Shown piece after piece: positions 1-64,000 of a DNA stretch of 64,000 bases. The position numbers and the translations under genes are program-made. The DNA is taken from NCBI RefSeq assembly GCF_024808255.1, contig NZ_JANTYS010000003.1, positions 124,001-188,000 on the forward strand, written 5' to 3'. Origin of the DNA: Mucilaginibacter dorajii (lineage in GTDB: Bacteria > Bacteroidota > Bacteroidia > Sphingobacteriales > Sphingobacteriaceae). The notes beneath the pieces are model-generated. The model searched no databases, had not been told where the DNA came from, and saw only the letters and a program-made list of their open reading frames with translations. The stretch's first letter is position 1. Each line of letters opens with the position of its first letter.

Positions 1-2
1 TA

Positions 3-443
3 ATGGTTCAATTGGCTATTGAGCCTAACCCGGTTTTACAGTGGTTCAGTTCGCGAAATGTACTTAACCAAATAGATTTTGTAAGAACGGTTTTACAGCA
101 TGGGGCTTTTGAAAAAGCCTCGGGCATGAAGGGCCTAAAAAGCAGGGATATTTTTGTAGCTAAAATGCAGCCTGCAGGCTTTTTACTAACGGGCGAACTT
201 GCAGCCCTGCTTTATAACGGAGGCGTTTATAATACAGGAAAAATTGATGATTCAACAGCATTCCGTCTTTCATCGGCACAGGTAAACTCATTGTGCAATT
301 CCCGGTACAGCCACATCAACTATTTTTTATTGTACGGTGGATGGAGCAAATGGTTTTATAATAAGCCTTGGGATTATACTTACGTTATTTTTAACAAAGC
401 GACTTATGTTATTACTGTTTTTTGTTTTACGGATACAGATTGA
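3..443 (+). CDS. Hypothetical protein, possibly 3' part of a longer gene
   Basis: I do not recognise this protein. The reading frame is open from the first bases of the window, so the ATG at 3 may be internal and the real start may lie upstream. The 146 visible residues are rich in aromatic residues towards the C-terminus (YFLLYGGWSKWFYNKPWDY) and end in a short hydrophobic stretch. I see no catalytic motif, no clear signal peptide and no lipobox. A gap of more than 600 bases separates it from the SusC gene downstream, so it is probably not in that operon. It could also be a decayed coding remnant. Confidence 0.4.
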   Translation: MVQLAIEPNPVLQWFSSRNVLNQIDFVRTVLQHGAFEKASGMKGLKSRDIFVAKMQPAGFLLTGELAALLYNGGVYNTGKIDDSTAFRLSSAQVNSLCNSRYSHINYFLLYGGWSKWFYNKPWDYTYVIFNKATYVITVFCFTDTD

Positions 444-1067
444 TTCAATAATAATATAAAGCGAAACACTAAATGGATGCTTTTTTTAATGTAAAGCTAT
501 TTACTACAGTTGCGAGACATAGAACAGTGGAGCGATGGGTACCGTTGTCTCTGGCGCAACGATTCCAATCATAAAGCCTCCTCAAATTAAAAAGATCTTA
601 AAATTTCCAAAAGTTTTTGCAAATTTTCCATAGGGATAAGTTAATTCTATATCAATCAAATAATCCTCGTGACACCCGCGCTAAATTGTATCGGTAATAG
701 CAAACCGGATGTGATTTTGGGTTGCATGTTTTAGTTTCTGGCCGTTGCTTCCGGGCCTACTTTTCATTTCAATCTTTTGCAAAAAATTAAATCTGCAAAC
801 TCCAAACGGGTTTATAACAGATTGCCTGGTCGCGCTTTATCGGTCAATCTTTTACCAGTCAACTTATTGAAAAAAGATAACTTAAGTTTTTGCATAATTA
901 ACTCATTAATAGTGTTTTAATGTCTGTTATTCATAACTGTACAGGATAGTTGTCAGGATACAGCAGGATGTGTTTCATTTAAGTTTTATAGAAATTAGGC
1001 TGTATCAATAACGGCTGTCACTTGCAGCGTATTATCAACCAAATAATAAACATTTTATCAAACTATT
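444..1067. other. Intergenic region, nothing firm
   Basis: This 624-base AT-rich stretch separates the partial first gene from the first SusC gene. I see no RNA gene, no strong hairpin and no ORF I would trust. The promoter of the SusC/SusD pair should lie in its last 200 bases, but no TTTG/TAnnTTTG pair is convincing. Confidence 0.4.
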
Positions 1068-4000
1068 ATGAGTAAAAATTTTTTACTGCTAAAATTCCTT
1101 TTTAGAAGGTTTTACTTATTTCTATGGCTTGCTTTGTGTAGCGCCGCTGTAATGGCGCAAGACATAAAGATCAGTGGAAAAGTAACCAGCGCCGACGATG
1201 GAACACCGCTGCCGGGTGTTTCTGTTCACGTTAAACTGGGTAACCAGGGGGTAGCTACCGCTGCTGATGGTACATTTTCACTTACAGCGGCTAAAAACAG
1301 TATTTTGGTATTTTCCTTTATCGGTTATGAAACCAGGGAAATACCTGTGGAAGGCAATGCCCCCATTAATATCAAACTAAACCCTAAGAGCGGCTCTTTG
1401 AATGAGGTGGTAGTTATTGGTTATGGTAAACAACAAAAAAAGGATCTCACTGGCGCGGTAGCAACACTATCCAATGCACAGATCAAGGATTTGCCTGTTT
1501 TATCTGTTGATCAAAAACTGGTTGGCCAGATTCCAGGTGTACAGATTAGTACAACAACCGGCTCGCCAGGTGGGGGATCTACTATCAAGATCCGGGGTTC
1601 AGGCTCCATTGGAGCGGGTGATAATCCATTATTTGTGGTAGATGGGTATCCAATATCCAACACGGCCGGGCAAACATATAACCCGCTAAACGTTATTAAT
1701 CCCGATGATATTGAATCGGTAACCGTTTTAAAAGATGCTTCTTCTACCGCTATCTATGGCTCAAGAGGCTCAAACGGGGTAATTGTGATTACCACAAAAA
1801 AAGGAAAAACCGGCGCACCTGTAATAACACTTAACTCTTATGTGGGTACGCAGTCTGTTCCTCAGAAAGGGCGTCCGCAAATGCTTGATGGTACACAATA
1901 TGCCCAGTTTAGGAAAGACATCATTACAGATGATTTTGCTTTTAGGGGAGTGCCCATAACGGATGCCGATATTCCGGTACAATTCCGTAACCCTGCCCAA
2001 TATGGCGCCGGAACAAACTGGTATAATGAGGTATTAAGAACCGCTCTTCAAAATAACCTGGATCTGGGTGTAAGCGGCGGAACAGAAAATACACATTATA
2101 ATTTTTCTGTTGATCGTGTTAACCAGGAAGGCGTTATCAAATACACCAATTTTCAACGGTATGCTATCCGCTCAAACATCGAAACCAATATCAGCAAGCG
2201 GTTAAAAGTAGGCCTCAACCTGGCACCTACTAACAGTGTTCAGGACCGTAACAATTTTGATTCAGGAGGGCGTGATATCCTTACCCGCACCTTATGGCTC
2301 AGCCCAATTGTACCGGTTACTGATGCAAACGGAAACCGCACCTCCTATATAACCTCTCCGGGAGCAATCGGGGCTCCAAATCCGCTTAACTCATTGCAAT
2401 TTGCCGGTACAACAGATAAGTATTTTCGTGGCTTGGGCGGAGCTTATGCCGAGCTGGAAGTTATTGATGGCTTGAAAGTAAAATATAGCTATAATGTTGA
2501 CTACACCAGCGAAAACTCTTTCAACTTTAACCCCTCTACCGTAGGTGGCGAAAGTAACCCTGCTCCGGTGGTTCCCAATTCAAACACTTATAAAAATACT
2601 ACCTTTAACTGGTTATCTGAGCTATTGGTAAATTACGACAAGCAAATTGGTGACCATCGAATTAGTGCTGTATTAGGCTATACTGCTCAAAAAGAGCGCT
2701 CCAATTCTATTTCACTATTTGCTGATAACTACCCCGATGACCTGGTTAAAACCATCAATGCTGCGTCATTGATCAGGAGTTATGGCGAAGATGTTCAGAA
2801 ATGGTCACTGATATCTTACTTAGCAAGAGTAAATTACAGTTACAAAGACAAATACCTGCTTACAGCTACAGTACGTACAGACGGTTCGTCAAGGTTTGGA
2901 AGCAATAACAGGTATGGAACCTTCCCTTCGGCAGCCATCGGCTGGCGCGCATCTCAGGAAGATTTCATGAAAAATGTATCCTGGTTAAGCGATCTTAAAG
3001 TACGCGCGTCATTAGGTAAGGCGGGTAATTTTAACATCGGTAACTACACCTATACTTCCAACATCGGAACGGCTAATTATTCCTTTAACGGCAACCTGGC
3101 CAATGGGCGGGTAAACACTTCATTGAACAACCCCGATCTGACCTGGGAAAATTCCAAAGAGTTTGACGGTGGTATTGACCTGGGCCTATTTAAAGACAGG
3201 ATATACCTCACTGCCGACTACTACAACCGTTTAACAACCGGGATGTTATTTAACAGCGAAATCCCGCAGTCATCAGGTTACTCCAACGCTATCATTAACT
3301 CGGGTAAAATACGTAACCGGGGTATTGAGCTTGGTTTAGCTACCCGTAACCTGGAAGGTGAGTTTAAATGGAAAAGCAATTTTAACATATCCTTTAACCG
3401 AAACAAGGTTTTAGCATTAAATGCCAACAATGATCCTATTTATAGCGGTTTAAGCGGGGAAGGTTCCTACACACATAAAACTGAAGTAGGACAACCCATC
3501 GGACAGTTTTTTGGCTATGTAGTTGAGGGTATTTATAAGGATCAGAATGATTTAAATAATTCGCCTAAACACGTTACCTCAGTTGTTGGGTCAATAAAAT
3601 ATAAAGATGTTGATGGGAATGGAATTATTGAGCCGGTAAAAGACTTTGCGGTTATTGGCCATGCCCAGCCTAATTTTAATTATGGTTTTACCAATAGCTT
3701 TGCCTACAAAAGGTTTGATCTGAACGTGATATTTGTAGGTTCACAGGGCGGGCACGAGTTAAAAACTGCCAACCAATACCTGCTCAATATTGACGGTGTA
3801 TTTAACGTAGATAAAAAGGTACTCAACAGATGGCGGTCGCCGCAAGACCCCGGTGATGGCTTTACACCAACCACCAACGGGTCACGTGTTATTTATCGCG
3901 ATGTTAACTCATCATGGGTAGAAAATGCCAGTTTTTTAAGGCTTCAGAATGTTACGTTTGGCTATAACTTCAATCCTGCATTATTGTCTCACTCAAACGT

Positions 4001-4172
4001 TATCAAGGGGGCGCGTTTGTATGTCAGCGGTCAAAACCTGGTCACATTTACCAAATATAATGGCAACCCGGAGGCGAATACTGCCGGTGCAAGCGCCCTT
4101 ACACCAGGAGAGGATTTTACTAATTATCCGTTAGCCCGCACATTGATTGTTGGACTAAACTTAACCTTTTAG
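1068..4172 (+). CDS. SusC/RagA-family TonB-dependent outer-membrane transporter
   Basis: The 1034-residue protein is an outer-membrane nutrient importer powered by TonB. A signal peptide covers residues 1-30 (hydrophobic core, cut near AVMA-QD). A carboxypeptidase-D-like regulatory domain follows at about 33-112 (GKVTSADDGTPLPGVSV, then FSFIGYETREI). Next come the TonB-box-like VVVIGYG near 115-121, the plug domain and a beta-barrel that ends in a terminal Phe. There is no STN domain, so it should not signal to an anti-sigma factor. The SusD partner starts 28 bases downstream. No glycan-degrading enzyme lies nearby, so the substrate cannot be read from context. Confidence 0.95.
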   Translation: MSKNFLLLKFLFRRFYLFLWLALCSAAVMAQDIKISGKVTSADDGTPLPGVSVHVKLGNQGVATAADGTFSLTAAKNSILVFSFIGYETREIPVEGNAPINIKLNPKSGSLNEVVVIGYGKQQKKDLTGAVATLSNAQIKDLPVLSVDQKLVGQIPGVQISTTTGSPGGGSTIKIRGSGSIGAGDNPLFVVDGYPISNTAGQTYNPLNVINPDDIESVTVLKDASSTAIYGSRGSNGVIVITTKKGKTGAPVITLNSYVGTQSVPQKGRPQMLDGTQYAQFRKDIITDDFAFRGVPITDADIPVQFRNPAQYGAGTNWYNEVLRTALQNNLDLGVSGGTENTHYNFSVDRVNQEGVIKYTNFQRYAIRSNIETNISKRLKVGLNLAPTNSVQDRNNFDSGGRDILTRTLWLSPIVPVTDANGNRTSYITSPGAIGAPNPLNSLQFAGTTDKYFRGLGGAYAELEVIDGLKVKYSYNVDYTSENSFNFNPSTVGGESNPAPVVPNSNTYKNTTFNWLSELLVNYDKQIGDHRISAVLGYTAQKERSNSISLFADNYPDDLVKTINAASLIRSYGEDVQKWSLISYLARVNYSYKDKYLLTATVRTDGSSRFGSNNRYGTFPSAAIGWRASQEDFMKNVSWLSDLKVRASLGKAGNFNIGNYTYTSNIGTANYSFNGNLANGRVNTSLNNPDLTWENSKEFDGGIDLGLFKDRIYLTADYYNRLTTGMLFNSEIPQSSGYSNAIINSGKIRNRGIELGLATRNLEGEFKWKSNFNISFNRNKVLALNANNDPIYSGLSGEGSYTHKTEVGQPIGQFFGYVVEGIYKDQNDLNNSPKHVTSVVGSIKYKDVDGNGIIEPVKDFAVIGHAQPNFNYGFTNSFAYKRFDLNVIFVGSQGGHELKTANQYLLNIDGVFNVDKKVLNRWRSPQDPGDGFTPTTNGSRVIYRDVNSSWVENASFLRLQNVTFGYNFNPALLSHSNVIKGARLYVSGQNLVTFTKYNGNPEANTAGASALTPGEDFTNYPLARTLIVGLNLTF

Positions 4173-4200
4173 TTTTTTTAAAGTTTTAAACCGATATACA

Positions 4201-5709
4201 ATGAAAATTAATATAAAATATATACTTATATCAACCCTGGCTATCAGCATCACGGTAGGTTGTAAAAAGGATTTTTTGAATCAGACGCCCGAAGCGACCA
4301 TTGTTGGCGATAATTTTTTCAAAACCGAAACAGATATTAAACAAGCCGTGAACGGAGCTTATAGCTCGCTCATAGGAATGGGCTTAACCAGTTATTGGCT
4401 TTTTGGCGAAATGCGCTCTGATAATACAACCTATCAGTACAATGGTACAGACCGTGGGTTGGAGCAGCGCGAGTTTGTCGACGAATTTTTATCAAGCGCT
4501 ACCGCGCCTCCAATACAACAATACTGGCAGGAAAGCTATACCGCCATTGCGCATTGTAATGATGTGCTTGACCATGTAGGCAAGATCAGCATGTCTGATG
4601 CGGCTAAAAACCAGTATACCGGCGAAGCTGAATTGTTGCGCGGCTTTCATTATTTTAACCTGGTGAGGCAGTTTGGCGGTGTACCAATACGTATTACCTC
4701 AACACAATCGCCAGGCGACGCCAGGTCAAAAGGCAGGGCTACCGAAGCCGACGTTTACAAGCAGATTGTTGCCGATTTAACGGATGCTGCTACAAAACTA
4801 CCTGCAAAATATACCGGTGCCGATATAGGTAGGGTAACACAGGGTACCGCATTTACCCTTTTAGGCAAGGTATATCTTACACAAAAAAACTATGCCGATG
4901 CGTTAACGGCGTTGCGTAAGGTAACTGCTTTAGGATATACCATGCTGCCCGATTATAAAAATGTTTTTGATCCTGCCAATAAAAATAACTCCGAGTCGAT
5001 TTTTGAGATCCAGTATCTCGGGTCGCAAAATGGCCTGTCAAGCAACTTTTTATACCAATTTGCGCCCTGGACATCAGGTAGCACGGTAACCGGCGATCCG
5101 GGAACTAACTTAGGTAGTGGTAACGGTTATAATATACCTACACAGGATATGGTAGATGCCTACGAAGCCGGAGATATACGTAAAGATGCGTCGCTGTCAT
5201 TGAGTTTCAAAGATCCAACATCTGGTAAAGTGGTGCCATATGTCATCAAATATAACCACGGTTTTGTGGATAGGGGAAAAACAAATGACGATTTCCCGAT
5301 ACTACGCTACCCTGATGTGTTACTGATGATAGCCGAATGTTTGAATGAGCAGGGTTTTGCTGCTGGCGGCGAAGCGTTTAACCTGTTAAATCAGGTACGT
5401 ACCCGGGCACATTTACCTGCAAAAACGGCCGGCAATACCGATGCTGCACTTAATGTGAGTAACCAGGCCGCTTTCCGCGACGCCATATTTCAGGAGCGCC
5501 GGGTTGAGTTCGCATTTGAAAATCATCGCTGGTATGATCTTTTACGTACAGGCAAGGCCGTTGAAGTGATGAACGCCCACGGAGTAAGGCAAATGGCCCA
5601 GTTTTCAACCATACCTGCCGGCTCATATAAAGTAACCACAAATAAATTATTATTGCCCATACCACAACGTGAGGTAACGCTTGATAACTTAACACAAAAC
5701 CCCCAGTAA
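4201..5709 (+). CDS. SusD/RagB-family outer-membrane lipoprotein
   Basis: This 502-residue surface lipoprotein is expected to cap the SusC barrel encoded just upstream and capture substrate. A type II signal peptide ends in a lipobox with Cys21 (ITVGC, followed by KK). The tetratricopeptide-type helices typical of SusD are visible (for example GEAELLRGFHYFNLVRQFGG near 140-160). The C-terminal family signature is also present (FQERRVEFAFENHRWYDLLR, about 430-450, and a final LLLPIPQREV stretch). Length and order match a normal SusC/SusD pair transcribed together. The ligand is unknown. Confidence 0.95.
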   Translation: MKINIKYILISTLAISITVGCKKDFLNQTPEATIVGDNFFKTETDIKQAVNGAYSSLIGMGLTSYWLFGEMRSDNTTYQYNGTDRGLEQREFVDEFLSSATAPPIQQYWQESYTAIAHCNDVLDHVGKISMSDAAKNQYTGEAELLRGFHYFNLVRQFGGVPIRITSTQSPGDARSKGRATEADVYKQIVADLTDAATKLPAKYTGADIGRVTQGTAFTLLGKVYLTQKNYADALTALRKVTALGYTMLPDYKNVFDPANKNNSESIFEIQYLGSQNGLSSNFLYQFAPWTSGSTVTGDPGTNLGSGNGYNIPTQDMVDAYEAGDIRKDASLSLSFKDPTSGKVVPYVIKYNHGFVDRGKTNDDFPILRYPDVLLMIAECLNEQGFAAGGEAFNLLNQVRTRAHLPAKTAGNTDAALNVSNQAAFRDAIFQERRVEFAFENHRWYDLLRTGKAVEVMNAHGVRQMAQFSTIPAGSYKVTTNKLLLPIPQREVTLDNLTQNPQ

Positions 5710-5824
5710 AAAGCGTTTTTTACGAACCTGTAATTTCTTTTGGGTCATTACAATTTTATGGTCAATAAATGTTTTTTACCACAATTTCGCTTGGGCGCAA
5801 AAGCTTGGGGTTAAGAAAATAGCT

Positions 5825-5858
5825 ACATCAATGCCCATTGAATTATGGGCATTGATGT
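5825..5858. terminator. Strong hairpin downstream of SusC/SusD pair
   Basis: Perfect 14-base arms (ACATCAATGCCCAT and its complement) flank a short loop, 115 bases after the SusD stop. There is no long T-run after it, so it may be a transcript-stabilising hairpin rather than a classical terminator. The rest of 5710-6176 holds nothing else I can name. Confidence 0.55.
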
Positions 5859-6176
5859 TAAAGGGCTTAACTTGCTCTATAATGGCACTGCTGATTTACA
5901 AAAATATTAGTGGTACCAACCGACGTAGAATTGGTTAGCCAGTAGCCGCGAAAGTAAGGTTCAATACCGAAAAGGGTTTTGGATCTTACTATTTCGAATA
6001 AAAAACGGATTACTGTAAAAGAGGATATCTATTTATCCTAAATAAATTCAAACCATAACGCATGCTATTTAGCAAATAGCCATTTTTTTGATGGTTAACC
6101 GTATCTTAATCCCCAACAGACCTTTTGAATCTTAAACAAGATAAGAGGTTTAGCACTTACTACCTAATGTTAACAA

Positions 6177-7208
6177 ATGAAACCAATATCATTTTTAGAT
6201 CTCATTCACATTGATGTTCATTCATCTACTCCTAAATATCTACAGCTTTCGGGTGCAATAATTAAGGCTGTTGAAAAAGGAAAATTAAAAAAGGATGACA
6301 TTCTTCCATCCATTAATGAACTAAGTTATAAACTGGAAATATCAAGGGATACCGCAGAAAAAGGTTATAAACATCTGAAAGAAATAGGGGTGCTTAACTC
6401 TGTACCTGGTAAGGGATATTACATTGCGCATAGTGATTTTAAGCAAGAGCTTCGGATATTCTTGATGTTCAATAAGTTAAGTTCACATAAAAAGATTATA
6501 TATGATAACTTTATCAGTGCCTTAGGTGATAATGTGACGGTTGATTTTTATATTTATAATAATGACTTTAAGCTGTTTAAAAAGTTTTTAACCAGTGAGG
6601 CCGGTGACTACTCACATTTTGTGATCATTCCCCACTTTATTGATGGGGGGGAGTTTGCCAAGGATATTATCAATACCATCCCTAAAGAAAAATTGGTGCT
6701 GCTTGATAAAAAGATCCCGGGAATTGATGGGGAATATGCCGCGGCTTATGAAAATTTTGAAAAGGATATTTATGGAGCTTTAGAACAAGCCCGGGAGCAA
6801 TTGAGTAAATACCATACTATTAAGATTATATTTCCAAAACGTAGTTATTTCCCTGCTGAAATTGTGACCGGTTTTATTCGGTTTTGCCAGCAATATGCTT
6901 TTGCTCATGAGGTAGTTAGCGATATTTTACTTGAGCCTATTAATGAGGGTGAGGTTTTTATTAATTTAAAGGAAGATGACCTGGTGAATTTGATTGAGCG
7001 AATAATTTCAATGCAGTTTGTTATAGGAAAACAAGTAGGGATTATCTCCTATAACGAAACACCGTTAAAAAAACTTATTCTAAATGGTATTACAACTATA
7101 TCAACCGATTTTTCCTATATGGGTACTGTAGCTGCAAACCTTATTCTGGACAATAGCCGGCGGCACGTTGAAATTCCGTTTTACTATAATAAGAGGGCCT
7201 CTTTATAA
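6177..7208 (+). CDS. GntR-family transcriptional regulator with periplasmic-binding-protein-like C-terminal domain
   Basis: This is a 343-residue DNA-binding regulator. Residues about 10-80 form a GntR winged helix: a DILPSINELSYKLEISRDT helix-turn-helix followed by the wing GVLNSVPGKGYYI. The remainder (about 90-335) resembles the LacI/periplasmic-binding sensor domain found in Bacteroidota GntR regulators of carbohydrate genes. It has alternating hydrophobic strands, DKKIPGIDGEYAAAYENFEKD (split here as DKKIPGIDGEY and AAAYENFEKD), and a C-terminal GITTISTDFSYMG. It lies 467 bases after the SusC/SusD pair in the same orientation, so controlling that pair is plausible but not shown. It converges with the antiporter gene downstream. 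Confidence 0.85.
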   Translation: MKPISFLDLIHIDVHSSTPKYLQLSGAIIKAVEKGKLKKDDILPSINELSYKLEISRDTAEKGYKHLKEIGVLNSVPGKGYYIAHSDFKQELRIFLMFNKLSSHKKIIYDNFISALGDNVTVDFYIYNNDFKLFKKFLTSEAGDYSHFVIIPHFIDGGEFAKDIINTIPKEKLVLLDKKIPGIDGEYAAAYENFEKDIYGALEQAREQLSKYHTIKIIFPKRSYFPAEIVTGFIRFCQQYAFAHEVVSDILLEPINEGEVFINLKEDDLVNLIERIISMQFVIGKQVGIISYNETPLKKLILNGITTISTDFSYMGTVAANLILDNSRRHVEIPFYYNKRASL

Positions 7209-7362
7209 AAGGGTGCCCGCTTGATTTATAATTTGATTATAAACGATAAATCATGATCGATGCCTAATTGATATCAGGTTAACGAAAATTTCCGTTTTAT
7301 TTAATGAACGGGCGTTTCCGATAATATATTTTCATGTTTTGTTCTCTTTTTTTCAACGATCT

Positions 7363-8622
7363 TTAACTCGTTTCAACCAACTGCAGCTTTTGCTCCTTTA
7401 AAAAATAATGTTTCATGATTGGGCCGGATATGATCATCGTTACAACCGTCATTACTACCAGGCCTTCAAATACGGGTTCGCTTATGATTTTGGCCTGCAA
7501 AGCCAACAAGCCCAGTACAATCTCCTGCGATCCTCTTGCATTCATACCAAATGCTACCGCTATTGACTCGTTTTTACTCATGCCGCTCATGGCGCTGCCA
7601 ATACCTGCACCAAGCAGTTTAGCCAGGCAGGCGATGATCAATATAATTACTACCACTTCCAGGTTAAAATTGGCTATAAAATTAAGCCTCAGGCCAACGG
7701 ATGCAAAAAAGAGCGGCGCTAACACATTAATGGTAAACTGATGCAGTACATGCTTGTGCTTTTCTGTAAAATATTTAGAATCGTTGATGCCGACGCCAAC
7801 CAGGAAAGCCCCGAATATGCCCCGGACACCAAGCCCTTCGGTAATGCAGGCGCTGATGAGGCAAAGGCAAACCGCCATGGTAAGTACGCGGCCGGGTTTT
7901 TCGCCCTTGCCCGCAAATGCCAATAGTTTATGGATAAGCCATCGCCCACCGGTTAACATGAAAACGGCGTAAAGTACCACTATGCTTACCGACCAGAAGG
8001 AGGCCTCACCCTTACCCACGTTCATCAGCTGGATGATGACGGAGAACAGTATCCAGCCCAAAAAATCGTCAACCATGGCTGCTGTTAATACAATGTTGCC
8101 AATGCGTGTGTTCAGAATATCAAGGTCGAGCAATATTTTGGTGATCACCGATAGCGCAGTTATGGAAAGTGCTGTTCCAAAAAACAGCGAAGTAACCAAC
8201 TGGTTGTTAAAGCCGTTGGCAAAATGACTTTGGTACAAATACCAGACCGAAGCAAAACCAATAGCAAAGGGGAATATAATGCCGGTAAGACTGATGCTGA
8301 TAGCCTGTTTACCATTTTGGCGTATCTGTTTCAAATCTACCTCGAAGCCAGCAATGAACATCAGCAAAATGATGCCGATATTGGCAATACCATCAAACGC
8401 TTCGAAGGCGTGAGGAGTAGATAGGAATACATCTTTGAAAACGGATGGGAAAAATAGTCCCAAAAGGGTAGGGCCAACAATGATTCCCGCGAAAATTTCT
8501 CCGATGATGGCCGGCAATTTATACCTGCGGCATAGTTCGCCTAACAACCTTGCGGGGATGAGGATAATTAAAAGAATAATCAGGAAATGAATTATCTCTG
8601 ATGAGTTAAGCTTAGAAACCAT
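7363..8622 (-). CDS. CPA2-family cation:proton antiporter (Kef/NapA type)
   Basis: The 419-residue polytopic inner-membrane protein has roughly 12 hydrophobic segments across the whole chain. It carries the paired aspartates of electrogenic CPA2 antiporters in AAMVDDFLGW (about residue 185-190). GEIFAGIIVGPTLLG near the N-terminus and FGMNARGSQEIVLG near residue 360 are also family signatures. There is no C-terminal TrkA-N domain, so it is antiporter only. It is the last gene of the encapsulin operon, 11 bases after the serine acetyltransferase gene. Na+ or K+ exchange for protons is expected. A role in balancing ions or pH during sulfur metabolism is only an inference from the operon. Confidence 0.88.
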   Translation of the reverse strand: MVSKLNSSEIIHFLIILLIILIPARLLGELCRRYKLPAIIGEIFAGIIVGPTLLGLFFPSVFKDVFLSTPHAFEAFDGIANIGIILLMFIAGFEVDLKQIRQNGKQAISISLTGIIFPFAIGFASVWYLYQSHFANGFNNQLVTSLFFGTALSITALSVITKILLDLDILNTRIGNIVLTAAMVDDFLGWILFSVIIQLMNVGKGEASFWSVSIVVLYAVFMLTGGRWLIHKLLAFAGKGEKPGRVLTMAVCLCLISACITEGLGVRGIFGAFLVGVGINDSKYFTEKHKHVLHQFTINVLAPLFFASVGLRLNFIANFNLEVVVIILIIACLAKLLGAGIGSAMSGMSKNESIAVAFGMNARGSQEIVLGLLALQAKIISEPVFEGLVVMTVVTMIISGPIMKHYFLKEQKLQLVETS

Positions 8623-8633
8623 GTTTAAATAAA

Positions 8634-9452
8634 TTATTGCAGGTTTTCTTTTACCTCAATTCGTAATTGATGGGTATTAAAAACATGCGAAAAGGGCTGA
8701 ACGCTTTTTGTTAAAAATACGCTGCCGCCTATCACACTATGATGGCCAATCACTGTACGGCCACCCAAAATGGTGCTACGGGCGTATATAACCACGTTAT
8801 CCTCAACTGTAGGATGTCTTTTTGTTTCGGATAACTCTTTACTTACCTGTGCTGCCCCCAATGTTACGCCCTGGTATATGGTTACATGCTTGCCAATAAT
8901 ACTGGTTGCACCAATAACTATCCCGGTACCGTGATCTATACAAAAAGGAACATCAATGGTAGCTTTAGGATGTATATCAACCCCGGTTTTGCCGTGCGCA
9001 TGCTCAGATAATATCCTTGGTAAAATAGGTATGGCCAGCCGGGTAAGCTGATGTGCAATGCGGTAAACCGCGATGGCATAAAAGCCGGGATATGATACAA
9101 TCACCTCGTGTACGCTGGTAGCGGCAGGGTCTTTCTCATAGATCATGGACGCATCCTGCCGCAAATCCTGGTAAATTTCATTCAACGAATCGTAAAATGA
9201 AACAACAGCTTGCTCAATATCAATATCTTTCGGATCAAGATAACTTAGCAATATATTTTCAAGATCTATCTGGTTCTTTTTAAGATGACCGCCATATATG
9301 GATAGCTTATTGGCATGGTTATTTGGAAACAGGAACTCAAAAAGATCAGACAGCCAGCCTACGCAAGCCCTGATCTTTGGTGTTGCTTCCCATTCGGCTT
9401 TATGGGTTTCATAAAGCGTTTGTATAAAGCTGTCAAATTTATCGTCTTTCAT
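8634..9452 (-). CDS. epsC: Serine O-acetyltransferase (EpsC/CysE type)
   Basis: The enzyme transfers an acetyl group from acetyl-CoA to L-serine, giving O-acetylserine, the acceptor for sulfide in cysteine synthesis. The N-terminal half is the helical SAT domain; the C-terminal half is a left-handed beta-helix of hexapeptide repeats. Catalytic-type residues are in ATIDVPFCIDHGTGIVIG and VTIYQGVTLGA (about residues 165-205). At 272 residues it fits the longer EpsC form. It starts 9 bases after the cysteine desulfurase stop, inside the encapsulin operon. That puts cysteine formation and cysteine desulfuration under one promoter with the operator at 12361. Confidence 0.92.
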   Translation of the reverse strand: MKDDKFDSFIQTLYETHKAEWEATPKIRACVGWLSDLFEFLFPNNHANKLSIYGGHLKKNQIDLENILLSYLDPKDIDIEQAVVSFYDSLNEIYQDLRQDASMIYEKDPAATSVHEVIVSYPGFYAIAVYRIAHQLTRLAIPILPRILSEHAHGKTGVDIHPKATIDVPFCIDHGTGIVIGATSIIGKHVTIYQGVTLGAAQVSKELSETKRHPTVEDNVVIYARSTILGGRTVIGHHSVIGGSVFLTKSVQPFSHVFNTHQLRIEVKENLQ

Positions 9453-9461
9453 ATCCTCCCA

Positions 9462-11381
9462 TTATCGTTTAAGGCTATGAAGGGTGTTTACCAGCAAGTC
9501 AATTTCGGCGCAGGTATTATAAAATGCCAAAGAAGGCCTCACCGTTGCTTCTACGCCAAAACGCCGCAATATTGGCTGGGCGCAATGGTGTCCCGAGCGT
9601 ACGGCAATACCTTGTTTGTTTAATGCCGCGCCAACTTCTTCTGTTTTATAGCCATCCAACACAAATGATAAAACACTTGCCTTATCGGGAGCTGTACCTA
9701 TCAGACGGATTCCTTTTACTTCCTTCAATAGCTGGGTGGCATAAACCAGTAAATAGTGTTCGTATTGCGCTATCAGTGGCATGCCCAGACGGGTAACGTA
9801 ATCAATGGCAGCACCAAGGCCAACGGCATCTGCAATGTTGCCTGTTCCTGCCTCAAAACGACCTGGGGCATCATGGTATTGGGTATACTCAAAAGTTACA
9901 TCCTTTATCATATTGCCGCCACCCTGCCAGGGCTGTGTTTCATTTAGCAGATCCTCCTTGCCGTAAAGTACACCGATACCTGTGGGGCCAAATACTTTAT
10001 GACCGGAAAATACAAACCAATCGGCATTTAAGGCCTGTACATCAACAGGCATATGCGATACGGATTGAGCGCCATCTACTAATACTTTTGCCCCGGCCAG
10101 GTGTGCCAGGTGTACAATTTGCGCGGCAGGTGTTACTGTACCCAAAGCGTTGGATACCTGGGTAAATGAAACCAGTTTGGTTTTTGGTCCAAGGAGTTTT
10201 ACATATTCATCAATCAGTATCTGCCCGTCATCATCAACAGGGATCACTTTGATCTTCAGCCCCTTTTTTGCAGCTAACTGTTGCCAGGGTACAATATTGG
10301 CGTGGTGTTCCAACTGACTTACAATGATCTCGTCACCAGCGTTCAGGTATTGTTCGCCCCAGCTTTTAGCCACCAGGTTAATAGCCTCTGTAGCGCCACG
10401 AACAAAGATGATCTCGTTGATGGAACGCGCATTTAAAAAGGCCTGCACTTTTTTGCGTGCGCCTTCATAAGCATCAGTTGCCCTTGCAGCCAGTTCATGT
10501 GCTGCCCGGTGGATATTTGAATTTTCGTGCTCGTAAAAATAACTGATACGGTCAATTACCTGCCTTGGCTTTTGCGTTGTGGCAGCGTTATCCAACCAAA
10601 CCAACTGTTTGCCATTAACCTGTTCCCGTAGTATCGGAAAGTCGCGCCTTACGATGTTTACATCAAACGGCGGACTAATGATACTGCTGAATCCTGCCTG
10701 CTTAACTATTTCCGGCTCCGATTTAACAGCCGGCAATCCATGACTATCCGATAAAAAATAAAACGGAGCTTCAGGAGCAACAGGTGCGCCGGCGAATGGC
10801 AAAGCGCTTGATGGCCCTGATGCACGGATATCGCTCAATATTTTCTTCAGGTCGATATCAAAAGCCTGTTCCTGCTGGTATGGAAGTTGGAGCAAACCTT
10901 CAGGAGCATGTGAAAGCTGTTCAACCGGGAAGTTTTGCTTTAAAGCCACATCCGGGATAAGATCAGTTTTTACCAGGTAGGAGTCATAACCAAAGCCCGG
11001 TTTGCCAGGCAATTGCCCGCCAAAAGGCGTACCTCCCTGGATGGGGGCTGTAGAATTAGGATGCCCGCTTAAATTAGGATCCACAAAACTGGTTTGCGGA
11101 TCTTTTAGGTTGACAGCGTTATTCTGATTTACGGCCGATGGCGAAATACCGCCGCCCCCAATTGTACTTGGAGGAGTGGGCTGGGCGGGCGCGTTTATAT
11201 GCTGCGATGAATTAAATAACCCAACATCAGCTATGTTACCCGGTAGCGAGAAAATTTCAGGCACCTGTTGAACAGGTAATTGACTTACGATACCGCCAGG
11301 GCCTGATTTAAACAACTGGTTGGCCAGTTGCTCAAGCTCCTGAAGGTTGGGTAAGTTATCCGGATTAATATTTGTACTCAT
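9462..11381 (-). CDS. Cysteine desulfurase with long N-terminal encapsulin-targeting extension
   Basis: This PLP enzyme removes sulfur from cysteine as a persulfide. The SufS/CsdA-type catalytic domain starts near residue 241 (FDVNIVRRDFPILREQVNGK). The PLP lysine is Lys462 in FSGHKVFGPTG and the persulfide-forming cysteine is Cys600 in RSGHHCAQP. The first 240 residues are low-complexity and rich in Pro, Gly, Gln and Ser, with repeated Leu-Pro pieces (LPNLQELEQLANQLF, PGFGYDSYLVKTD, LPYQQEQAFDI). Known family 2A cargo desulfurases carry such a disordered extension to enter the shell. At 639 residues it is far longer than a free SufS (about 410). The start overlaps the shell gene by 17 bases, so translation of shell and cargo is probably coupled. 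Packaging is inferred from the known family. Confidence 0.93.
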   Translation of the reverse strand: MSTNINPDNLPNLQELEQLANQLFKSGPGGIVSQLPVQQVPEIFSLPGNIADVGLFNSSQHINAPAQPTPPSTIGGGGISPSAVNQNNAVNLKDPQTSFVDPNLSGHPNSTAPIQGGTPFGGQLPGKPGFGYDSYLVKTDLIPDVALKQNFPVEQLSHAPEGLLQLPYQQEQAFDIDLKKILSDIRASGPSSALPFAGAPVAPEAPFYFLSDSHGLPAVKSEPEIVKQAGFSSIISPPFDVNIVRRDFPILREQVNGKQLVWLDNAATTQKPRQVIDRISYFYEHENSNIHRAAHELAARATDAYEGARKKVQAFLNARSINEIIFVRGATEAINLVAKSWGEQYLNAGDEIIVSQLEHHANIVPWQQLAAKKGLKIKVIPVDDDGQILIDEYVKLLGPKTKLVSFTQVSNALGTVTPAAQIVHLAHLAGAKVLVDGAQSVSHMPVDVQALNADWFVFSGHKVFGPTGIGVLYGKEDLLNETQPWQGGGNMIKDVTFEYTQYHDAPGRFEAGTGNIADAVGLGAAIDYVTRLGMPLIAQYEHYLLVYATQLLKEVKGIRLIGTAPDKASVLSFVLDGYKTEEVGAALNKQGIAVRSGHHCAQPILRRFGVEATVRPSLAFYNTCAEIDLLVNTLHSLKR

Positions 11382-12285
11382 GGTAATTACCTAAATCAAC
11401 ATCTTCTAAAACAGCAATAGCGTCATCAACCAATACAGCCAATGAGCAATAAAGCGAAACCAGGTAAGAGGCTATTGCTTTATTATTTATCCCCATAAAG
11501 CGCACTGATAACCCAGGTGATTGTTCGCCCGGCAAACCTGGCTGAAACAGGCCTACAACTCCCTGGCGACTTTCGCCGGTGCGTAAAAGAATGATTTTTG
11601 ATTTGTTATTAACGATAGGCAATTTGTCTGACGGGATGAGCGGAATGCCCCTCCATGTAATAAACTGCGAACCGAATAACGAAACAGTTGGCGGAGGTAC
11701 ACCACGGCGGGTACATTCGCGGCCAAAAGCGGCAATTGCCAAAGGATGTAACAGGAAAAATCCGGGCTCTTTCCAAACTTTGGTGATCAGTTCGTCCAGA
11801 TCATCAGGGGTAGGGGGGCCTAACCTGGTTTTAATTTTTTGTGACGCGGCAACGCTGCTTAACAACCCGTATTCGGTGTTGTTGATCAGTTCGCTTTCCT
11901 GTCTTTCCTTAACAATTTCGATAGTAAGACGCAACTGCTCACTGATTTGATTGTAAGGCTTGCTGTATAGATCAGATACGCGGGTGTGCACATCTAATAC
12001 TGTGTTTACAGCACTCAGGTTATACTCGCGCGGATTTTCTTCATAATCAACAAAGGTTGATGGCAGCTCGCGTTCGTCGCGGTTAGAGCAATCTACTTCT
12101 ACATTGTTGGCATCTATCACCTTGTTTAAGCGGTAAACGCCAGATTCAACAGGAACCCAGTTTAATAAATGCGTAAGCCAGCGAGGCGTAATGGTTGATA
12201 GCTGTGGTACGGTACGTGTTGCTACGGCTAACTGCCTGGCGGCTACATCACCAAGGGCGGTTTGTTTTGGTTTTTGGTCTGGCAT
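11365..12285 (-). CDS. Encapsulin nanocompartment shell protein, family 2A (SrpI-like)
   Basis: The 306-residue protein has the HK97 phage-capsid-derived shell fold of family 2A encapsulins. I recognise the SrpI pattern: an N-terminal arm (ALGDVAARQLAVATRTVPQ), then PRWLTHLLNWVPVESGVYRLNKV, an E-loop region with DYEENPREYNLSAVNTVLDV, and the A-domain SVRFMGINNKAIASYLVSLY near the C-terminus. There is no cyclic-nucleotide-binding insertion, which separates 2A from 2B. It is the first gene of the operon with its cargo desulfurase directly downstream, as in Synechococcus, where the shell is sulfur-responsive. The 5' UTR is short and the promoter carries the operator at 12361-12377. Confidence 0.92.
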   Translation of the reverse strand: MPDQKPKQTALGDVAARQLAVATRTVPQLSTITPRWLTHLLNWVPVESGVYRLNKVIDANNVEVDCSNRDERELPSTFVDYEENPREYNLSAVNTVLDVHTRVSDLYSKPYNQISEQLRLTIEIVKERQESELINNTEYGLLSSVAASQKIKTRLGPPTPDDLDELITKVWKEPGFFLLHPLAIAAFGRECTRRGVPPPTVSLFGSQFITWRGIPLIPSDKLPIVNNKSKIILLRTGESRQGVVGLFQPGLPGEQSPGLSVRFMGINNKAIASYLVSLYCSLAVLVDDAIAVLEDVDLGNYHEYKY

Positions 12286-12360
12286 ACAATAAGTTGAAAT
12301 TGCTTAATATGAATTAATGTTTATGAACTTTAACAGTGAATACAATTATAATACATTAAT

Positions 12361-12377
12361 TCTATAGAATTAGTATA
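12361..12377 (-). promoter_or_regulatory. Candidate sulfur-regulon operator A (encapsulin operon)
   Basis: On the minus strand this reads TATAC-TAATTCT-ATAGA, a 5-7-5 inverted repeat that matches the shared consensus TCTAY-N7-RTAGA with one mismatch. It lies 76 bases before the shell start codon and just upstream of a TATAATTG box that could be the -7 element. The same element precedes five other transcription units in this window. The regulator is not encoded here. Confidence 0.7.
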
Positions 12378-12444
12378 GTATTTAAATTTATGAATAAAAT
12401 AATCGTTGGTTGGGCAGGTTTAATTAAAATTTAATATTGTTGTT

Positions 12445-12591
12445 TTAGGGAAATATGCTTGAATTGCCGGAGACAACCACCGGATTTTGTGCGGAGTTCT
12501 TAGTCAGCAGTTTGCTGTTGCCGAAGAAATTTTTGATAGCTGCTATCTTGCCAGTGCGTACCAGGTATCCTATGAAGAGTGCTATTAACAT
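12445..12591 (-). CDS. Small 48-residue putative membrane protein after the dioxygenase gene
   Basis: The ATG lies 5 bases after the stop of the dioxygenase gene at 12597-13403, in the same orientation, so the two are probably cotranscribed and cotranslated. The N-terminus (MLIALFIGYLVRTGKIAAIK) is a single short hydrophobic segment followed by basic residues. The tail is polar and Ser/Asn-rich. I know no family for it. Expression as a real protein is supported only by tight spacing and the membrane-segment-like composition. Confidence 0.45.
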   Translation of the reverse strand: MLIALFIGYLVRTGKIAAIKNFFGNSKLLTKNSAQNPVVVSGNSSIFP

Positions 12592-12596
12592 GGTCG

Positions 12597-13403
12597 TTAT
12601 TTAACAATGCCTGCAAACCGTTGATAAAAAGCTGTAGGGCTATCAGCATGCTTGGGCTCGTATTTCCCTGCTATGATAGGGATATAAATTACCCGCCTGC
12701 GGCTTTCTTCGCCGATGACTGTTGATTGGGCTACCCGGTGCCACAGCCTTCCGTCATGAATGGTTAAATCGCCTGCGGTTGGTGTAATGGCCACTTCATT
12801 TTCATCGGTATCGTGATCAAGAAAATACTTTTTGCGGAAAAGCATCTGGTAAAGGCTTTGTTGGTGTGTCCCGGGTAAAATGCGCAATCCGCCATTCTCT
12901 GGCTTCAGTGTGCTCAGGTGAATCCCCACATTCAGCATTGGATTTAAGCGCGAACCGTGGAAAATATCGCGCAGGCCATCGGTATGCCAGCCCATTTTGG
13001 TAAAACTGCTTTCGGGGCCGTTTACATAGTGATTAAAAACCATCCCGTCTTTTTCATCGGTACCCAGGCGTGCGCCATCGCCAATAAGGTTAAGCAATAC
13101 CTGGAAACGCGGATCTTTAGCAAACTCATCCAATACAGCATGGTGCTTATTGATAAAGGCAAAACGCTGCACAATAGGGGAGCCATCCACATCTTTACCA
13201 TATTTTATAGGCACACCGTTTACTTTATCTACCTTATTAGCGATCCATTGTTGCTGCACCTGTTTTGATGCATCTATAATGTCGGTCACTGTTTCGGGTT
13301 TTATGAAATTAGTGAAGTGTATAAAGCCGTGCTGGTTAAAAAAAGCTTGTTGTTGCGGCGTAATAGTACTGCCTAAGGTAAATTTTTGATATGGGTTTGC
13401 CAT
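12597..13403 (-). CDS. Phytanoyl-CoA dioxygenase (PhyH)-family Fe(II)/2-oxoglutarate oxygenase
   Basis: The 268-residue cupin-fold protein carries the iron-binding HxD in GWHTDGLRDIF (about residues 139-141) and a distal histidine in HDGRLWHRVAQS. An arginine of the RRRVIYIPI strand could anchor 2-oxoglutarate. This family hydroxylates many substrates, so the exact one cannot be told. Its promoter carries the sulfur-regulon operator (13591) and its 5' UTR carries a poly-cysteine leader (13496-13543). Oxidative release of sulfur from an organosulfur compound, as TauD does for taurine, is therefore an attractive inference, though this protein is PhyH-like and not TauD-like. Confidence 0.85.
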   Translation of the reverse strand: MANPYQKFTLGSTITPQQQAFFNQHGFIHFTNFIKPETVTDIIDASKQVQQQWIANKVDKVNGVPIKYGKDVDGSPIVQRFAFINKHHAVLDEFAKDPRFQVLLNLIGDGARLGTDEKDGMVFNHYVNGPESSFTKMGWHTDGLRDIFHGSRLNPMLNVGIHLSTLKPENGGLRILPGTHQQSLYQMLFRKKYFLDHDTDENEVAITPTAGDLTIHDGRLWHRVAQSTVIGEESRRRVIYIPIIAGKYEPKHADSPTAFYQRFAGIVK

Positions 13404-13495
13404 GAGATACGGTTATTAATGCGTTAAAAAGATGGTATAAAACTGGTTACCGCGCTAAGCGGCATTTAAGATCGGAAGCAGGTCCGTTGGGGAAA

Positions 13496-13543
13496 TTAAC
13501 AACAACAGCTACACATGACCCTTTTTGGGAAGGGCATTCGCAT
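13496..13543 (-). CDS. Poly-cysteine leader peptide L1 (MRMPFPKRVMCSCCC)
   Basis: A 15-codon ORF lies in the 5' UTR of the dioxygenase gene, ending in Cys-Ser-Cys-Cys-Cys-stop, 92 bases before the start codon. It is too short for normal gene callers. Five other leaders in the window share the cysteine-rich end. A ribosome starved of Cys-tRNA would stall on the last codons, so this is a candidate cysteine-sensing attenuator. A 4-bp GC stem (CCGC/GCGG) follows within the next 50 bases. Confidence 0.75.
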   Translation of the reverse strand: MRMPFPKRVMCSCCC

Positions 13544-13590
13544 GGTAAATGCAAAGGATATGTGTTGGTGGTAATTCAATGTATATAATA

Positions 13591-13607
13591 TCTATGTATT
13601 TAATAGA
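13591..13607 (-). promoter_or_regulatory. Candidate sulfur-regulon operator B (dioxygenase gene)
   Basis: This is a perfect 5-7-5 inverted repeat, TCTAT-TAAATAC-ATAGA read on the minus strand. It lies 188 bases before the dioxygenase start and about 48 bases before leader L1. A TACATTGA box 7 bases further downstream may be the -7 element. Confidence 0.75.
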
Positions 13608-13660
13608 CTATTGCAAAAGTATTGAATTAATTTAATCAAACAAGTTTTTGTGAATTTTTT

Positions 13661-14440
13661 TTATTGTTTGTATAAACCGGCCGTGATATGTTCGATAAAA
13701 GCTTTTGGACTATGCTTTGCGGCCAGGGAGGATAGTTTGTTTAAGAAACCCGGTACAATCTCCGCCTTTTTTCGCAACAAGCCATTGATGCCTATACGTG
13801 CTACTTCATCGGCGGTCATATTAAATTTGGCGGCAAGTTCGGCCAATGCATCCATACCGGCGCTGTGCGCAAAACCTGTATCGGTAGGACCAGGACAAAG
13901 ACAACTTACCGATACGGTAGTTGACTTCAACTCATGCCGTAAAGCCCTGCTGAATGATAATACAAATGATTTTGATGCCGCATATACCGCCAGCGTAGGT
14001 ACTGCCTGGTAGGCGGCTGTGCTGCTCACATTTAAAATATAAGCTTGCTTTTGCGATTTTAAAGCGGGTATTAAATGATGTGAAAGCTCAACCAGGGCTG
14101 TCATGTTTACCTGCATCATGCTTGCTTGACTAATAATATCCAGTTCGCCGAAGTTGCCCCAAATACCCAGACCTGCATTGTTAATTAATATAGATACAGG
14201 TACATTTAATGTTTTAATCCATTCTGCAATTTGGCTGGCAGTGCCGCTAACAGAAAGATCGGCTACATAATAATAGGTAGCTTCAACGCTATATTGAGAT
14301 TTGACAAGTGTTGTTAAATTTTCCAGCTCATTTGCAGACCGGGCAACCAGCAACAGGTTGTAGCCTTTTTGAGCAAGCAATAACGCTATCGCCCTGCCTA
14401 TGCCCTTACTTGCACCTGTTATTAAAGCATACTCCTTCAT
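13661..14440 (-). CDS. Short-chain dehydrogenase/reductase (SDR)
   Basis: This 259-residue classical SDR has the cofactor motif TGASKGIGRA near the N-terminus, the NNAG strand (ILINNAGLGIWG) and the catalytic YAASK (Tyr-x-x-x-Lys) preceded by a serine in LNVSSTAAY. The C-terminal PGPTDTGFAHSAG loop is typical of the DltE/YqjQ-like group. It is cytosolic and uses NAD(P)H; the substrate is unknown. The gene is divergent from the papain-like secreted protein at 14673. Operator C lies between them, so both may respond to the same regulator. Confidence 0.9.
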   Translation of the reverse strand: MKEYALITGASKGIGRAIALLLAQKGYNLLLVARSANELENLTTLVKSQYSVEATYYYVADLSVSGTASQIAEWIKTLNVPVSILINNAGLGIWGNFGELDIISQASMMQVNMTALVELSHHLIPALKSQKQAYILNVSSTAAYQAVPTLAVYAASKSFVLSFSRALRHELKSTTVSVSCLCPGPTDTGFAHSAGMDALAELAAKFNMTADEVARIGINGLLRKKAEIVPGFLNKLSSLAAKHSPKAFIEHITAGLYKQ

Positions 14441-14494
14441 TTTGCAATTGTTTAAGCCATTAAAAATTCATCCGTGTGCAAGTTTAATAAATAC

Positions 14495-14511
14495 TCTACT
14501 AATTTTGTAGA
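14495..14511 (+). promoter_or_regulatory. Candidate sulfur-regulon operator C with overlapping promoter
   Basis: The sequence TCTAC-TAATTTT-GTAGA is a perfect 5-7-5 inverted repeat. Its TTTG (14504-14507) and the downstream TATGTTTG (14528-14535) are exactly 20 bases apart, which fits the Bacteroidota -33/-7 promoter consensus. A bound protein would cover the -33 element. Transcription would begin near 14540, almost at the ATG of leader L2. It sits between divergent genes. Confidence 0.78.
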
Positions 14512-14543
14512 CTATTTAAAATGTTATTATGTTTGTACCGGAT

Positions 14544-14603
14544 ATGAAAAATAAGGGAGTTTATTTACCGGCTATTTATAGTGATCGTTGTTGTTGCGGA
14601 TAA
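14544..14603 (+). CDS. Poly-cysteine leader peptide L2 (MKNKGVYLPAIYSDRCCCG)
   Basis: This 19-codon ORF ends in Arg-Cys-Cys-Cys-Gly-stop, 69 bases before the start of the secreted protein at 14673. The predicted transcription start near 14540 leaves only a few bases of 5' UTR, so translation may be leaderless or nearly so. That arrangement is known for cysteine-responsive leader ORFs in mycobacteria. Its function as an attenuator here is inferred. Confidence 0.75.
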   Translation: MKNKGVYLPAIYSDRCCCG

Positions 14604-14672
14604 AATAGATTTGCACCTATACTGATTGCGGCATCCTGCTGTTAATAACAATATCAATTTAAATTTTTCTGT

Positions 14673-15863
14673 ATGTCCATCTCCTATATATTACGTTTTA
14701 GCAAGGCTTTACCTGTTATCATTTGCCTGTTGTTTACTATGTCAGCCCATGCCCAGTTATCTGCTGCGGTACATTACAGGCCCACCAGGCCAGATACATC
14801 AGATATCAACATTAATGATTTATCTTTAAAAAGCGCAAATAAAGCAACCACTGCTGCAGCCAATGAGTCAAATTCCAATACTGTTAAAATAAATTTTATA
14901 GAAAACTTGGAAACCCACTTAAGCAACCGGCAGGAGCGTAAATTGCTGATGGGTTATTTAAAAGAACTTTCGGCAGATAATAGCGAAATAACCTATAACC
15001 AATCAAAGGTGAAGCTTTATTACCGGCTGGCCAATGTATTCGCCAGGCTAAGGCTATATCCGCTGGCTATGAAATGCTTCTTCAAAACAATCAAGCAAAA
15101 TAAGGTACCCGGTGACGAGCCAAGTACCAGTTCTGCTATTGATTCGCTAACAGCTGATAGCGCCGCTCAGCAAAAGTTGGATAAAAGCGGGTACCTGGCT
15201 ATTAATTCAAGCGACGACTCCCTGTTTGTTAACAATCCCCGCCCCACTGATTTAAACGACAAAACTGAAAAGAAAAGTAAGGCAATTACCTATGACCGTA
15301 TTACCGGAACTTTCAACGACGGTAAAAAGGCCGCTGCTTATGCATTGTTATTTCACGTGAAGCAGCCGGTGCCGGGAAAACCCAAGGTATTTAAACTGGC
15401 TAATACCGGGCACACTTTTATTACGCTTATTAAATATAATACCGATTCAAGTTCTGTTTCTGTTTCGTTTGGTTTTTATCCGCAAAAGGATAACCTGATA
15501 TTTTCGGCAACGCCCTGGAACCCCACCTGCTCGGGAACCTTTAAAAACGACAATGATCATAACTGGGATGAAGTGTTAGGCCGTTTTATCTCTAAAAGAC
15601 GGTTTGACCGGATCATGAAATTGATAAAAGATTATGATGGATTAGATTACCATCTATCTAAAAACAATTGTACCGATTTTGCCCTTAAAGCGGCTTCATT
15701 TGCTGGCTTTGGCGTTACCGAAACAAAGGGAAGCTGGCCTTTAGGCCATGGGAATAACCCAGGCACCACTGGGCAGGGAATCCTATCCGGAGCTGTATCC
15801 GGCATAAACGGAACGCGGGATATTTTTGTAGATTACGATAAATCACTATTAAAAAATAATTAA
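14673..15863 (+). CDS. Secreted protein with putative permuted NlpC/P60-like (papain-fold) domain
   Basis: The 396-residue protein starts with a signal peptide (residues 1-27, cut near SAHAQ). Residues 60-150 are a helical, charged segment; about 150-210 looks like a flexible linker. The C-terminal domain (about 220-370) has a histidine in NTGHTFITLIKY and a cysteine in SKNNCTDFALKAA. These resemble the His/Cys pair of DUF4105-like or LRAT-like papain-fold proteins. Hydrolysis or transfer on a thiol or amide substrate is possible, but I cannot assign a reaction. It is preceded by operator C and leader L2, so it belongs to the sulfur regulon. An alternative ATG at 14626 is in another frame and rejected. 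Confidence 0.7.
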   Translation: MSISYILRFSKALPVIICLLFTMSAHAQLSAAVHYRPTRPDTSDININDLSLKSANKATTAAANESNSNTVKINFIENLETHLSNRQERKLLMGYLKELSADNSEITYNQSKVKLYYRLANVFARLRLYPLAMKCFFKTIKQNKVPGDEPSTSSAIDSLTADSAAQQKLDKSGYLAINSSDDSLFVNNPRPTDLNDKTEKKSKAITYDRITGTFNDGKKAAAYALLFHVKQPVPGKPKVFKLANTGHTFITLIKYNTDSSSVSVSFGFYPQKDNLIFSATPWNPTCSGTFKNDNDHNWDEVLGRFISKRRFDRIMKLIKDYDGLDYHLSKNNCTDFALKAASFAGFGVTETKGSWPLGHGNNPGTTGQGILSGAVSGINGTRDIFVDYDKSLLKNN

Positions 15864-15873
15864 TTCTATAATG

Positions 15874-15890
15874 TCTATGGATTTAATAGA
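15874..15890 (+). promoter_or_regulatory. Candidate sulfur-regulon operator D and promoter
   Basis: The perfect inverted repeat TCTAT-GGATTTA-ATAGA starts 11 bases after the stop of the preceding gene. A consensus -7 box TATATTTG follows at 15900-15907, with 9 bases between. Transcription should begin near 15911. This drives leader L3 and the DsbD-alpha-like gene. Confidence 0.78.
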
Positions 15891-15911
15891 ATATAATTGT
15901 ATATTTGTGAC

Positions 15912-15982
15912 GTTATAGCATTTGGTACTCCTTCGGCACAGGAAGGAGATTGGTATTTATAACCTGTAACTTAAGCTATAAC
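15912..15982 (+). ncRNA. Candidate structured 5' UTR element (three-way junction), unclassified
   Basis: An 8-bp closing stem (GTTATAGC 15912-15919 with GCTATAAC 15975-15982) begins right at the predicted transcription start. Inside are a 7-bp hairpin (CTCCTTC 15928-15934 with GAAGGAG 15942-15948) and a smaller GGT/ACC hairpin (15952-15964). It lacks the AGCAAC and GGTGCTAA signatures of SAM-I, so it is not the same class as the riboswitches at 16965 and 38496. It occupies the position those have in sister operons. The structure is seen by eye only. Confidence 0.45.
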
Positions 15983-16000
15983 TAATAAACTTAATCATAA

Positions 16001-16072
16001 ATGAATACATTCTACTACCAGTTTTCTAATACGCCCGGCCGGTATTATAGCGTTATCCTGATGTGTTGTTGA
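16001..16072 (+). CDS. Poly-cysteine leader peptide L3 (MNTFYYQF...LMCC)
   Basis: This 23-codon ORF starts MNTFYYQFSN and ends Leu-Met-Cys-Cys-stop, 53 bases before the DsbD-alpha-like gene. Its first residues resemble those of leader L5 (MNTFHYHYPH), suggesting duplicated leader cassettes. It follows the structured element at 15912-15982. Confidence 0.75.
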   Translation: MNTFYYQFSNTPGRYYSVILMCC

Positions 16073-16125
16073 TATATCATCTGCAACCTGCTACATAGGA
16101 TACACTTTACAAAATCATTTACCTT

Positions 16126-16572
16126 ATGAAAAAAATTATACTAACGGCCATAGCCATTACTTTAAGCAGCGAGGTTTTCGCACAGATACTAACTCCTGTA
16201 AAATGGTCATATGCGGCCAAAAAGGTTGATAAAGATCAAGCAGTTGTATTTATAAAAGCCACCATAGATAAAGGCTGGCATATTTACTCGCAGCACCTTA
16301 CGGATGGCGGACCGGTTAAAACGACGCTGAAGTTTGCAGAAAACAATGATTACGCCCTAATAGGCAATGTCATCGAACCCAAATCGGTTACTAAGTATGA
16401 AAAATCATTTAGTATGAACGTGCAGTACTTTGAGCAATCGGTAATATTTCAGCAAAAAATAAAATTGAAGGCCGGGCAGGCTACCGTAAACGGAACCGTA
16501 AATTATATGGTATGTAGCAACCAGCAATGCCTGCCACCAGAAGATGTAGAATTTAATATTCCTGTAAAATAA
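16126..16572 (+). CDS. DsbD N-terminal (alpha)-domain-like periplasmic protein
   Basis: This 148-residue exported protein has a signal peptide at residues 1-19 (cut near VFAQ). The mature part matches the immunoglobulin-like N-terminal domain of the thiol reductase DsbD, with KATIDKGWHIYSQHL near residue 45 and the paired cysteines in MVCSNQQCLPPEDVEF near the C-terminus. In DsbD these two cysteines receive electrons and pass them to periplasmic oxidised thiols. Here the domain stands alone, without the transmembrane and thioredoxin parts. The adjacent TlpA-like proteins may be partners. It is preceded by operator D and leader L3, so expression should respond to sulfur supply. Confidence 0.85.
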   Translation: MKKIILTAIAITLSSEVFAQILTPVKWSYAAKKVDKDQAVVFIKATIDKGWHIYSQHLTDGGPVKTTLKFAENNDYALIGNVIEPKSVTKYEKSFSMNVQYFEQSVIFQQKIKLKAGQATVNGTVNYMVCSNQQCLPPEDVEFNIPVK

Positions 16573-16635
16573 AATACCTAATCATTCATGCAGCCGATAG
16601 CCACCAATTAACCTGCTGTACTTTTAAATAATACC

Positions 16636-16710
16636 ATGAACTTAAGCAGAAATTTAATAGTCCTGGCCCGCAAACAGAATGGTGGCATCCCTTTCTGTTG
16701 TTATTGCTAA
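16636..16710 (+). CDS. Orphan poly-cysteine leader peptide L4 (ends PFCCYC)
   Basis: This 24-codon ORF begins MNLSRNLIVL and ends Phe-Cys-Cys-Tyr-Cys-stop, 63 bases after the DsbD-alpha-like gene. It fits the leader family, but no gene follows in its transcript. The next 170 bases contain only a large inverted repeat and then operator E. It may be a leftover from a deleted gene, or may control readthrough into the TlpA operon. Confidence 0.6.
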   Translation: MNLSRNLIVLARKQNGGIPFCCYC

Positions 16711-16754
16711 AAGCATCCTTCCAGCCATTTTTTTGAATATCCATTATAAGATAT

Positions 16755-16827
16755 ACATCCTGGCTGTACTAAGTGCGTTGCTTTGCTATGGTGGTAATTC
16801 AGGCGTGTGCTGTACAGTCCAGGATGT
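16755..16827 (+). terminator. Large imperfect inverted repeat between two sulfur-regulated units
   Basis: The arm ACATCCTGGCTGTAC (16755-16769) pairs with 16812-16827 apart from one bulged base. The loop is 42 bases. An AT-rich TTATTATTTTA follows. It lies between orphan leader L4 and operator E and may end the upstream transcript, or be a conditional terminator for L4. Confidence 0.5.
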
Positions 16828-16878
16828 TTATTATTTTACAAGATAAACAATTAGTAAAAGATAAAAAATTAAAAATAT

Positions 16879-16895
16879 TCTACTAAATCTATAGA
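16879..16895 (+). promoter_or_regulatory. Candidate sulfur-regulon operator E and promoter
   Basis: TCTAC-TAAATCT-ATAGA matches the 5-7-5 consensus with one base of asymmetry between arms. A near-consensus -7 box TGTATTTG follows at 16902-16909, so transcription should start near 16913. A perfect 8-bp hairpin (CTAATTAA/TTAATTAG, 16938-16961) precedes the riboswitch. Confidence 0.75.
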
Positions 16896-16964
16896 TTTTA
16901 TTGTATTTGTCATATTTATTATTATCTTTACACCATTCTAATTAACCCCACCATTAATTAGTTG

Positions 16965-17076
16965 ATTTATAAAGAATAAGGGAGAGGAAGTCTCGATGAT
17001 CTTATAGCAACTTTTCAGGAACCTGGAATAAGTGCTAAACTTTTTCCGATAGCGATGATGCCGCCGGAATATAAAT
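16965..17076 (+). ncRNA. SAM-I (S-box) riboswitch, divergent
   Basis: All four helices can be drawn: P1 ATTTATA/TATAAAT (16965-16971 with 17070-17076), P2 ATAAG/CTTAT with an inner GAGA/TCTC, P3 TTTTCAGG/CCTGGAA, and P4 TTCCG/CGGAA. The conserved AGCAAC after P2 and GTGCTAA after P3 are present. The family consensus after P3 is GGTGCTAATTCC; here it is AGTGCTAAACTTTTTCC, so the J3/4 region is altered. It lies between operator E and leader L5, ahead of two TlpA-like genes. Confidence 0.72.
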
Positions 17077-17088
17077 TAACTAACAGTC

Positions 17089-17178
17089 ATGAATACATTT
17101 CACTACCATTACCCGCATGTGCAGTCCGCAGTCATCAAACGATGTTGCTGTTTGGTTCAGTACGTTTTCTGGTTTTAG
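17089..17178 (+). CDS. Poly-cysteine leader peptide L5 (MNTFHYHY...KRCCC...)
   Basis: This 29-codon ORF starts MNTFHYHYPH, has Lys-Arg-Cys-Cys-Cys at residues 17-21 and ends LVQYVFWF. Unlike the other leaders it continues eight codons past the cysteines. It starts 12 bases after the SAM-I riboswitch. Two hairpins follow: AAGGCT/AGCCTT at 17215-17231 and TGGGC/GCCCA at 17233-17249. They could form a conditional structure before the TlpA start at 17297. Confidence 0.75.
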   Translation: MNTFHYHYPHVQSAVIKRCCCLVQYVFWF

Positions 17179-17296
17179 CAGCCGGATAATCTAAAATTTA
17201 TAGTGTCTGTTTTAAAGGCTTGCAAAGCCTTATGGGCAACCTATGCCCAAATTTTCAGCCATCGCTTCAATTAACAACAATTAAAACTTATACAAA

Positions 17297-18616
17297 ATGA
17301 AAACTACAAACTACTTAAACAAAACCAGGCTGCTGACTGCCGCTTTATTGCTTAGCGGGGTCAGCGTGTTATCGGCCCACGCAACCCCAAAGCCTAAATT
17401 TATAAAAGAAGGTAAATGGCGTGGTGAATTTACTGTAAGTGAATCAAAAGTTCCTTTCAACTTCGAACTGAAAGGCAAGGATGCAGAGCACGCGGTGTTT
17501 ACATTAATTAATGGCTCCCGCCGCGACAATTTTCATGTAAAATCTATAGGCACCGATTCTGTATACATCAAAATGAACACCTATGATGCGGCATTGGTAG
17601 CCAAAATAGAGGATGATGGATCGTTAAGTGGTGAATACCGTAGCCTGGTGCCAGGTTTCAGGGGTAATTCTTTACCATTTACTGCCGAATATGGTAAAAC
17701 GTACCGCTTTGTTGAACCAGGCAAAGATGTAGCCCCCAAAGCCGATCTGACTGGTAAGTGGGAAATTAAAACCTACAGTAAAGAGGCTGTTCCGGCCTCT
17801 ATCGCCTTGTTAAAACAAAAAGGAAACAAGCTTACCGGTGTGGTAATGACCGTTGTTGGCGATACCCGTGAACTGGAAGGAACAGTACAGGGCGATGAGT
17901 TTGCATTGAGCGGCTTTACCGGCCCAAGTCCGTTTATTATAAAAGGCAAGATCAATGCCGATGGTTCTATCAGCGGTGAAGAAGGTTTTGGCATCTATAA
18001 AAACCTGAAGTTTGATGCCGCTAAAAAAGCAGAGGTTGAGTTGCCCGATCCTTATAAGCTTACTTTTTTAAAAGAGGGCTATAAAAAACTTGATTTCTCT
18101 TTCCCCGGTATCGATGGTAAGCAGGTTTCATTAAGCGATGCCAAATACAAAGGTAAGGTAGTGATTGTAGAGATCATTGGCACCTGGTGCCCTAACTGTA
18201 CCGATCAAACCGTATTTCTTTCGCCATGGTTCAATAAAAACCACCAGCGTGGGGTAGAAGCCATCGCTTTAGGTTTTGAGCAGAAAGATAGCCTGGAATA
18301 TGCCAAATACACTTTAGGCAAGCTGAAAGAAAAATATGAGATCAATTACGATATCGCCTTTGGGGGACTGGCCGATAAAAAGCTGGTATCGCAAAAACTG
18401 CCTGCATTGAACAAATTCATCGCTTTCCCAACTACTATTATCATTGATAGAAAAGGCGATGTAAGAGAAATATACACTGGTTATACAGGTACCGTAACCG
18501 GCAAATACCATGAAGATTACGAAAAGAAATTCAACAAACTGCTGGACGAACTGATTGCAGAACCGGCTCCTGAAACCGCCGCGGTTGTTGAACCTGCAGC
18601 TCACCAGGGTAATTAA
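17297..18616 (+). CDS. TlpA/ResA-like thioredoxin-domain protein with large N-terminal domain, copy 1
   Basis: The 439-residue exported protein starts with a signal peptide (residues 1-29, cut near SAHA). The N-terminal region (about 35-250) consists of two beta-rich lipocalin-like or DUF4369-like halves (WRGEFTVSESKVPFNFELKG; GKWEIKTYSKEAVPA). The C-terminal thioredoxin fold (about 265-420) has the redox motif CPNC at 298-301 in GTWCPNCTDQT and the cis-Pro loop AFPTTIIID. Such proteins reduce or oxidise periplasmic disulfides. Its promoter has operator E, a SAM-I riboswitch and leader L5. A paralogue follows 29 bases downstream. Reductive release of thiols from imported disulfides is a reasonable inference. 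Confidence 0.9.
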   Translation: MKTTNYLNKTRLLTAALLLSGVSVLSAHATPKPKFIKEGKWRGEFTVSESKVPFNFELKGKDAEHAVFTLINGSRRDNFHVKSIGTDSVYIKMNTYDAALVAKIEDDGSLSGEYRSLVPGFRGNSLPFTAEYGKTYRFVEPGKDVAPKADLTGKWEIKTYSKEAVPASIALLKQKGNKLTGVVMTVVGDTRELEGTVQGDEFALSGFTGPSPFIIKGKINADGSISGEEGFGIYKNLKFDAAKKAEVELPDPYKLTFLKEGYKKLDFSFPGIDGKQVSLSDAKYKGKVVIVEIIGTWCPNCTDQTVFLSPWFNKNHQRGVEAIALGFEQKDSLEYAKYTLGKLKEKYEINYDIAFGGLADKKLVSQKLPALNKFIAFPTTIIIDRKGDVREIYTGYTGTVTGKYHEDYEKKFNKLLDELIAEPAPETAAVVEPAAHQGN

Positions 18617-18645
18617 TATTAACAGATCCTATAACAATATATCAA

Positions 18646-19974
18646 ATGAAAACAATCAACTTAATCACATCATTCAAATGCCTGTCTGTAGGCTTATTGT
18701 TCAGTGGAGCTGCGGCATTGGCTGCCGATAAAAATCCGCCTGTTAAATTTATTAAAGAGGGCGTTTGGCGCGGCGAATTTACCGTGGCCGAAACCAAAGT
18801 GCCATTTAATTTTGAATTGAAAGGCAGGGATGCCGAGCATGCTGTATTTACACTGATAAACGGAAGCCGCCGGGACAATTTTCACGTAAAACAGATTGGT
18901 AAAGACTCGGTATTCATCAAAATGAATACTTATGATGCCGCCCTGGTAGCTAAGGTTCAGGAAGATGGAACGCTGACCGGCGAGTATCGCAGCCTGGTAC
19001 CAGGTTTCAGAGGAAATTCGTTACCCTTTACTGCGGAGTACGGTAAAACCTACCGCTTTGTTGAACCCGGTAAAGATGTTGCACCAACAGCCAATTTAAC
19101 CGGCAAGTGGGAGTTAAAAGTTTACTCTAAAGACCAGGTGCCTAACAAAATCGCTGTTTTAAAACAAACAGGTAACACACTGACCGGTGTAATTATGCAG
19201 GTAACCGGCGATAGCCGCGAACTGGAAGGTACCGTTCAGGGCGACGAGTTTGAGTTATCGGGTTTTACAGGCCCAAGTCCTAAAATATACAAAGGCAAAA
19301 TCAATGCCGATGGAACATTAAGCGGCGAAATTGGCTCTGGTATTTATGATAATACCAAGTTTGACGCGGTAAAGGATGATAAAGCCGAATTGCCAGACCC
19401 TTACAAACTAACCTACCTTAAAGAAGGCTATAAAAAGCTCGACTTTACTTTTCCCGATCTGAACGGTAAACCGGTTTCGCTTAGTGATGATAAGTATAAA
19501 GGCAAAGTAACCATCATTGAAATTGTAGGTACTTGGTGCCCTAACTGTACCGATCAAACTGTATTTCTGTCGCCATGGTTCAACAAAAACCATAACCGCG
19601 GGGTAGAAGCCATTGCCATCGGTTTTGAGCAGAAGGACAGCCTGGAGTATGCCAAATACACATTAGGTAAGCTGAAAGAGAAATACAATATTCAGTACGA
19701 TATTGTTTTTGGCGGCCTGGCCGATAAAAAACTGGTTTCGCAAAAACTGCCTGCACTCAACAAATTTGTAGCATTCCCAACCACCATCATTATCGACCGT
19801 AAAGGCGATGTGCGTGAAATATACACAGGTTACACAGGCACAGTTACCGGTAAATATTACCAGGATTACGAAAAGAAATTCAACAAGCTGTTGGATGAAT
19901 TGATAGCCGAGCCTGTACCGGCCAGCGCGGCTAACGTTACAGGTAACGATAATAAAGAACTTAAAGGAAAATAA
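18646..19974 (+). CDS. TlpA/ResA-like thioredoxin-domain protein, tandem copy 2
   Basis: The 442-residue protein is a close paralogue of the preceding gene along its full length. It has the same signal peptide layout, the same WRGEFTV start of the mature region, CPNC at 298-301 and the same AFPTTIIIDRKGDVREIYTG block (split as AFPTTIIID and RKGDVREIYTG). Differences cluster in the signal peptide, residues 160-250 and the C-terminus. The tandem pair points to a recent duplication, with either dosage or substrate divergence as the reason. It shares the promoter of copy 1. A strong hairpin follows the gene. Confidence 0.9.
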   Translation: MKTINLITSFKCLSVGLLFSGAAALAADKNPPVKFIKEGVWRGEFTVAETKVPFNFELKGRDAEHAVFTLINGSRRDNFHVKQIGKDSVFIKMNTYDAALVAKVQEDGTLTGEYRSLVPGFRGNSLPFTAEYGKTYRFVEPGKDVAPTANLTGKWELKVYSKDQVPNKIAVLKQTGNTLTGVIMQVTGDSRELEGTVQGDEFELSGFTGPSPKIYKGKINADGTLSGEIGSGIYDNTKFDAVKDDKAELPDPYKLTYLKEGYKKLDFTFPDLNGKPVSLSDDKYKGKVTIIEIVGTWCPNCTDQTVFLSPWFNKNHNRGVEAIAIGFEQKDSLEYAKYTLGKLKEKYNIQYDIVFGGLADKKLVSQKLPALNKFVAFPTTIIIDRKGDVREIYTGYTGTVTGKYYQDYEKKFNKLLDELIAEPVPASAANVTGNDNKELKGK

Positions 19975-19983
19975 ACTAAACCC

Positions 19984-20017
19984 AAACCCGGTAAAGGGTA
20001 ACAGCTTTGCCGGGTTT
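19984..20017 (+). terminator. Hairpin between TlpA copy 2 and YceI gene
   Basis: AAACCCGG (19984-19991) pairs with CCGGGTTT, extended by a G-T pair and AAAG/CTTT, for about 13 bp. A short AT-rich tail follows with no long T-run. It may reduce, rather than stop, transcription into the downstream genes. Confidence 0.6.
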
Positions 20018-20041
20018 AATTAAACAACCATAAAAACCACC

Positions 20042-20710
20042 ATGACTAAATTATCAGGCGCTGTATTATTCACAGCATTCGTATCGCTAACCGCGTTTAC
20101 ACCATCGGCCATTAAAAGCGTTAAGCTTACAAAAGGAAAAGTTGTAACCATTAAAACTGTTGGCTCAACAAAAAAAGCTAAAGTATCAACCTTTAAGGTA
20201 GATAATGAGAGCAGTAAACTTACCTGGGCGGCAAAAAAAGCCACAGGCGATCATAACGGCGAAGTAAAAGTAAGTAACGGCAACTTTGCTCTTGAAAATA
20301 ACGCGCTTAAAGGCGGTAGTTTCGACATCGACCTGAATACCATTACCGATGCCGACCTTACCGACCAGGCTTCAAATGATAAGCTGGTTAGTACTTTAAA
20401 AAGCGAAACCTTCTTCAATACAGAAAAATTTCCTAAAGCTAATTTTGTGATCTCATCGGCCACAAAAACTACAGGAAACCAATATGATGTAAAAGGCAAG
20501 TTGACTATTAAAGGTATCACCAACGAAGTAAGCTTCCCGGCAACTGTAGCAGTAAACGGCAAAAAATTGGCTGCAACCGCAAAGATCACCATTGATCGTA
20601 CCAAGTACGATATCAAATTCCGCTCAAAAAACTTTTTTGAAAACCTTGGAGATAAGGTGATCTATGATGATTTCGATCTGAATGTGAACCTGAATGCCGT
20701 GGCCCAATAA
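20042..20710 (+). CDS. YceI-family periplasmic lipocalin-like protein
   Basis: The 222-residue exported protein has a signal-like N-terminus (TKLSGAVLFTAFVSLTAFTP). A YceI domain covers about 50-220 (KVDNESSKLTWAAKKATGDH, then GSFDIDLNTITDADLTD, and KNFFENLGDKVIYDDFDLNV). YceI proteins bind polyisoprenoid or other lipid-like ligands in the periplasm; the ligand here is unknown. The gene follows the TlpA pair, 67 bases away with a hairpin between. It belongs to an apparent envelope redox group together with the peroxidase and superoxide dismutase downstream. Confidence 0.9.
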   Translation: MTKLSGAVLFTAFVSLTAFTPSAIKSVKLTKGKVVTIKTVGSTKKAKVSTFKVDNESSKLTWAAKKATGDHNGEVKVSNGNFALENNALKGGSFDIDLNTITDADLTDQASNDKLVSTLKSETFFNTEKFPKANFVISSATKTTGNQYDVKGKLTIKGITNEVSFPATVAVNGKKLAATAKITIDRTKYDIKFRSKNFFENLGDKVIYDDFDLNVNLNAVAQ

Positions 20711-20758
20711 GCGGTAGATATACACAATTAAATTAAAAATTCGGCCGCCAAAAATATG

Positions 20759-20860
20759 CCGCCAATAGGCGGATGGCCATTGTTTTGACCAAAAAAGCAT
20801 TTAAAAACTCGTTTAAAGTTGGAAACGGATCCGTGAGCCGGGATATATTGAGTATCCCGG
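20759..20860 (+). terminator. Two hairpins between YceI and peroxidase genes
   Basis: CCGCC-AATA-GGCGG (20759-20772) and CCGGGATA/TATCCCGG (20838-20860) are perfect stems of 5 and 8 bp. They lie in a 192-base gap. The second is 43 bases before the peroxidase start codon and could act as a terminator or regulate translation. Confidence 0.5.
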
Positions 20861-20902
20861 TGAATGGTCCGGATTTTAAAAGAACAAAAGTGCATACACG
20901 AC

Positions 20903-21871
20903 ATGAAAAAAGGATTTATACCGCTTACCATTACCGCTATTAGTATATTGATAGGCTCGATGAGCTTTGTAGGCACCAAAGATGATGTACAAACCAAAGA
21001 GCAACTGGGCGAAAAGCTATTTTTCGATCCGATACTGTCTGGCGATAACACCATCAGTTGCTCATCGTGCCACAAGCCGGAATTTGCATTTGCAGATACT
21101 GCTACGTTTAGTATTGGAATAAAAGGTAACCTTACTGCAAGAAACTCGCCCGGTTTAACAAACCTTTCCGGGCGTCCGCACCTGTTTTGGGACGGACGGG
21201 CGTCATCATTGGAAGAGCAGGCTTTAGGGCCAATCACATCGGCTACAGAAATGGGGCTGCCAATTGAGGATGCTGTGAAAAAATTAAATGACAATAAATA
21301 CTATGCCGATGCATTTCAAAAGATATTTAAATCAGCACCCACCAAAGATAATTTGTTGAAGGCCATAGCCTCCTTTGAGCGCACGCTTGAAACATCCAAC
21401 AGTCCGTATGACCGTTATATCAACGGCGATGATAACGCTTTATCTGTTTCGGCAGCACGTGGTCGCCTTTTGTTTATAGGTAAAGCCAATTGTAATAACT
21501 GCCACTCGGGCGAAGATTTTACAGCCGATAGGTTCAAAAGCATTGGGCTGTATAATGGTAAAGACTTGAATGACCCTGGCCGTTCAAAGATCACCAATAA
21601 CAAAACGGAAGATGGCGAATTTAAAATTCCAAGCCTGCGCAATGTGGCAGTTACCGCTCCTTATATGCACAACGGAAAGTTTAAAACACTGAAGAGCGTG
21701 GTTGAATATTATAACAATCCATCGCTTGTTGTGAAGGATGGCATCAATCGTGACCTGTCATTGGATAAGCCATTAAACCTAAACGAAGGGGAGATAAACG
21801 ACATTGTTGAATTTTTAAAAGCGCTTACCGACGATCGTTTTAAGCAAAAACTTGCCTCAAATATTAAATAA
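20903..21871 (+). CDS. Di-haem cytochrome c peroxidase / MauG-family protein
   Basis: The 322-residue exported protein starts at the second in-frame ATG (MKKGFIPLTITAISILIG), which gives a proper signal peptide. The upstream ATG at 20864 lies inside a hairpin-rich leader. Two c-type haem sites are visible: CSSCH near residue 52 and CNNCH near residue 195. Family landmarks include LFFDPILSGDNTISCSSCHKP, GRPHLFWDGRASSLEEQA, and a C-terminal APYMHNGKFKTLKSVVEYY region with the distal-haem Met/His area (these are read directly). Such enzymes reduce peroxide in the periplasm or oxidise protein side chains. It lies between YceI and a TonB receptor in an envelope redox cluster. Confidence 0.92.
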   Translation: MKKGFIPLTITAISILIGSMSFVGTKDDVQTKEQLGEKLFFDPILSGDNTISCSSCHKPEFAFADTATFSIGIKGNLTARNSPGLTNLSGRPHLFWDGRASSLEEQALGPITSATEMGLPIEDAVKKLNDNKYYADAFQKIFKSAPTKDNLLKAIASFERTLETSNSPYDRYINGDDNALSVSAARGRLLFIGKANCNNCHSGEDFTADRFKSIGLYNGKDLNDPGRSKITNNKTEDGEFKIPSLRNVAVTAPYMHNGKFKTLKSVVEYYNNPSLVVKDGINRDLSLDKPLNLNEGEINDIVEFLKALTDDRFKQKLASNIK

Positions 21872-21969
21872 ATTCCCATCAAATAAATAATTAATTACAG
21901 GCAAAGAATAAGTGTTGCGGTGCAAAAAGCACGGTAATAGCTGCTGCTTTGTCTAAAAACTATTGTAAA

Positions 21970-24735
21970 ATGAAGAAAATTATACTCTTGCTTATATTTT
22001 TCAGCCTGGCATACGGGCAAAGTGTATTTGCACAAAAACGAACGGTGAGCGGAATTGTAACCGCTGCCGATGACAAGGCTCCTTTGCCTGGCGTATCCAT
22101 CCGCATTAAAGGATTAAACGAAGGAGCCGTTACCAAAGCCGATGGTACTTTTAGTATAGTAGTACGTAATGGTAAATACCTGGTATTTTCATTTTTAGGA
22201 TATGAAAGCCAGGAAGTGGAGATTGACGGACATAAAGAGTTCAATATTGTTTTAAAACCTGCGGGTAACGACCTGAACGAAGTACAGATTGTGGGCTCTC
22301 GCAATGCTAACCGAACCAAGTTAAATTCAGCTTCGGCAGTTGATGTTATCGATATCAAACCGCTGCTTGAATCGGCACCGCAGGCGAGTGTAACCCAGTT
22401 GCTGCAATATATTTCGCCATCGTTCCACTCTGTTAACGGCAGTAATGCGGGGGATGCCGGTTCGGCGCTGAGCCTGGCGCAACTGCGTGGCCTTGGTCCC
22501 GACCAGGTACTGGTGTTGGTGAATGGTAAACGCAGGCATAAAAGCGCCAATGTAAATTATGGTGGTTTAGGGAATGGTTCTACGGGCTATGATTTGAACT
22601 CAATTCCGTCGGGTTCCATTGATAGGATCGAGATACTGCGTGATGGCGCGGCTGCACAGTATGGCTCTGATGCCATTGCCGGGGTGATCAACATTGTACT
22701 GAAGAAAAAAACTGATGATCTGTCAGTAAACACTACAGGAAGTACCCGCAGGCGTGGTGATGGGGCAACAACCCGTACCAGCGTAAATTACGGTGTGGGC
22801 TTAGGCAACACGGGTGGTTATATCAACGCCACTGCCGAATATGCCACGCAGGCGATCTCATTGCCCGCAGGTAAGGCCGATGCCGGGTTGTACAACGGGC
22901 CTATTTATGGCGGCGGTGCCAATACCCGTGGATACGATGCCATTTATACCAAAGAAATTGATGATGCTATTCTAAAAAGCCGGGGTATCGACCGTCATTT
23001 TTTTGATCAGCGTGGCGGTGGGTCTAACGCGGGGCAGGACGCATTACTGTCTTTCAACGCGGGTTTCCCTTTAAATAAAACCACTGATATATACGCTTTT
23101 GGAGGTATCAGCAGTCGTAATTCGCAGTTCACGGCCGTTTACCGCTTGCCGGGATGGACATCACGTAACAATAACTTTATTTATCCCGATGGCTTTTTAC
23201 CGGCCATGGAAAATAACATTGTAGATGGCTCTATAGCTGTAGGCATAAAAGGTAAGGTAGGCTACTGGAATGTTGATCTATCAAATGTGTTTGGGAAAAA
23301 CAGTTTCAGCAACCGGGTAGATAATTCATTGAATGCCAGTCTTGGCTTAAAAAGCCCTACCAGTTTTGATGCCGGCAGGTATAACGCTGGTCAAAATACT
23401 ACCGGCCTCGACTTTAACCGTTACTTTGAAAAGGTTTTGAAGGGCTTAAACGTTGCCTTTGGCGCGCAGCACCGGATTGAAAGCTTCCAGATCATAGCAG
23501 GTGAGGAAGCATCTTATTCTAAGGCAGATCAGCGTACTATTGTTGATGTAGATACTACGGTGGGTGGCATTCCATATTTGTCAAATGCCGGCGTAACATC
23601 ATTGAACGGCCTGGCTGCAGGTTCACAGATCCATTTAGGTTTCCGGCCGGAGAATGCCGTGAATGTAAGTCGTTCGATAACTGCCGGCTACGCTGATGTG
23701 GAACTAAACGTAACCAAAGCCTGGCTGATATCGGGTGCCGGTCGTGCCGAGTATTTTTCAGATTTCGGTAATGTATTCACCTGGAAAGCTGCCACCCGCT
23801 ACAGCTTTGCCAGATGGCTGAATATCCGGGGATCGGCCAATACAGGCTTCCGCGCGCCAGATTTGGCTCAGTCTTATTATACCTCGGTTTCTACCACGTT
23901 TCAGCAAGGCAGGGGCGTTGATATCTTAACAGCATCAAACCAAAGCGCGGCAGCAAGGGCTTTAGGGATCCCTAAGTTAACGCCCGAAAAGTCAAAAGGA
24001 TACGCGCTGGGCCTTACCTCGGCACCGGGCAGTAATGTGGAGCTAACGGTAGATGCTTACCTCATCAATATTGATAATAGGGTAGGTAATACGGGTAACT
24101 TTACCTCCACAGATGCCAATTTACCGGCAGATGTTAAAACGCTTTTTCAACAAACAGGAGCGGCACAGGCTAACTTCTTTTACAATGAGTTCAGCACACG
24201 TACCAAGGGTATTGAATTTACCGGCAGCTACAAGGTGTTGTTAGATAAAGGGAATATTAACTTCCTTTTCGGCGGCAATTTCTCTAAAAATGAAGTGACC
24301 AAGGTTAATACCCCAAAAGGATTGGAAGCGTATAAAAATGTAATATTAAGTCCGGGTGAAAGAGCCAGGGTTACTACCAACATCCCTGCGCAAAAAATCA
24401 ACCTGCAAGGTATTTACAGTTTAGATAAATTCACCTTCTTACTACGTACAGTTTACTTTGGCAAGGTGACCACAGCCTCGCTGCTTAGCGCCGCTGATCC
24501 GCTTAACCCTGTTTACTTTTATCAAAACCTTAAGCCAATCTGGGTAACAGACCTATCTGTAGGCTACAGGTTCACAGCCAAATTACAAGCTACCGCGGGC
24601 GTAAACAACGTGTTTAATATCCTTGGTGATTACACCGATCCATCTATTGCCGGTTTGCGTAACCCAACCGTTGTTGGTATACAAAACGGCAGCGCGGGCA
24701 TTCAGCCATTTATTAAACTATCTGCTCATTTATAA
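21970..24735 (+). CDS. TonB-dependent receptor with carboxypeptidase-D-like regulatory domain
   Basis: This outer-membrane importer has about 921 residues from the chosen start (MKKIILLLIFFSLAYG signal peptide, cut near VFAQ). A carboxypeptidase-D-like domain covers about 24-105. The plug is at about 120-240 (LRGLGPDQVLVLVNGKRRHK; DGAAAQYGSDAIAGVINIVL). The barrel holds RGSANTGFRAPDLAQSYY and ends in a hydrophobic strand. It belongs to the classical siderophore/vitamin type rather than SusC: shorter, with no SusD partner. A DUF4397 lipoprotein follows 10 bases later. Given the upstream sulfur-controlled promoter, an organosulfur or metal-thiol ligand is possible, but is not shown by the sequence. 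Confidence 0.9.
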   Translation: MKKIILLLIFFSLAYGQSVFAQKRTVSGIVTAADDKAPLPGVSIRIKGLNEGAVTKADGTFSIVVRNGKYLVFSFLGYESQEVEIDGHKEFNIVLKPAGNDLNEVQIVGSRNANRTKLNSASAVDVIDIKPLLESAPQASVTQLLQYISPSFHSVNGSNAGDAGSALSLAQLRGLGPDQVLVLVNGKRRHKSANVNYGGLGNGSTGYDLNSIPSGSIDRIEILRDGAAAQYGSDAIAGVINIVLKKKTDDLSVNTTGSTRRRGDGATTRTSVNYGVGLGNTGGYINATAEYATQAISLPAGKADAGLYNGPIYGGGANTRGYDAIYTKEIDDAILKSRGIDRHFFDQRGGGSNAGQDALLSFNAGFPLNKTTDIYAFGGISSRNSQFTAVYRLPGWTSRNNNFIYPDGFLPAMENNIVDGSIAVGIKGKVGYWNVDLSNVFGKNSFSNRVDNSLNASLGLKSPTSFDAGRYNAGQNTTGLDFNRYFEKVLKGLNVAFGAQHRIESFQIIAGEEASYSKADQRTIVDVDTTVGGIPYLSNAGVTSLNGLAAGSQIHLGFRPENAVNVSRSITAGYADVELNVTKAWLISGAGRAEYFSDFGNVFTWKAATRYSFARWLNIRGSANTGFRAPDLAQSYYTSVSTTFQQGRGVDILTASNQSAAARALGIPKLTPEKSKGYALGLTSAPGSNVELTVDAYLINIDNRVGNTGNFTSTDANLPADVKTLFQQTGAAQANFFYNEFSTRTKGIEFTGSYKVLLDKGNINFLFGGNFSKNEVTKVNTPKGLEAYKNVILSPGERARVTTNIPAQKINLQGIYSLDKFTFLLRTVYFGKVTTASLLSAADPLNPVYFYQNLKPIWVTDLSVGYRFTAKLQATAGVNNVFNILGDYTDPSIAGLRNPTVVGIQNGSAGIQPFIKLSAHL

Positions 24736-24745
24736 GCTACATATC

Positions 24746-25567
24746 ATGAATAAGAATCAACATAAAACTACCCTGATTAAAAGGGGATATAAGTTAACAT
24801 TATTATTTGCCGGCGTGCTGCTTTTGGGTAGCTCCTGCAAAAAAACAGATTACCTGAATATCAACGATGCAAACAGGCCTTCGCTGGTTGCGCATATCAG
24901 CTTTGTAAATGCAAGGCCGGTAAATGTAGGCCTCCAGTTTTGGACGTATACTACCCAGGTAACCAAAACGGCTGTCGCTATCAATACCAAAAGCGATTAT
25001 CTTGATACCCAGTTTGGCGATGTACAGATCAACATTACAGAGGGCACAAATACATCGTACAAAGCATCGCGCGAGTTTGGTAACAGCGCCACCTTTACAA
25101 CAACCGGCGGCCCTAACGGCCCAATAGCTACGTACTATCACACCGTATTCGCTATAAAAAATACCAAAGCCACTGCCGATTCACTCATTTTGTTTTATGA
25201 TGACCTGAGTGCGCCTGCCGTCGGTAAAGCCAAAATAAGGTTTGTGCACCTGGCACCAGGCAATGCCGCTGTCGATTTTGGAATTGCCGGGCAAACGGCC
25301 TTGTTTACCAACACGGTTTACGGTAGGGCAGGTGGATCTATCCTCTCCGGCACCGGAGAAAACGCCTGGTCAATTGGTCCGTTTGTTACGGTTGATGCAG
25401 GTACGGTCAATTTCGCGGTTACTAAAACTGCCGATCATTCCGCATTGAATATCCTCAACAATAAACTTAATAATGTAACACTTGCTGCGGGTAAAATATA
25501 TACCATTTACATTAATGGTACGCCGGGAAGCACCGACGTTGGAGCTACAATCATAACGCATAATTAA
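24746..25567 (+). CDS. DUF4397-type lipoprotein
   Basis: The 273-residue protein uses the ATG at 24746 (MNKNQHKTTLIKRGYKLTLL), giving a type II signal peptide with lipobox LLGSSC. The longer frame starting at 24623 overlaps the receptor gene and is rejected. The mature protein consists of beta-rich repeats with the DUF4397 signature KIRFVHLAPGNAAVDFGIAG and a C-terminal LAAGKIYTIYINGTPG. It is probably a surface or periplasmic lipoprotein working with the TonB receptor 10 bases upstream. Its ligand is unknown. Confidence 0.85.
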   Translation: MNKNQHKTTLIKRGYKLTLLFAGVLLLGSSCKKTDYLNINDANRPSLVAHISFVNARPVNVGLQFWTYTTQVTKTAVAINTKSDYLDTQFGDVQINITEGTNTSYKASREFGNSATFTTTGGPNGPIATYYHTVFAIKNTKATADSLILFYDDLSAPAVGKAKIRFVHLAPGNAAVDFGIAGQTALFTNTVYGRAGGSILSGTGENAWSIGPFVTVDAGTVNFAVTKTADHSALNILNNKLNNVTLAAGKIYTIYINGTPGSTDVGATIITHN

Positions 25568-25611
25568 CAATGATACCGCACAAATAGCAGTGATTTAATA
25601 GATGTGCCTAT

Positions 25612-25650
25612 AAAGCAGTCCCGGTTTTGGCCGGGCGGCTTTATTTTTTT
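25612..25650 (+). terminator. Intrinsic terminator after the lipoprotein gene
   Basis: An outer AAAGC/GCTTT and inner CCCGG/CCGGG stem surrounds a T-rich loop. TTATTTTTTT follows at once. It should end transcripts from the TonB receptor/lipoprotein genes, although the superoxide dismutase gene starts only 31 bases later. Confidence 0.8.
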
Positions 25651-25680
25651 AACCAGTAAACTCAATTAAATAATACCATC

Positions 25681-26415
25681 ATGAAAAATAACAGTCGCAG
25701 AAAGTTCATTGAAAATACATTAAAGGCAACAGTTGCCGTAGCTGTAACCGGTCCGCTGATTTTAAACAGTGAAAATGTGATAGCCGCCCCCCAAAATATA
25801 ACAACGGCACCCGGCGATGTGCTGAAGTTTTCGCAGGTTCCGCTGGGCTTCGACTATAAAGCGCTGGAGCCGCATATAGATGCGCTTACCAACGAAATAC
25901 ATTATACCAAACACCACGCGGCTTACATCAAAAATGTAAATGAGGCCATAATTGCCGAAAAACTAACTTTTACTACCGAGAAAGAATTTTTTGACCACGC
26001 GTCGCAGCTTTCGCCTAAAGCGCGTAATAATGGCGGCGGTGCCTGGAACCATAATTTTTTCTGGCAAAGTCTTACGCCAAACTCCGCCGCACCGGATGGA
26101 AAGATCAAAGATGCTTTGAACGCCGCATTCGGCTCCTTTGACCAGTTTAAAGAACAATTTACCCAGGCCGCGTTAACACGTTTTGGATCGGGCTGGGTAT
26201 GGCTTGTAAATGTTAACGGTAAATTAACCATTGTCTCTACAGCTAACCAGGATAACCCTTTATTTGATAATGCTGCCTTAAAAGGTGCACCCTTACTGGC
26301 TTTGGATGTTTGGGAGCATGCCTATTACCTTAAATACCAAAACAGGCGCAATGAATATGTAGCCGGCTGGTGGAATGTAATTAACTGGAACGAGGTTAAT
26401 AAAAGATTGGGCTAA
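25681..26415 (+). CDS. Fe/Mn superoxide dismutase, exported by the Tat route
   Basis: The 244-residue enzyme converts superoxide to peroxide and oxygen. Residues 1-35 form a Tat-type signal: twin arginine in NNSRRKFIENTLK, hydrophobic core, then a cut region. Metal ligands are visible as His in TKHHAAYIKNVN, His in WNHNFFWQSL, and Asp and His in LALDVWEHAYYLKY. The family is usually cytosolic, so the Tat signal indicates a periplasmic enzyme with its metal inserted before export. The stop overlaps the start of the next gene by one base, so the two are coupled. It fits the envelope oxidative-stress theme of the cluster. Confidence 0.93.
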   Translation: MKNNSRRKFIENTLKATVAVAVTGPLILNSENVIAAPQNITTAPGDVLKFSQVPLGFDYKALEPHIDALTNEIHYTKHHAAYIKNVNEAIIAEKLTFTTEKEFFDHASQLSPKARNNGGGAWNHNFFWQSLTPNSAAPDGKIKDALNAAFGSFDQFKEQFTQAALTRFGSGWVWLVNVNGKLTIVSTANQDNPLFDNAALKGAPLLALDVWEHAYYLKYQNRRNEYVAGWWNVINWNEVNKRLG

Positions 26416-27770
26416 TGGCAAATACAAATGATTTTGCCGGCCCCGGCTGGGCATGGTATAACCGGCTCCTTTTAAGAGCATTTATTGTTTACGCAGCAAT
26501 AACCGTTATACCACTTACCCCATCTTTTTATAGCCAGGACTTTGATGCCGGTTTTTCGGTAGTTAATTACCCCTGGCGCTGGCTCGATGTGCTTAGCCAG
26601 AATAACCCCTGGTTTTTTAGCGGCCAGGGTGGTAAAAATTACGGTGGCTGGTTAATTACTCTGCTGGGCTGTTTTCTTGTTGGCGCGGTGTGGTTATGGG
26701 TTGAAAAGCAAATTAATAAGAATAAAAACATATTGGATATTGATACCGGTGATGCCCGTCTTTACAACCTGTTCTTTGTTTTGGTGAGATACCAGGTTGC
26801 TTTAAGAATGTCGTGGTTTGCCATTGCCAAAGTATTTCCTGTTCAAATGCCTTTTCCAACCATCAGCCAGTTGAATACCAATTTAGGCGATTTTACGCCC
26901 GGAAAACTTTACTGGCTTACTACGGGAGTATCGCCGTTCTTTGAGGTTTTCGCGGGTGTATTTGAATTAACAGCTACTGTGCTCATTCTATTCCGCCGTA
27001 CGGCTACATTAGGCGCCCTGATGATGATCGCTATCCTGCTTCCTATATGGTTTGTAAATATTGGGTATGATGCCGGGGTTGAGCTTGCAAGCCTGCACCT
27101 GTTGCTATTATCCCTGCTGTTACTGGCTAAGGACGCAACTAAGTTCTGGCAATTGCTCATTGAGCATAAAGAGGCGGCCATCAGCTATATTCAGCCGCCG
27201 GTTTTTTCGCAGCGATGGAAAAGGGTAGGGCGTATTATTCTTAAGGTTGGTTTTATTTTTATTTTCCTGTTCTATCGCGGTTATCATTACGGAAAGCTGT
27301 ATGCAGCAGGTAAAACATTTAAATTGCCGCTTGATAATGGAGTAGCCAGCTTTACCGGGTTTTATAATGTGGAGGAATTCAGGATAAATAACCGAATTAT
27401 CCCGTATGCTCCTGATGATACCTTACGCTGGCAAAATGTGGTTTTTGAAAAATTCAACACCATCAGTATTAAAGTTGTCAAACCTTTTAAGCTAAATACG
27501 GAAAATAAGATTCGTACAACAGAGTATTATGGTAACATAGGAAGGTTGTTTTATGGATATGATGCGGATACGGTTAAACACGTATTAATATTGAAAAACC
27601 GCGCAGATACCAGTGAAAAAGTTGTGTGGAATTATACAGCCCCGAAGCCAGGCCGGTTTATTTTAAGAGGATTAGACGGACATAAAGATTCGGTTTATAT
27701 CGTGCTCAACCGTGTTGACCGGCAATACCCGCTTGCCGTAAAAAGAAATACCAAGGTTAAGGGCGACTGA
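26415..27770 (+). CDS. DoxX/HTTM-like polytopic membrane protein
   Basis: The 451-residue protein has about six to eight hydrophobic segments between residues 15 and 295 (LLLRAFIVYAAITVIPLTP; WLITLLGCFLVGAVWLWV; LLLLSLLLLAK; ILKVGFIFIFLFYRGYHYG). The C-terminal 150 residues form a soluble, beta-rich domain. The fold resembles DoxX or vitamin-K carboxylase-like membrane proteins, which are often tied to thiosulfate or thiol oxidation. Its start overlaps the superoxide dismutase stop. A function in envelope redox handling is inferred from the neighbour only. Confidence 0.7.
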   Translation: MANTNDFAGPGWAWYNRLLLRAFIVYAAITVIPLTPSFYSQDFDAGFSVVNYPWRWLDVLSQNNPWFFSGQGGKNYGGWLITLLGCFLVGAVWLWVEKQINKNKNILDIDTGDARLYNLFFVLVRYQVALRMSWFAIAKVFPVQMPFPTISQLNTNLGDFTPGKLYWLTTGVSPFFEVFAGVFELTATVLILFRRTATLGALMMIAILLPIWFVNIGYDAGVELASLHLLLLSLLLLAKDATKFWQLLIEHKEAAISYIQPPVFSQRWKRVGRIILKVGFIFIFLFYRGYHYGKLYAAGKTFKLPLDNGVASFTGFYNVEEFRINNRIIPYAPDDTLRWQNVVFEKFNTISIKVVKPFKLNTENKIRTTEYYGNIGRLFYGYDADTVKHVLILKNRADTSEKVVWNYTAPKPGRFILRGLDGHKDSVYIVLNRVDRQYPLAVKRNTKVKGD

Positions 27771-27788
27771 TAAGGTGTTTATAACAAC

Positions 27789-28033
27789 GTTTGTCATCCT
27801 GAACGCAGTGTAGGATCTTCTTCGCTATAAAAGTCTGCGATGAGCAGGGAGAAGAAGATACTTCGTTTTTACCTATGAAAAGTCCACCATGTCATTGCGA
27901 GGAACGAAGCAATCTCATGCTCTACAGGGCGGACTTGCACAGTTCGCGATTGCTTCGTTCCTCGCAATGACATAGCGTTATATTGTCATTCGCCCCTTAG
28001 AGTCCGCGGATTTTACAACTCAGGATGACAAAC
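27789..28033. repeat. Composite nested inverted repeat between converging genes
   Basis: Outer arms GTTTGTCATCCTGA (27789-27802) pair perfectly with 28020-28033. A central 25-bp perfect inverted repeat (27890-27914 with 27948-27972, core TCATTGCGAGGAACGAAGC) lies inside. These are two repeat families widespread in intergenic DNA of Bacteroidota. The element fills the whole gap between converging genes and can fold into a long hairpin, so it may also end both transcripts. No transposase is present. Confidence 0.8.
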
Positions 28034-28047
28034 TTTTATGCCACCGC

Positions 28048-28935
28048 TTACAACAACAACAACTTGCCTTCCATCACAATAACCGATGAACCACTGATCC
28101 ATATGCCATCATCGGCAACGTTTACGTGAATGGTTGAGGGTTGGTCAACGTAGGTCCCTTGCAAAATTCTGTAATCCTGGGTTGTTTTAATGTAACCAAG
28201 CTGGTGCAGGTAGCCGGCAAGCGGACCTGCTGCTGTCCCCGTTGCGGGGTCTTCATCAATGCCAATACCAGGGTTGAAAAATCTTGTCTCGGCAAGGATA
28301 TCGCTTTCGGTATCCTGGGTAGTAAACAAATAACAGCCTTCAAAGCCATATGTTTCTGAAGCTTTTTTTAACAAGGATCTATTGGAAACCGCGTTTTTTA
28401 GTGCAGCTACATTTCGTACGGGTACCATCAAATGCGCTACTTCTGTTTGTACTATGTTAATGTCCCATCCGTTTAAGTCGAGGTCTTGGATGCTTAATCT
28501 GGTAGCCTGGGCAATGATTTGGGCAGGTACAGTGCCCACTACGCTGGCCGGTTTCTGTTTCATACCTACATAGGGAAGGCCATTTACTTCGGTGATTTTT
28601 AGCGGGATTTCAATGTCCTTAATTTTAACGCGGGGAACGCCCTGTTGATTTTTAAAGATATCCCATTTTTTGATCAGCGCCAGGCAAACTGCACCCAAAA
28701 GGTTATGCCCGGCACCGGCAACTTCAAATTTAGCCGGAGTGAATGACCGTACCTTGAAAATGTTTTCCGTTTCATCATAATACACAAATGAGGTTTCTGA
28801 ATAACCGAATTCTCTCGAAATATCATAATACTGCTGTATATCAAGTTCGGAATTGATGTAAACAACAGAAAGTTGATTGCCTTTGTAGCGCTGATTGGTA
28901 AACACATCCAGCACGTAATAATCTAATTGTGTCAT
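28048..28935 (-). CDS. PhzF-family isomerase-like protein
   Basis: The 295-residue protein has the diaminopimelate-epimerase-like double fold of PhzF proteins. The N-terminal signature YYVLDVFTNQRYKGNQLSVV includes the catalytic-type region of the family. AGAGHNLLGAV near residue 75 and GIDEDPATGTAAGPLAGYL near residue 215 correspond to the conserved GHxT-like and DPATGSA motifs. The substrate cannot be assigned. It is divergent from an HxlR-type regulator, and the short gap between them holds a perfect 34-bp palindrome, so this gene is a likely target of that regulator. Confidence 0.88.
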   Translation of the reverse strand: MTQLDYYVLDVFTNQRYKGNQLSVVYINSELDIQQYYDISREFGYSETSFVYYDETENIFKVRSFTPAKFEVAGAGHNLLGAVCLALIKKWDIFKNQQGVPRVKIKDIEIPLKITEVNGLPYVGMKQKPASVVGTVPAQIIAQATRLSIQDLDLNGWDINIVQTEVAHLMVPVRNVAALKNAVSNRSLLKKASETYGFEGCYLFTTQDTESDILAETRFFNPGIGIDEDPATGTAAGPLAGYLHQLGYIKTTQDYRILQGTYVDQPSTIHVNVADDGIWISGSSVIVMEGKLLLL

Positions 28936-28999
28936 ATTTTCAAAAGTTACTATTTAATTCTGATCAAAATTAAAAGCCAAATGTTGGTTATCTTTATGA

Positions 29000-29033
29000 G
29001 TTAACAGGAGGTAACCGGTTACCTCCTGTTAAC
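29000..29033. promoter_or_regulatory. Perfect 34-bp palindrome, candidate HxlR operator
   Basis: The half-site GTTAACAGGAGGTAACC is followed at once by its exact reverse complement. It lies between the divergent PhzF gene and the HxlR-type gene, 17 bases before the regulator ATG. Dimeric winged-helix proteins bind such symmetrical sites, so autoregulation and control of PhzF are likely. In RNA it would form a 17-bp hairpin just before the start codon. Confidence 0.75.
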
Positions 29034-29050
29034 TATCTTATATTTGAATA

Positions 29051-29404
29051 ATGAAGAATGCAGATAAAAAAGAAGTAACCTGCGAACAGGAATTGGCGGC
29101 TATCCGCGATAGCCTGGAAATTTTAGGTGGCAAATGGAAACTGAGGATCATGCGGCATCTGAACAACCACATCAACGAGGTCAACACTTTTAAAAAAATT
29201 CAGCGCGAAGTAGAAGGAATATCCGCGAAAATGCTTTCAAAAGAACTGCAGGACCTGGAAATCAACCTGCTGGTTACCCGCACGGTAATGGACACAAGAC
29301 CCGTGACCGTGAGTTATGCGATAACAGCATACGGACAGAGTGTTTTCCCGGTAACAGAAAGCCTGGTTGAGTGGGGTTTAAACCACCGGGAACAAATCAA
29401 ATAA
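29051..29404 (+). CDS. HxlR-family winged-helix transcriptional regulator
   Basis: The 117-residue protein is a full-length HxlR regulator. A cysteine near the N-terminus (VTCEQEL) is at the place where many family members sense oxidants or aldehydes. The core LGGKWKLRIMRHL, the recognition helix in VEGISAKMLSKELQDLE and the wing TRTVMDTRPVTVSYAITAYG are typical. The divergent PhzF gene and the palindrome between them are its probable targets. The signal it responds to is unknown. Confidence 0.92.
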   Translation: MKNADKKEVTCEQELAAIRDSLEILGGKWKLRIMRHLNNHINEVNTFKKIQREVEGISAKMLSKELQDLEINLLVTRTVMDTRPVTVSYAITAYGQSVFPVTESLVEWGLNHREQIK

Positions 29405-29730
29405 CTCAAAAGCATTGATCAATATCCGTCCCCATCAAATCAATGCAAGTATAACCGTGCTATTGTAGGCTTTTACGTGCGCCCTTTGTGTGCTATCCTT
29501 AATTTATTATTCCCCATCGAAAAGACTTTAACTTAGTAACTCAAGGCGTTAATTTTATTAGGGAATTTGTCTTCTTTGTTTTAATAACTGCTTGTTTTAC
29601 AGCGTATTCGTGCTTTGGCTAATTGCTTCGCCTGTAACGCCCTGCATGCTAACTTCAGATTTGCTTCAAATTTGAAGTTTAACTTAGTCAAATTCTAAAA
29701 AGCCATTTCGGGAAAAGTTACTAAAGAAGC
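29405..29730. other. Intergenic region, nothing firm
   Basis: This 326-base gap holds only short AT-rich inverted repeats (for example CTTCAAATTTGAAG near 29667) and no ORF, RNA gene or strong terminator that I can support. Confidence 0.4.
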
Positions 29731-29997
29731 ATGATCAATCAATCCCAATTCAGAGCCTCTAAATCGCGAATCACCAGGCAACAGGAAGATAATAACCAGA
29801 TACTCGATCAGATTGTGGAGTTTATTGTAAACCTCGACCTGGAAAGCGACGCGGAAACCATCTGGATGCAATTGAAAACCCAGGGTGTTGATATAAGCAT
29901 CAGCTCGTTTAATAACAAGTTGAAAATATTAGTCGATGCCGGCCTGGTAATCAAAAGGTCGGAGGGGTACAATAAACATTTTTATAGCACGGCATAG
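29731..29997 (+). CDS. Small winged-helix protein resembling the Fur N-terminal DNA-binding domain
   Basis: At 88 residues it consists almost only of a winged helix: ILDQIVEFIVNLDLESDAET, then IWMQLKTQGVDISISSFNNK and LKILVDAGLVIKR. The spacing of helices resembles the DNA-binding half of Fur-type regulators, but there is no dimerisation domain and no metal-binding His/Cys cluster. It stands alone, 66 bases before the TPP riboswitch region. It may be a DNA-binding accessory protein. The family assignment is by eye. Confidence 0.65.
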   Translation: MINQSQFRASKSRITRQQEDNNQILDQIVEFIVNLDLESDAETIWMQLKTQGVDISISSFNNKLKILVDAGLVIKRSEGYNKHFYSTA

Positions 29998-30059
29998 CTA
30001 TTAAATATTTTTGAAAGGAATTTAAACAGTTTCTGAGATCTTTTCTATAAGTTTACCGC

Positions 30060-30140
30060 AACTTTAGGGGTGTCCTTTACTGGACTGAGATAATACCCTT
30101 TGAACCTGATGCAGTTAGTACTGCCGAAGGGAAAAGTGAC
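30060..30140 (+). ncRNA. TPP riboswitch (THI box)
   Basis: The hallmark pieces are in order: GGGGTG, CTGAGA, ATACCC, TTGAACCTGAT, GTTAGTACTGCCG and GGGAA. It lies about 90 bases before thiS. It should lower expression of the whole thiamin operon when thiamin pyrophosphate is plentiful. Between it and thiS is an ACAACT/AGTTGT inverted repeat that could be the expression platform. Confidence 0.95.
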
Positions 30141-30232
30141 GACAACTTTACGCGATATCTTTATTTGATATTTAGTTGTTATTTCTTTCCTCCATACGGG
30201 GCCATTCCTAAAAGTTATTTTTTAGACTCAGA

Positions 30233-32337
<2,105 letters not shown>

Positions 32338-32344
32338 TACTGAA

Positions 32345-32956
32345 ATGGAGCTGATCATTATATCTGCCCCTGAGGTAATTGCCGACGAGGCGACTATCAT
32401 CAACCGGCTTTTCGAAACCGGCATGAGTCGTTTCCACCTGCGCAAACCCAGCTGGGATATCAAGCAGGTAAGTGATTTATTGATGCGGATCGACAAATCG
32501 TTTCACGGGCAAATGGCTTTACACCAGTATCATGAAATGGCCGGATACTTTGCGATTAAAGGATTGCATTACAAGGAAGAGGAGCGCATCCGCACGTCGC
32601 CCGAAAAACTGATTGGGCAAAAAGAACAAGGATACATATTAAGCACCTCTGCTCATGATTTGCAGGTATTACCATCACTGGGCGCATTTGATTATGCTTT
32701 TTTTGGGCCGGTATTTAACAGTATTTCCAAGCCAGGCTACGAGGGTAAGGTTTTGAAGCCATTTTATTTGGATAAAACGGGTATCGGTCAGCAAGTGATC
32801 GCTTTGAGTGGCATAAACGAAACTAATTTGAATAAAGTTAAGGAAATGAATTTTGACGGTGCCGCTGTATTGGGGGCGATTTGGAACAATCCGCAGCAGG
32901 CGGTTGCCAACTTCAACAATTTAAAAACCTTAACAAAAACTAAACCAGATGATTGA
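32345..32956 (+). CDS. ThiE/TenI-like protein, first of a tandem pair
   Basis: The 203-residue protein uses the ATG at 32345, 7 bases after the thiC stop; the longer frame that starts in thiC is rejected. It has the TIM-barrel pattern of thiamin phosphate synthase (SRFHLRKPSWDIKQVSDLL; LSTSAHDLQVLPSLGAFDYA; FFGPVFNSISKPGY; VIALSGINETNL). It lacks the phosphate- and Mg-binding NDxxDLA-type segment that the next gene has in part, so it is more likely a TenI-type thiazole tautomerase. Its end overlaps thiE by 8 bases. Confidence 0.8.
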   Translation: MELIIISAPEVIADEATIINRLFETGMSRFHLRKPSWDIKQVSDLLMRIDKSFHGQMALHQYHEMAGYFAIKGLHYKEEERIRTSPEKLIGQKEQGYILSTSAHDLQVLPSLGAFDYAFFGPVFNSISKPGYEGKVLKPFYLDKTGIGQQVIALSGINETNLNKVKEMNFDGAAVLGAIWNNPQQAVANFNNLKTLTKTKPDD

Positions 32957-33593
32957 CAGACTGCATTATATATCGCAACAACCAGCGAATGGCACACATA
33001 TTACCGCTATAAAAGCCGCGCTTAAAGCCGGTGCTAAATGGATTCAATTAAGGGTTAAGGAGCAACCAAAGGAAGATATTCTTGAATACGCGTTATACGT
33101 TGGTGAGCTATGCAACGAATATGGCGCTAAACTAATTGTGAATGATCATCCCGAAATTGCGCTGAAGGCGGGCGCTTACGGCCTGCACCTGGGCTTGGAT
33201 GATATGCCGGTTAACCAGGCCAGGGCCATTGTAGGTAAAGACATGGTTATAGGTGGCACAGCAAATACGTTTGAACACATCAGGCAAAGGGTTGCCGAGG
33301 AGGTAGATTATATAGGCCTTGGGCCGTACCGGTTCACCAAAACCAAACAAAAACTCAGCCCGATATTGGGCCTGGATGGTTATGCCGAAATTATCAAAAA
33401 AGTGAAACTGGCAGGCATTCAAACACCAATAATTGCCATAGGCGGTATTGAACAACACGATATAAGCGCCATTATGCAAACAGGTTTATATGGTGTAGCC
33501 GTTTCTGGTGCCATTACTTATGCAACTGATGCTGAAACAATGGTTAAACAGATGTATCAGCAGCTAAACAGCACTTATTTGTTAGAGGTTTAA
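32949..33593 (+). CDS. thiE: Thiamine-phosphate synthase ThiE
   Basis: The 214-residue TIM-barrel enzyme joins HMP pyrophosphate and thiazole phosphate to make thiamin phosphate. Motifs fit: [47 protein letters not shown] and [12 protein letters not shown]. The start overlaps the end of the TenI-like gene, consistent with translational coupling. It is the second ThiE-like protein in the operon and the one with the better-kept active site. Confidence 0.92.
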
Positions 33594-33604
33594 ATCAACA
33601 CACA

Positions 33605-34372
33605 ATGTTAAAAATAGCAGATAAAATATTCAGTTCGCGCCTGTTTACAGGCACGGGAAAGTTCAGTTCTTCGGCTTTAATGGAAGAAGCCTTGCTGGCA
33701 TCAGGTTCTGAATTGGTTACCGTTGCCTTAAAACGGGTAGACATTAGCAATAACGACCATGATGATCTATTGCTCCGTTTAAAATACCCGCATATCAACT
33801 TGCTGCCCAATACTTCTGGTGTGCGTAATGCCAGGGAAGCGGTGTTTGCTGCCCAACTGGCCCGTGAGGCCCTGGAAACCAACTGGATAAAGCTGGAAAT
33901 TCATCCTGACCCTAAATACCTGATGCCCGACCCCATAGAAACCTTAAAGGCTACTGAAGAACTATCTAAACTGGGTTTTATAGTGTTGCCATACATTCAT
34001 GCCGATCCGGTTTTATGTAAACGGTTGGAAGATGCAGGAACCGCTGCCGTAATGCCCTTGGGTTCGCCAATTGGCAGTAACAAAGGCTTGAAAACCATCG
34101 ATTTTTTAGAGATCATCATTAGCCAAAGTAATGTGCCGGTTATTGTTGACGCGGGTATAGGGTCGCCCTCTGATGCGGCCCGGGCCATGGAAATTGGTGC
34201 CGATGCTGTTTTGGTAAATACAGCAATAGCTGTATCAGCAAATCCGGTACAAATGGCAGCGGCATTTAAGTTGGCTGTAGAAGCCGGACGGATGGCTTTT
34301 GAGGCAAAATTGGCGTCTCCTGTTTTACATGCAATTGCAACCAGTCCATTAACCTCGTTTTTAGATGAATAG
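33605..34372 (+). CDS. thiG: Thiazole synthase ThiG
   Basis: This 255-residue TIM-barrel enzyme forms the thiazole ring from deoxyxylulose phosphate, dehydroglycine and the ThiS thiocarboxylate. The Schiff-base lysine is in [10 protein letters not shown] (about residue 98). The phosphate-binding loops are in [13 protein letters not shown] and [20 protein letters not shown]. The stop overlaps the thiH start by 8 bases. Confidence 0.96.
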
Positions 34373-35477
34373 CTTCAACGATATTTTTGAAACCTATAAC
34401 TGGGACGAAACCAAAGCCTCCATTTATGCCAAAACCGGCGATGATGTGGAACGGGCTTTGTCGGCAACCAAACGAACGTTAGAAGATTTTAAGGCTTTGG
34501 TTTCGCCGGCCGCCGCCCCTTATCTTGAGCAAATGGCACAGATAAGCCAACGGCTTACATTAAAACGCTTTGGTAAGGTGCTTCAAATGTATGTGCCGCT
34601 CTATTTATCTAACGAGTGCAGCAACATTTGTACCTATTGCGGCTTTAGTTACGATAATAAAGTAAAGCGTAAAACCCTTTCGCCTATAGAAATTATGCAG
34701 GAGGTAGCAGCAATAAAAGCTATGGGCTATGAGCATGTACTGTTGGTTACCGGCGAAGATAACGTAAACGTGCACGTAGATTACTTTAAAAAAGTACTGG
34801 AACTGATTCGGCCGCATTTCGCGCATATCTCTATGGAAATACAACCCATGGACCTGGAAGATTACCAACAGTTAACACCCTATGGCTTAAATACAGTACT
34901 GGTTTACCAGGAAACGTATCACCAGGAAGATTATAAGAAACACCATCCGAAGGGGAAGAAATCAAATTTTAAATACCGTGTGGAAACACCGGATAGGCTG
35001 GGAAAAGCCGGGATACATAAAATGGGGCTTGGTGTATTGATTGGCCTGGAAGACTGGCGCACCGATTGTTTTTTTACCGCCGTTCACCTCAGTTACCTGG
35101 AAAAGAAATACTGGCAAAGCAAATACAGCCTCTCTTTCCCAAGGTTGCGCCCTTTTAGCGGGGGGCTTGAACCAAAAGTAGAGATGAGCGACAGAGAACT
35201 GGTGCAGCTGATTTGTGCTTACCGTTTATTTAATGAGGAGGTGGAGCTATCGATCTCTACCCGCGAGTCGCCAAATTTTCGGAATAATATTATCAAACTG
35301 GGTATTACATCCATCAGCGCCGGTTCTAAAACTAATCCGGGTGGTTACGTGGTTGAGCCTGAATCTTTAGAGCAGTTTGAAATATCTGATGAACGTAGTC
35401 CGTCCGAAATAGCCAGGGTAATCACCGCACAGGGTTATGAGCCCGTGTGGAAAGATTGGGATAAATGTTTAGCCTAA
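34365..35477 (+). CDS. thiH: 2-iminoacetate synthase ThiH (radical SAM)
   Basis: The 370-residue radical-SAM enzyme cleaves tyrosine to dehydroglycine for thiazole synthesis. The cluster motif Cys-x3-Cys-x2-Cys is in [10 protein letters not shown] near residue 85. SAM-contact regions such as LLVTGEDN and the C-terminal BATS-type domain ([13 protein letters not shown]) are present. Presence of ThiH rather than ThiO indicates the anaerobic-type route to dehydroglycine. Confidence 0.95.
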
Positions 35478-35487
35478 ATAATAAACG

Positions 35488-36540
35488 ATGTTGGAGCGCG
35501 AGGAATTAAAACGGTATAACCGCCAGATCATATTACCCGAGCTGGGAATTGAAGGGCAGCAAAAATTAAAAGCAGCCAAAGTATTGATGATAGGTGCCGG
35601 TGGCCTGGGTTGCGCTGTTTTGCAATATCTGGTTGCGGCAGGTGTTGGTACAATTGGAATAGTTGACGATGATGTGGTTGATTTGAGCAACCTGCACAGG
35701 CAAATCTTGTACTCAGCCGCCGACTTGGGGAAATCCAAAGCCATAATAGCTAAACAAAAGCTGGAAATACTTAACCCATTTATAAACCTGGTGGCTTACC
35801 CGGAAAGGTTCACATCTGATAATGCCGCCCGGCTTGTTAATATGTACGATGTGGTTATTGACGGTTCTGATAATTTCCCGACCAGGTACCTGGTCAACGA
35901 TACTTGTGTGGCATTAAACAAACCGCTTGTTTTTGGCTCAATTTTTAAGTTTGAGGGGCATATATCCGTTTTCAATTATAAAAACGGACCAAATTATAGA
36001 GACATTTTTCCTGAACCTCCTCCAGAAGATGAGGTTCCCAATTGTTCGGATATTGGTGTAATTGGTGTATTGCCGGGCATTATAGGAACTTATATGGCCA
36101 ATGAAACAATTAAGGTTATTTGCGAAATAGGGGAGCCCCTTTCAGGTAAGCTACTTACCATCGGTGCGCTTGATAACACCATGGCTATTTTTGAAATAGC
36201 CATGGAAGAGCAAACAAAACCCACTCAGGCATCAAATGAAGATAAGCCTGTTCTCCTTGTAGCAGACGAGATTTCAATAGAAGTTTTAAATACCTGGATA
36301 GCTAAAACGCCCGAACAAATTTACCTGGTTGATGTACGTGAAGACTATGAATTTGAGGATTACAATATCGGTGGGATAAACATATCTCTTTATGACGTTC
36401 AGGAACATATTTCAACCTTTCCGGTCGATAAGAAACTTGTTTTTGTATGCCAAACGGGTGAACGAAGTAAAATGGCGGTTAACATAGTAAAGGCCCATTT
36501 TAAGGGAGAGGTTTTTAGCTTAAAAAATGGGATATTATGA
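35488..36540 (+). CDS. thiF: ThiF-type adenylyltransferase fused to a rhodanese domain
   Basis: The 350-residue protein activates ThiS by adenylation. An E1-like domain covers residues 1-245: nucleotide loop GAGGLGCAVLQYL, DDDVVDLSNLHRQ, and the catalytic-Cys area PNCSDIGVIGVLPG. A rhodanese domain covers about 255-350, with the active-loop cysteine in VCQTGERSKMA. The zinc-binding CxxC pairs usual in MoeB/ThiF are missing: the first site reads NGPNYRDIFPEP instead of CxxC. The fused rhodanese could receive persulfide from a cysteine desulfurase and pass it to ThiS. The stop overlaps thiD by 4 bases. Confidence 0.92.
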   Translation: MLEREELKRYNRQIILPELGIEGQQKLKAAKVLMIGAGGLGCAVLQYLVAAGVGTIGIVDDDVVDLSNLHRQILYSAADLGKSKAIIAKQKLEILNPFINLVAYPERFTSDNAARLVNMYDVVIDGSDNFPTRYLVNDTCVALNKPLVFGSIFKFEGHISVFNYKNGPNYRDIFPEPPPEDEVPNCSDIGVIGVLPGIIGTYMANETIKVICEIGEPLSGKLLTIGALDNTMAIFEIAMEEQTKPTQASNEDKPVLLVADEISIEVLNTWIAKTPEQIYLVDVREDYEFEDYNIGGINISLYDVQEHISTFPVDKKLVFVCQTGERSKMAVNIVKAHFKGEVFSLKNGIL

Positions 36541-37373
36541 GTAAGCAATATAAATATACGGCCCTGCTTACCATTGCCGGATCGGATAGCTGTGGGGGAG
36601 CAGGGATACAAGCCGATTTGAAAACATTTAGTGCCCTGGGCTGCTACGGAACTTCGGCAATTACCGCTATTACCGTGCAAAACACATTGGGGGTAAGCGG
36701 TATTCACAGTATACCGGCTGAAATTGTGAAGGGGCAGATTAAGGTTGTGATGGATGATATTAAACCAATGGCAATCAAAATCGGTATGGTTCATTCCGCA
36801 GAATTGGCCGTCGCAATTGCAGCAGTTTTAAAAGAATATCCACAAATACCGGTCATTTTTGATCCGGTAATGGTATCAACCAGTGGTCACCGTTTAATTG
36901 AAAAAGATACGATAGCTGCACTTCAAAAAGAATTATTCCCAAAGGCAAAGTTGATTACGCCCAATTTAAGCGAGGCAGAAATACTCGCGGCAATGAAAAT
37001 CAATAACGTTGCTGACATGAAAGAGGCAGCCCGCCGGATGATAACAGCCGGATGTAACGCGGTTTTGGTTAAAGGAGGCCACTTACAAGGGCCCGATCTG
37101 TTTGATGTGTACCTTGATAAGAATGGATTTGAAAAGACATTCCGGTCAACTGCCATTAGCACAAAAAATACACATGGTACCGGCTGTACACTATCTTCTG
37201 CTATTGCCGCCTTTGTTGGTTTAAATAATGATATCTATGTGGCCATTGAAAAGGCTAAAGCTTATGTGCATGAGGCCATCGTGGCCGGGCAGGATGTTAA
37301 AACCGGTGAAGGGCACGGACCATTAAACCATCTCTTTGATCCTCAAAAATTATTTAAACATGAAATGGAGTGA
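36537..37373 (+). CDS. thiD: HMP/HMP-phosphate kinase ThiD
   Basis: This 278-residue ribokinase-fold enzyme phosphorylates hydroxymethylpyrimidine twice to the pyrophosphate used by ThiE. Signatures are GSDSCGGAGIQADLKTFSAL at the N-terminus, DPVMVSTSGHRL, LVKGGHLQG and NTHGTGCTLSSAIA near residue 212. It overlaps thiF at the start and tenA at the end. Confidence 0.96.
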   Translation: MSKQYKYTALLTIAGSDSCGGAGIQADLKTFSALGCYGTSAITAITVQNTLGVSGIHSIPAEIVKGQIKVVMDDIKPMAIKIGMVHSAELAVAIAAVLKEYPQIPVIFDPVMVSTSGHRLIEKDTIAALQKELFPKAKLITPNLSEAEILAAMKINNVADMKEAARRMITAGCNAVLVKGGHLQGPDLFDVYLDKNGFEKTFRSTAISTKNTHGTGCTLSSAIAAFVGLNNDIYVAIEKAKAYVHEAIVAGQDVKTGEGHGPLNHLFDPQKLFKHEME

Positions 37374-38052
37374 AGTAGCCTGGCAAAGGGCCGAGCATGT
37401 TTTTCGGGCAATTATTACGATGCCTTTTATCCAGGAATTGATTTCGGGCACCCTGGATTCAGAAAAATTCAAGTTTTACATTGCGCAGGATTCCCTTTAC
37501 CTGGAGCATTTTGCACGGGCACTTGCAATAATAGCAGCCAGGTCAAATGAAACTGAGCAGGTACTTGATTTCATCCGGTTTGCCGAAGGCGCTATCGTGG
37601 TGGAGAATGCTTTGCACAATAATTATTTTAAAGAATTTGATATCACCAAAAACATTCCACAATCGCCATCTTGCCACCACTATACCAGTTATTTATTAAA
37701 AGAAGCAGCTTTAGCCCAGGTGGAAGTTGCAATGGCCTCGGTATTGCCTTGTTTCTGGATCTATAAAAAGGTTGGGGATTATATTTATCAGCACCAAAAC
37801 AAGAAAAATAATCCCTATCAAACCTGGATCGACACCTATGCAGGAAAAGAGTTTGACTTATTGGTAAATAAGGCAATCCGCATTTGTGATGAGGCTGCAA
37901 ATAGCTGCACGGCTGTACAGCAAGGTAAAATGACGGCCGCGTTCCTGAAATCGTGCCAATTGGAATGGCTGTTTTGGGATAGCGCATGGCGGTTAGAGCA
38001 ATGGCCTTTTCCTGCCAATATTTTAATTGATACCGGTGTTCACTACCGCTGA
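37360..38052 (+). CDS. tenA: Thiaminase II / aminopyrimidine aminohydrolase TenA
   Basis: The 230-residue all-helical enzyme salvages pyrimidine from degraded thiamin. The catalytic cysteine is in SVLPCFWIYKKVG near residue 130, and YIAQDSLYLEHFARALA is typical. The ATG at 37360 gives the standard N-terminus (MKWSEVAWQRAEHVF) and overlaps thiD by 14 bases. It is the last gene of the thiamin operon; no convincing terminator is seen in the next 100 bases. Confidence 0.94.
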   Translation: MKWSEVAWQRAEHVFRAIITMPFIQELISGTLDSEKFKFYIAQDSLYLEHFARALAIIAARSNETEQVLDFIRFAEGAIVVENALHNNYFKEFDITKNIPQSPSCHHYTSYLLKEAALAQVEVAMASVLPCFWIYKKVGDYIYQHQNKKNNPYQTWIDTYAGKEFDLLVNKAIRICDEAANSCTAVQQGKMTAAFLKSCQLEWLFWDSAWRLEQWPFPANILIDTGVHYR

Positions 38053-38436
38053 AATTTGAATAACATCCAGGTCGTTTTATAAAGCGAAGAGTGCCGATGG
38101 CTGGGCAAAACGTATCTAATTGGGTTAACATAACTTAACATATTTCAGATATTTATCTTATAAATAGTTAATAATCATGGTTTTATATTTTTGCATGGTT
38201 AACACTAAAATGGTGTATCGCGCAATTAGGCGCATTCAATATTTGTGCCTGTTGTTGCCTAATACAGATACCGGATAGACCTGGATCTTTTAACCGGCAT
38301 CAGGCGATAAAAACTAAGGTATCGCTTGATGCTTATATATTCCCACCGCATAAGCTTATTCCGTTAACTATTTAGATGCGTTTGCCCTGGTGCGGATTGG
38401 GCATATTTTTGATTTTGACAAATAAATTATATAATG
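38053..38436. other. Gap between thiamin operon and sulfur-regulated unit
   Basis: This 384-base gap holds no convincing gene. A 22-codon frame at about 38210 has no family features and does not end in cysteines, so it was not called. The promoter of the next unit begins at its end (operator F). Confidence 0.4.
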
Positions 38437-38453
38437 TCTATGTATTTAGTGGA
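38437..38453 (+). promoter_or_regulatory. Candidate sulfur-regulon operator F and promoter
   Basis: TCTAT-GTATTTA-GTGGA matches the 5-7-5 consensus; the right arm is degenerate. A perfect -7 box TATGTTTG follows at 38462-38469, 8 bases downstream, so transcription should begin about 38474. It is the promoter for the TlpA-like/SusC/SusD unit and is followed by a SAM-I riboswitch. Confidence 0.72.
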
Positions 38454-38495
38454 ATATATTGTATGTTTGCATCATCAAATAGTTCTTTAATTTTA

Positions 38496-38602
38496 ATTAT
38501 CAAGAAAGACTGAGGGAAAGGCCCTGTGATGTCTTAGCAACCTGTAAACTCTGGTTATAAAGGTGCTAATTCCTGTTTGCTGTTACCGGCAAAAAAGATA
38601 AT
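38496..38602 (+). ncRNA. SAM-I (S-box) riboswitch
   Basis: The hallmark GGTGCTAATTCC is exact (about 38562-38573), and AGCAACC follows P2. Helices: P1 ATTATC/GATAAT (38496-38501 with 38597-38602), P2 AAGAC/GTCTT with GGG/CCC, P3 AACC...GGTT, P4 TTTGC/GCAAA. High SAM should lower expression of the following TlpA-like, SusC and SusD genes. In Bacteroidota such switches usually control methionine or sulfur genes. Confidence 0.93.
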
Positions 38603-38724
38603 GTTCGCAAAATTATTGCACAGCTTATGGCTGGTCGTTATATCTTCTCCTTGTTTAATCTTTCTGTTAATTAAAATTCATGAACATTAATGCCTGTTAA
38701 AAGCGGGACTTAAAATTTACTGTT

Positions 38725-39288
38725 ATGAATATTAAACATTTACTTATTGCCTGCTTATTATTAATAACCGGAACAATCGCTTCGGCACAAACCGCATCGC
38801 CCGGGTCACCTGGTGACGACCGTGGGTATACCGTAAAGGTTGGCGACCAGGCTCCGTCAGATTTTGAGCTTCAACTTGCCGATGGTACTACAACTTCATT
38901 AAAAGCCCTGCGTGGCAAAGTAGTTATACTGCAATTTACCGCAAGTTGGTGCAGCGTATGCCGCCAGGAAATGCCTCATCTTGAAAAGGATGTTTGGCAA
39001 GCCTATAAAGATAAAGGCCTGGTATTAATTGGTGTCGACCGCGATGAGCCACTTGAAAAAGTAAAACATTTCCACCAGGAAATGAATATAAGCTATCCTT
39101 TGGCGCTTGACCCGGGGGCGGACATTTTTGGCCGTTTTGCCAACAAAAAAAGCGGCGTAACCCGCAATGTGGTTATCAATAAAGAGGGCAAAATAGTTTA
39201 CCTCACCCGCTTATATGATACCCAGGAATTTTCATCGATGCTAAAAGCGGTTGACGCCCTGGTTAACAATAAAACCGCATCTCTATAA
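38725..39288 (+). CDS. TlpA-like periplasmic thiol-disulfide oxidoreductase
   Basis: The 187-residue exported protein has a signal peptide (residues 1-22, cut near ASAQ). One thioredoxin domain follows with the redox motif CSVC at 76-79 in FTASWCSVCRQEMP. The AhpC/TSA-like element LIGVDRDEPLEKVKHF and the cis-Pro-type region near GVTRNVVINKEGK are visible. It is the first gene behind operator F and the SAM-I riboswitch and is followed by SusC/SusD. A thiol reductase encoded with an importer suggests that the imported substrate contains a disulfide or thiol, such as cystine or glutathione (inference). Confidence 0.92.
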   Translation: MNIKHLLIACLLLITGTIASAQTASPGSPGDDRGYTVKVGDQAPSDFELQLADGTTTSLKALRGKVVILQFTASWCSVCRQEMPHLEKDVWQAYKDKGLVLIGVDRDEPLEKVKHFHQEMNISYPLALDPGADIFGRFANKKSGVTRNVVINKEGKIVYLTRLYDTQEFSSMLKAVDALVNNKTASL

Positions 39289-39381
39289 ATTAATAATATC
39301 CTGCAATTATACCATTGGCATTCACTGCCGGCTAATATCAGGATGCAATTGCCAGGTTTTACGCCCTATATCTAAATTGTT

Positions 39382-39492
39382 ATGAAAACAACAAGTACAC
39401 CTTTACACAACATCTATCCTGCAAAACAAATTATGTTGCCTGTTTGCTCATCTGTTTATGCTTTTATGCAAAGCATGCGTTGTTGCTGTTAA
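39382..39492 (+). CDS. Poly-cysteine leader peptide L6 (ends SMRCCC)
   Basis: This 36-codon ORF starts MKTTSTPLHN and ends Met-Arg-Cys-Cys-Cys-stop; one more cysteine lies at residue 22. It lies between the TlpA-like gene and SusC, 192 bases before SusC. The interval 39493-39684 holds a TGGGC/GCCCA hairpin (39601-39617) like the one after leader L5 and no gene. So SusC/SusD can be tuned to cysteine separately from the TlpA-like gene. Confidence 0.72.
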   Translation: MKTTSTPLHNIYPAKQIMLPVCSSVYAFMQSMRCCC

Positions 39493-39684
39493 GCCAACGG
39501 CTACGGTTAATTGGTAAGGGTGCCTGCTGCAGCTTGCTGCCTATCGCTTAACTATCAATCCACAATCAATTCTTTACCGGTGCTCAAAAAATGCTTTAGC
39601 TGGGCTTGTCATGCCCAAAAATGCTATTGGCTATGCTTTATTGCGCCTGTATGGCTTTTAAAAACCATTCACCATTAAATTATT

Positions 39685-42600
39685 ATGTTTAAAAATTACA
39701 AATTATTACTGGCGCTCCTGCTGCCATTTTTTGTTACCCTAACGGTTGCAGCGCAATCCGTTAAAATAAGCGGGGTGGTAACCGCCAAAGCCGATGGCTT
39801 GCCGCTACCCGGCGTAAGTGTATCTGTAAAAGGTACTACCAGGGGTATCCAAACCAATACCGATGGCCGCTTTACTATTGATGCCAATGTTAATGAGGTA
39901 CTGAAAGTTACCTACCTTGGTTTTGTAAGCCAGGAAGTTACCGTAAACGCAAACTCAACCAATTTACAAATTGTATTGGTAGATGCCGCTAACTCCCTTA
40001 ACGAGGTAGTGATCACGGCCCTCAATATCTCAAAAGATAAAAAGTCACTGGGCTATTCTGTTCAGGGTTTAAAATCAAAGGAGATATCAGAAGCTAAAGA
40101 AACCAACCTGGTAAACGCGCTTGCGGGTAAAATTGCCGGTGTGCAGGTAACCAACAGCCAGGGCGATATGGGATCGTCCCGTATTATTATTCGTGGGGAA
40201 ACTTCAATAGCCGGTAACAACCAGCCTTTATTTGTGGTTGATGGAACTATAGTTGATAACTCCCAGTTTTTAGGCACTAACGGCTCACGGGATTTTGCTA
40301 ACGCGATAGCGGATCTTAATTCTGAAGATATTGAATCGGTAAGTGTGCTTAAAGGCCCAAATGCCGCGGCGCTTTACGGTTACCGTGCAGCTGCCGGTGT
40401 TATCCTCATTAAAACAAAAACAGGTAAAGGCACTAAAGGGCTTGGCATCAATGTAAACTCCAACACAAGTTTCTCAAACGTACAGGTGTTGCCAAAATAT
40501 CAGAACCAATACGGCCAGGGTTCAAACGGGAAGTTTAGCTATGTTGATGGCAAGGGTGGCGGCGTTAACGATGGTGTTGACGAAAGCTGGGGCCCGGCAT
40601 TGGATGGTTCGCTTATCCCGCAGTTTAATTCAAACGGTGTAGCTGTGCCATTTATAGCGCATCCGGATAATGTGAAAGACTTTTTTAAAACAGGCGTTAC
40701 TTTAAATAACGGTGTAGCATTATCAGGCAGTACAGATAAAGCCGATTATCGTTTATCATACAATAACCTGCATCAAACAGGTATTATCCCAAATACATCG
40801 CAAGGGCGTAATTCATTTTTACTGAACTCTACATTTAAGCTTAGTCCTAAATTAACCATTACTACTATTGCCAATTATATTAAGGATGATGCCGATAACC
40901 TGCCTGGCGCGGGCGGCAAAAGGGCTACCAGCACTATGCTGCAGTTCACCTGGTTTGGCCGGCAGGTTGATGTGAGCCAGTTAAAAAACTATAAGGATGC
41001 CAACGGCAATACCTTTAACTGGAACAATAGCTATTATAGCAACCCATACTGGTTAGCATATGAAAATACCGTTGGGCAACATAAAAACAGGATTATTGGT
41101 AGTGTTGAATTAAACTATAAGATTATTGAAGGTTTATCGGCTAATTTCCGCACCGGGACAGATTATTATAACGACCGTCGCAAAATCAAAGTAGCTTACG
41201 GTACAAACGGAACGCCTTTTGGCTCATACGAGGAGGATGCTTACAGCGTAAACGAAACCAATACCGAAGGCCGTTTGCAATACACCAAAAAGCTCAATAA
41301 TGATTTCTCTTTAGATGTTTTAGGCGGTGGTAACATCGGCACCATATTAAATGAGCAAAACGACCAGGTTGCACCTAAACTGGCAGTTGCAGGTTTGTAT
41401 ACTTTAAGCAACTCGCGCGATCCGCTGGTGTCATCAAACTACTATGGCAAGCTTAAAACTTACAGTTACTTTGCATCGGCGCAAATTGGTTTCCGCAATT
41501 ACGCGTTCATCAACTTAACTGGCCGTAATGACTGGTCATCAACCTTACCGGCTGCAAACCTGTCTTATTTTTACCCATCAGTTAACGGCAGTTTGGTGCT
41601 TTCAGAAGCCCTGGACATCAAGAGCGATGTGTTAACCTATGCCAAACTAAGAGGTGGCTGGTCAAAAGTGGGTAAGGCTACAACACCTTACCAATTAATC
41701 AATGCTTATACCTTTACCGCGCCATTCGGTGCCAGTCCGCAGCAAAGTTCGCCAAGTATTGATCTGAACAGCAAACTTAAACCAGAAACTACCACATCGG
41801 CCGAAGCCGGTTTTGAGTTAGGATTTTTCCAGGATAGGGTACACCTGGATGTGAGCGCTTACAACACCAATAGCGTAAACCAGATATTAACTGTAGATGT
41901 AAGCCCGGCGACAGGCTACGGCCAAAAAGTGATCAACGGCGGCCGTATCAATAATAAAGGTGTTGAGGTACAATTAGGTATTACGCCAATAAAATCAAAA
42001 GATTTTACCTGGGATGTTACTACCAACTATTCTTTAAACCGCAGCAAAGTAGCCAAACTTGATGACGAAGGCAGGCTGCAAAGCATCGTGTTGGGTAGCG
42101 ATCGTACTGTGCAGGTATTAGCTGCCCTTGGCCAGCCTTATGGTACTTTATATGGCAACGCTTATCAGCGTGATGCATCTGGTCAAATAATTGTTGCTGC
42201 CAATGGTACACCGGTTATCAATCCAACCAAACAATACCTGGGCAAATTTACACCTAACTGGTTGGGTAGTATCAATAATAGCTTTAGCTATAAAGGTATT
42301 AACCTGAGCTTTTTGGTTGATGCTCGTTTTGGTGGTTCAATTTATTCTAATACCAACCGCACAGGCACTTATACAGGTGTATTGGCCTCAACCCTGCCGG
42401 GGCGTGGCGCGGCTAATGGCGGCTTAAGCTATTATTACCCAGGCAACAATACTTCGGCTACCGCGGTACAGGTAAGCGGCAGCGCGCCTGCCGGTGTAAC
42501 CGTTTATAATGATGGGGTGATATTTAAAGGTGTAAAGGCCGATGGTACAGCTAATACCACCATATTGCCGGCACAATCTTATTATAAAGGCTTTACTAAT

Positions 42601-42867
42601 GTTGATGAGGCATTTGTTTATGATGCATCATATATTAAACTGCGCGAGGTTAAACTGGGCTATACTTTCCCTTCACACTGGGTAAAAGGTATTGGTTTGC
42701 AGGGTGCAACTGTTTCATTGGTTGGTCGTAACCTGTGGATCATCCATAAAAACGCACCTAACATCGATCCTGAAACTGCCTTTAACTCGGGCAATGGCCA
42801 AGGTTTAGAAGACCTTACCCTGCCAACTGTACGCAACATTGGCTTTAACATCAACCTTAAATTTTAA
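39685..42867 (+). CDS. SusC/RagA-family TonB-dependent transporter, sulfur-controlled
   Basis: The 1060-residue outer-membrane importer has a signal peptide (residues 1-22, cut near TVAAQ). A carboxypeptidase-D-like domain follows (KISGVVTAKADGLPLPGVSV; VTYLGFVSQEV), then NEVVITALNISKDKKSLGYS, which is the TonB-box region of the RagA-like subgroup. The plug has FVVDGTIVDNSQFLG and VLKGPNAAALYGYRAAAGVI; a long barrel ends in Phe. RagA-type systems often import peptides. With the thiol reductase upstream and sulfur/cysteine controls, an organosulfur compound or thiol peptide is the likely cargo (inference). The SusD gene overlaps its stop by one base. Confidence 0.95.
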   Translation: MFKNYKLLLALLLPFFVTLTVAAQSVKISGVVTAKADGLPLPGVSVSVKGTTRGIQTNTDGRFTIDANVNEVLKVTYLGFVSQEVTVNANSTNLQIVLVDAANSLNEVVITALNISKDKKSLGYSVQGLKSKEISEAKETNLVNALAGKIAGVQVTNSQGDMGSSRIIIRGETSIAGNNQPLFVVDGTIVDNSQFLGTNGSRDFANAIADLNSEDIESVSVLKGPNAAALYGYRAAAGVILIKTKTGKGTKGLGINVNSNTSFSNVQVLPKYQNQYGQGSNGKFSYVDGKGGGVNDGVDESWGPALDGSLIPQFNSNGVAVPFIAHPDNVKDFFKTGVTLNNGVALSGSTDKADYRLSYNNLHQTGIIPNTSQGRNSFLLNSTFKLSPKLTITTIANYIKDDADNLPGAGGKRATSTMLQFTWFGRQVDVSQLKNYKDANGNTFNWNNSYYSNPYWLAYENTVGQHKNRIIGSVELNYKIIEGLSANFRTGTDYYNDRRKIKVAYGTNGTPFGSYEEDAYSVNETNTEGRLQYTKKLNNDFSLDVLGGGNIGTILNEQNDQVAPKLAVAGLYTLSNSRDPLVSSNYYGKLKTYSYFASAQIGFRNYAFINLTGRNDWSSTLPAANLSYFYPSVNGSLVLSEALDIKSDVLTYAKLRGGWSKVGKATTPYQLINAYTFTAPFGASPQQSSPSIDLNSKLKPETTTSAEAGFELGFFQDRVHLDVSAYNTNSVNQILTVDVSPATGYGQKVINGGRINNKGVEVQLGITPIKSKDFTWDVTTNYSLNRSKVAKLDDEGRLQSIVLGSDRTVQVLAALGQPYGTLYGNAYQRDASGQIIVAANGTPVINPTKQYLGKFTPNWLGSINNSFSYKGINLSFLVDARFGGSIYSNTNRTGTYTGVLASTLPGRGAANGGLSYYYPGNNTSATAVQVSGSAPAGVTVYNDGVIFKGVKADGTANTTILPAQSYYKGFTNVDEAFVYDASYIKLREVKLGYTFPSHWVKGIGLQGATVSLVGRNLWIIHKNAPNIDPETAFNSGNGQGLEDLTLPTVRNIGFNINLKF

Positions 42868-44312
42868 TGATCATGAAACTTAAATATACAAGTATACTAT
42901 TATCGGGGGCGCTGTTATTCTCTGCGGCCTCGTGCAAAAAGGAGTTGGTAAAAATCAACCAAAACCCCAACAATTCGCAAATAGCACAGCCGGATTATTT
43001 GCTTACAGCTGCTACCAAAGCCACTGCCGATACTTATTGGGGTGTTGCCAACACCATGGAGTCGAGTTTATTGTTTGTACAGTACTGGGCAAAAATTCAG
43101 TACACAGATCCCGACAGGTATATTTTAACCAATAGCGCTTTCCAGGAATTGTGGACAGTGGGTTACTCAAAAAGCATTGTAAACTTTAACCAGATCATTA
43201 AACTGGGCGACGCGCAGGCTAATCCCAATTATAAAGGTGTAGCGCTGGTACTGCGTTCGTGGGTGTTTACGCTGTTAACAGACGCTTATGGCAACATTCC
43301 TTACAAGCAAGCGGTAAGTATTGATCAATACCTTACCCCGGCTTATGATAACCAGAGGGATGTTTATTTTGCCTTGTTAGATGATTTAAAGGCTGCACAG
43401 GCTGCACTTGACCCCGCAGGTAAAGCCATTGCCGGCGATGTGATTTATGGTAACAATATTGCACTTTGGAAAAAGTTTGCAAACTCTTTACGCCTGCGTA
43501 TCGCGTTGCGAATTGCCGATAGGGAACCTGCAAAAGCCAAACAGGTTTTAGCCGATATCCAGGCAGAGGGCGGTGCATACATCAGTTCGAACGCCGAAAT
43601 TGCTCAACTGGTTTACCTTGATTCGCCTAACCAGAACCCGGTTAGCAACTTGTTTGATACCCGCGATGATTATCGTGTTAGCAAAACCACGGTTGATAAA
43701 CTTACCGCTTTGAATGACCCTCGCTTGCCTGTTTATGTAAGTAAAACGCAGGATGCAACGCCGCAAGGTTATGTGGGCATACCAAACGGTTTGCTTGTTG
43801 GTGATGCCAGTAACCTTGGCTTTACCAAAACATCAAAACCAGGTGCGTACTTCAGGGCACCACACGCGCCTGCTGTAATCATTAGCTATGCCGAGGTATT
43901 GTTTGATAGGGCAGAGGCTGCCGCCCGCGGACTTACTACCGAAAACGCCGCCGATTTGTACAAGCAAGCCGTAACCGCGTCATTGAAGCAGTACAGCATT
44001 GCCGATGCAGATGTGGCTACTTACACCGCTTTACCTGCCGTGCAATATGACGCAGCCAATTACAAAAAATCAATTGGCGAGCAAAAATGGATAGCACTGT
44101 TTGGTCAGGGGTTGGAGGCATTTGCAGAATGGCGCAGGTTAGATTACCCGCAATTACAGCCTGCTGTAGCCGGTACGCTTAATGGTAAAATACCGGTAAG
44201 GTTCATTTACCCGGGTACCGAGCAATCTTTAAATGGCGCAAGCTATAAAGCGGCGGTAGCAAACCAGGGTGCCGACGTGTTGACAACCAAATTGTGGTTC
44301 GACGTTAATTAA
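42867..44312 (+). CDS. SusD-like_2 family lipoprotein, partner of the sulfur-controlled SusC
   Basis: The 481-residue lipoprotein has a type II signal peptide with lipobox FSAASC, cysteine near residue 24. The mature part has the SusD-like_2 pattern: INQNPNNSQIAQPDYLLTAA, KGVALVLRSWVFTLLTDAYG, NIPYKQAVSIDQYLTPAYDN and GQGLEAFAEWRRLDYPQL. SusD-like_2 proteins cap SusC barrels in systems that are often not for polysaccharides. The ATG overlaps the SusC stop, so the two are translated together. A very strong terminator follows. Confidence 0.93.
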   Translation: MIMKLKYTSILLSGALLFSAASCKKELVKINQNPNNSQIAQPDYLLTAATKATADTYWGVANTMESSLLFVQYWAKIQYTDPDRYILTNSAFQELWTVGYSKSIVNFNQIIKLGDAQANPNYKGVALVLRSWVFTLLTDAYGNIPYKQAVSIDQYLTPAYDNQRDVYFALLDDLKAAQAALDPAGKAIAGDVIYGNNIALWKKFANSLRLRIALRIADREPAKAKQVLADIQAEGGAYISSNAEIAQLVYLDSPNQNPVSNLFDTRDDYRVSKTTVDKLTALNDPRLPVYVSKTQDATPQGYVGIPNGLLVGDASNLGFTKTSKPGAYFRAPHAPAVIISYAEVLFDRAEAAARGLTTENAADLYKQAVTASLKQYSIADADVATYTALPAVQYDAANYKKSIGEQKWIALFGQGLEAFAEWRRLDYPQLQPAVAGTLNGKIPVRFIYPGTEQSLNGASYKAAVANQGADVLTTKLWFDVN

Positions 44313-44316
44313 TTGC

Positions 44317-44360
44317 AAAAAGGCCCTCATATTTCATTTGAAATATGAGGGCCTTTTTTT
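44317..44360 (+). terminator. Strong intrinsic terminator after SusD-like gene
   Basis: Arms of about 18-20 bases (AAAGGCCCTCATATTTCA and its complement) enclose a tight loop and end in a run of seven T. It lies 4 bases after the SusD stop and directly before a tRNA-Cys gene. Confidence 0.92.
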
Positions 44361-44362
44361 AA

Positions 44363-44435
44363 GGCGGAGTGGCCGAGTGGCTTAGGCGGGGGTCTGCAAA
44401 ACCCTTTACGGCGGTTCGAATCCGCCCTCACGCCT
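44363..44435 (+). tRNA. tRNA-Cys (anticodon GCA), with a bulged base in the acceptor stem
   Basis: The cloverleaf reads: acceptor GGCGGAG, D-arm GCC/GGC with GAGTGGCTTA loop, anticodon arm GGGGT-CTGCAAA-ACCCT (anticodon GCA, so Cys), T-arm GGCGG-TTCGAAT-CCGCC. The discriminator is T (U73), a cysteine identity base. The 3' acceptor strand is CTCACGCC, one base longer than the expected CTCCGCC, so an A is bulged. CCA is not encoded. It may still work, or be a degraded copy. It is the only tRNA in the window and sits 3 bases after the terminator of the sulfur-controlled SusC/SusD unit. Confidence 0.88.
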
Positions 44436-44723
44436 CGTAATTATTGTACAGAGTAGGGTTGCGGGTAAATTTTATCGATTTCCCCCAGCCCTTTTTTTCT
44501 TCTACATGGATGATGGGAATTGACCATCATCCCAAATATGTCGCGGGCTGTCGCCCGGCTTGGGGATTTCGCCACAAATTATCAATAAACGCCGGTAACA
44601 TATTTTATTCAACGCTGCTAAGGTAAATTGGCCAGGCCTCTCGGGGCAATCGCTTTTAAAGATTTTCGTAACAAAAGGTAGCTCCTATGGAGCAAAAAAG
44701 ATAAAATATTTTGTTCTACAAAT

Positions 44724-44830
44724 AGGTAGCCGCTATGCGGCATCGAATATTTAGTAGATGAAAAATTGCCGCATAGCGGCTACCTGTTTGTAGCAAATGA
44801 ACCAGACCAGATGCCGCATAGCGGCTACCT
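44724..44830. repeat. Three copies of a GCCGCATAGCGGCTACCT-type repeat
   Basis: Copies at 44724-44743 (one orientation), 44767-44785 and 44811-44830 (the other) carry the palindromic core CCGCATAGCGG or its complement CCGCTATGCGG. A short GCTCC/GGAGC hairpin lies just upstream (near 44679). This is a common repeat of Bacteroidota intergenic DNA. The rest of 44436-45217 holds no convincing gene. Confidence 0.75.
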
Positions 44831-45217
44831 ATTGTCCGCATGGAAAAATCTCACGTTGTGCTGAAATGTTTAAAAGCGATCTCTTTATAGGGCTTCCGTT
44901 TTTGCAGTTAATAATTCGTCATAGCTTATAATTTGATATTTAAGTGTTTAAAATACATTAAAAATACATGTGGCTTCCGGGTTAAGAAAGCATCATTTTA
45001 ATTGATAATTATATCTTGATAAAAGTATGGTTAATTATTTTTAGCTATGATTTTGTCAATAAGCCCTTGAAAAATGCTGACTTAGGTATCGATTTTAAAA
45101 CGAATAGGAGTTGAAAAAATTATTAAAATAATTGTTGTTTTGACAATAAAAATTTCTACATTGGCTTTTGATAAGCAAGTCAATCCGCTTTATTATAAAC
45201 CAGTTATAGTTCATTTC

Positions 45218-45745
45218 ATGAAAAATTTAGAGGACGCTCAAATTATTGAGCAGTTAAAAACGGGCAACCGGGAGGTGTTTGAAGTGCTTTTTAAAAAGTA
45301 TTACAAACTGCTTATCGTAACCGCGTTTTATGTTTTAAAAGATGAAATGGATGCCGAAGATGTTGTTCAGGGGTTTTTTATTGATCTTTGGGAGAGGCAA
45401 TTATATAACAACATTAATTCGGCTTTGAAAGCGTATCTAACTACTGCCATTCGTAACAGGTGTTTAAAAAAGATGGAAGCTGAAACAAGGGTGCAAAAAA
45501 AATTAGTTGATTATGGCTATACGCTAAGTGAAATAGAAGAAGATGTTGTTGCACCACAAATTTATCCCGAAAAATTATTAGCCGATCTTTCGGTACAGCG
45601 TATGCAGGCTTTTACACTGGTGCATTACCAAAATAAAAAATACAACGATGCGGCCATGGAAATGGGGATTAGTATTAACTCGTTAAAAACTCATTTAAAG
45701 CTGGCAGTACGCGCTTTAAAAGAAGGGTTAAAAAGTGTTAAATAG
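45218..45745 (+). CDS. ECF RNA polymerase sigma factor (RpoE-like)
   Basis: The 175-residue sigma factor uses the ATG at 45218 (MKNLEDAQIIEQLKTG), the normal start of this family; the TTG-started longer frame is rejected. Region 2 is in FEVLFKKYYKLLIVTAFYVL and DEMDAEDVVQGFFIDLWER. Region 4 is in YNDAAMEMGISINSLKTHL. It should direct transcription of the FecR/SusC/SusD genes that follow, when released by the anti-sigma protein encoded 36 bases downstream. Confidence 0.93.
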   Translation: MKNLEDAQIIEQLKTGNREVFEVLFKKYYKLLIVTAFYVLKDEMDAEDVVQGFFIDLWERQLYNNINSALKAYLTTAIRNRCLKKMEAETRVQKKLVDYGYTLSEIEEDVVAPQIYPEKLLADLSVQRMQAFTLVHYQNKKYNDAAMEMGISINSLKTHLKLAVRALKEGLKSVK

Positions 45746-45781
45746 TTCACCCGTTTTATATATAAGAAGGTCTTACAAATA

Positions 45782-46921
45782 ATGGCATATAATAAAACAT
45801 ATATACAGGAACTAATAATTGAACGGGTTGCCGGTACTATTAGTGTTGAGGATGATAGTTTGCTTGAAACCGCCATTCAGCATGATGAACACGTGAAGCA
45901 AATGTGGCACGAGATGCAGCAGGAGCTAAATTCAAACCAAACATTTTTTGATAACGTCGACGAAAATAATGCCTGGGATAAAATTGAGCCACAAATTTCA
46001 AATATAAGGCCGATAGGCCCCAGGCACGGCGGGGTATCCAAATGGATTTCGATAGCCGCTTTATTGTGCATTAGTGTGGGGCTTTTCTTTTATTGGCAAC
46101 CAAAACCGGTTACACAGGCCTTGATTGTAAAAAAAAACACCAATAAACCCGCCATAGAGTTGCAAATGGCAAACGGGCAGCATATCGATCTTTCGGATAC
46201 CGCTAAACGGATTATCAATACCTCTTTTGCCCATTTAAAAAAAGGTAGCAATGGCTTAAGTTATCAGTTAGCCAACACCAAAACGCAGGAATGGAGCACA
46301 CTGGTAATTCCCCCCAAATTAAGCTACCAGATAGTTTTATCTGATGGTACCGAAGTTTGGATGAACTCGGCATCCAGTCTGCGGTTTCCTTTCGCTTTTA
46401 CAGGTTCAACAAGAGATGTGTATTTAAGCGGCGAAGCGTTTTTTAAAGTGGCAAAAAATAAAGCACTGCCATTTATTGTGCACACCAATCAAACCGATAT
46501 TAAAGTACTGGGCACCCGGTTTAATGTAAATACTTATAAAACCGATATTACAACAACATCATTGGTAGAAGGTTCTGTAACTACTAACAGCGTAAATAGT
46601 CCCAAGCTATTATTATATCCCGGCTACCAGGCTGTTTATGCCACCGGGAAGGGCTTTTCAACGCAGTCATTTGACGCCGATGTAGAACTGGCCTGGATGC
46701 ATGATATATATTATTTTCACGACACAAAACTGCAGGACATTGGCGAAGTGCTCTCGCGCTGGTTTGATGTAAAAGTTGTTTTTGATGACCCCGCCAAGGC
46801 CCGGGAAGAGTTTAGTGGTGCCATCCAAAAAAATAGACCGGTGGAAGTTTTTATACAAAATATCAAAACATCGGCAGGTGTAAAAACCTCTTTTGCAGAT
46901 GGCGTTTTGCATATCAAATAA
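45782..46921 (+). CDS. FecR-family anti-sigma factor
   Basis: The 379-residue inner-membrane protein has a cytoplasmic N-terminal part (about 1-85) that binds the sigma factor, a single membrane segment (WISIAALLCISVGLFFYW, about 89-106), a FecR domain with LSDGTEVWMNSASSLRFPF and GTRFNVNTYKTDITTTSLVEG, and a C-terminal DUF4974-like domain (LQDIGEVLSRWFDVKVVF). It passes a signal from the STN domain of the SusC protein downstream to the sigma factor upstream. Spacing and order match other Bacteroidota modules. Confidence 0.93.
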   Translation: MAYNKTYIQELIIERVAGTISVEDDSLLETAIQHDEHVKQMWHEMQQELNSNQTFFDNVDENNAWDKIEPQISNIRPIGPRHGGVSKWISIAALLCISVGLFFYWQPKPVTQALIVKKNTNKPAIELQMANGQHIDLSDTAKRIINTSFAHLKKGSNGLSYQLANTKTQEWSTLVIPPKLSYQIVLSDGTEVWMNSASSLRFPFAFTGSTRDVYLSGEAFFKVAKNKALPFIVHTNQTDIKVLGTRFNVNTYKTDITTTSLVEGSVTTNSVNSPKLLLYPGYQAVYATGKGFSTQSFDADVELAWMHDIYYFHDTKLQDIGEVLSRWFDVKVVFDDPAKAREEFSGAIQKNRPVEVFIQNIKTSAGVKTSFADGVLHIK

Positions 46922-47107
46922 TACTACGCTTTAAAAGTTTACCCACATGCTTAGTGTTGTGGTTCTGTCGCCAAACTATTTGATTTAATGTTCTTTATAG
47001 CTATTTGTGTAGCTAAATAATAAAAAAATAATCTTTTTTTATTTCCCCATTCACCCGATTTTATCAAATCAGGTCTTAGAAGAAACCAATTATCAAACCC
47101 AATAAAT

Positions 47108-50100
47108 ATGGAGAGAATTTTATTCTGCCGGCGGATAATACTGCCCTTTATTTTTCTTTTATTGGTAACCCGGTATAGTGCTGTACAGGCGCAAAGCACG
47201 GGGCCAATAACACTCAAAAAGGCTAATACCACCTTAGCCGAGGTATTTAAAACAATCAAAAAGCAAACCGGGCTCACTGTTTTTTACAGCAACAATCTTT
47301 TAAATGATAAAGAAATTGTTTCTGTCGATTTTAAAAACATGGAGTTAAAAGAAGTTTTTGCTATCCTTTTAAAAGGGAAAAACCTGAGTTATGTGGTGCG
47401 CGACCAGCTCATTGTAATTGAAAAAAGCGAACCCACAACCGCTGCCCCTCTACAGCAGCAAAAGGAGCCGGTTAAGGCAGCCATCCCTAAAAAAGTACAG
47501 GGTATTGTTACCGACGATAAGGGCCTTACCTTACCCGGAGTAAGCGTTAAGGTTAAAGGTACCAGCATTGGCACACAATCAGATGTAGATGGAAGGTACT
47601 CCTTAAACTTAAAAGAGGGTGCCACCGTCGTTGTGTTTTCATTTGTTGGATCAAAATCGCAAGCGTTTGAATTGGCAACTTATCCCTTATCTGCTAATGG
47701 AACTTATAAAATAGACGTGCAGATGGGCGCCGACAAAACGGACCTTGACGAGGTTGCTGTAGTTGCCTACGGTACGCAGAAAAAGGCGAGTTTGGTAAGC
47801 TCCATAACTACAGTAAGCCCTAAACAACTTAAAGGGCCCTCAAGTAACCTTACTACTATGCTTGCCGGTGTGGTACCGGGCATGATATCATATCAGCGAA
47901 GTGGTGAGCCCGGTGCCGATAATGCCCAGTTTTTCATTCGTGGTGTTGGTACATTTGGAGCCGGTAAAGTTGATCCATTGATTTTGATTGATGGTATCGA
48001 ATCCTCGACTACCGACCTGGCCCGGTTACAACCTGATGATATTTCCGGTTTTTCGGTGTTAAAAGATGCAACAGCTTCATCGTTGTACGGGGCCCGTGGT
48101 GCAAACGGTGTTATCCTGGTAACCACTAAACGTGGTGAAACAGGAGCGGTTAAATTCAATGTACGCGGCGAAAATTCAACCTCGTCAAATATCAAAAACG
48201 TCGATCTGGCCGATAATATTACTTACATGACTTTGGCCAACGAGGCTGTGCTTACCCGTAACCCCCTGGGTGCGCTGCCTTATTCACAAAATAAAATAGA
48301 TCATACCGCGGCAGGCGATGATCCGCTGTTATATCCAAGCAATAACTGGATCAAGCAGCTCATAAAAACCAAAACCAACAATCAAAGGTTTAATATGAAT
48401 GCCAGTGGCGGGTCAGAAAAAGCGAAGTACTACCTGGCCATGACCTACAATATTGATAATGGTAACCTGGCCGAAAACAGCCTGAACAATTTCAGCAACA
48501 ATATTAAGCTGCAATCATACTCCTTATTATCAAACACCACCTTAAACCTTACCAAAACCACCGAGGTGGTAGTAAGTTTAAAAGGCCAGTTTGATAGCTA
48601 CCACGGACCAATTAATGGCGGTGGCTACACCTTTTTAAATGCTTTGTGGAGTAACCCGGTAGCTTTTCCGGCTATTTACCCCAGCAATTTGTTGCCGTAC
48701 GCAAACCACCCGCTTTTTGGTAACGCTATTATACCCAGCGGCGGCCTGTATATGAACCCATACGCGCAATCACTGTCGGGTTTTCAAAGTTCAAATACCA
48801 GTACCCTAACAGCGCAATTAAACTTAAATCAAAAGCTCGATTTTATTACCAATGGCTTATCTGCCAGGGTAATGGCTTATACAACGCGTTATTCGTATTT
48901 TACGGTTTCACGCCAGTATAGCCCTTACTACTATCAATCAAATGTACTTAACGGTCAATTTAATGGTTTAACCTTACTAAATGATGGTTCGGCAGGCAGC
49001 ATAGGTGCCACGCCAACCGAATATTTAACTTATAGTCAAAATCCGACGCTAAACGTATCAAATTCAACCACCTACATTGAAACGGCTGTAAACTACAACC
49101 GTACATTCGGGCAAAAACATGCTGTTAGCGGCTTATTAATTGGTACCATGCGTAATTACCTTACCGGCAACGCGCCAACGCTGCAACTGTCGTTGCCATC
49201 GCGCAACCAGGGTGTATCGGGCAGGTTTACTTACGGGTACGATAACCGCTACCTGTTTGAATTTAACTTTGGTTACAATGGTTCCGAGCGTTTTGCAAGT
49301 AACCACCGTTTCGGCTTTTTCCCATCTGTGGGTGCCGGCTGGGTGGTATCAAATGAGAAGTTTTTTGAGCCGCTGCTTTCTGTTGTTGATAACCTTAAAT
49401 TCAGGTTTACCTACGGTTTAGTGGGAAATGATCAGATTGGGCGGCCTGAAGATAGGTTTTTCTACCTGTCTGATGTTAGCTTAAACAGTGGCAGTAATGG
49501 CCAGTTTGGTACCAATTATGCCTACAGCAGGCCAGGCGTGGTTACCTATCGGTATGAAAATCAAAATATCACCTGGGAGCAATCAAGGCAAACCAATCTT
49601 GGTATGGATTTAACGGTGGCAAAAAACTTTACCTTAACAGTAGATGCTTATCAGCAAAAACGCGATAATATTTTAATGGTACGCAGCACTATACCTACCT
49701 CTATGGGTTTACAGGCCGATATATCCTCAAACGCGGGTAAATCATCCAGTAAAGGTGTTGACATTGCTATGGATTATAAGAAAAACTTTACCAACTCTTT
49801 CTGGATCCAATCGCGCGGTACACTTACTTACGCAAAAAGCAAGCTATTGAAAAATGAAGAACCTATTTATCCTGCCAACATGCAATACCTGAGCAAAGTA
49901 GGCAATTCATTAAACCAAATATATGGCCTTGTTGCCGAACGACTGTTTATTGACGATAAAGATGTTGCTAATTCGCCGGTGCAAAGCTTTGGCGATTATA
50001 AAGCCGGTGATATTAAGTACCGGGATATGAATGGTGATGGTAAAATAACCGCATCAGACGTGGTGCCGATAGGTTACCCACAGGTGCCCGAAATTATCTA

Positions 50101-50620
50101 CGGTTTTGGCTTTTCGGTAGGGTATAAAAATTTTGATATCAGTGCCTTCTTCCAGGGATCGGCCCGCTCATCCTTTGTTATCAACTCGGCAGATATTTCT
50201 CCATTCTATTTAGTGAATGCTTACAATCCGAATAACAAACTTGATGTCGGTAACCAAAGTGGCCTGCTCAATTCCATAGCTAATGACCATTGGTCAGAAG
50301 ATAACCGCAACCCCTATGCGTTTTGGCCGCGTTTAAGCAGCACCATACAGCCAAATAATAGTCAAACCGATACTTCACCAACATCAACATGGTGGTTGCG
50401 TGATGGTTCATTCCTTCGCCTGAAATCGGCAGAGATTGGCTACAATTTCACTAAAAAACAATTGAAGGGTATTCATTTGAATAGCGCGCGTATTTATGTA
50501 AACGGCCTAAACCTGTTAACGGTAAGCAGCTTTAAGCTGTGGGACCCTGAAATGGGAGCATCGGGATTGGGATATCCAATTCAAAAAGTGTTTAACCTGG
50601 GCTTAAGGGTAGAATTTTAA
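47108..50620 (+). CDS. SusC-family TonB-dependent transducer with STN domain
   Basis: The 1170-residue outer-membrane protein both imports substrate and signals. After the signal peptide (residues 1-29, cut near VQAQ) is an STN domain at about 35-100 (TTLAEVFKTIKKQTGLTVFY; SNNLLNDKEIVSVDFKN). It reaches into the periplasm to contact FecR. A carboxypeptidase-D-like domain (about 125-210), a TonB-box region LDEVAVVAYGTQKK, the plug and the barrel follow. The sigma/FecR pair upstream makes a full cell-surface signalling loop. Substrate unknown, but surface lipoproteins downstream suggest a glycan. Confidence 0.95.
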   Translation: MERILFCRRIILPFIFLLLVTRYSAVQAQSTGPITLKKANTTLAEVFKTIKKQTGLTVFYSNNLLNDKEIVSVDFKNMELKEVFAILLKGKNLSYVVRDQLIVIEKSEPTTAAPLQQQKEPVKAAIPKKVQGIVTDDKGLTLPGVSVKVKGTSIGTQSDVDGRYSLNLKEGATVVVFSFVGSKSQAFELATYPLSANGTYKIDVQMGADKTDLDEVAVVAYGTQKKASLVSSITTVSPKQLKGPSSNLTTMLAGVVPGMISYQRSGEPGADNAQFFIRGVGTFGAGKVDPLILIDGIESSTTDLARLQPDDISGFSVLKDATASSLYGARGANGVILVTTKRGETGAVKFNVRGENSTSSNIKNVDLADNITYMTLANEAVLTRNPLGALPYSQNKIDHTAAGDDPLLYPSNNWIKQLIKTKTNNQRFNMNASGGSEKAKYYLAMTYNIDNGNLAENSLNNFSNNIKLQSYSLLSNTTLNLTKTTEVVVSLKGQFDSYHGPINGGGYTFLNALWSNPVAFPAIYPSNLLPYANHPLFGNAIIPSGGLYMNPYAQSLSGFQSSNTSTLTAQLNLNQKLDFITNGLSARVMAYTTRYSYFTVSRQYSPYYYQSNVLNGQFNGLTLLNDGSAGSIGATPTEYLTYSQNPTLNVSNSTTYIETAVNYNRTFGQKHAVSGLLIGTMRNYLTGNAPTLQLSLPSRNQGVSGRFTYGYDNRYLFEFNFGYNGSERFASNHRFGFFPSVGAGWVVSNEKFFEPLLSVVDNLKFRFTYGLVGNDQIGRPEDRFFYLSDVSLNSGSNGQFGTNYAYSRPGVVTYRYENQNITWEQSRQTNLGMDLTVAKNFTLTVDAYQQKRDNILMVRSTIPTSMGLQADISSNAGKSSSKGVDIAMDYKKNFTNSFWIQSRGTLTYAKSKLLKNEEPIYPANMQYLSKVGNSLNQIYGLVAERLFIDDKDVANSPVQSFGDYKAGDIKYRDMNGDGKITASDVVPIGYPQVPEIIYGFGFSVGYKNFDISAFFQGSARSSFVINSADISPFYLVNAYNPNNKLDVGNQSGLLNSIANDHWSEDNRNPYAFWPRLSSTIQPNNSQTDTSPTSTWWLRDGSFLRLKSAEIGYNFTKKQLKGIHLNSARIYVNGLNLLTVSSFKLWDPEMGASGLGYPIQKVFNLGLRVEF

Positions 50621-50639
50621 AAGCTTTCAAATCAATTAT

Positions 50640-52616
50640 ATGAAAAGTAATTTTATAGAAAAAATTAAGCATACTGTATCAAACCACGCGCCTAAAGGAT
50701 ATCTCAGTCTTTTAATAGTGGCTTTAATAATAGTATTGCCAATATCATCCTGCAAAAAATCATTCCTTGATGTAGTGCCGGACAACGTATCAACCATAGC
50801 TAACGCGTTTGTTTCAAAAACTGAGGCAGAAAAGTACCTGTTTACCTGCTACTCATACCTGCCTACAGAAACCGACCCGACCTATAACGTAGGCCTTACC
50901 GCCAGCGACGAGGTTTGGGTAGAAGACCCGGCCGGCCACATACGGCCAACAAACGTGCTGCAATTGCCAAGGAACTTTCAAAATTCGTCAGATCCGATTG
51001 CCAATTATATGGATGGTACCAGGGATGCCGCTGCGAATTACAAGGCTATACGCGATTGTAATGTTTTTCTTGAAAACGTAAGCGACCTGACCAAAGTACG
51101 CGACCTGGATGCAGATACACGCCAACGCTGGATAGCCGAGGCACAATTTTTAAAGGCCTTTTATCATTTTCAATTGTTCAGGGCTTATGGGCCAATCCCC
51201 ATTATCGATAAAAATTTAGCCATTGATGCATCTATTGATCAGATAAGGGTAAAACGCCGCCCCGTTGATGAAGTAGTGAACTATATTGCCGGTTTATATG
51301 ACCTGGCAGCAGCTAAACTGCCTTTAACCATCAGGAACGAAGGGAGCGAACTGGGCCGTGTTACCAAAGGTGCTGCATTGAGCATGAAAGCAAAACTGCT
51401 GGTAACGGCGGCAAGCCCCTTGTTTAACGGTAACCCCGACTATAACTCATTTAAAAATAAAGATGGGGAGCAGTTATTTAACCCAACCTATAGCGCCCAA
51501 AAATGGCAGTTGGCGGCTGATGCCTGTAAAACGGCTATAGATTTTTGCGAATCTCAAAATATACAGTTGTATACTTTTCCTGCACCAACCAATAAACTTA
51601 GCGATACTACCATGACGCAAATGAGCATCAGGAATGCCATGAGCGAAAAGTGGAACGATGAGTTGATTTGGGGTTTAACTGCCGATAACAACATTAACTA
51701 CAACTCGTTTTTCCAGTCGATGTGTGCCGGCCAGTATGATTTTAATAATGCTGATGCCGCTAAATCTGCAAATCGCCCGTTGCTTGGCCCAACTATAAAA
51801 ATGGCCAAACTGTTTTATACCAAAAACGGGGTGCCTATTAATGAAGATAAAACGCTTGATTTTAGCAATATAGCGCAATTGCGTGTTGGTACCCATGCCG
51901 AGCGTTTTAATATTAAAGAAGGCGAAACTACAGCCCGCCTTAATTTTGACAGGGAGCCACGCTATTACGCCGATTTGGGTTTTGACCGTGGTGTATGGTA
52001 TATGGCCAACAGCCCAACTAAAACCGACGAAGATACCTGGTGGATGAAATCGCGCGGTGCCGAGGTTGGCCAATCATCGCCCATACCTATTGCCGGTTTT
52101 TATATGAAAAAAGCGCTTAACTGGCATTACGAATGGGCCACAGTTACTTATATCAATTATCCATGGCCAGAAATGCGCCTGTCTGATCTTTACCTGTTGT
52201 ATGCCGAAGCATTAAACGAGGCCCAGGGTCCGGTACCTGATGTGTATACCTATATAAACCGCATCAGGGCCAGGGCTGGTTTGCCTACTGTGCAGGATTC
52301 CTGGTCAAATTACAGCATTAACCCAACCAAGTATACTACTAAGGATGGTATGAGGGCAATTATACAACGCGAACGCGCGGTTGAACTTTGCTTTGAAGGT
52401 CATCGCTTTTGGGATTTACTACGCTGGAAAACAGCAGGTGTTGAACTTAACAGTAACGTAACAGGCTGGTCTATCAGCGAAAACTCGCCTGAGTTATATT
52501 ACCGCGAGCGCTCCATTTATTCGAGGCAGTTTGTAGTTCCGCGTGATTATTTATGGCCAATAAAGGAAAGCGATCTGTTGGTTAACCAAAACCTGGTTCA
52601 AAACCCTAACTGGTAA
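50640..52616 (+). CDS. SusD/RagB-family lipoprotein
   Basis: The 658-residue protein pairs with the STN-type SusC 19 bases upstream. The signal peptide has a longer n-region, with the hydrophobic stretch LIVALIIVLPISSC ending at the lipobox cysteine near residue 38. Helical SusD motifs are visible (RQRWIAEAQFLKAFYHFQL; GRVTKGAALSMKAKLLVTA) and the C-terminal block ERAVELCFEGHRFWDLLRW. It is longer than the average SusD, with an extra segment in the middle. The next gene begins right at its stop. Confidence 0.94.
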   Translation: MKSNFIEKIKHTVSNHAPKGYLSLLIVALIIVLPISSCKKSFLDVVPDNVSTIANAFVSKTEAEKYLFTCYSYLPTETDPTYNVGLTASDEVWVEDPAGHIRPTNVLQLPRNFQNSSDPIANYMDGTRDAAANYKAIRDCNVFLENVSDLTKVRDLDADTRQRWIAEAQFLKAFYHFQLFRAYGPIPIIDKNLAIDASIDQIRVKRRPVDEVVNYIAGLYDLAAAKLPLTIRNEGSELGRVTKGAALSMKAKLLVTAASPLFNGNPDYNSFKNKDGEQLFNPTYSAQKWQLAADACKTAIDFCESQNIQLYTFPAPTNKLSDTTMTQMSIRNAMSEKWNDELIWGLTADNNINYNSFFQSMCAGQYDFNNADAAKSANRPLLGPTIKMAKLFYTKNGVPINEDKTLDFSNIAQLRVGTHAERFNIKEGETTARLNFDREPRYYADLGFDRGVWYMANSPTKTDEDTWWMKSRGAEVGQSSPIPIAGFYMKKALNWHYEWATVTYINYPWPEMRLSDLYLLYAEALNEAQGPVPDVYTYINRIRARAGLPTVQDSWSNYSINPTKYTTKDGMRAIIQRERAVELCFEGHRFWDLLRWKTAGVELNSNVTGWSISENSPELYYRERSIYSRQFVVPRDYLWPIKESDLLVNQNLVQNPNW

Positions 52617-52655
52617 ATGTATAGTAAACATATGTTTAACAATAAAAACATTAAC

Positions 52656-53861
52656 ATGGAAACAACGAAATTACGAGCTGCGTTTTGCATATGGTTATTA
52701 GCAATAGTAATAACCGGCTGTAAGCAGGAAACACTTAATAAGCCTACAGTAACTAATAATGCCGCCCCTGGTGTTGTTAGCAACGTACAGGTAAAAAACC
52801 AAAACGGAGCGGCCAATTTAACTTATACATTGCCTGGCGACGCTGATCTTTTTTATGTAAAAGCGGTATACGAAACCTCGCCGGGTAAAACGCGCGAAGT
52901 TATAGCATCGCATTATACCAATAATATAACGGTTGATGGCTTTGCCGATACGCTTGCACACGTGGTAAAATTATACGCTGTTAATTCAAGCGAAAAAGCG
53001 TCGGCACCGATTAGTGTTACCGTAACTCCGCTTACGCCACCCTATATTCTTGCTTTTCGTTCGCTTAAGGTAACGGCCACGTTTGGTGGGTTTAATGTAG
53101 TGGCTGATAACATTAATCAGGATAACCTGGCTATTATACCCATGGTTGATACCGCTAATAATGGTTTGTATGTGCAACCAAAAGGCATGGATAACATTTA
53201 CAGTAACAGTGTTTTAATAAAAGCCGCAGTAAGAGGCCAGCCAGCTGTTGAGCGTAAATACGCGTTTTTTGTGCGCGACAGGTTTTTAAATAAATCTGAC
53301 ACCCTTTTTATGAAGCTTACACCATTTTACGAGGAGCAGTTTTCAAAATCAGATTGGTCGCCTTATGTACTGCCGGGCGATGCTACCAATTTATACTCGT
53401 ACACAGATATTACCAAAATTTGGGATGGCAATTTTACAGGTGGCTGGCCAAACTGTCTTTTCACGGTTGAAAGCGCAGGCAGCCCACAAATGGTAACGTT
53501 TGATTTGGGTAAACAACGGGTATTGAGCCGTTTTATACTTAATCCTTTCCTTGAAGTTGGTAACGTATACTATGTAAGGGGTAATTTAAGGGATTTTGAA
53601 ATATGGGGCTCTAATGCGCCAAATGTCAGTGGTGCATTAGATGCTTCATGGACAAAACTGGTAACCTGTACCGTGGTAAAACCATCTGGTTCTGCATCTG
53701 GCACAGAAACCCCTGCCGACTTTAAATACGCTCAAGACGGCTGGGGATATGATTTTCCGGCAAGCTCAATTTCATATCGGTATATCCGTATCAGGAGCCT
53801 GCGCAACTGGACAGGATCATACTTTATGAGTATCAGCGAATTTACCTTGTTTGGGAAGTAG
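52656..53861 (+). CDS. DUF4959/DUF5126/DUF5000-type surface lipoprotein
   Basis: About 401 residues from the preferred ATG at 52656 (METTKLRAAFCIWLLAIVIT, lipobox TGC). An upstream in-frame ATG at 52617 sits right after the SusD stop and would add 13 residues. The mature protein has a fibronectin-like N-terminal domain, a middle domain, and a C-terminal discoidin-like (F5/8 type C) domain (KIWDGNFTGGWPNCLFTVES; VTFDLGKQRVLSRFILNP; RYIRIRSLRNWTGSYFMSIS). Such proteins follow SusC/SusD pairs and probably bind glycans at the surface. Confidence 0.85.
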   Translation: METTKLRAAFCIWLLAIVITGCKQETLNKPTVTNNAAPGVVSNVQVKNQNGAANLTYTLPGDADLFYVKAVYETSPGKTREVIASHYTNNITVDGFADTLAHVVKLYAVNSSEKASAPISVTVTPLTPPYILAFRSLKVTATFGGFNVVADNINQDNLAIIPMVDTANNGLYVQPKGMDNIYSNSVLIKAAVRGQPAVERKYAFFVRDRFLNKSDTLFMKLTPFYEEQFSKSDWSPYVLPGDATNLYSYTDITKIWDGNFTGGWPNCLFTVESAGSPQMVTFDLGKQRVLSRFILNPFLEVGNVYYVRGNLRDFEIWGSNAPNVSGALDASWTKLVTCTVVKPSGSASGTETPADFKYAQDGWGYDFPASSISYRYIRIRSLRNWTGSYFMSISEFTLFGK

Positions 53862-53898
53862 TAAACGCATACAGGCATTTTTCAATTTAATTTCAATT

Positions 53899-55146
53899 AT
53901 GAAACAGTATAAATATATATCATACTACCTTTTGGTGCTAATGGCGTTTATCATGAGCGCCTGCACTAAAATGGATGATTACAAAAAGAAATACGAACCA
54001 AACGGGCCAATTACATACCCGGGCAAGCTGGATTCGGTACAGTTGTTTTCGGGCAAAAACCGGGTGCTTTTAACCGGGCTTTTTACATCCGATCCTAAAA
54101 TTGTAAAGTACAGGGTTTATTGGAACAGTAAGCAGGACTCTGTTGAAACGCCGGTAACCCGTACATCTGGCGTGGATACCGCCAAATTGTATATTCCAAA
54201 CTTACCCGAAGGGATCATGAGTTTCGAAATCCGCACTTATGATAACCAGGGACATGTATCTATCCCGGTTACCATAGCAGGCAATGTGTACGGCAGCCTG
54301 TATCAAAGTTCGCTTATTAACCGGGGCATAGCCAAGGCCGAATTACAAACGGATGGTTCGGCGTTAATTAACTGGGCCGATGTTAATGCCGATGACGGCT
54401 TGCTATCGATGGAAATTAAATACAGCGATGTGGCTAATAAACAACATGATACCTTAGTTACATCGGTGCCAACAGGTTTAAGTACATCTTTACCTAAATT
54501 TAAGGTAGGTAGTGTTATCAGTTACCGTACTGCTTTTAAACCCAATAAAACAGCCATCGATACTTTTTATGTAGACTATCAGGATCATAGCGTAAAGGCC
54601 GAGGTAACCAGCATTTATTTGTCAAATACAGGTCCTTTTCAAAGGAATAGTTTTGATGGCCGGTGGGGCACACTTGCAGCTCCATGGATTACCAACGCGG
54701 CTGCCAAAAATAAGGATAATGGTACCAATGGCGGTTATTCATCTGATGCAGGCGGCGTTATTAACTGGGAAACATGGGGCTACACCCCTGTTGTAAACGG
54801 TATAATTTACCAGCCTACATCCGCCGCATTACCGGTAGGAACTTATCTTGTTTCGTTTAGTTATTACTCAGAAGTACAATCCAATTCAACCGTATATTGC
54901 GTAGCTGCAGCAGGCGGCAATGGCTTACCGGTATTAGCTAACCTTATTACAGCTTTAGGCTACACTGGTATGTATAACGGTGCAAACGTAGGCACAACCA
55001 GCCCTAACGCTACCGAAACAAAAACGTTCACGTTTACGCTTACCGCGCCACAGGTGGTATCAATTGGCTTTTTAGGCAATGTTGTTGGCAATGGAAATCC
55101 CGGTAGTTATTTCCAGGTATTTAATATTAAGCTGTATAAAATCTGA
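53899..55146 (+). CDS. DUF4998/DUF5013-type surface lipoprotein
   Basis: The 415-residue protein uses the ATG at 53899 (MKQYKYISYYLLVLMAFIMS), which gives a lipobox SAC followed by TKMDDYKKKY. The DUF4998 region is at about 35-210 (GPITYPGKLDSVQLFSGKNR; KVLLTG-like strand; YRVYWNSKQDSVETPV). The C-terminal 160 residues match the DUF5013 beta-sandwich (PVGTYLVSFSYYSE; VSIGFLGNVVGNGNPGSYF). It is the last gene of the sigma-FecR-SusCD unit and is followed by a strong terminator. Glycan binding is the likely role. Confidence 0.85.
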   Translation: MKQYKYISYYLLVLMAFIMSACTKMDDYKKKYEPNGPITYPGKLDSVQLFSGKNRVLLTGLFTSDPKIVKYRVYWNSKQDSVETPVTRTSGVDTAKLYIPNLPEGIMSFEIRTYDNQGHVSIPVTIAGNVYGSLYQSSLINRGIAKAELQTDGSALINWADVNADDGLLSMEIKYSDVANKQHDTLVTSVPTGLSTSLPKFKVGSVISYRTAFKPNKTAIDTFYVDYQDHSVKAEVTSIYLSNTGPFQRNSFDGRWGTLAAPWITNAAAKNKDNGTNGGYSSDAGGVINWETWGYTPVVNGIIYQPTSAALPVGTYLVSFSYYSEVQSNSTVYCVAAAGGNGLPVLANLITALGYTGMYNGANVGTTSPNATETKTFTFTLTAPQVVSIGFLGNVVGNGNPGSYFQVFNIKLYKI

Positions 55147-55206
55147 TGTTTTAAATAACCGATAGCTATAGTCAAACCAAAATTGACTTTATCTAAATAG
55201 TATCAC

Positions 55207-55247
55207 AATATCCCGGCTGGATAACTCCTGCCGGGATATTTTTTTAT
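55207..55247 (+). terminator. Intrinsic terminator of the SusCD signalling unit
   Basis: AATATCCCGGC (55207-55217) pairs with GCCGGGATATT (55230-55240), an 11-bp stem followed by TTTTTTA. It ends the long unit from the sigma factor gene. Confidence 0.92.
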
Positions 55248-55402
55248 TTGAGATTATCGCCCATTAAAGACGGGGGTATACCAACGCAAAGCGCTATTGC
55301 GTTGCTCCAACTGCTCATTCTTTACGTTCACACCGTAATGTAGAATTAAGATTTGGTTATGAAATGGATTGACAATGATTTATTACACGCTATATTAGCT
55401 AA

Positions 55403-55795
55403 ATGATGCTTAAACTTAACAGGATACACCATATTGCTATTATCTGTTCTGACTATCAAAAGTCGAAATATTTTTACAGCGAAATACTTGGTTTAAAAAT
55501 AGTTCGCGAGGTTTATCGCGAAGCAAGAGATTCTTATAAGCTCGATTTGGAAGTAGGCGATCTTTACCAGATTGAACTTTTTTCATTTCCAAATCCCGTG
55601 CCCCGTCCTTCCCGGCCGGAAGCTGCCGGCCTCCGTCATTTAGCTTTTGAGGTTAACGCTTTGGACGATGCCGTATTTCACATCACAGAATTTGGTATTG
55701 AGGTTGAGCCCATCAGGGTTGATGAATTTACCGGCAAACGCTTTACCTTTTTTTCCGATCCGGATGGGCTGCCGCTGGAATTGTATGAGCGATAG
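55403..55795 (+). CDS. VOC-family (glyoxalase-like) protein
   Basis: The 130-residue protein has one vicinal-oxygen-chelate domain with metal-ligand-type residues: His in IHHIAIICSDY, Glu in QIELFSF, His in LRHLAFEV and Glu in LPLELYE. The closest type is the YaeR/GloA2-like group of small glyoxalase-like proteins, whose substrate is not settled. A second ATG 3 bases in is equally possible. It stands alone between a terminator and a repeat. Confidence 0.88.
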   Translation: MMLKLNRIHHIAIICSDYQKSKYFYSEILGLKIVREVYREARDSYKLDLEVGDLYQIELFSFPNPVPRPSRPEAAGLRHLAFEVNALDDAVFHITEFGIEVEPIRVDEFTGKRFTFFSDPDGLPLELYER

Positions 55796-55803
55796 CTTTT
55801 TTT

Positions 55804-55955
55804 GTATCAAGTAGTAAGTATCAAGTATCAAGATTTGACTTTTTCAGACGGAAGGTTTTTAGACTTGAAAATTGATGTAGCTATCTTGCTACTGACTATT
55901 TGCAACCAACCGTAGCTGTCTTACTACTTGATACTTACTACTTACTACTAATTGT
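55804..55955. repeat. Inverted pair of TATCAAGTAGTAAGTATCAAG-type repeats
   Basis: A left block (about 55804-55833) of tandem TATCAAGTA/GTAAG units is repeated in inverse orientation at about 55919-55949 (CTTACTACTTGATACTTACT). Such TATCAAGTAGTAAG repeats occur in many Bacteroidota intergenic regions. The block could form a long hairpin between the VOC and nrtR genes. Confidence 0.65.
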
Positions 55956-56032
55956 CGTCCGCTTGCAAATCAAAATCCAAAAAATCAGATTAATCTGCTT
56001 AATCCCGGTTCCGACAAATCCCTTACCAATAA

Positions 56033-56053
56033 TTTGCGTGAATTTTCCGCATA
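56033..56053 (+). promoter_or_regulatory. Candidate NrtR box upstream of nrtR
   Basis: TTTGCGT-N7-CCGCATA resembles the perfect box at 56802-56822 (TTTGCGT-N7-ACGCAAA) with two changes in the right arm. It lies 16 bases before the nrtR ATG, consistent with autoregulation. Confidence 0.6.
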
Positions 56054-56069
56054 TTAATAACTTTGCGAT

Positions 56070-56756
56070 ATGACCACCTCGCAAGATATTAAAGTAGCCG
56101 TTGATGCCGTAGTATTTGGATATACTTCGAAGGAAGGATTGTCTGTATTACTTATTAAACGCGATATTCAGCCGTTTAAAAACGGTTGGGCTTTACCCGG
56201 TGGCCTTGTTGGTAATCAGGAGTCATTAGAAGACGCCGTACAGCGCGAACTTAAAGAAGAGACTGGCATCAGCATAAACTACCTTGAGCAGTTATACAGT
56301 TTTGGTAAACCAGGTCGCGATCCACGTAACAGGGTTATTTCCATCACTTATTATGGTTTGGTAAAACCGGATGTATTTGAAATACATGCCGATACCGATG
56401 CTGCGGAGGTAGCATGGTTTAACATAAAAAAAATACCCCCGCTGGCTTTTGATCACCAAAGCATTATCATCGCGGCGCATGATCGCCTTAAAAGTAAAAT
56501 TCTTTATCAGCCCGTAGGTTTTGAATTACTGGAAGAGCGGTTCCCTTTTTCTGAATTGGAAAAACTGTACATGGCCGTTTTAGATCGTGATATAGACCGT
56601 CGCAATTTTAAAAAGAAGATTGTAAAGTTTGGTTTTCTGGAAGAAACAACTGAAAAACAAGTGCTTGAAGGTGCAGGTCGACCGGGCAATTTATTCCGCT
56701 TTAACCAGGAGAAATACTTTCAGCTCCAAAAACAAGGTATCAATTTCGAGATTTAA
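56070..56756 (+). CDS. nrtR: NrtR-type Nudix-domain regulator of NAD metabolism
   Basis: The 228-residue protein has an N-terminal Nudix domain (1-145) and a C-terminal winged-helix domain (FSELEKLYMAVLDRDIDRRN; FKKKIVKFGFLEETTEKQV). The Nudix box G-x5-E-x7-RE-L-x-EE-x-G-I is complete (GLVGNQESLEDAVQRELKEE, then TGI), so it may still hydrolyse a nucleotide, whereas many NrtR proteins have lost this. In the family, ADP-ribose binding releases the repressor from DNA. The next gene starts after two NrtR-like boxes. Confidence 0.93.
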   Translation: MTTSQDIKVAVDAVVFGYTSKEGLSVLLIKRDIQPFKNGWALPGGLVGNQESLEDAVQRELKEETGISINYLEQLYSFGKPGRDPRNRVISITYYGLVKPDVFEIHADTDAAEVAWFNIKKIPPLAFDHQSIIIAAHDRLKSKILYQPVGFELLEERFPFSELEKLYMAVLDRDIDRRNFKKKIVKFGFLEETTEKQVLEGAGRPGNLFRFNQEKYFQLQKQGINFEI

Positions 56757-56774
56757 ATAAAAAACGATAAATAA

Positions 56775-56822
56775 TTTGCGTAATTGAAACGCATATTTAT
56801 ATTTGCGTATAATTAACGCAAA
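56775..56822 (+). promoter_or_regulatory. Tandem NrtR boxes upstream of the NAD-salvage genes
   Basis: Two 21-bp inverted repeats lie in tandem: TTTGCGT-N7-ACGCATA (56775-56795) and the perfect TTTGCGT-N7-ACGCAAA (56802-56822). The second ends 7 bases before the start codon at 56830, so it overlaps the ribosome-binding region or the promoter. Confidence 0.8.
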
Positions 56823-56829
56823 TATAAAT

Positions 56830-57726
56830 ATGAAAATAGCCGTAATTATTGCCCGTTTCCAAACACCGTATTTGCATGAAGGGCATAGGCAATTGATTGA
56901 AACAGTAAGTAAAGAGCATGCCAAGCTCATCATATTACTTGGGGTAAGCCCGGTAATGGGAAGCCGGAAAAACCCTTATGATTACCACACCCGCGAAAAA
57001 ATGATCAAAAAGGAGTATCCCGAAGTGATAGTGATCCCGGTAAGTGACCACCCCAGCGATAAGGTATGGTCTGATAATTTGGATAATCTGCTGAAAAGCG
57101 TTTTTCCTAACGGAAGTTTCACGCTGTTTGGTAGTCGTGATAGTTTTATTCCGTATTACAGCGGTCATTTTAATACGGTAGAGCTACCTGCCCATGGCGA
57201 CTACAATGCTACCGAACTGCGTAAACAATACGCCGACATGGTATTTGATTCAAGAGATTTTAGGGCGGGTATTTTATATGCCTACTACAATCAATACACC
57301 AAAGTATACCCAACGGTTGATGTGGCCATGTTTAGGAACAACAAAACCGAATTGCTATTGGGCAAAAAGGCAAACAGCCATAAATGGCGTTTTATAGGCG
57401 GCTTTGCCGATCCGGAGGATGAAAGCTATGAAGCCGCCGCCTTGCGCGAATTAGGCGAAGAATGTGGCGCGGTAGAGATAGGAGCGATGACCTATGAAAC
57501 ATCGCACCGGGTAAACGACTGGCGTTACCGTAATGAGGCTGATAAGATCATTACGATGTTGTTTAGCTGCGATCATCTATCTGGCGAGCCGGTGGCCAGT
57601 GATGATATTGTTGATGTGGCCTGGTTTAAACTCACGGATTTGCAAGCCATGATTAATGATGAACTTATAAATGATGAGCATGTTAAAATGCTAAAACTGA
57701 TTATTGGCAAATACCTTAATAACTAA
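56830..57726 (+). CDS. Bifunctional NMN adenylyltransferase / Nudix hydrolase (NadM-Nudix)
   Basis: The 298-residue protein joins ATP and NMN to NAD and carries a Nudix domain, probably for ADP-ribose clean-up. The nucleotidyltransferase motif is in RFQTPYLHEGHRQLI (HxGH) at residue 10-25, with a second site in YNATELRKQY. The Nudix box is complete in GFADPEDESYEAAALRELGE followed by ECG. The start at 56830 is the first ATG after the NrtR box; the upstream frame start is within the operator and is rejected. Followed by nadV 4 bases later. Confidence 0.92.
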   Translation: MKIAVIIARFQTPYLHEGHRQLIETVSKEHAKLIILLGVSPVMGSRKNPYDYHTREKMIKKEYPEVIVIPVSDHPSDKVWSDNLDNLLKSVFPNGSFTLFGSRDSFIPYYSGHFNTVELPAHGDYNATELRKQYADMVFDSRDFRAGILYAYYNQYTKVYPTVDVAMFRNNKTELLLGKKANSHKWRFIGGFADPEDESYEAAALRELGEECGAVEIGAMTYETSHRVNDWRYRNEADKIITMLFSCDHLSGEPVASDDIVDVAWFKLTDLQAMINDELINDEHVKMLKLIIGKYLNN

Positions 57727-57730
57727 TACC

Positions 57731-59149
57731 ATGAAACGCGAGAATTTAATCCTGCTGGCTGATGCATACAAATATGCTCACCATAAACTTTACTATCCTG
57801 GTACTACCCAGATTTATAGCTACCTGGAAAGCCGGGGCGGTATGTTTAACGAAACTATATTTTTTGGCCTGCAATACTTTTTAAAAGAATACCTGCAAGG
57901 CTCGGCGTTTACACAGCAAGACCTTGCTGAAGCTGATGGCTTTTTACAACAGGTATTTGGCAGGGATGACGTGTTTGAAAAAAGCAAGTTTCAATATATA
58001 CTTGATAAGTACGATGGTCGCCTGCCGGTGATTATCAAAGCTGTTGCCGAAGGTACAGCAGTGCCAACCGGTAACGTATTAATGACCATTGAAAATACCG
58101 ACCCGGAGTGTTACTGGCTTACCAATTTTTTAGAGACCTTGTTAATGCAAGTATGGTACCCATGTACCGTGGCTACCTTAAGTAACCAGATCAGAAAGGC
58201 GGTAACGCGGTATTATATCGAAACTGCGACAGATGGTGCCGAAGCCGGGATAGATTTTGTGTTGAATGATTTTGGCTTCAGGGGAGTAAGCAGTGTGGAA
58301 AGCGCCAAAATTGGCGGCGCTGCCCATTTGCTTAACTTTAGCGGCAGCGATAACCTTGCCGGCTCAAAAATGGCTATCGATTATTATGATGCGAAGCGGG
58401 TATACGGATTAAGTATCCCGGCTACTGAGCATAGTATTTGTACACTATTGGGCCGCGAGGGCGAAGAAAAGATTTTTGAACATGTATTAAGGGCTTTCCC
58501 TACCGGCACCATAGCCTGCGTATCTGATAGCTTTAATATTTTTAAGGCTTGTGCCGAATATTGGGGAACCGATTTGCGCGAGGAGATCTTAAACCGGGAC
58601 GGTACATTGGTAATCCGCCCGGATAGTGGCGATCCTATTGCCACATTGCTGAAAATATTTGAGATCTTATTTGATAAGTTTGGTTGCACCGTTAATGCCA
58701 AAGGTTATAAAGTTTTACCACCACAGGTAAGAGTAATACAAGGCGACGGAGTAAATTATACTGAAATAGGTAATATATATAAAGCGCTGCAAGAAAATGA
58801 CATCAGTGCCGAAAACCTGGTATTAGGTATGGGAGGCGCTTTACTGCAAAAAGTTGACCGGGATACACAAAAATTTGCTTTAAAATGCAGTAGCGCCGTT
58901 ATCAACGGTACCGAGGTTAGGGTTGAGAAAAGCCCTACAGAAATGGATGCGCAAGGTAATATTACCGAAAGCTTTAAAAAGAGTAAAGGTGGCCGTTTAA
59001 AACTGGTAAAAAACAACGGTGTTTTTGAAACACTTAACCAGGATGCCGAGCCTCAGTTAACAGACTTGCTGCAAACCGTTTTTGATAATGGTAATTTAAT
59101 AAATACCCTTAGTTTTGAACAGGTGAAAGCCAACGTAAATGCCAATTAA
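57731..59149 (+). CDS. nadV: Nicotinamide phosphoribosyltransferase (NAMPT/NadV)
   Basis: This 472-residue enzyme makes NMN from nicotinamide and PRPP. It uses the ATG at 57731 (MKRENLILLADAYKYAHHKL). Family marks are YLESRGGMFNETIFFGLQYF, NDFGFRGVSSVESAKIGGAA and VIRPDSGDPIATLLK. It feeds NMN to the NadM domain upstream, giving the two-step salvage of nicotinamide. The next gene encodes the PRPP supplier. Confidence 0.95.
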   Translation: MKRENLILLADAYKYAHHKLYYPGTTQIYSYLESRGGMFNETIFFGLQYFLKEYLQGSAFTQQDLAEADGFLQQVFGRDDVFEKSKFQYILDKYDGRLPVIIKAVAEGTAVPTGNVLMTIENTDPECYWLTNFLETLLMQVWYPCTVATLSNQIRKAVTRYYIETATDGAEAGIDFVLNDFGFRGVSSVESAKIGGAAHLLNFSGSDNLAGSKMAIDYYDAKRVYGLSIPATEHSICTLLGREGEEKIFEHVLRAFPTGTIACVSDSFNIFKACAEYWGTDLREEILNRDGTLVIRPDSGDPIATLLKIFEILFDKFGCTVNAKGYKVLPPQVRVIQGDGVNYTEIGNIYKALQENDISAENLVLGMGGALLQKVDRDTQKFALKCSSAVINGTEVRVEKSPTEMDAQGNITESFKKSKGGRLKLVKNNGVFETLNQDAEPQLTDLLQTVFDNGNLINTLSFEQVKANVNAN

Positions 59150-59153
59150 TACA

Positions 59154-60062
59154 ATGAACCAAAAACTGCTGTTTGCTATAAAAGATTATGAATACCTGGC
59201 CGAAAAGGTGATGGCCCGCGGTACATTTGAAAAAGGAAACCTGTCGGTAAGTAATTTTACCGATGGGGAACGTTACCAACGTATCCTATCGCCTATAGAA
59301 AACCGCCATGTTGTTTTGATAGGAGGTACGGTTACCGACCAGGCTACGCTGGAACTTTATGACCTGGCATCGTCGTTGGTGAGTTATGGGGCCAACTCGC
59401 TTACCCTGGTTATTCCGTATTTTGGTTATTCAACCATGGAGCGCGCTGTATTGAGTGGCGAAATTGTGACCGCCAAAACCCGGGCCAGGCTGTTATCAGC
59501 TATCCCAAAATCAAACCGGGGCAATAAAGTATTGTTGTTTGACCTGCACTCCGAAGGGATTCAGTATTATTTTGAGCATGATTTGTACCCGGTGCATGTT
59601 TATTGTAAGGATATTGTGATTAAAGCCGCGCTTAAATACGGCGGCGATAATTTTGTAATGGCCAGTACCGATGCCGGCAGGGCGAAATGGGTTGAATCTT
59701 TGGCCAACGACATGGGCGTAAATGCAGCCTTTATCCTTAAAAGACGATTAAAAGGCGACCATACCGAAGTAAGCGCCATTAATGCCGATGTTGCCGGCAA
59801 AACGGTGGTTATTTATGACGATATGATCCGTTCGGGAGGTAGCATAGTAAATGCTGCCAAAACTTATAAAGATGCCGGGGCGGGGGATATTTACGTAATA
59901 ACAACCCATGGTTTGTTTGTAAACGATGGCATTAATAAACTCAAAAACAGCGGTTACATTAAAAAGCTCATCTGTACCGATTCGCATTTTAATATGCAAG
60001 GTATCGATGATGATTTTGTGGAGGTTAACAGCCTGGCAGAATTGATTTGCTCGGTTATTTAA
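59154..60062 (+). CDS. Ribose-phosphate pyrophosphokinase-like protein (PRPP synthase)
   Basis: The 302-residue protein has the PRPP-binding motif VVIYDDMIRSGGSIV and the twin-domain type I phosphoribosyl fold (FTDGERYQRILSPIENRHVV; LVIPYFGYSTMERAV). The ATG at 59154 is 4 bases after the nadV stop. It supplies PRPP for NadV, so it is the local, NAD-dedicated copy rather than the housekeeping Prs. Sequence departs from the usual RQD and HG landmarks in part. Confidence 0.88.
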   Translation: MNQKLLFAIKDYEYLAEKVMARGTFEKGNLSVSNFTDGERYQRILSPIENRHVVLIGGTVTDQATLELYDLASSLVSYGANSLTLVIPYFGYSTMERAVLSGEIVTAKTRARLLSAIPKSNRGNKVLLFDLHSEGIQYYFEHDLYPVHVYCKDIVIKAALKYGGDNFVMASTDAGRAKWVESLANDMGVNAAFILKRRLKGDHTEVSAINADVAGKTVVIYDDMIRSGGSIVNAAKTYKDAGAGDIYVITTHGLFVNDGINKLKNSGYIKKLICTDSHFNMQGIDDDFVEVNSLAELICSVI

Positions 60063-60074
60063 TAATTTACGCAG

Positions 60075-60779
60075 ATGTTCCACTTCAAACAATTCAGCGT
60101 AGATCAAACCGGTTGCGCCATGAAGATCAATACCGATGGTGTATTGCTTGGGGCATTAACCGAGGTGGATAAGCCTTTGGCGGTTTTAGATATTGGTACA
60201 GGCACCGGGGTAATCGCGTTAATGCTGGCGCAACGCTTTCCTGCTGCCCAAATAGATGCCGTTGAAATAGATGAAGCTGCTGCTAATACCGCTGCTAATA
60301 ATTTCAAAAACTCACCTTTTAAGGATAGGCTCACGCTTTACGCAACAGATTTTAAATCGTTTTTTGATAATCGCCCCGAAAAGAAATATGACCTGATCGT
60401 ATCTAATCCGCCCTTTTATATTAACTCTTTGCAATCGCCGGGTGCAAAAAAGAACCAGGCGAAACATGCAGGGGATGGCTTTTTTGATGGATTGATTGAA
60501 GTGATAGCCAGCCACCTGGCAAATAATGGTATTTGTTGGCTGGTATTGCCTCGGGATACCTCTGCATTGGTTAAAACTCTGGCTGCATCATCCGGGCTTT
60601 CCCTGCAAAAGATCATCAAAATACATTCTTTTAAAACCGATGAAGCTCATCGGGAGATCCTTGCTTTTGGTTTGCAATCTGCCCGGATCAGTGAGCAAAA
60701 TTTCGTGATTTATGATGCGCCTAAAATTTACAGCCAGGAATACCAGGCTGCTTTAAGAGGCTTTTTGACTATATTTTAA
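60075..60779 (+). CDS. trmN6: tRNA1(Val) (adenine(37)-N6)-methyltransferase
   Basis: The 234-residue Rossmann methyltransferase has the SAM loop DIGTGTGVIALMLAQR and the NPPF motif (VSNPPFYINSL) of N6-adenine enzymes. The N-terminus FHFKQFSVDQTGCAMKINTD is typical of TrmN6/YfiC. It begins 12 bases after the Prs-like gene, so it may be cotranscribed, without an obvious functional tie. Confidence 0.94.
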   Translation: MFHFKQFSVDQTGCAMKINTDGVLLGALTEVDKPLAVLDIGTGTGVIALMLAQRFPAAQIDAVEIDEAAANTAANNFKNSPFKDRLTLYATDFKSFFDNRPEKKYDLIVSNPPFYINSLQSPGAKKNQAKHAGDGFFDGLIEVIASHLANNGICWLVLPRDTSALVKTLAASSGLSLQKIIKIHSFKTDEAHREILAFGLQSARISEQNFVIYDAPKIYSQEYQAALRGFLTIF

Positions 60780-60785
60780 CTTTGC

Positions 60786-61859
60786 TTAGTTCAATGTATG
60801 ATTTTCATTTGGTGGGAGTTGATCGATTATATGTTTTAGATTTTCTGGTCTGTATGTATCATCAGTTTCCCAGCGACTAACAGCAGTTTGATCAACTTTT
60901 TCACGATGGCTATCGTCATACCGTTTGATTACTCTTTTTGCCGGTGGCAAAAGATTAAATGGAAATACAAATGAATCGTAAATTTTTGCCCCAAAATCAG
61001 GATTAACATTCGCTGCCAAATATCCATCTTCAAAAGCCAGATCTGTATCTCTGGCTTTTTCAACCATCCAGTTAAGCGCGATATCACTTATGCCCGTTTC
61101 TGGATAACCGCCACCAACATTGGAGTGTACTCCCAAAAACCATCTTTGTTCCATTACCTGGGCAACTGGCCTATCTTTAACAAATTCACTTTCAGTCCAT
61201 AAGGTTGGTTTGAAACTATATCGCTTTTCGTTTATGGCAAGGGCGTGATAGGCGTAATCTACGTAGCTGCTTAACGTGGTATCGTGAAACTTGTATTTAC
61301 TTTTGTTATAAAATCTAAAAATGGTAAGCGGGATCCCCAATGAGCCTACAGTATCCCAAACTCCAATAAATTTGACGTTTGCTTCGTGGCTGTTTTTTTC
61401 CTTAAAAGCTTTTGCTTTAGGTCCGTTTGGCCGCCATTGCTCGTCATTTCTGTTTCGGTAAATATCATAAGCCTGATTGATAAGCGTAAGATCATCGCTC
61501 CTGATAATGCCACTGTTACGGATGAGGCCGGCAATACTTCGCGCTGTGTAAGCGCCTCGGCTAAAACCAAACAGGTATATCTCATCGCCAGCTACATAAT
61601 TCCAAACCAGAAATTTATACGCGCTAATAATATTTTGATCTAATCCCCAGCCTGTAGCGCCATCCATTATTCGCCTGAATTTGCTGCCCGACGTACCCAC
61701 TCCTTCTATATAGTATTTTATTTGCTGTGTACCCTGGGCATCAATATTACAAATGCTTTCAAAAAGTTTTTGAACGTTGGTTTTTACAACCTTCCCCTGA
61801 TCTTTATCACCGGGGAAGTTCCAGGTACCGTCGCAACAAATGATTATTCTTTTATTCAT
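60786..61859 (-). CDS. DUF2235 alpha/beta-hydrolase-like protein
   Basis: The 357-residue protein (start at the second in-frame ATG, 61859, MNKRIIICCDGTWNFPGDKD) has the DUF2235 pattern. The nucleophile elbow is in LFGFSRGAYTARSIAGLIRN (Gly-x-Ser-x-Gly). The catalytic Asp/His area is in WDTVGSLGIP and HSNVGGGYPETGISDIAL. Relatives include Tle1-type phospholipase effectors of type VI secretion, but no T6SS genes are nearby, so this may be a general lipase or esterase. It converges with trmN6 six bases away. Confidence 0.88.
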   Translation of the reverse strand: MNKRIIICCDGTWNFPGDKDQGKVVKTNVQKLFESICNIDAQGTQQIKYYIEGVGTSGSKFRRIMDGATGWGLDQNIISAYKFLVWNYVAGDEIYLFGFSRGAYTARSIAGLIRNSGIIRSDDLTLINQAYDIYRNRNDEQWRPNGPKAKAFKEKNSHEANVKFIGVWDTVGSLGIPLTIFRFYNKSKYKFHDTTLSSYVDYAYHALAINEKRYSFKPTLWTESEFVKDRPVAQVMEQRWFLGVHSNVGGGYPETGISDIALNWMVEKARDTDLAFEDGYLAANVNPDFGAKIYDSFVFPFNLLPPAKRVIKRYDDSHREKVDQTAVSRWETDDTYRPENLKHIIDQLPPNENHTLN

Positions 61860-62018
61860 AAGGTTAAGGATTAAGGTTTGTGTAAATGTATGCAAAACAA
61901 TACGTTATGGTAAAATAAAATAATTGCAAAATAAGCCGGTACTCTTTTAAACTAAATAGTATAAAACTAATTTGCATGTTATCACGCTATTCTTTACTCT
62001 TGCCGTTTATCAACCATC

Positions 62019-62516
62019 ATGACCAGGATAGGCCTCATATCTGATACCCATAGTTACCTCGACGAATCCGTTTTTAAACATTTTGAAAACTGCGACGAGA
62101 TTTGGCATGCCGGTGATTTTGGTACGTTAGAGCTGGCCGATCAATTGGCAGCCTTTAAACCAACAAAAGGTGTGTATGGTAATATCGATGGAAAAGACAT
62201 CCGTATCGTTTACCCCGAAAACCTACGCTTTAACTGTGAAGGGGTAGATGTACTCATGACCCACATTGGCGGTTATCCTGGCAAGTATAATCCATCTATC
62301 CGTACAGAAATGTACAGCAACCCACCAAAGCTTTTCATTTGCGGGCATTCGCACATCCTTAAGGTAATGCACGATAAAAAGATCAATTGCCTGCACCTTA
62401 ACCCGGGCGCGGCGGGTAAGCAGGGCTGGCATAAAGTGCGCACACTGATGCGTTTTAATATTGATGGCAACAAGATCCAGGACCTGCAGGTGATTGAGCT
62501 GGCGGATAGGTACTAA
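62019..62516 (+). CDS. YfcE/MJ0936-type metallophosphoesterase
   Basis: The 165-residue phosphodiesterase has all metal-binding motifs in order: ISDTHSYLD, HAGDFG, YGNIDGKD, THIGG and CGHSHI. This small soluble type hydrolyses phosphodiesters with Mn or Ni. The physiological substrate is unknown. It stands 51 bases before the HAD-like gene. Confidence 0.92.
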   Translation: MTRIGLISDTHSYLDESVFKHFENCDEIWHAGDFGTLELADQLAAFKPTKGVYGNIDGKDIRIVYPENLRFNCEGVDVLMTHIGGYPGKYNPSIRTEMYSNPPKLFICGHSHILKVMHDKKINCLHLNPGAAGKQGWHKVRTLMRFNIDGNKIQDLQVIELADRY

Positions 62517-62545
62517 TAAGTTTATCCTCCCTAAAACCAAGCGCT

Positions 62546-62566
62546 TTATTATCCGTTGGATAATAA
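62546..62566 (+). promoter_or_regulatory. Hairpin at the start codon of the HAD-like gene
   Basis: TTATTATCC and GGATAATAA form a perfect 9-bp stem with a GTT loop, ending one base before the ATG at 62568. It would hide the ribosome-binding region and could control translation. Confidence 0.55.
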
Positions 62567-62567
62567 C

Positions 62568-63314
62568 ATGAAAAAACTAATTGTTTTTGACCTTGATGGC
62601 ACCCTTGCCGAAAGCAAGGCCCCCATTGATAAAGAAATGGCCCAACTGTTTTCGGCTTTGTTGGATGTGGCCAAAGTGGCCATCATATCTGGTGGCGACT
62701 GGCCCCAGTTTGAAAAGCAGGTAATAGCTCATTTACCCAAGGGAACAAAACTATCCCGCTTATCCATATTACCAACCTGCGGCACAAAATTTTATAAGTA
62801 TAAATCATCGGGCTGGAAAAAGATCTACTCGGAAGATTTTACAGTTGATGAAAAGAAAAAGATCATCGACTCCTTAAATCAGGCTGTTGAAAAATCCGGC
62901 TTTAAGGCCGATAAAACCTGGGGCGATCAGATAGAAGATCGCGAAAGTCAGATCACCTTTTCGGCATTGGGTCAAAAAGCTCCGCTCGAACCCAAAAAAG
63001 CCTGGGATCCCGATTTTAAAAAGAGAAAGAAGATCAAAGTTATCCTGGATAAATTGATCCCGGAGTTTGCGGTGCATTTAGGAGGTGCTACGTCGATTGA
63101 TATTACCAAGCCGGGTATCGATAAAGCCTACGGTATGTATAAGCTACGTGACACGCTTAAAATAACCATTAAACAAATGCTGTTTATGGGCGATGCCCTG
63201 TTTGATGGCGGTAACGATCAGCCAGCCCGCACCACCGGTGCGGATTGTATCCAGGTACGTGATCCGCAGGAAACAAAACGGGTTATCGAGGGCGTGATAG
63301 CTTGTTTAAAGTAA
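62568..63314 (+). CDS. HAD-IIB hydrolase, phosphomannomutase-like
   Basis: The 248-residue protein uses the ATG at 62568 (MKKLIVFDLDGTLAESKAPI). HAD motifs I (DLDGT), II (ISGGDW), III (DIDKxx-type region with ITKPGIDKAYG) and IV (MGDALFDGGNDQPA) are present. The cap domain resembles eukaryotic-type phosphomannomutase, so a sugar-phosphate phosphatase or mutase is likely. The exact substrate is not clear. Confidence 0.9.
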   Translation: MKKLIVFDLDGTLAESKAPIDKEMAQLFSALLDVAKVAIISGGDWPQFEKQVIAHLPKGTKLSRLSILPTCGTKFYKYKSSGWKKIYSEDFTVDEKKKIIDSLNQAVEKSGFKADKTWGDQIEDRESQITFSALGQKAPLEPKKAWDPDFKKRKKIKVILDKLIPEFAVHLGGATSIDITKPGIDKAYGMYKLRDTLKITIKQMLFMGDALFDGGNDQPARTTGADCIQVRDPQETKRVIEGVIACLK

Positions 63315-63391
63315 AACTATAAGGTGCGGATAGCTTATCTGTTATTATAGCTATTTGGTTCGATCTAAGCGGATACGACGCGATATAAAGC

Positions 63392-64000
63392 CTACATTTT
63401 CTTCTCAATGTTAACGAGCGGGATAGCCAAAAAAGCGATCAATAAAAGAAACGCCGCAGTGATCATGAAAAGACCCGATCCTAATATATGGTAAAGAAAA
63501 GCGCCTGTAACCAAACCAATAATACTGGCCAGGCTGCCGGCGCTGCCTGCAAAACCTTGTATCATGCCCTGTACGTTTTCGTTGCCTGTGTTAGAAAGTA
63601 AGGCGATGAACGATGGCCACATTATACCGTTGCCAATTGCAAACAGCAGTGCGGCAAAATAAATGATCACGATATTATCGAATGTTAAAAGGACAAAGCA
63701 GCCGCACAGGATCACGCTGCCTGCAATCACCAGTGCCGCTCCCGAAATGCGTTTGGCGATATAGCCCATAACGGGGCCTTCAACCAAAACCATCATCCCG
63801 CTTAAAAACGAAAAAAAGATTCCCAACTTTAAAACACTCCAATGCATTTTACCCGCCGCGTAAACCGGGAAGCCCACATAAAAGAAGTTAAAGCCTAAAA
63901 ATATCAGGAAATATAAGATCAAAAAATAAGGAACGTAAGGGAGTTTAAGCACGGCCTTTAATCCCTTAAACGTAGTTTGTTTAACAGGTGCAATGCCGGG
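63392..64000 (-). CDS. Major facilitator superfamily transporter, C-terminal part
   Basis: The gene runs off the window end, so only the last 202 codons are visible, corresponding to about transmembrane helices 7-12. The frame continues upstream of the apparent GTG start at 63952 (KQTTFKGLKAVL), so that is not the true start. Hydrophobic segments are clear (YFLILYFLIFLGFNFFYVGF; LVIAGSVILCGCFVLLTF; GSAGSLASIIGLVTGAFLY). WPSFIALLSN is like drug-efflux MFS members. Substrate unknown. Confidence 0.88.
   Translation of the reverse strand, partial: PGIAPVKQTTFKGLKAVLKLPYVPYFLILYFLIFLGFNFFYVGFPVYAAGKMHWSVLKLGIFFSFLSGMMVLVEGPVMGYIAKRISGAALVIAGSVILCGCFVLLTFDNIVIIYFAALLFAIGNGIMWPSFIALLSNTGNENVQGMIQGFAGSAGSLASIIGLVTGAFLYHILGSGLFMITAAFLLLIAFLAIPLVNIEKKM

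Follow-up and report, generated by a model that had tools for sequence, protein, structure and literature searches.

Short open reading frames ending in cysteine runs: a probable family of cysteine-sensing leader peptides in Bacteroidota

Six short ORFs in a 64,000-nt stretch of the Mucilaginibacter dorajii genome (the window) end, or nearly end, in clusters of cysteine codons. Sequence comparison suggests, with a probability of roughly 0.8, that they are a family with conserved C-terminal cysteine runs, likely to be cysteine-sensing attenuators that would raise expression of the downstream gene when cysteine is scarce. They are likely members of a Bacteroidota-wide family of cysteinyl-tRNA-sensing leader peptides, often found in tandem with SAM riboswitches. 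All six translate as given in the preliminary description, with unchanged coordinates:

13496-13543, minus strand: leader ORF MRMPFPKRVMCSCCC, tail CSCCC-stop, 92 nt ahead of the PhyH gene
14544-14603, plus strand: leader ORF MKNKGVYLPAIYSDRCCCG, tail RCCCG-stop
16001-16072, plus strand: leader ORF MNTFYYQFSNTPGRYYSVILMCC, tail MCC-stop, the weakest of the six
16636-16710, plus strand: ORF MNLSRNLIVLARKQNGGIPFCCYC, tail FCCYC-stop, 3' of the DsbD_N gene
17089-17178, plus strand: leader ORF MNTFHYHYPHVQSAVIKRCCCLVQYVFWF, KRCCC plus 8 codons, starting 11 nt behind a SAM aptamer
39382-39492, plus strand: leader ORF MKTTSTPLHNIYPAKQIMLPVCSSVYAFMQSMRCCC, tail MRCCC-stop, 192 nt ahead of the SusC gene

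In the 25 gaps between genes of the window (8,054 bases, searched on both strands for ORFs of 10-60 codons) there are four ATG-initiated ORFs with CCC; 200 dinucleotide-preserving shuffles average 0.08 (maximum 1). Counting CCC or CC near the stop gives six ORFs, the same six as before, against a shuffle mean of 0.42 (maximum 3), and the earlier claim that the cysteine runs exceed chance is borne out by both counts. In the whole genome there are 81 CCC-stop sites, nine of them intergenic by our own gene call; six of these nine are ATG-initiated ORFs of at least 15 codons, two of which lie in the window, and a seventh CCC-stop ATG-ORF, of 11 codons, was recovered among five re-examined sites that had been called genic. 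These genome-wide statements derive from pattern searches and individual sequence stretches; a reversed-pattern control for the genome search differed too much in composition to serve as proof. The remaining 72 sites lie within called genes, in another frame or on the antisense strand, which is what one would cite for chance ORFs in A+T-rich intergenic DNA, as is the fact that ORF 16001 is unconvincing by itself. Against this, the shuffle counts are exceeded and the tails are conserved before independent gene families; a chance origin, refuted by shuffles and conservation for five of the six ORFs, has almost no probability left to it.

The ORFs are found among the following features:

9462-11381, minus strand: family 2A encapsulin cargo cysteine desulfurase (NF041166), setting
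11365-12285, minus strand: family 2A encapsulin shell protein (NF041162), setting, not assigned to leader control
12597-13403, minus strand: PhyH-family gene (phytanoyl-CoA dioxygenase family, PF05721), adjoining the encapsulin genes
14673-15863, plus strand: gene 3' of the 14544 leader, weak PPPDE-peptidase match under the Pfam cut-off
16126-16572, plus strand: DsbD N-terminal-domain gene (PF11412)
16964-17077, plus strand: SAM riboswitch aptamer (RF00162, 55.1 bits, cut-off 44.4)
17297-18616, plus strand: redoxin-domain gene (AhpC/TSA)
38494-38604, plus strand: SAM riboswitch aptamer (RF00162, 87.1 bits, cut-off 44.4)
38725-39288, plus strand: redoxin / TlpA-like gene, 3' of the aptamer
39685-42867, plus strand: SusC/RagA-family TonB-linked outer-membrane transporter (TIGR04056)
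42867-44312, plus strand: SusD-like lipoprotein (PF12771)
44363-44436, plus strand: tRNA-Cys (GCA), one of five in the genome, right after a terminator-like hairpin behind SusD

The preliminary description had placed each ORF in the leader of a sulfur or thiol gene unit or immediately beside one. The link to sulfur-linked genes stands, while the details required correction: ORF 39382 lies between the redoxin gene and the SusC gene, ORF 16636 lies 3' of the DsbD_N gene, and for the PhyH and peptidase-like genes the tie to sulfur is by neighbourhood only.

The search in related genomes which had been proposed as a check gave strong conservation for five ORFs and weak conservation for 16001. A CCC-tailed ORF is present at all 22 PhyH loci. 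The redoxin leader carries CCC at 9/9 close orthologue loci, as against 0/21 redoxin paralogues taken as a control, and SusC orthologue loci have CCC in 17 of 22 cases, CC in two more and neither in three, with no CCC in the eight control SusC paralogues. On re-reading of loci whose upstream DNA is cut by a contig end, L259 was positive and L226, L400 and L419 had no such ORF. All six loci whose gene 14673 orthologue has at least 60% identity possess a CCC-tailed ORF, while 22 of 24 more distant loci are without a clear CCC leader. Counterparts of ORF 16636 with a tail of clustered cysteines occur in 6/7 relatives; for ORF 16001 a CC- or CCC-tailed ORF was seen at two of the five next closest loci. 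Throughout, the cysteine tails are kept across related genomes and the remainder of the peptides drifts, which fits the expectation for control codons.

The strongest member of the family lies outside the window, ahead of O-acetylhomoserine sulfhydrylase, where a CCC-tailed leader is found at 68 of 107 Bacteroidota loci (controls: 0.2 in shuffles, 0 antisense, and 7 for Leu, the next residue). The other 39 loci are without a cysteine run, which is absent from 10/11 Sphingobacterium loci and from 10/10 loci labelled Algoriphagus, Belliella, Cyclobacterium, Lunatimonas or Mongoliibacter. The remaining 55,149 intergenic bases of the 80 named loci yielded only two CCC-tailed ORFs, and each of these follows immediately on a SAM riboswitch 5' of the sulfhydrylase. 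The SAM aptamer (RF00162) itself was detected at 79 of 80 tested sulfhydrylase loci, and in 48 of the 74 scored SAM loci the CCC-ORF follows it at a median distance of 7 nt. The gene metH served as a control: 19 of 20 metH loci have a SAM riboswitch and none of 30 has a CCC-tailed leader. Poly-Cys leaders go with sulfur-linked genes, and metH lacks them despite the common riboswitch. The earlier reading of the ORFs as cysteine attenuators is thus supported, as far as comparison of sequences can indicate, by tails conserved over bodies, by the preference for sulfur-linked genes and by metH going without.

These observations bear on two other explanations of the peptides. They might be functional small cysteine-rich products that bind metals or act in redox reactions, their location reflecting co-expression; parts of the bodies are indeed kept (QNGG.LFCC in relatives of 16636, MRMP in PhyH leaders, CCCLVQY.FWF in redoxin relatives). 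Yet the bodies vary from one gene set to the next and also drift inside each set, with the tail constant, the position is fixed with respect to both the SAM aptamer (median 7 nt) and the gene, and PhyH leaders are just about 10-27 residues long, so that we regard such products as very improbable. Alternatively, a nascent Cys-rich or Arg-Met-rich tail could itself arrest the ribosome, triggered by a metal, a thiol or another ligand rather than by codon hunger. Met or Arg commonly precedes the run (CMCCCC, MRCCC), and the Sphingobacterium leaders, inspected by eye, have scattered cysteines, their C-termini read ARMR, TRMR or SMRMR, and a hairpin-like repeat lies at the stop. The number and spacing of the cysteines are free, however, ranging from CC to CCCCCCC, and the tail may extend past the run, features more in keeping with codon counting than with a fixed peptide; ligand-dependent arrest is improbable.

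Under cysteine attenuation, a ribosome would pause on the Cys run when charged tRNA-Cys is scarce, and expression of the downstream gene would go up. We infer that the ORFs are translated and that charged tRNA-Cys is the signal, and, with less support, that the position of the ribosome is relayed by Rho-type termination in the spacer, not by an intrinsic terminator. When cysteine is plentiful the ribosome would reach the stop and be released, exposing the spacer to Rho; when it is short, the paused ribosome would allow a protective fold, which at the sulfhydrylase would be a conserved hairpin just past the stop. Where a SAM riboswitch lies directly upstream, methionine supply (through SAM) and cysteine supply (through tRNA charging) would be read in series.

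The untranslated spacer between stop and gene measures 49-193 nt in the four gene sets measured. The sulfhydrylase hairpin stands at a fixed distance from the stop in 33 of 34 leaders, its 5' arm starting 8-14 nt past the first base of the stop, and 93.5% of its pair cells are kept as against 36-72% in slid controls. Covariation is modest, since the number of two-sided pairs was reached by 189 of 500 shuffles and the number of pair types by 494 of 500, and the modelled effect of a ribosome on this hairpin is partly true by construction. RNAalifold returned only the outer hairpin stem from the long sulfhydrylase alignment and no structure in SusC, PhyH or redoxin spacers; the hairpin is seen at the sulfhydrylase only. 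The poly-Cys leaders are without a conserved intrinsic terminator between ORF and gene. Terminator-like sites occur in 2/19 SusC spacers (shuffles 2.1), 1/8 redoxin spacers (0.2) and 4/21 PhyH spacers (0.8), and the terminator half of the classical attenuator was not found at the best-sampled gene, sulfhydrylase (0/35). Spacer C:G ratios are 2.0 for sulfhydrylase and 2.4 for PhyH against a background of 1.2.

A translational attenuator of the mycobacterial type, in which stalling on the Cys codons refolds the RNA and frees the downstream start with transcription unchanged, is a possible though unlikely alternative. It is the mechanism cited for M. smegmatis cysteine genes in PMC13236596, and the signature of Cys codons near the stop with no conserved terminator is shared with the leaders in PMC1262725. 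In the 34 sulfhydrylase leaders modelled, however, accessibility of the start barely shifts (0.69 with no ribosome, 0.69 with one at the first Cys, 0.66 with one at the stop), and complementarity between Cys run and spacer is no higher than with shuffled spacers (four gene sets, mean z -0.09 to 0.34). The Rho-type route is thus preferred because both an intrinsic terminator and sequestration of the start site are unsupported at the sulfhydrylase; since the SusC and redoxin spacers are hardly G-poor (C:G 1.35 and 1.29) and PhyH spacers have terminator-like sites, Rho is a guess by exclusion.

Extra tRNA-Cys genes are located in the sulfur units that carry poly-Cys leaders. There is about an even chance that all these elements form a Bacteroidota sulfur-starvation circuit, composed of SAM riboswitch/poly-Cys attenuator tandems, poly-Cys leaders beside the family 2A sulfur-encapsulin cluster and before SusCD, and tRNA-Cys genes in the same units, in which methionine supply, cysteine charging and tRNA-Cys dose would be read and set together.

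The attenuators of trp, his and leu have leader peptides in which codons for the regulated amino acid abound. The leaders described here (sulfhydrylase, PhyH) likewise have control codons, for Cys, and differ from the trp type in that no terminator/antiterminator pair was found at the sulfhydrylase. Leader-peptide systems that depend on Rho are exemplified by tnaC of E. coli and mgtL of Salmonella; here too leader translation would set the access of Rho to the spacer. Both SAM aptamers of the window exceed the gathering score of the SAM-I riboswitch, which here is commonly followed by a poly-Cys ORF. Attenuation at trp is described, and poly-Cys leaders are predicted for cys operons of Mycobacterium and Propionibacterium acnes and for cbs of Bifidobacterium, in Seliverstov et al. 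2005 (PMC1262725), where Rho is also suggested for the actinobacterial leaders. The mycobacterial ones were tested by Canestrari et al. 2020, as cited in PMC9094748 and PMC13236596, and the title of that study features a leaderless ORF. Like the actinobacterial leaders, ours are short ORFs that precede sulfur genes, carry a Cys run close to the stop and have no conserved terminator; unlike them, they belong to another phylum, precede several gene families at once, have in many cases a SAM riboswitch directly upstream and, at the sulfhydrylase, a conserved hairpin past the stop. In contrast to mycobacterial leaderless ORFs, the sulfhydrylase and 17089 ORFs are preceded by a SAM aptamer some 110 nt long.

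The kind is known from Actinobacteria, and full-text searches on cysteine leader peptides, with or without Bacteroidota, brought up no account of it in that phylum. This agrees with the preliminary description, as a weak negative, since subscription papers were thinly covered; PMC9723704 mentions in general terms that amino-acid operons of Flavobacterium psychrophilum are subject to attenuation by leader peptides. If the reading as cysteine attenuators is correct, cysteine-sensing leader peptides extend beyond Actinobacteria to another, distant phylum, where they would form a regulon of several genes instead of one operon. With 7 nt between them, SAM riboswitch and poly-Cys ORF would be a natural two-input gate for methionine and cysteine, and the leaders would offer a way into the regulation of a SusC/TonB transporter and of the sulfur-encapsulin neighbourhood. 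The poly-Cys ORFs would also add a class of short genes, recognizable by a clear signature and unannotated according to the preliminary description.

A few minor features complete the picture. A scan for the sigma-70 consensus gave 17 hits against 15.5 in shuffles, which is the shuffle level. A CAACAA-type element, seen in 6/8 redoxin (shuffles 1.5) and 7/19 SusC (3.2) spacers, was dropped, the sulfhydrylase having it in only 10/35 (7.6). By eye, a promoter-like box lies shortly 5' of the start of ORF 14544. Lastly, a palindrome recurs in the window:

13592-13606, unstranded: palindrome CTAY-N7-RTAG, ahead of the 13496 leader
14496-14510, 15875-15889 and 16880-16894, unstranded: further copies of CTAY-N7-RTAG

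We commit to the view that the poly-cysteine ORFs of the window are likely cysteinyl-tRNA-sensing leader peptides. The six put forward in the preliminary description were verified in the sequence:

13496, minus strand: short ORF upstream of the PhyH gene
14544: short ORF upstream of gene 14673
16001: short ORF upstream of the DsbD_N gene (16126)
16636: short ORF after the DsbD_N gene
17089: short ORF upstream of the redoxin gene (17297)
39382: short ORF upstream of the SusC gene (39685)

An intergenic scan of the window (25 gaps, 8,054 bases, both strands, with 200 shuffles as control) for ATG-ORFs of 10–60 codons carrying three consecutive cysteines (CCC), or two (CC) near the stop, returned exactly these six, against a shuffle mean of 0.42 and maximum of 3; with CCC alone four were observed (mean 0.08, maximum 1). 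The whole 7.16 Mb genome has 81 CCC-stop sites, all of which were inspected. A greedy gene call places 72 within larger ORFs and nine in intergenic DNA, and six of the latter are ATG-ORFs of at least 15 codons, two being inside the window and the others as follows:

contig C1, first of two in one region: followed by a tRNA-Cys gene
contig C1, second of two in that region: 278 nt upstream of a TonB-receptor gene with a SusC-like start
a further site: 219 nt upstream of an AhpC/TSA gene
a further site: between a SAM riboswitch and the O-acetylhomoserine sulfhydrylase gene

Five "genic" sites were rechecked, and one of them, the 11-codon L055, probably lies between genes; the gene downstream of it is without a Pfam match. 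The window itself contains the shell and the cargo cysteine desulfurase of a family 2A encapsulin, along with redoxins, two SAM riboswitches and a SusCD pair. A TPP riboswitch (30056–30149) lies upstream of a thiC/thiG-containing unit.

Sixty-one Mucilaginibacter genomes, this one included, were searched with each of the five downstream genes, and the upstream DNA was inspected for up to 30 matches per gene. Across these sets the Cys tail is retained while the peptide body drifts, and conservation in relatives held for 13496, 39382, 17089, the close loci of 14544, and 16636. That of 16001 is weak, because a CC- or CCC-tailed ORF is kept at only two of the five next closest loci. A CCC-tailed ORF is present at every one of the 22 PhyH loci, among which are that of the window and two from a single genome; the tails range from CSCCC to CCCCCCC. 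The SusC gene has CCC at 17 of 22 loci of at least 75% identity and CC at two more, the loci with neither being L226, L237 and L242; its paralogues have CCC at 0/8 and CC at 1/8. For the redoxin the figures are 9/9 loci of at least 85% identity and 0/21 paralogues. Gene 14673 has a CCC-tailed leader at 6/6 loci of at least 60% identity; the other 24 inspected include two clear cases and an ambiguous one (L299). ORF 16636 has Cys-cluster-tailed counterparts in six of seven relatives, three with CCC. By eye, the DNA 3' of it (16711–16850) contains a long inverted repeat, ACATCCTGG ... CCAGGATGT, then a T-rich stretch, which looks like a terminator.

Outside the window a gene-first test was made with the sulfhydrylase (TIGR01326), the best-sampled gene. 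The 110 sampled loci were drawn from two sources: a genus set contributed 30 of its 58 matches, and named genomes the top 80 among the matches listed. The 107 with at least 300 nt upstream were scored for an ATG-ORF within 500 nt upstream having CCC in its last 14 residues. Such an ORF occurs at 68 of the 107; the antisense control gave 0 and the shuffles a mean of 0.2, and the next residue, Leu, scored 7. Since L177 (Hymenobacter) was scored negative despite an open frame reading MCCCRPCCC-stop, this count may miss members. The genus set has CCC at 27 of 30 loci and CC at the remaining three, and one of its leader peptides (L109) recurs unchanged in named relatives such as M. endophyticus (L136). 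Positive named loci include Pedobacter, Hymenobacter, Pontibacter, Rufibacter and Chryseolinea, along with MAGs labelled Cyclobacteriaceae, Saprospiraceae, Haliscomenobacter and Bernardetia. The CCC leader is missing at 10/11 Sphingobacterium loci, at 10/10 labelled Algoriphagus, Belliella, Cyclobacterium, Lunatimonas or Mongoliibacter, and at some Pedobacter loci. The rest of the 80 named loci has only two such ORFs in 55,149 intergenic bases (L184, L191), both immediately 3' of a SAM riboswitch and upstream of the sulfhydrylase.

Five Sphingobacterium loci (L172, L180, L182, L196, L215) are without a Cys run upstream of the sulfhydrylase. By eye, their ORFs in the leader position have scattered Cys and a C-terminal ARMR, TRMR or SMRMR (MRMRMHMHLPTC in L196), and in several leaders that lost the Cys run a GTCGTC/GACGAC repeat begins at the stop codon.

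Of the 110 sulfhydrylase loci 80 were tested for the SAM riboswitch aptamer (RF00162), and 79 carry it, the sole miss being L149. Scoring covered the 74 of these 79 that are in plus orientation: at 48 a CCC-ORF lies no more than 150 nt from the aptamer, starting a median of 7 nt (IQR 7–9) 3' of it; in the window, ORF 17089 begins 11 nt 3' of the aptamer at 16964–17077. The control gene metH carries a SAM riboswitch too (19/20 loci tested), and has CCC-ORFs at 0/30 loci and CC at two. Poly-Cys leaders are already known in Actinobacteria; in the full-text literature, where subscription papers are mostly outside coverage, we found no description of them in Bacteroidota, nor of the SAM-riboswitch/poly-Cys tandem.

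The sulfhydrylase spacer, between leader stop and gene, is 111–145 nt long and contains a hairpin whose 5' arm begins 8–14 nt past the first base of the stop in 33 of 34 leaders. Over 30 loci its pair cells are conserved at 93.5%, versus 36–72% in slid controls. Ten cells are altered on both sides, above all 500 shuffles; the number of pairs with two-sided change was reached by 189 of the 500 and that of pair types by 494. The edge of the arm would lie under a ribosome at the stop and clear of one at the first Cys codon; the modelled effect on the hairpin is 0.11 versus 0.70, partly true by construction. Terminator-like sites number 0 in 35 sulfhydrylase spacers and 4 in 21 PhyH spacers (0.8 in shuffles). 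Modelled openness of the gene starts is the same whatever the ribosome position, and pairing between Cys run and spacer is no stronger than expected by chance. Spacers are G-poor at the sulfhydrylase (C:G 2.0) and PhyH (2.4) versus a background of 1.2, and hardly so at SusC (1.35) and redoxin (1.29). We tentatively infer an output by Rho-type termination; Seliverstov et al. (PMC1262725) reasoned likewise about the cys leaders of Actinobacteria.

A palindrome, CTAY-N7-RTAG, stands upstream of four window leaders (13592, 14496, 15875, 16880), close to their promoters, and also at 6065 and, degenerate, at 38438. The loose pattern has 27 matches in the window versus 11.3 in shuffles, palindromic sites being counted twice. 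By eye it recurs, partly degenerate, upstream of further leader or SAM loci, both in this genome and in a relative (L380). In L380 it stands behind a gene that by eye resembles an Rrf2-type regulator, so that a sulfur regulator may be involved.

The genome has five tRNA-Cys genes (0 to 5 matches in the other 60 searched). Two follow SAM riboswitches, one a CCCC leader and one SusD; the fifth has a promoter-like box immediately upstream. Those in sulfur units are:

window 44363–44436: tRNA-Cys gene
L072, 1662–1733: tRNA-Cys gene
L002, 1009–1080 and 1853–1926: two tRNA-Cys genes

At three loci of relatives (L338, L341, L344) a tRNA-Cys gene sits about 26–28 nt upstream of the DsbD_N gene, where no CC-ORF is present. 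L303 likewise has an extra tRNA-Cys gene inside a sulfur unit. By eye, a strong hairpin resembling a terminator, T run included, separates SusD from the tRNA-Cys gene of the window (44312–44362), so that this tRNA would need read-through or an unseen promoter.
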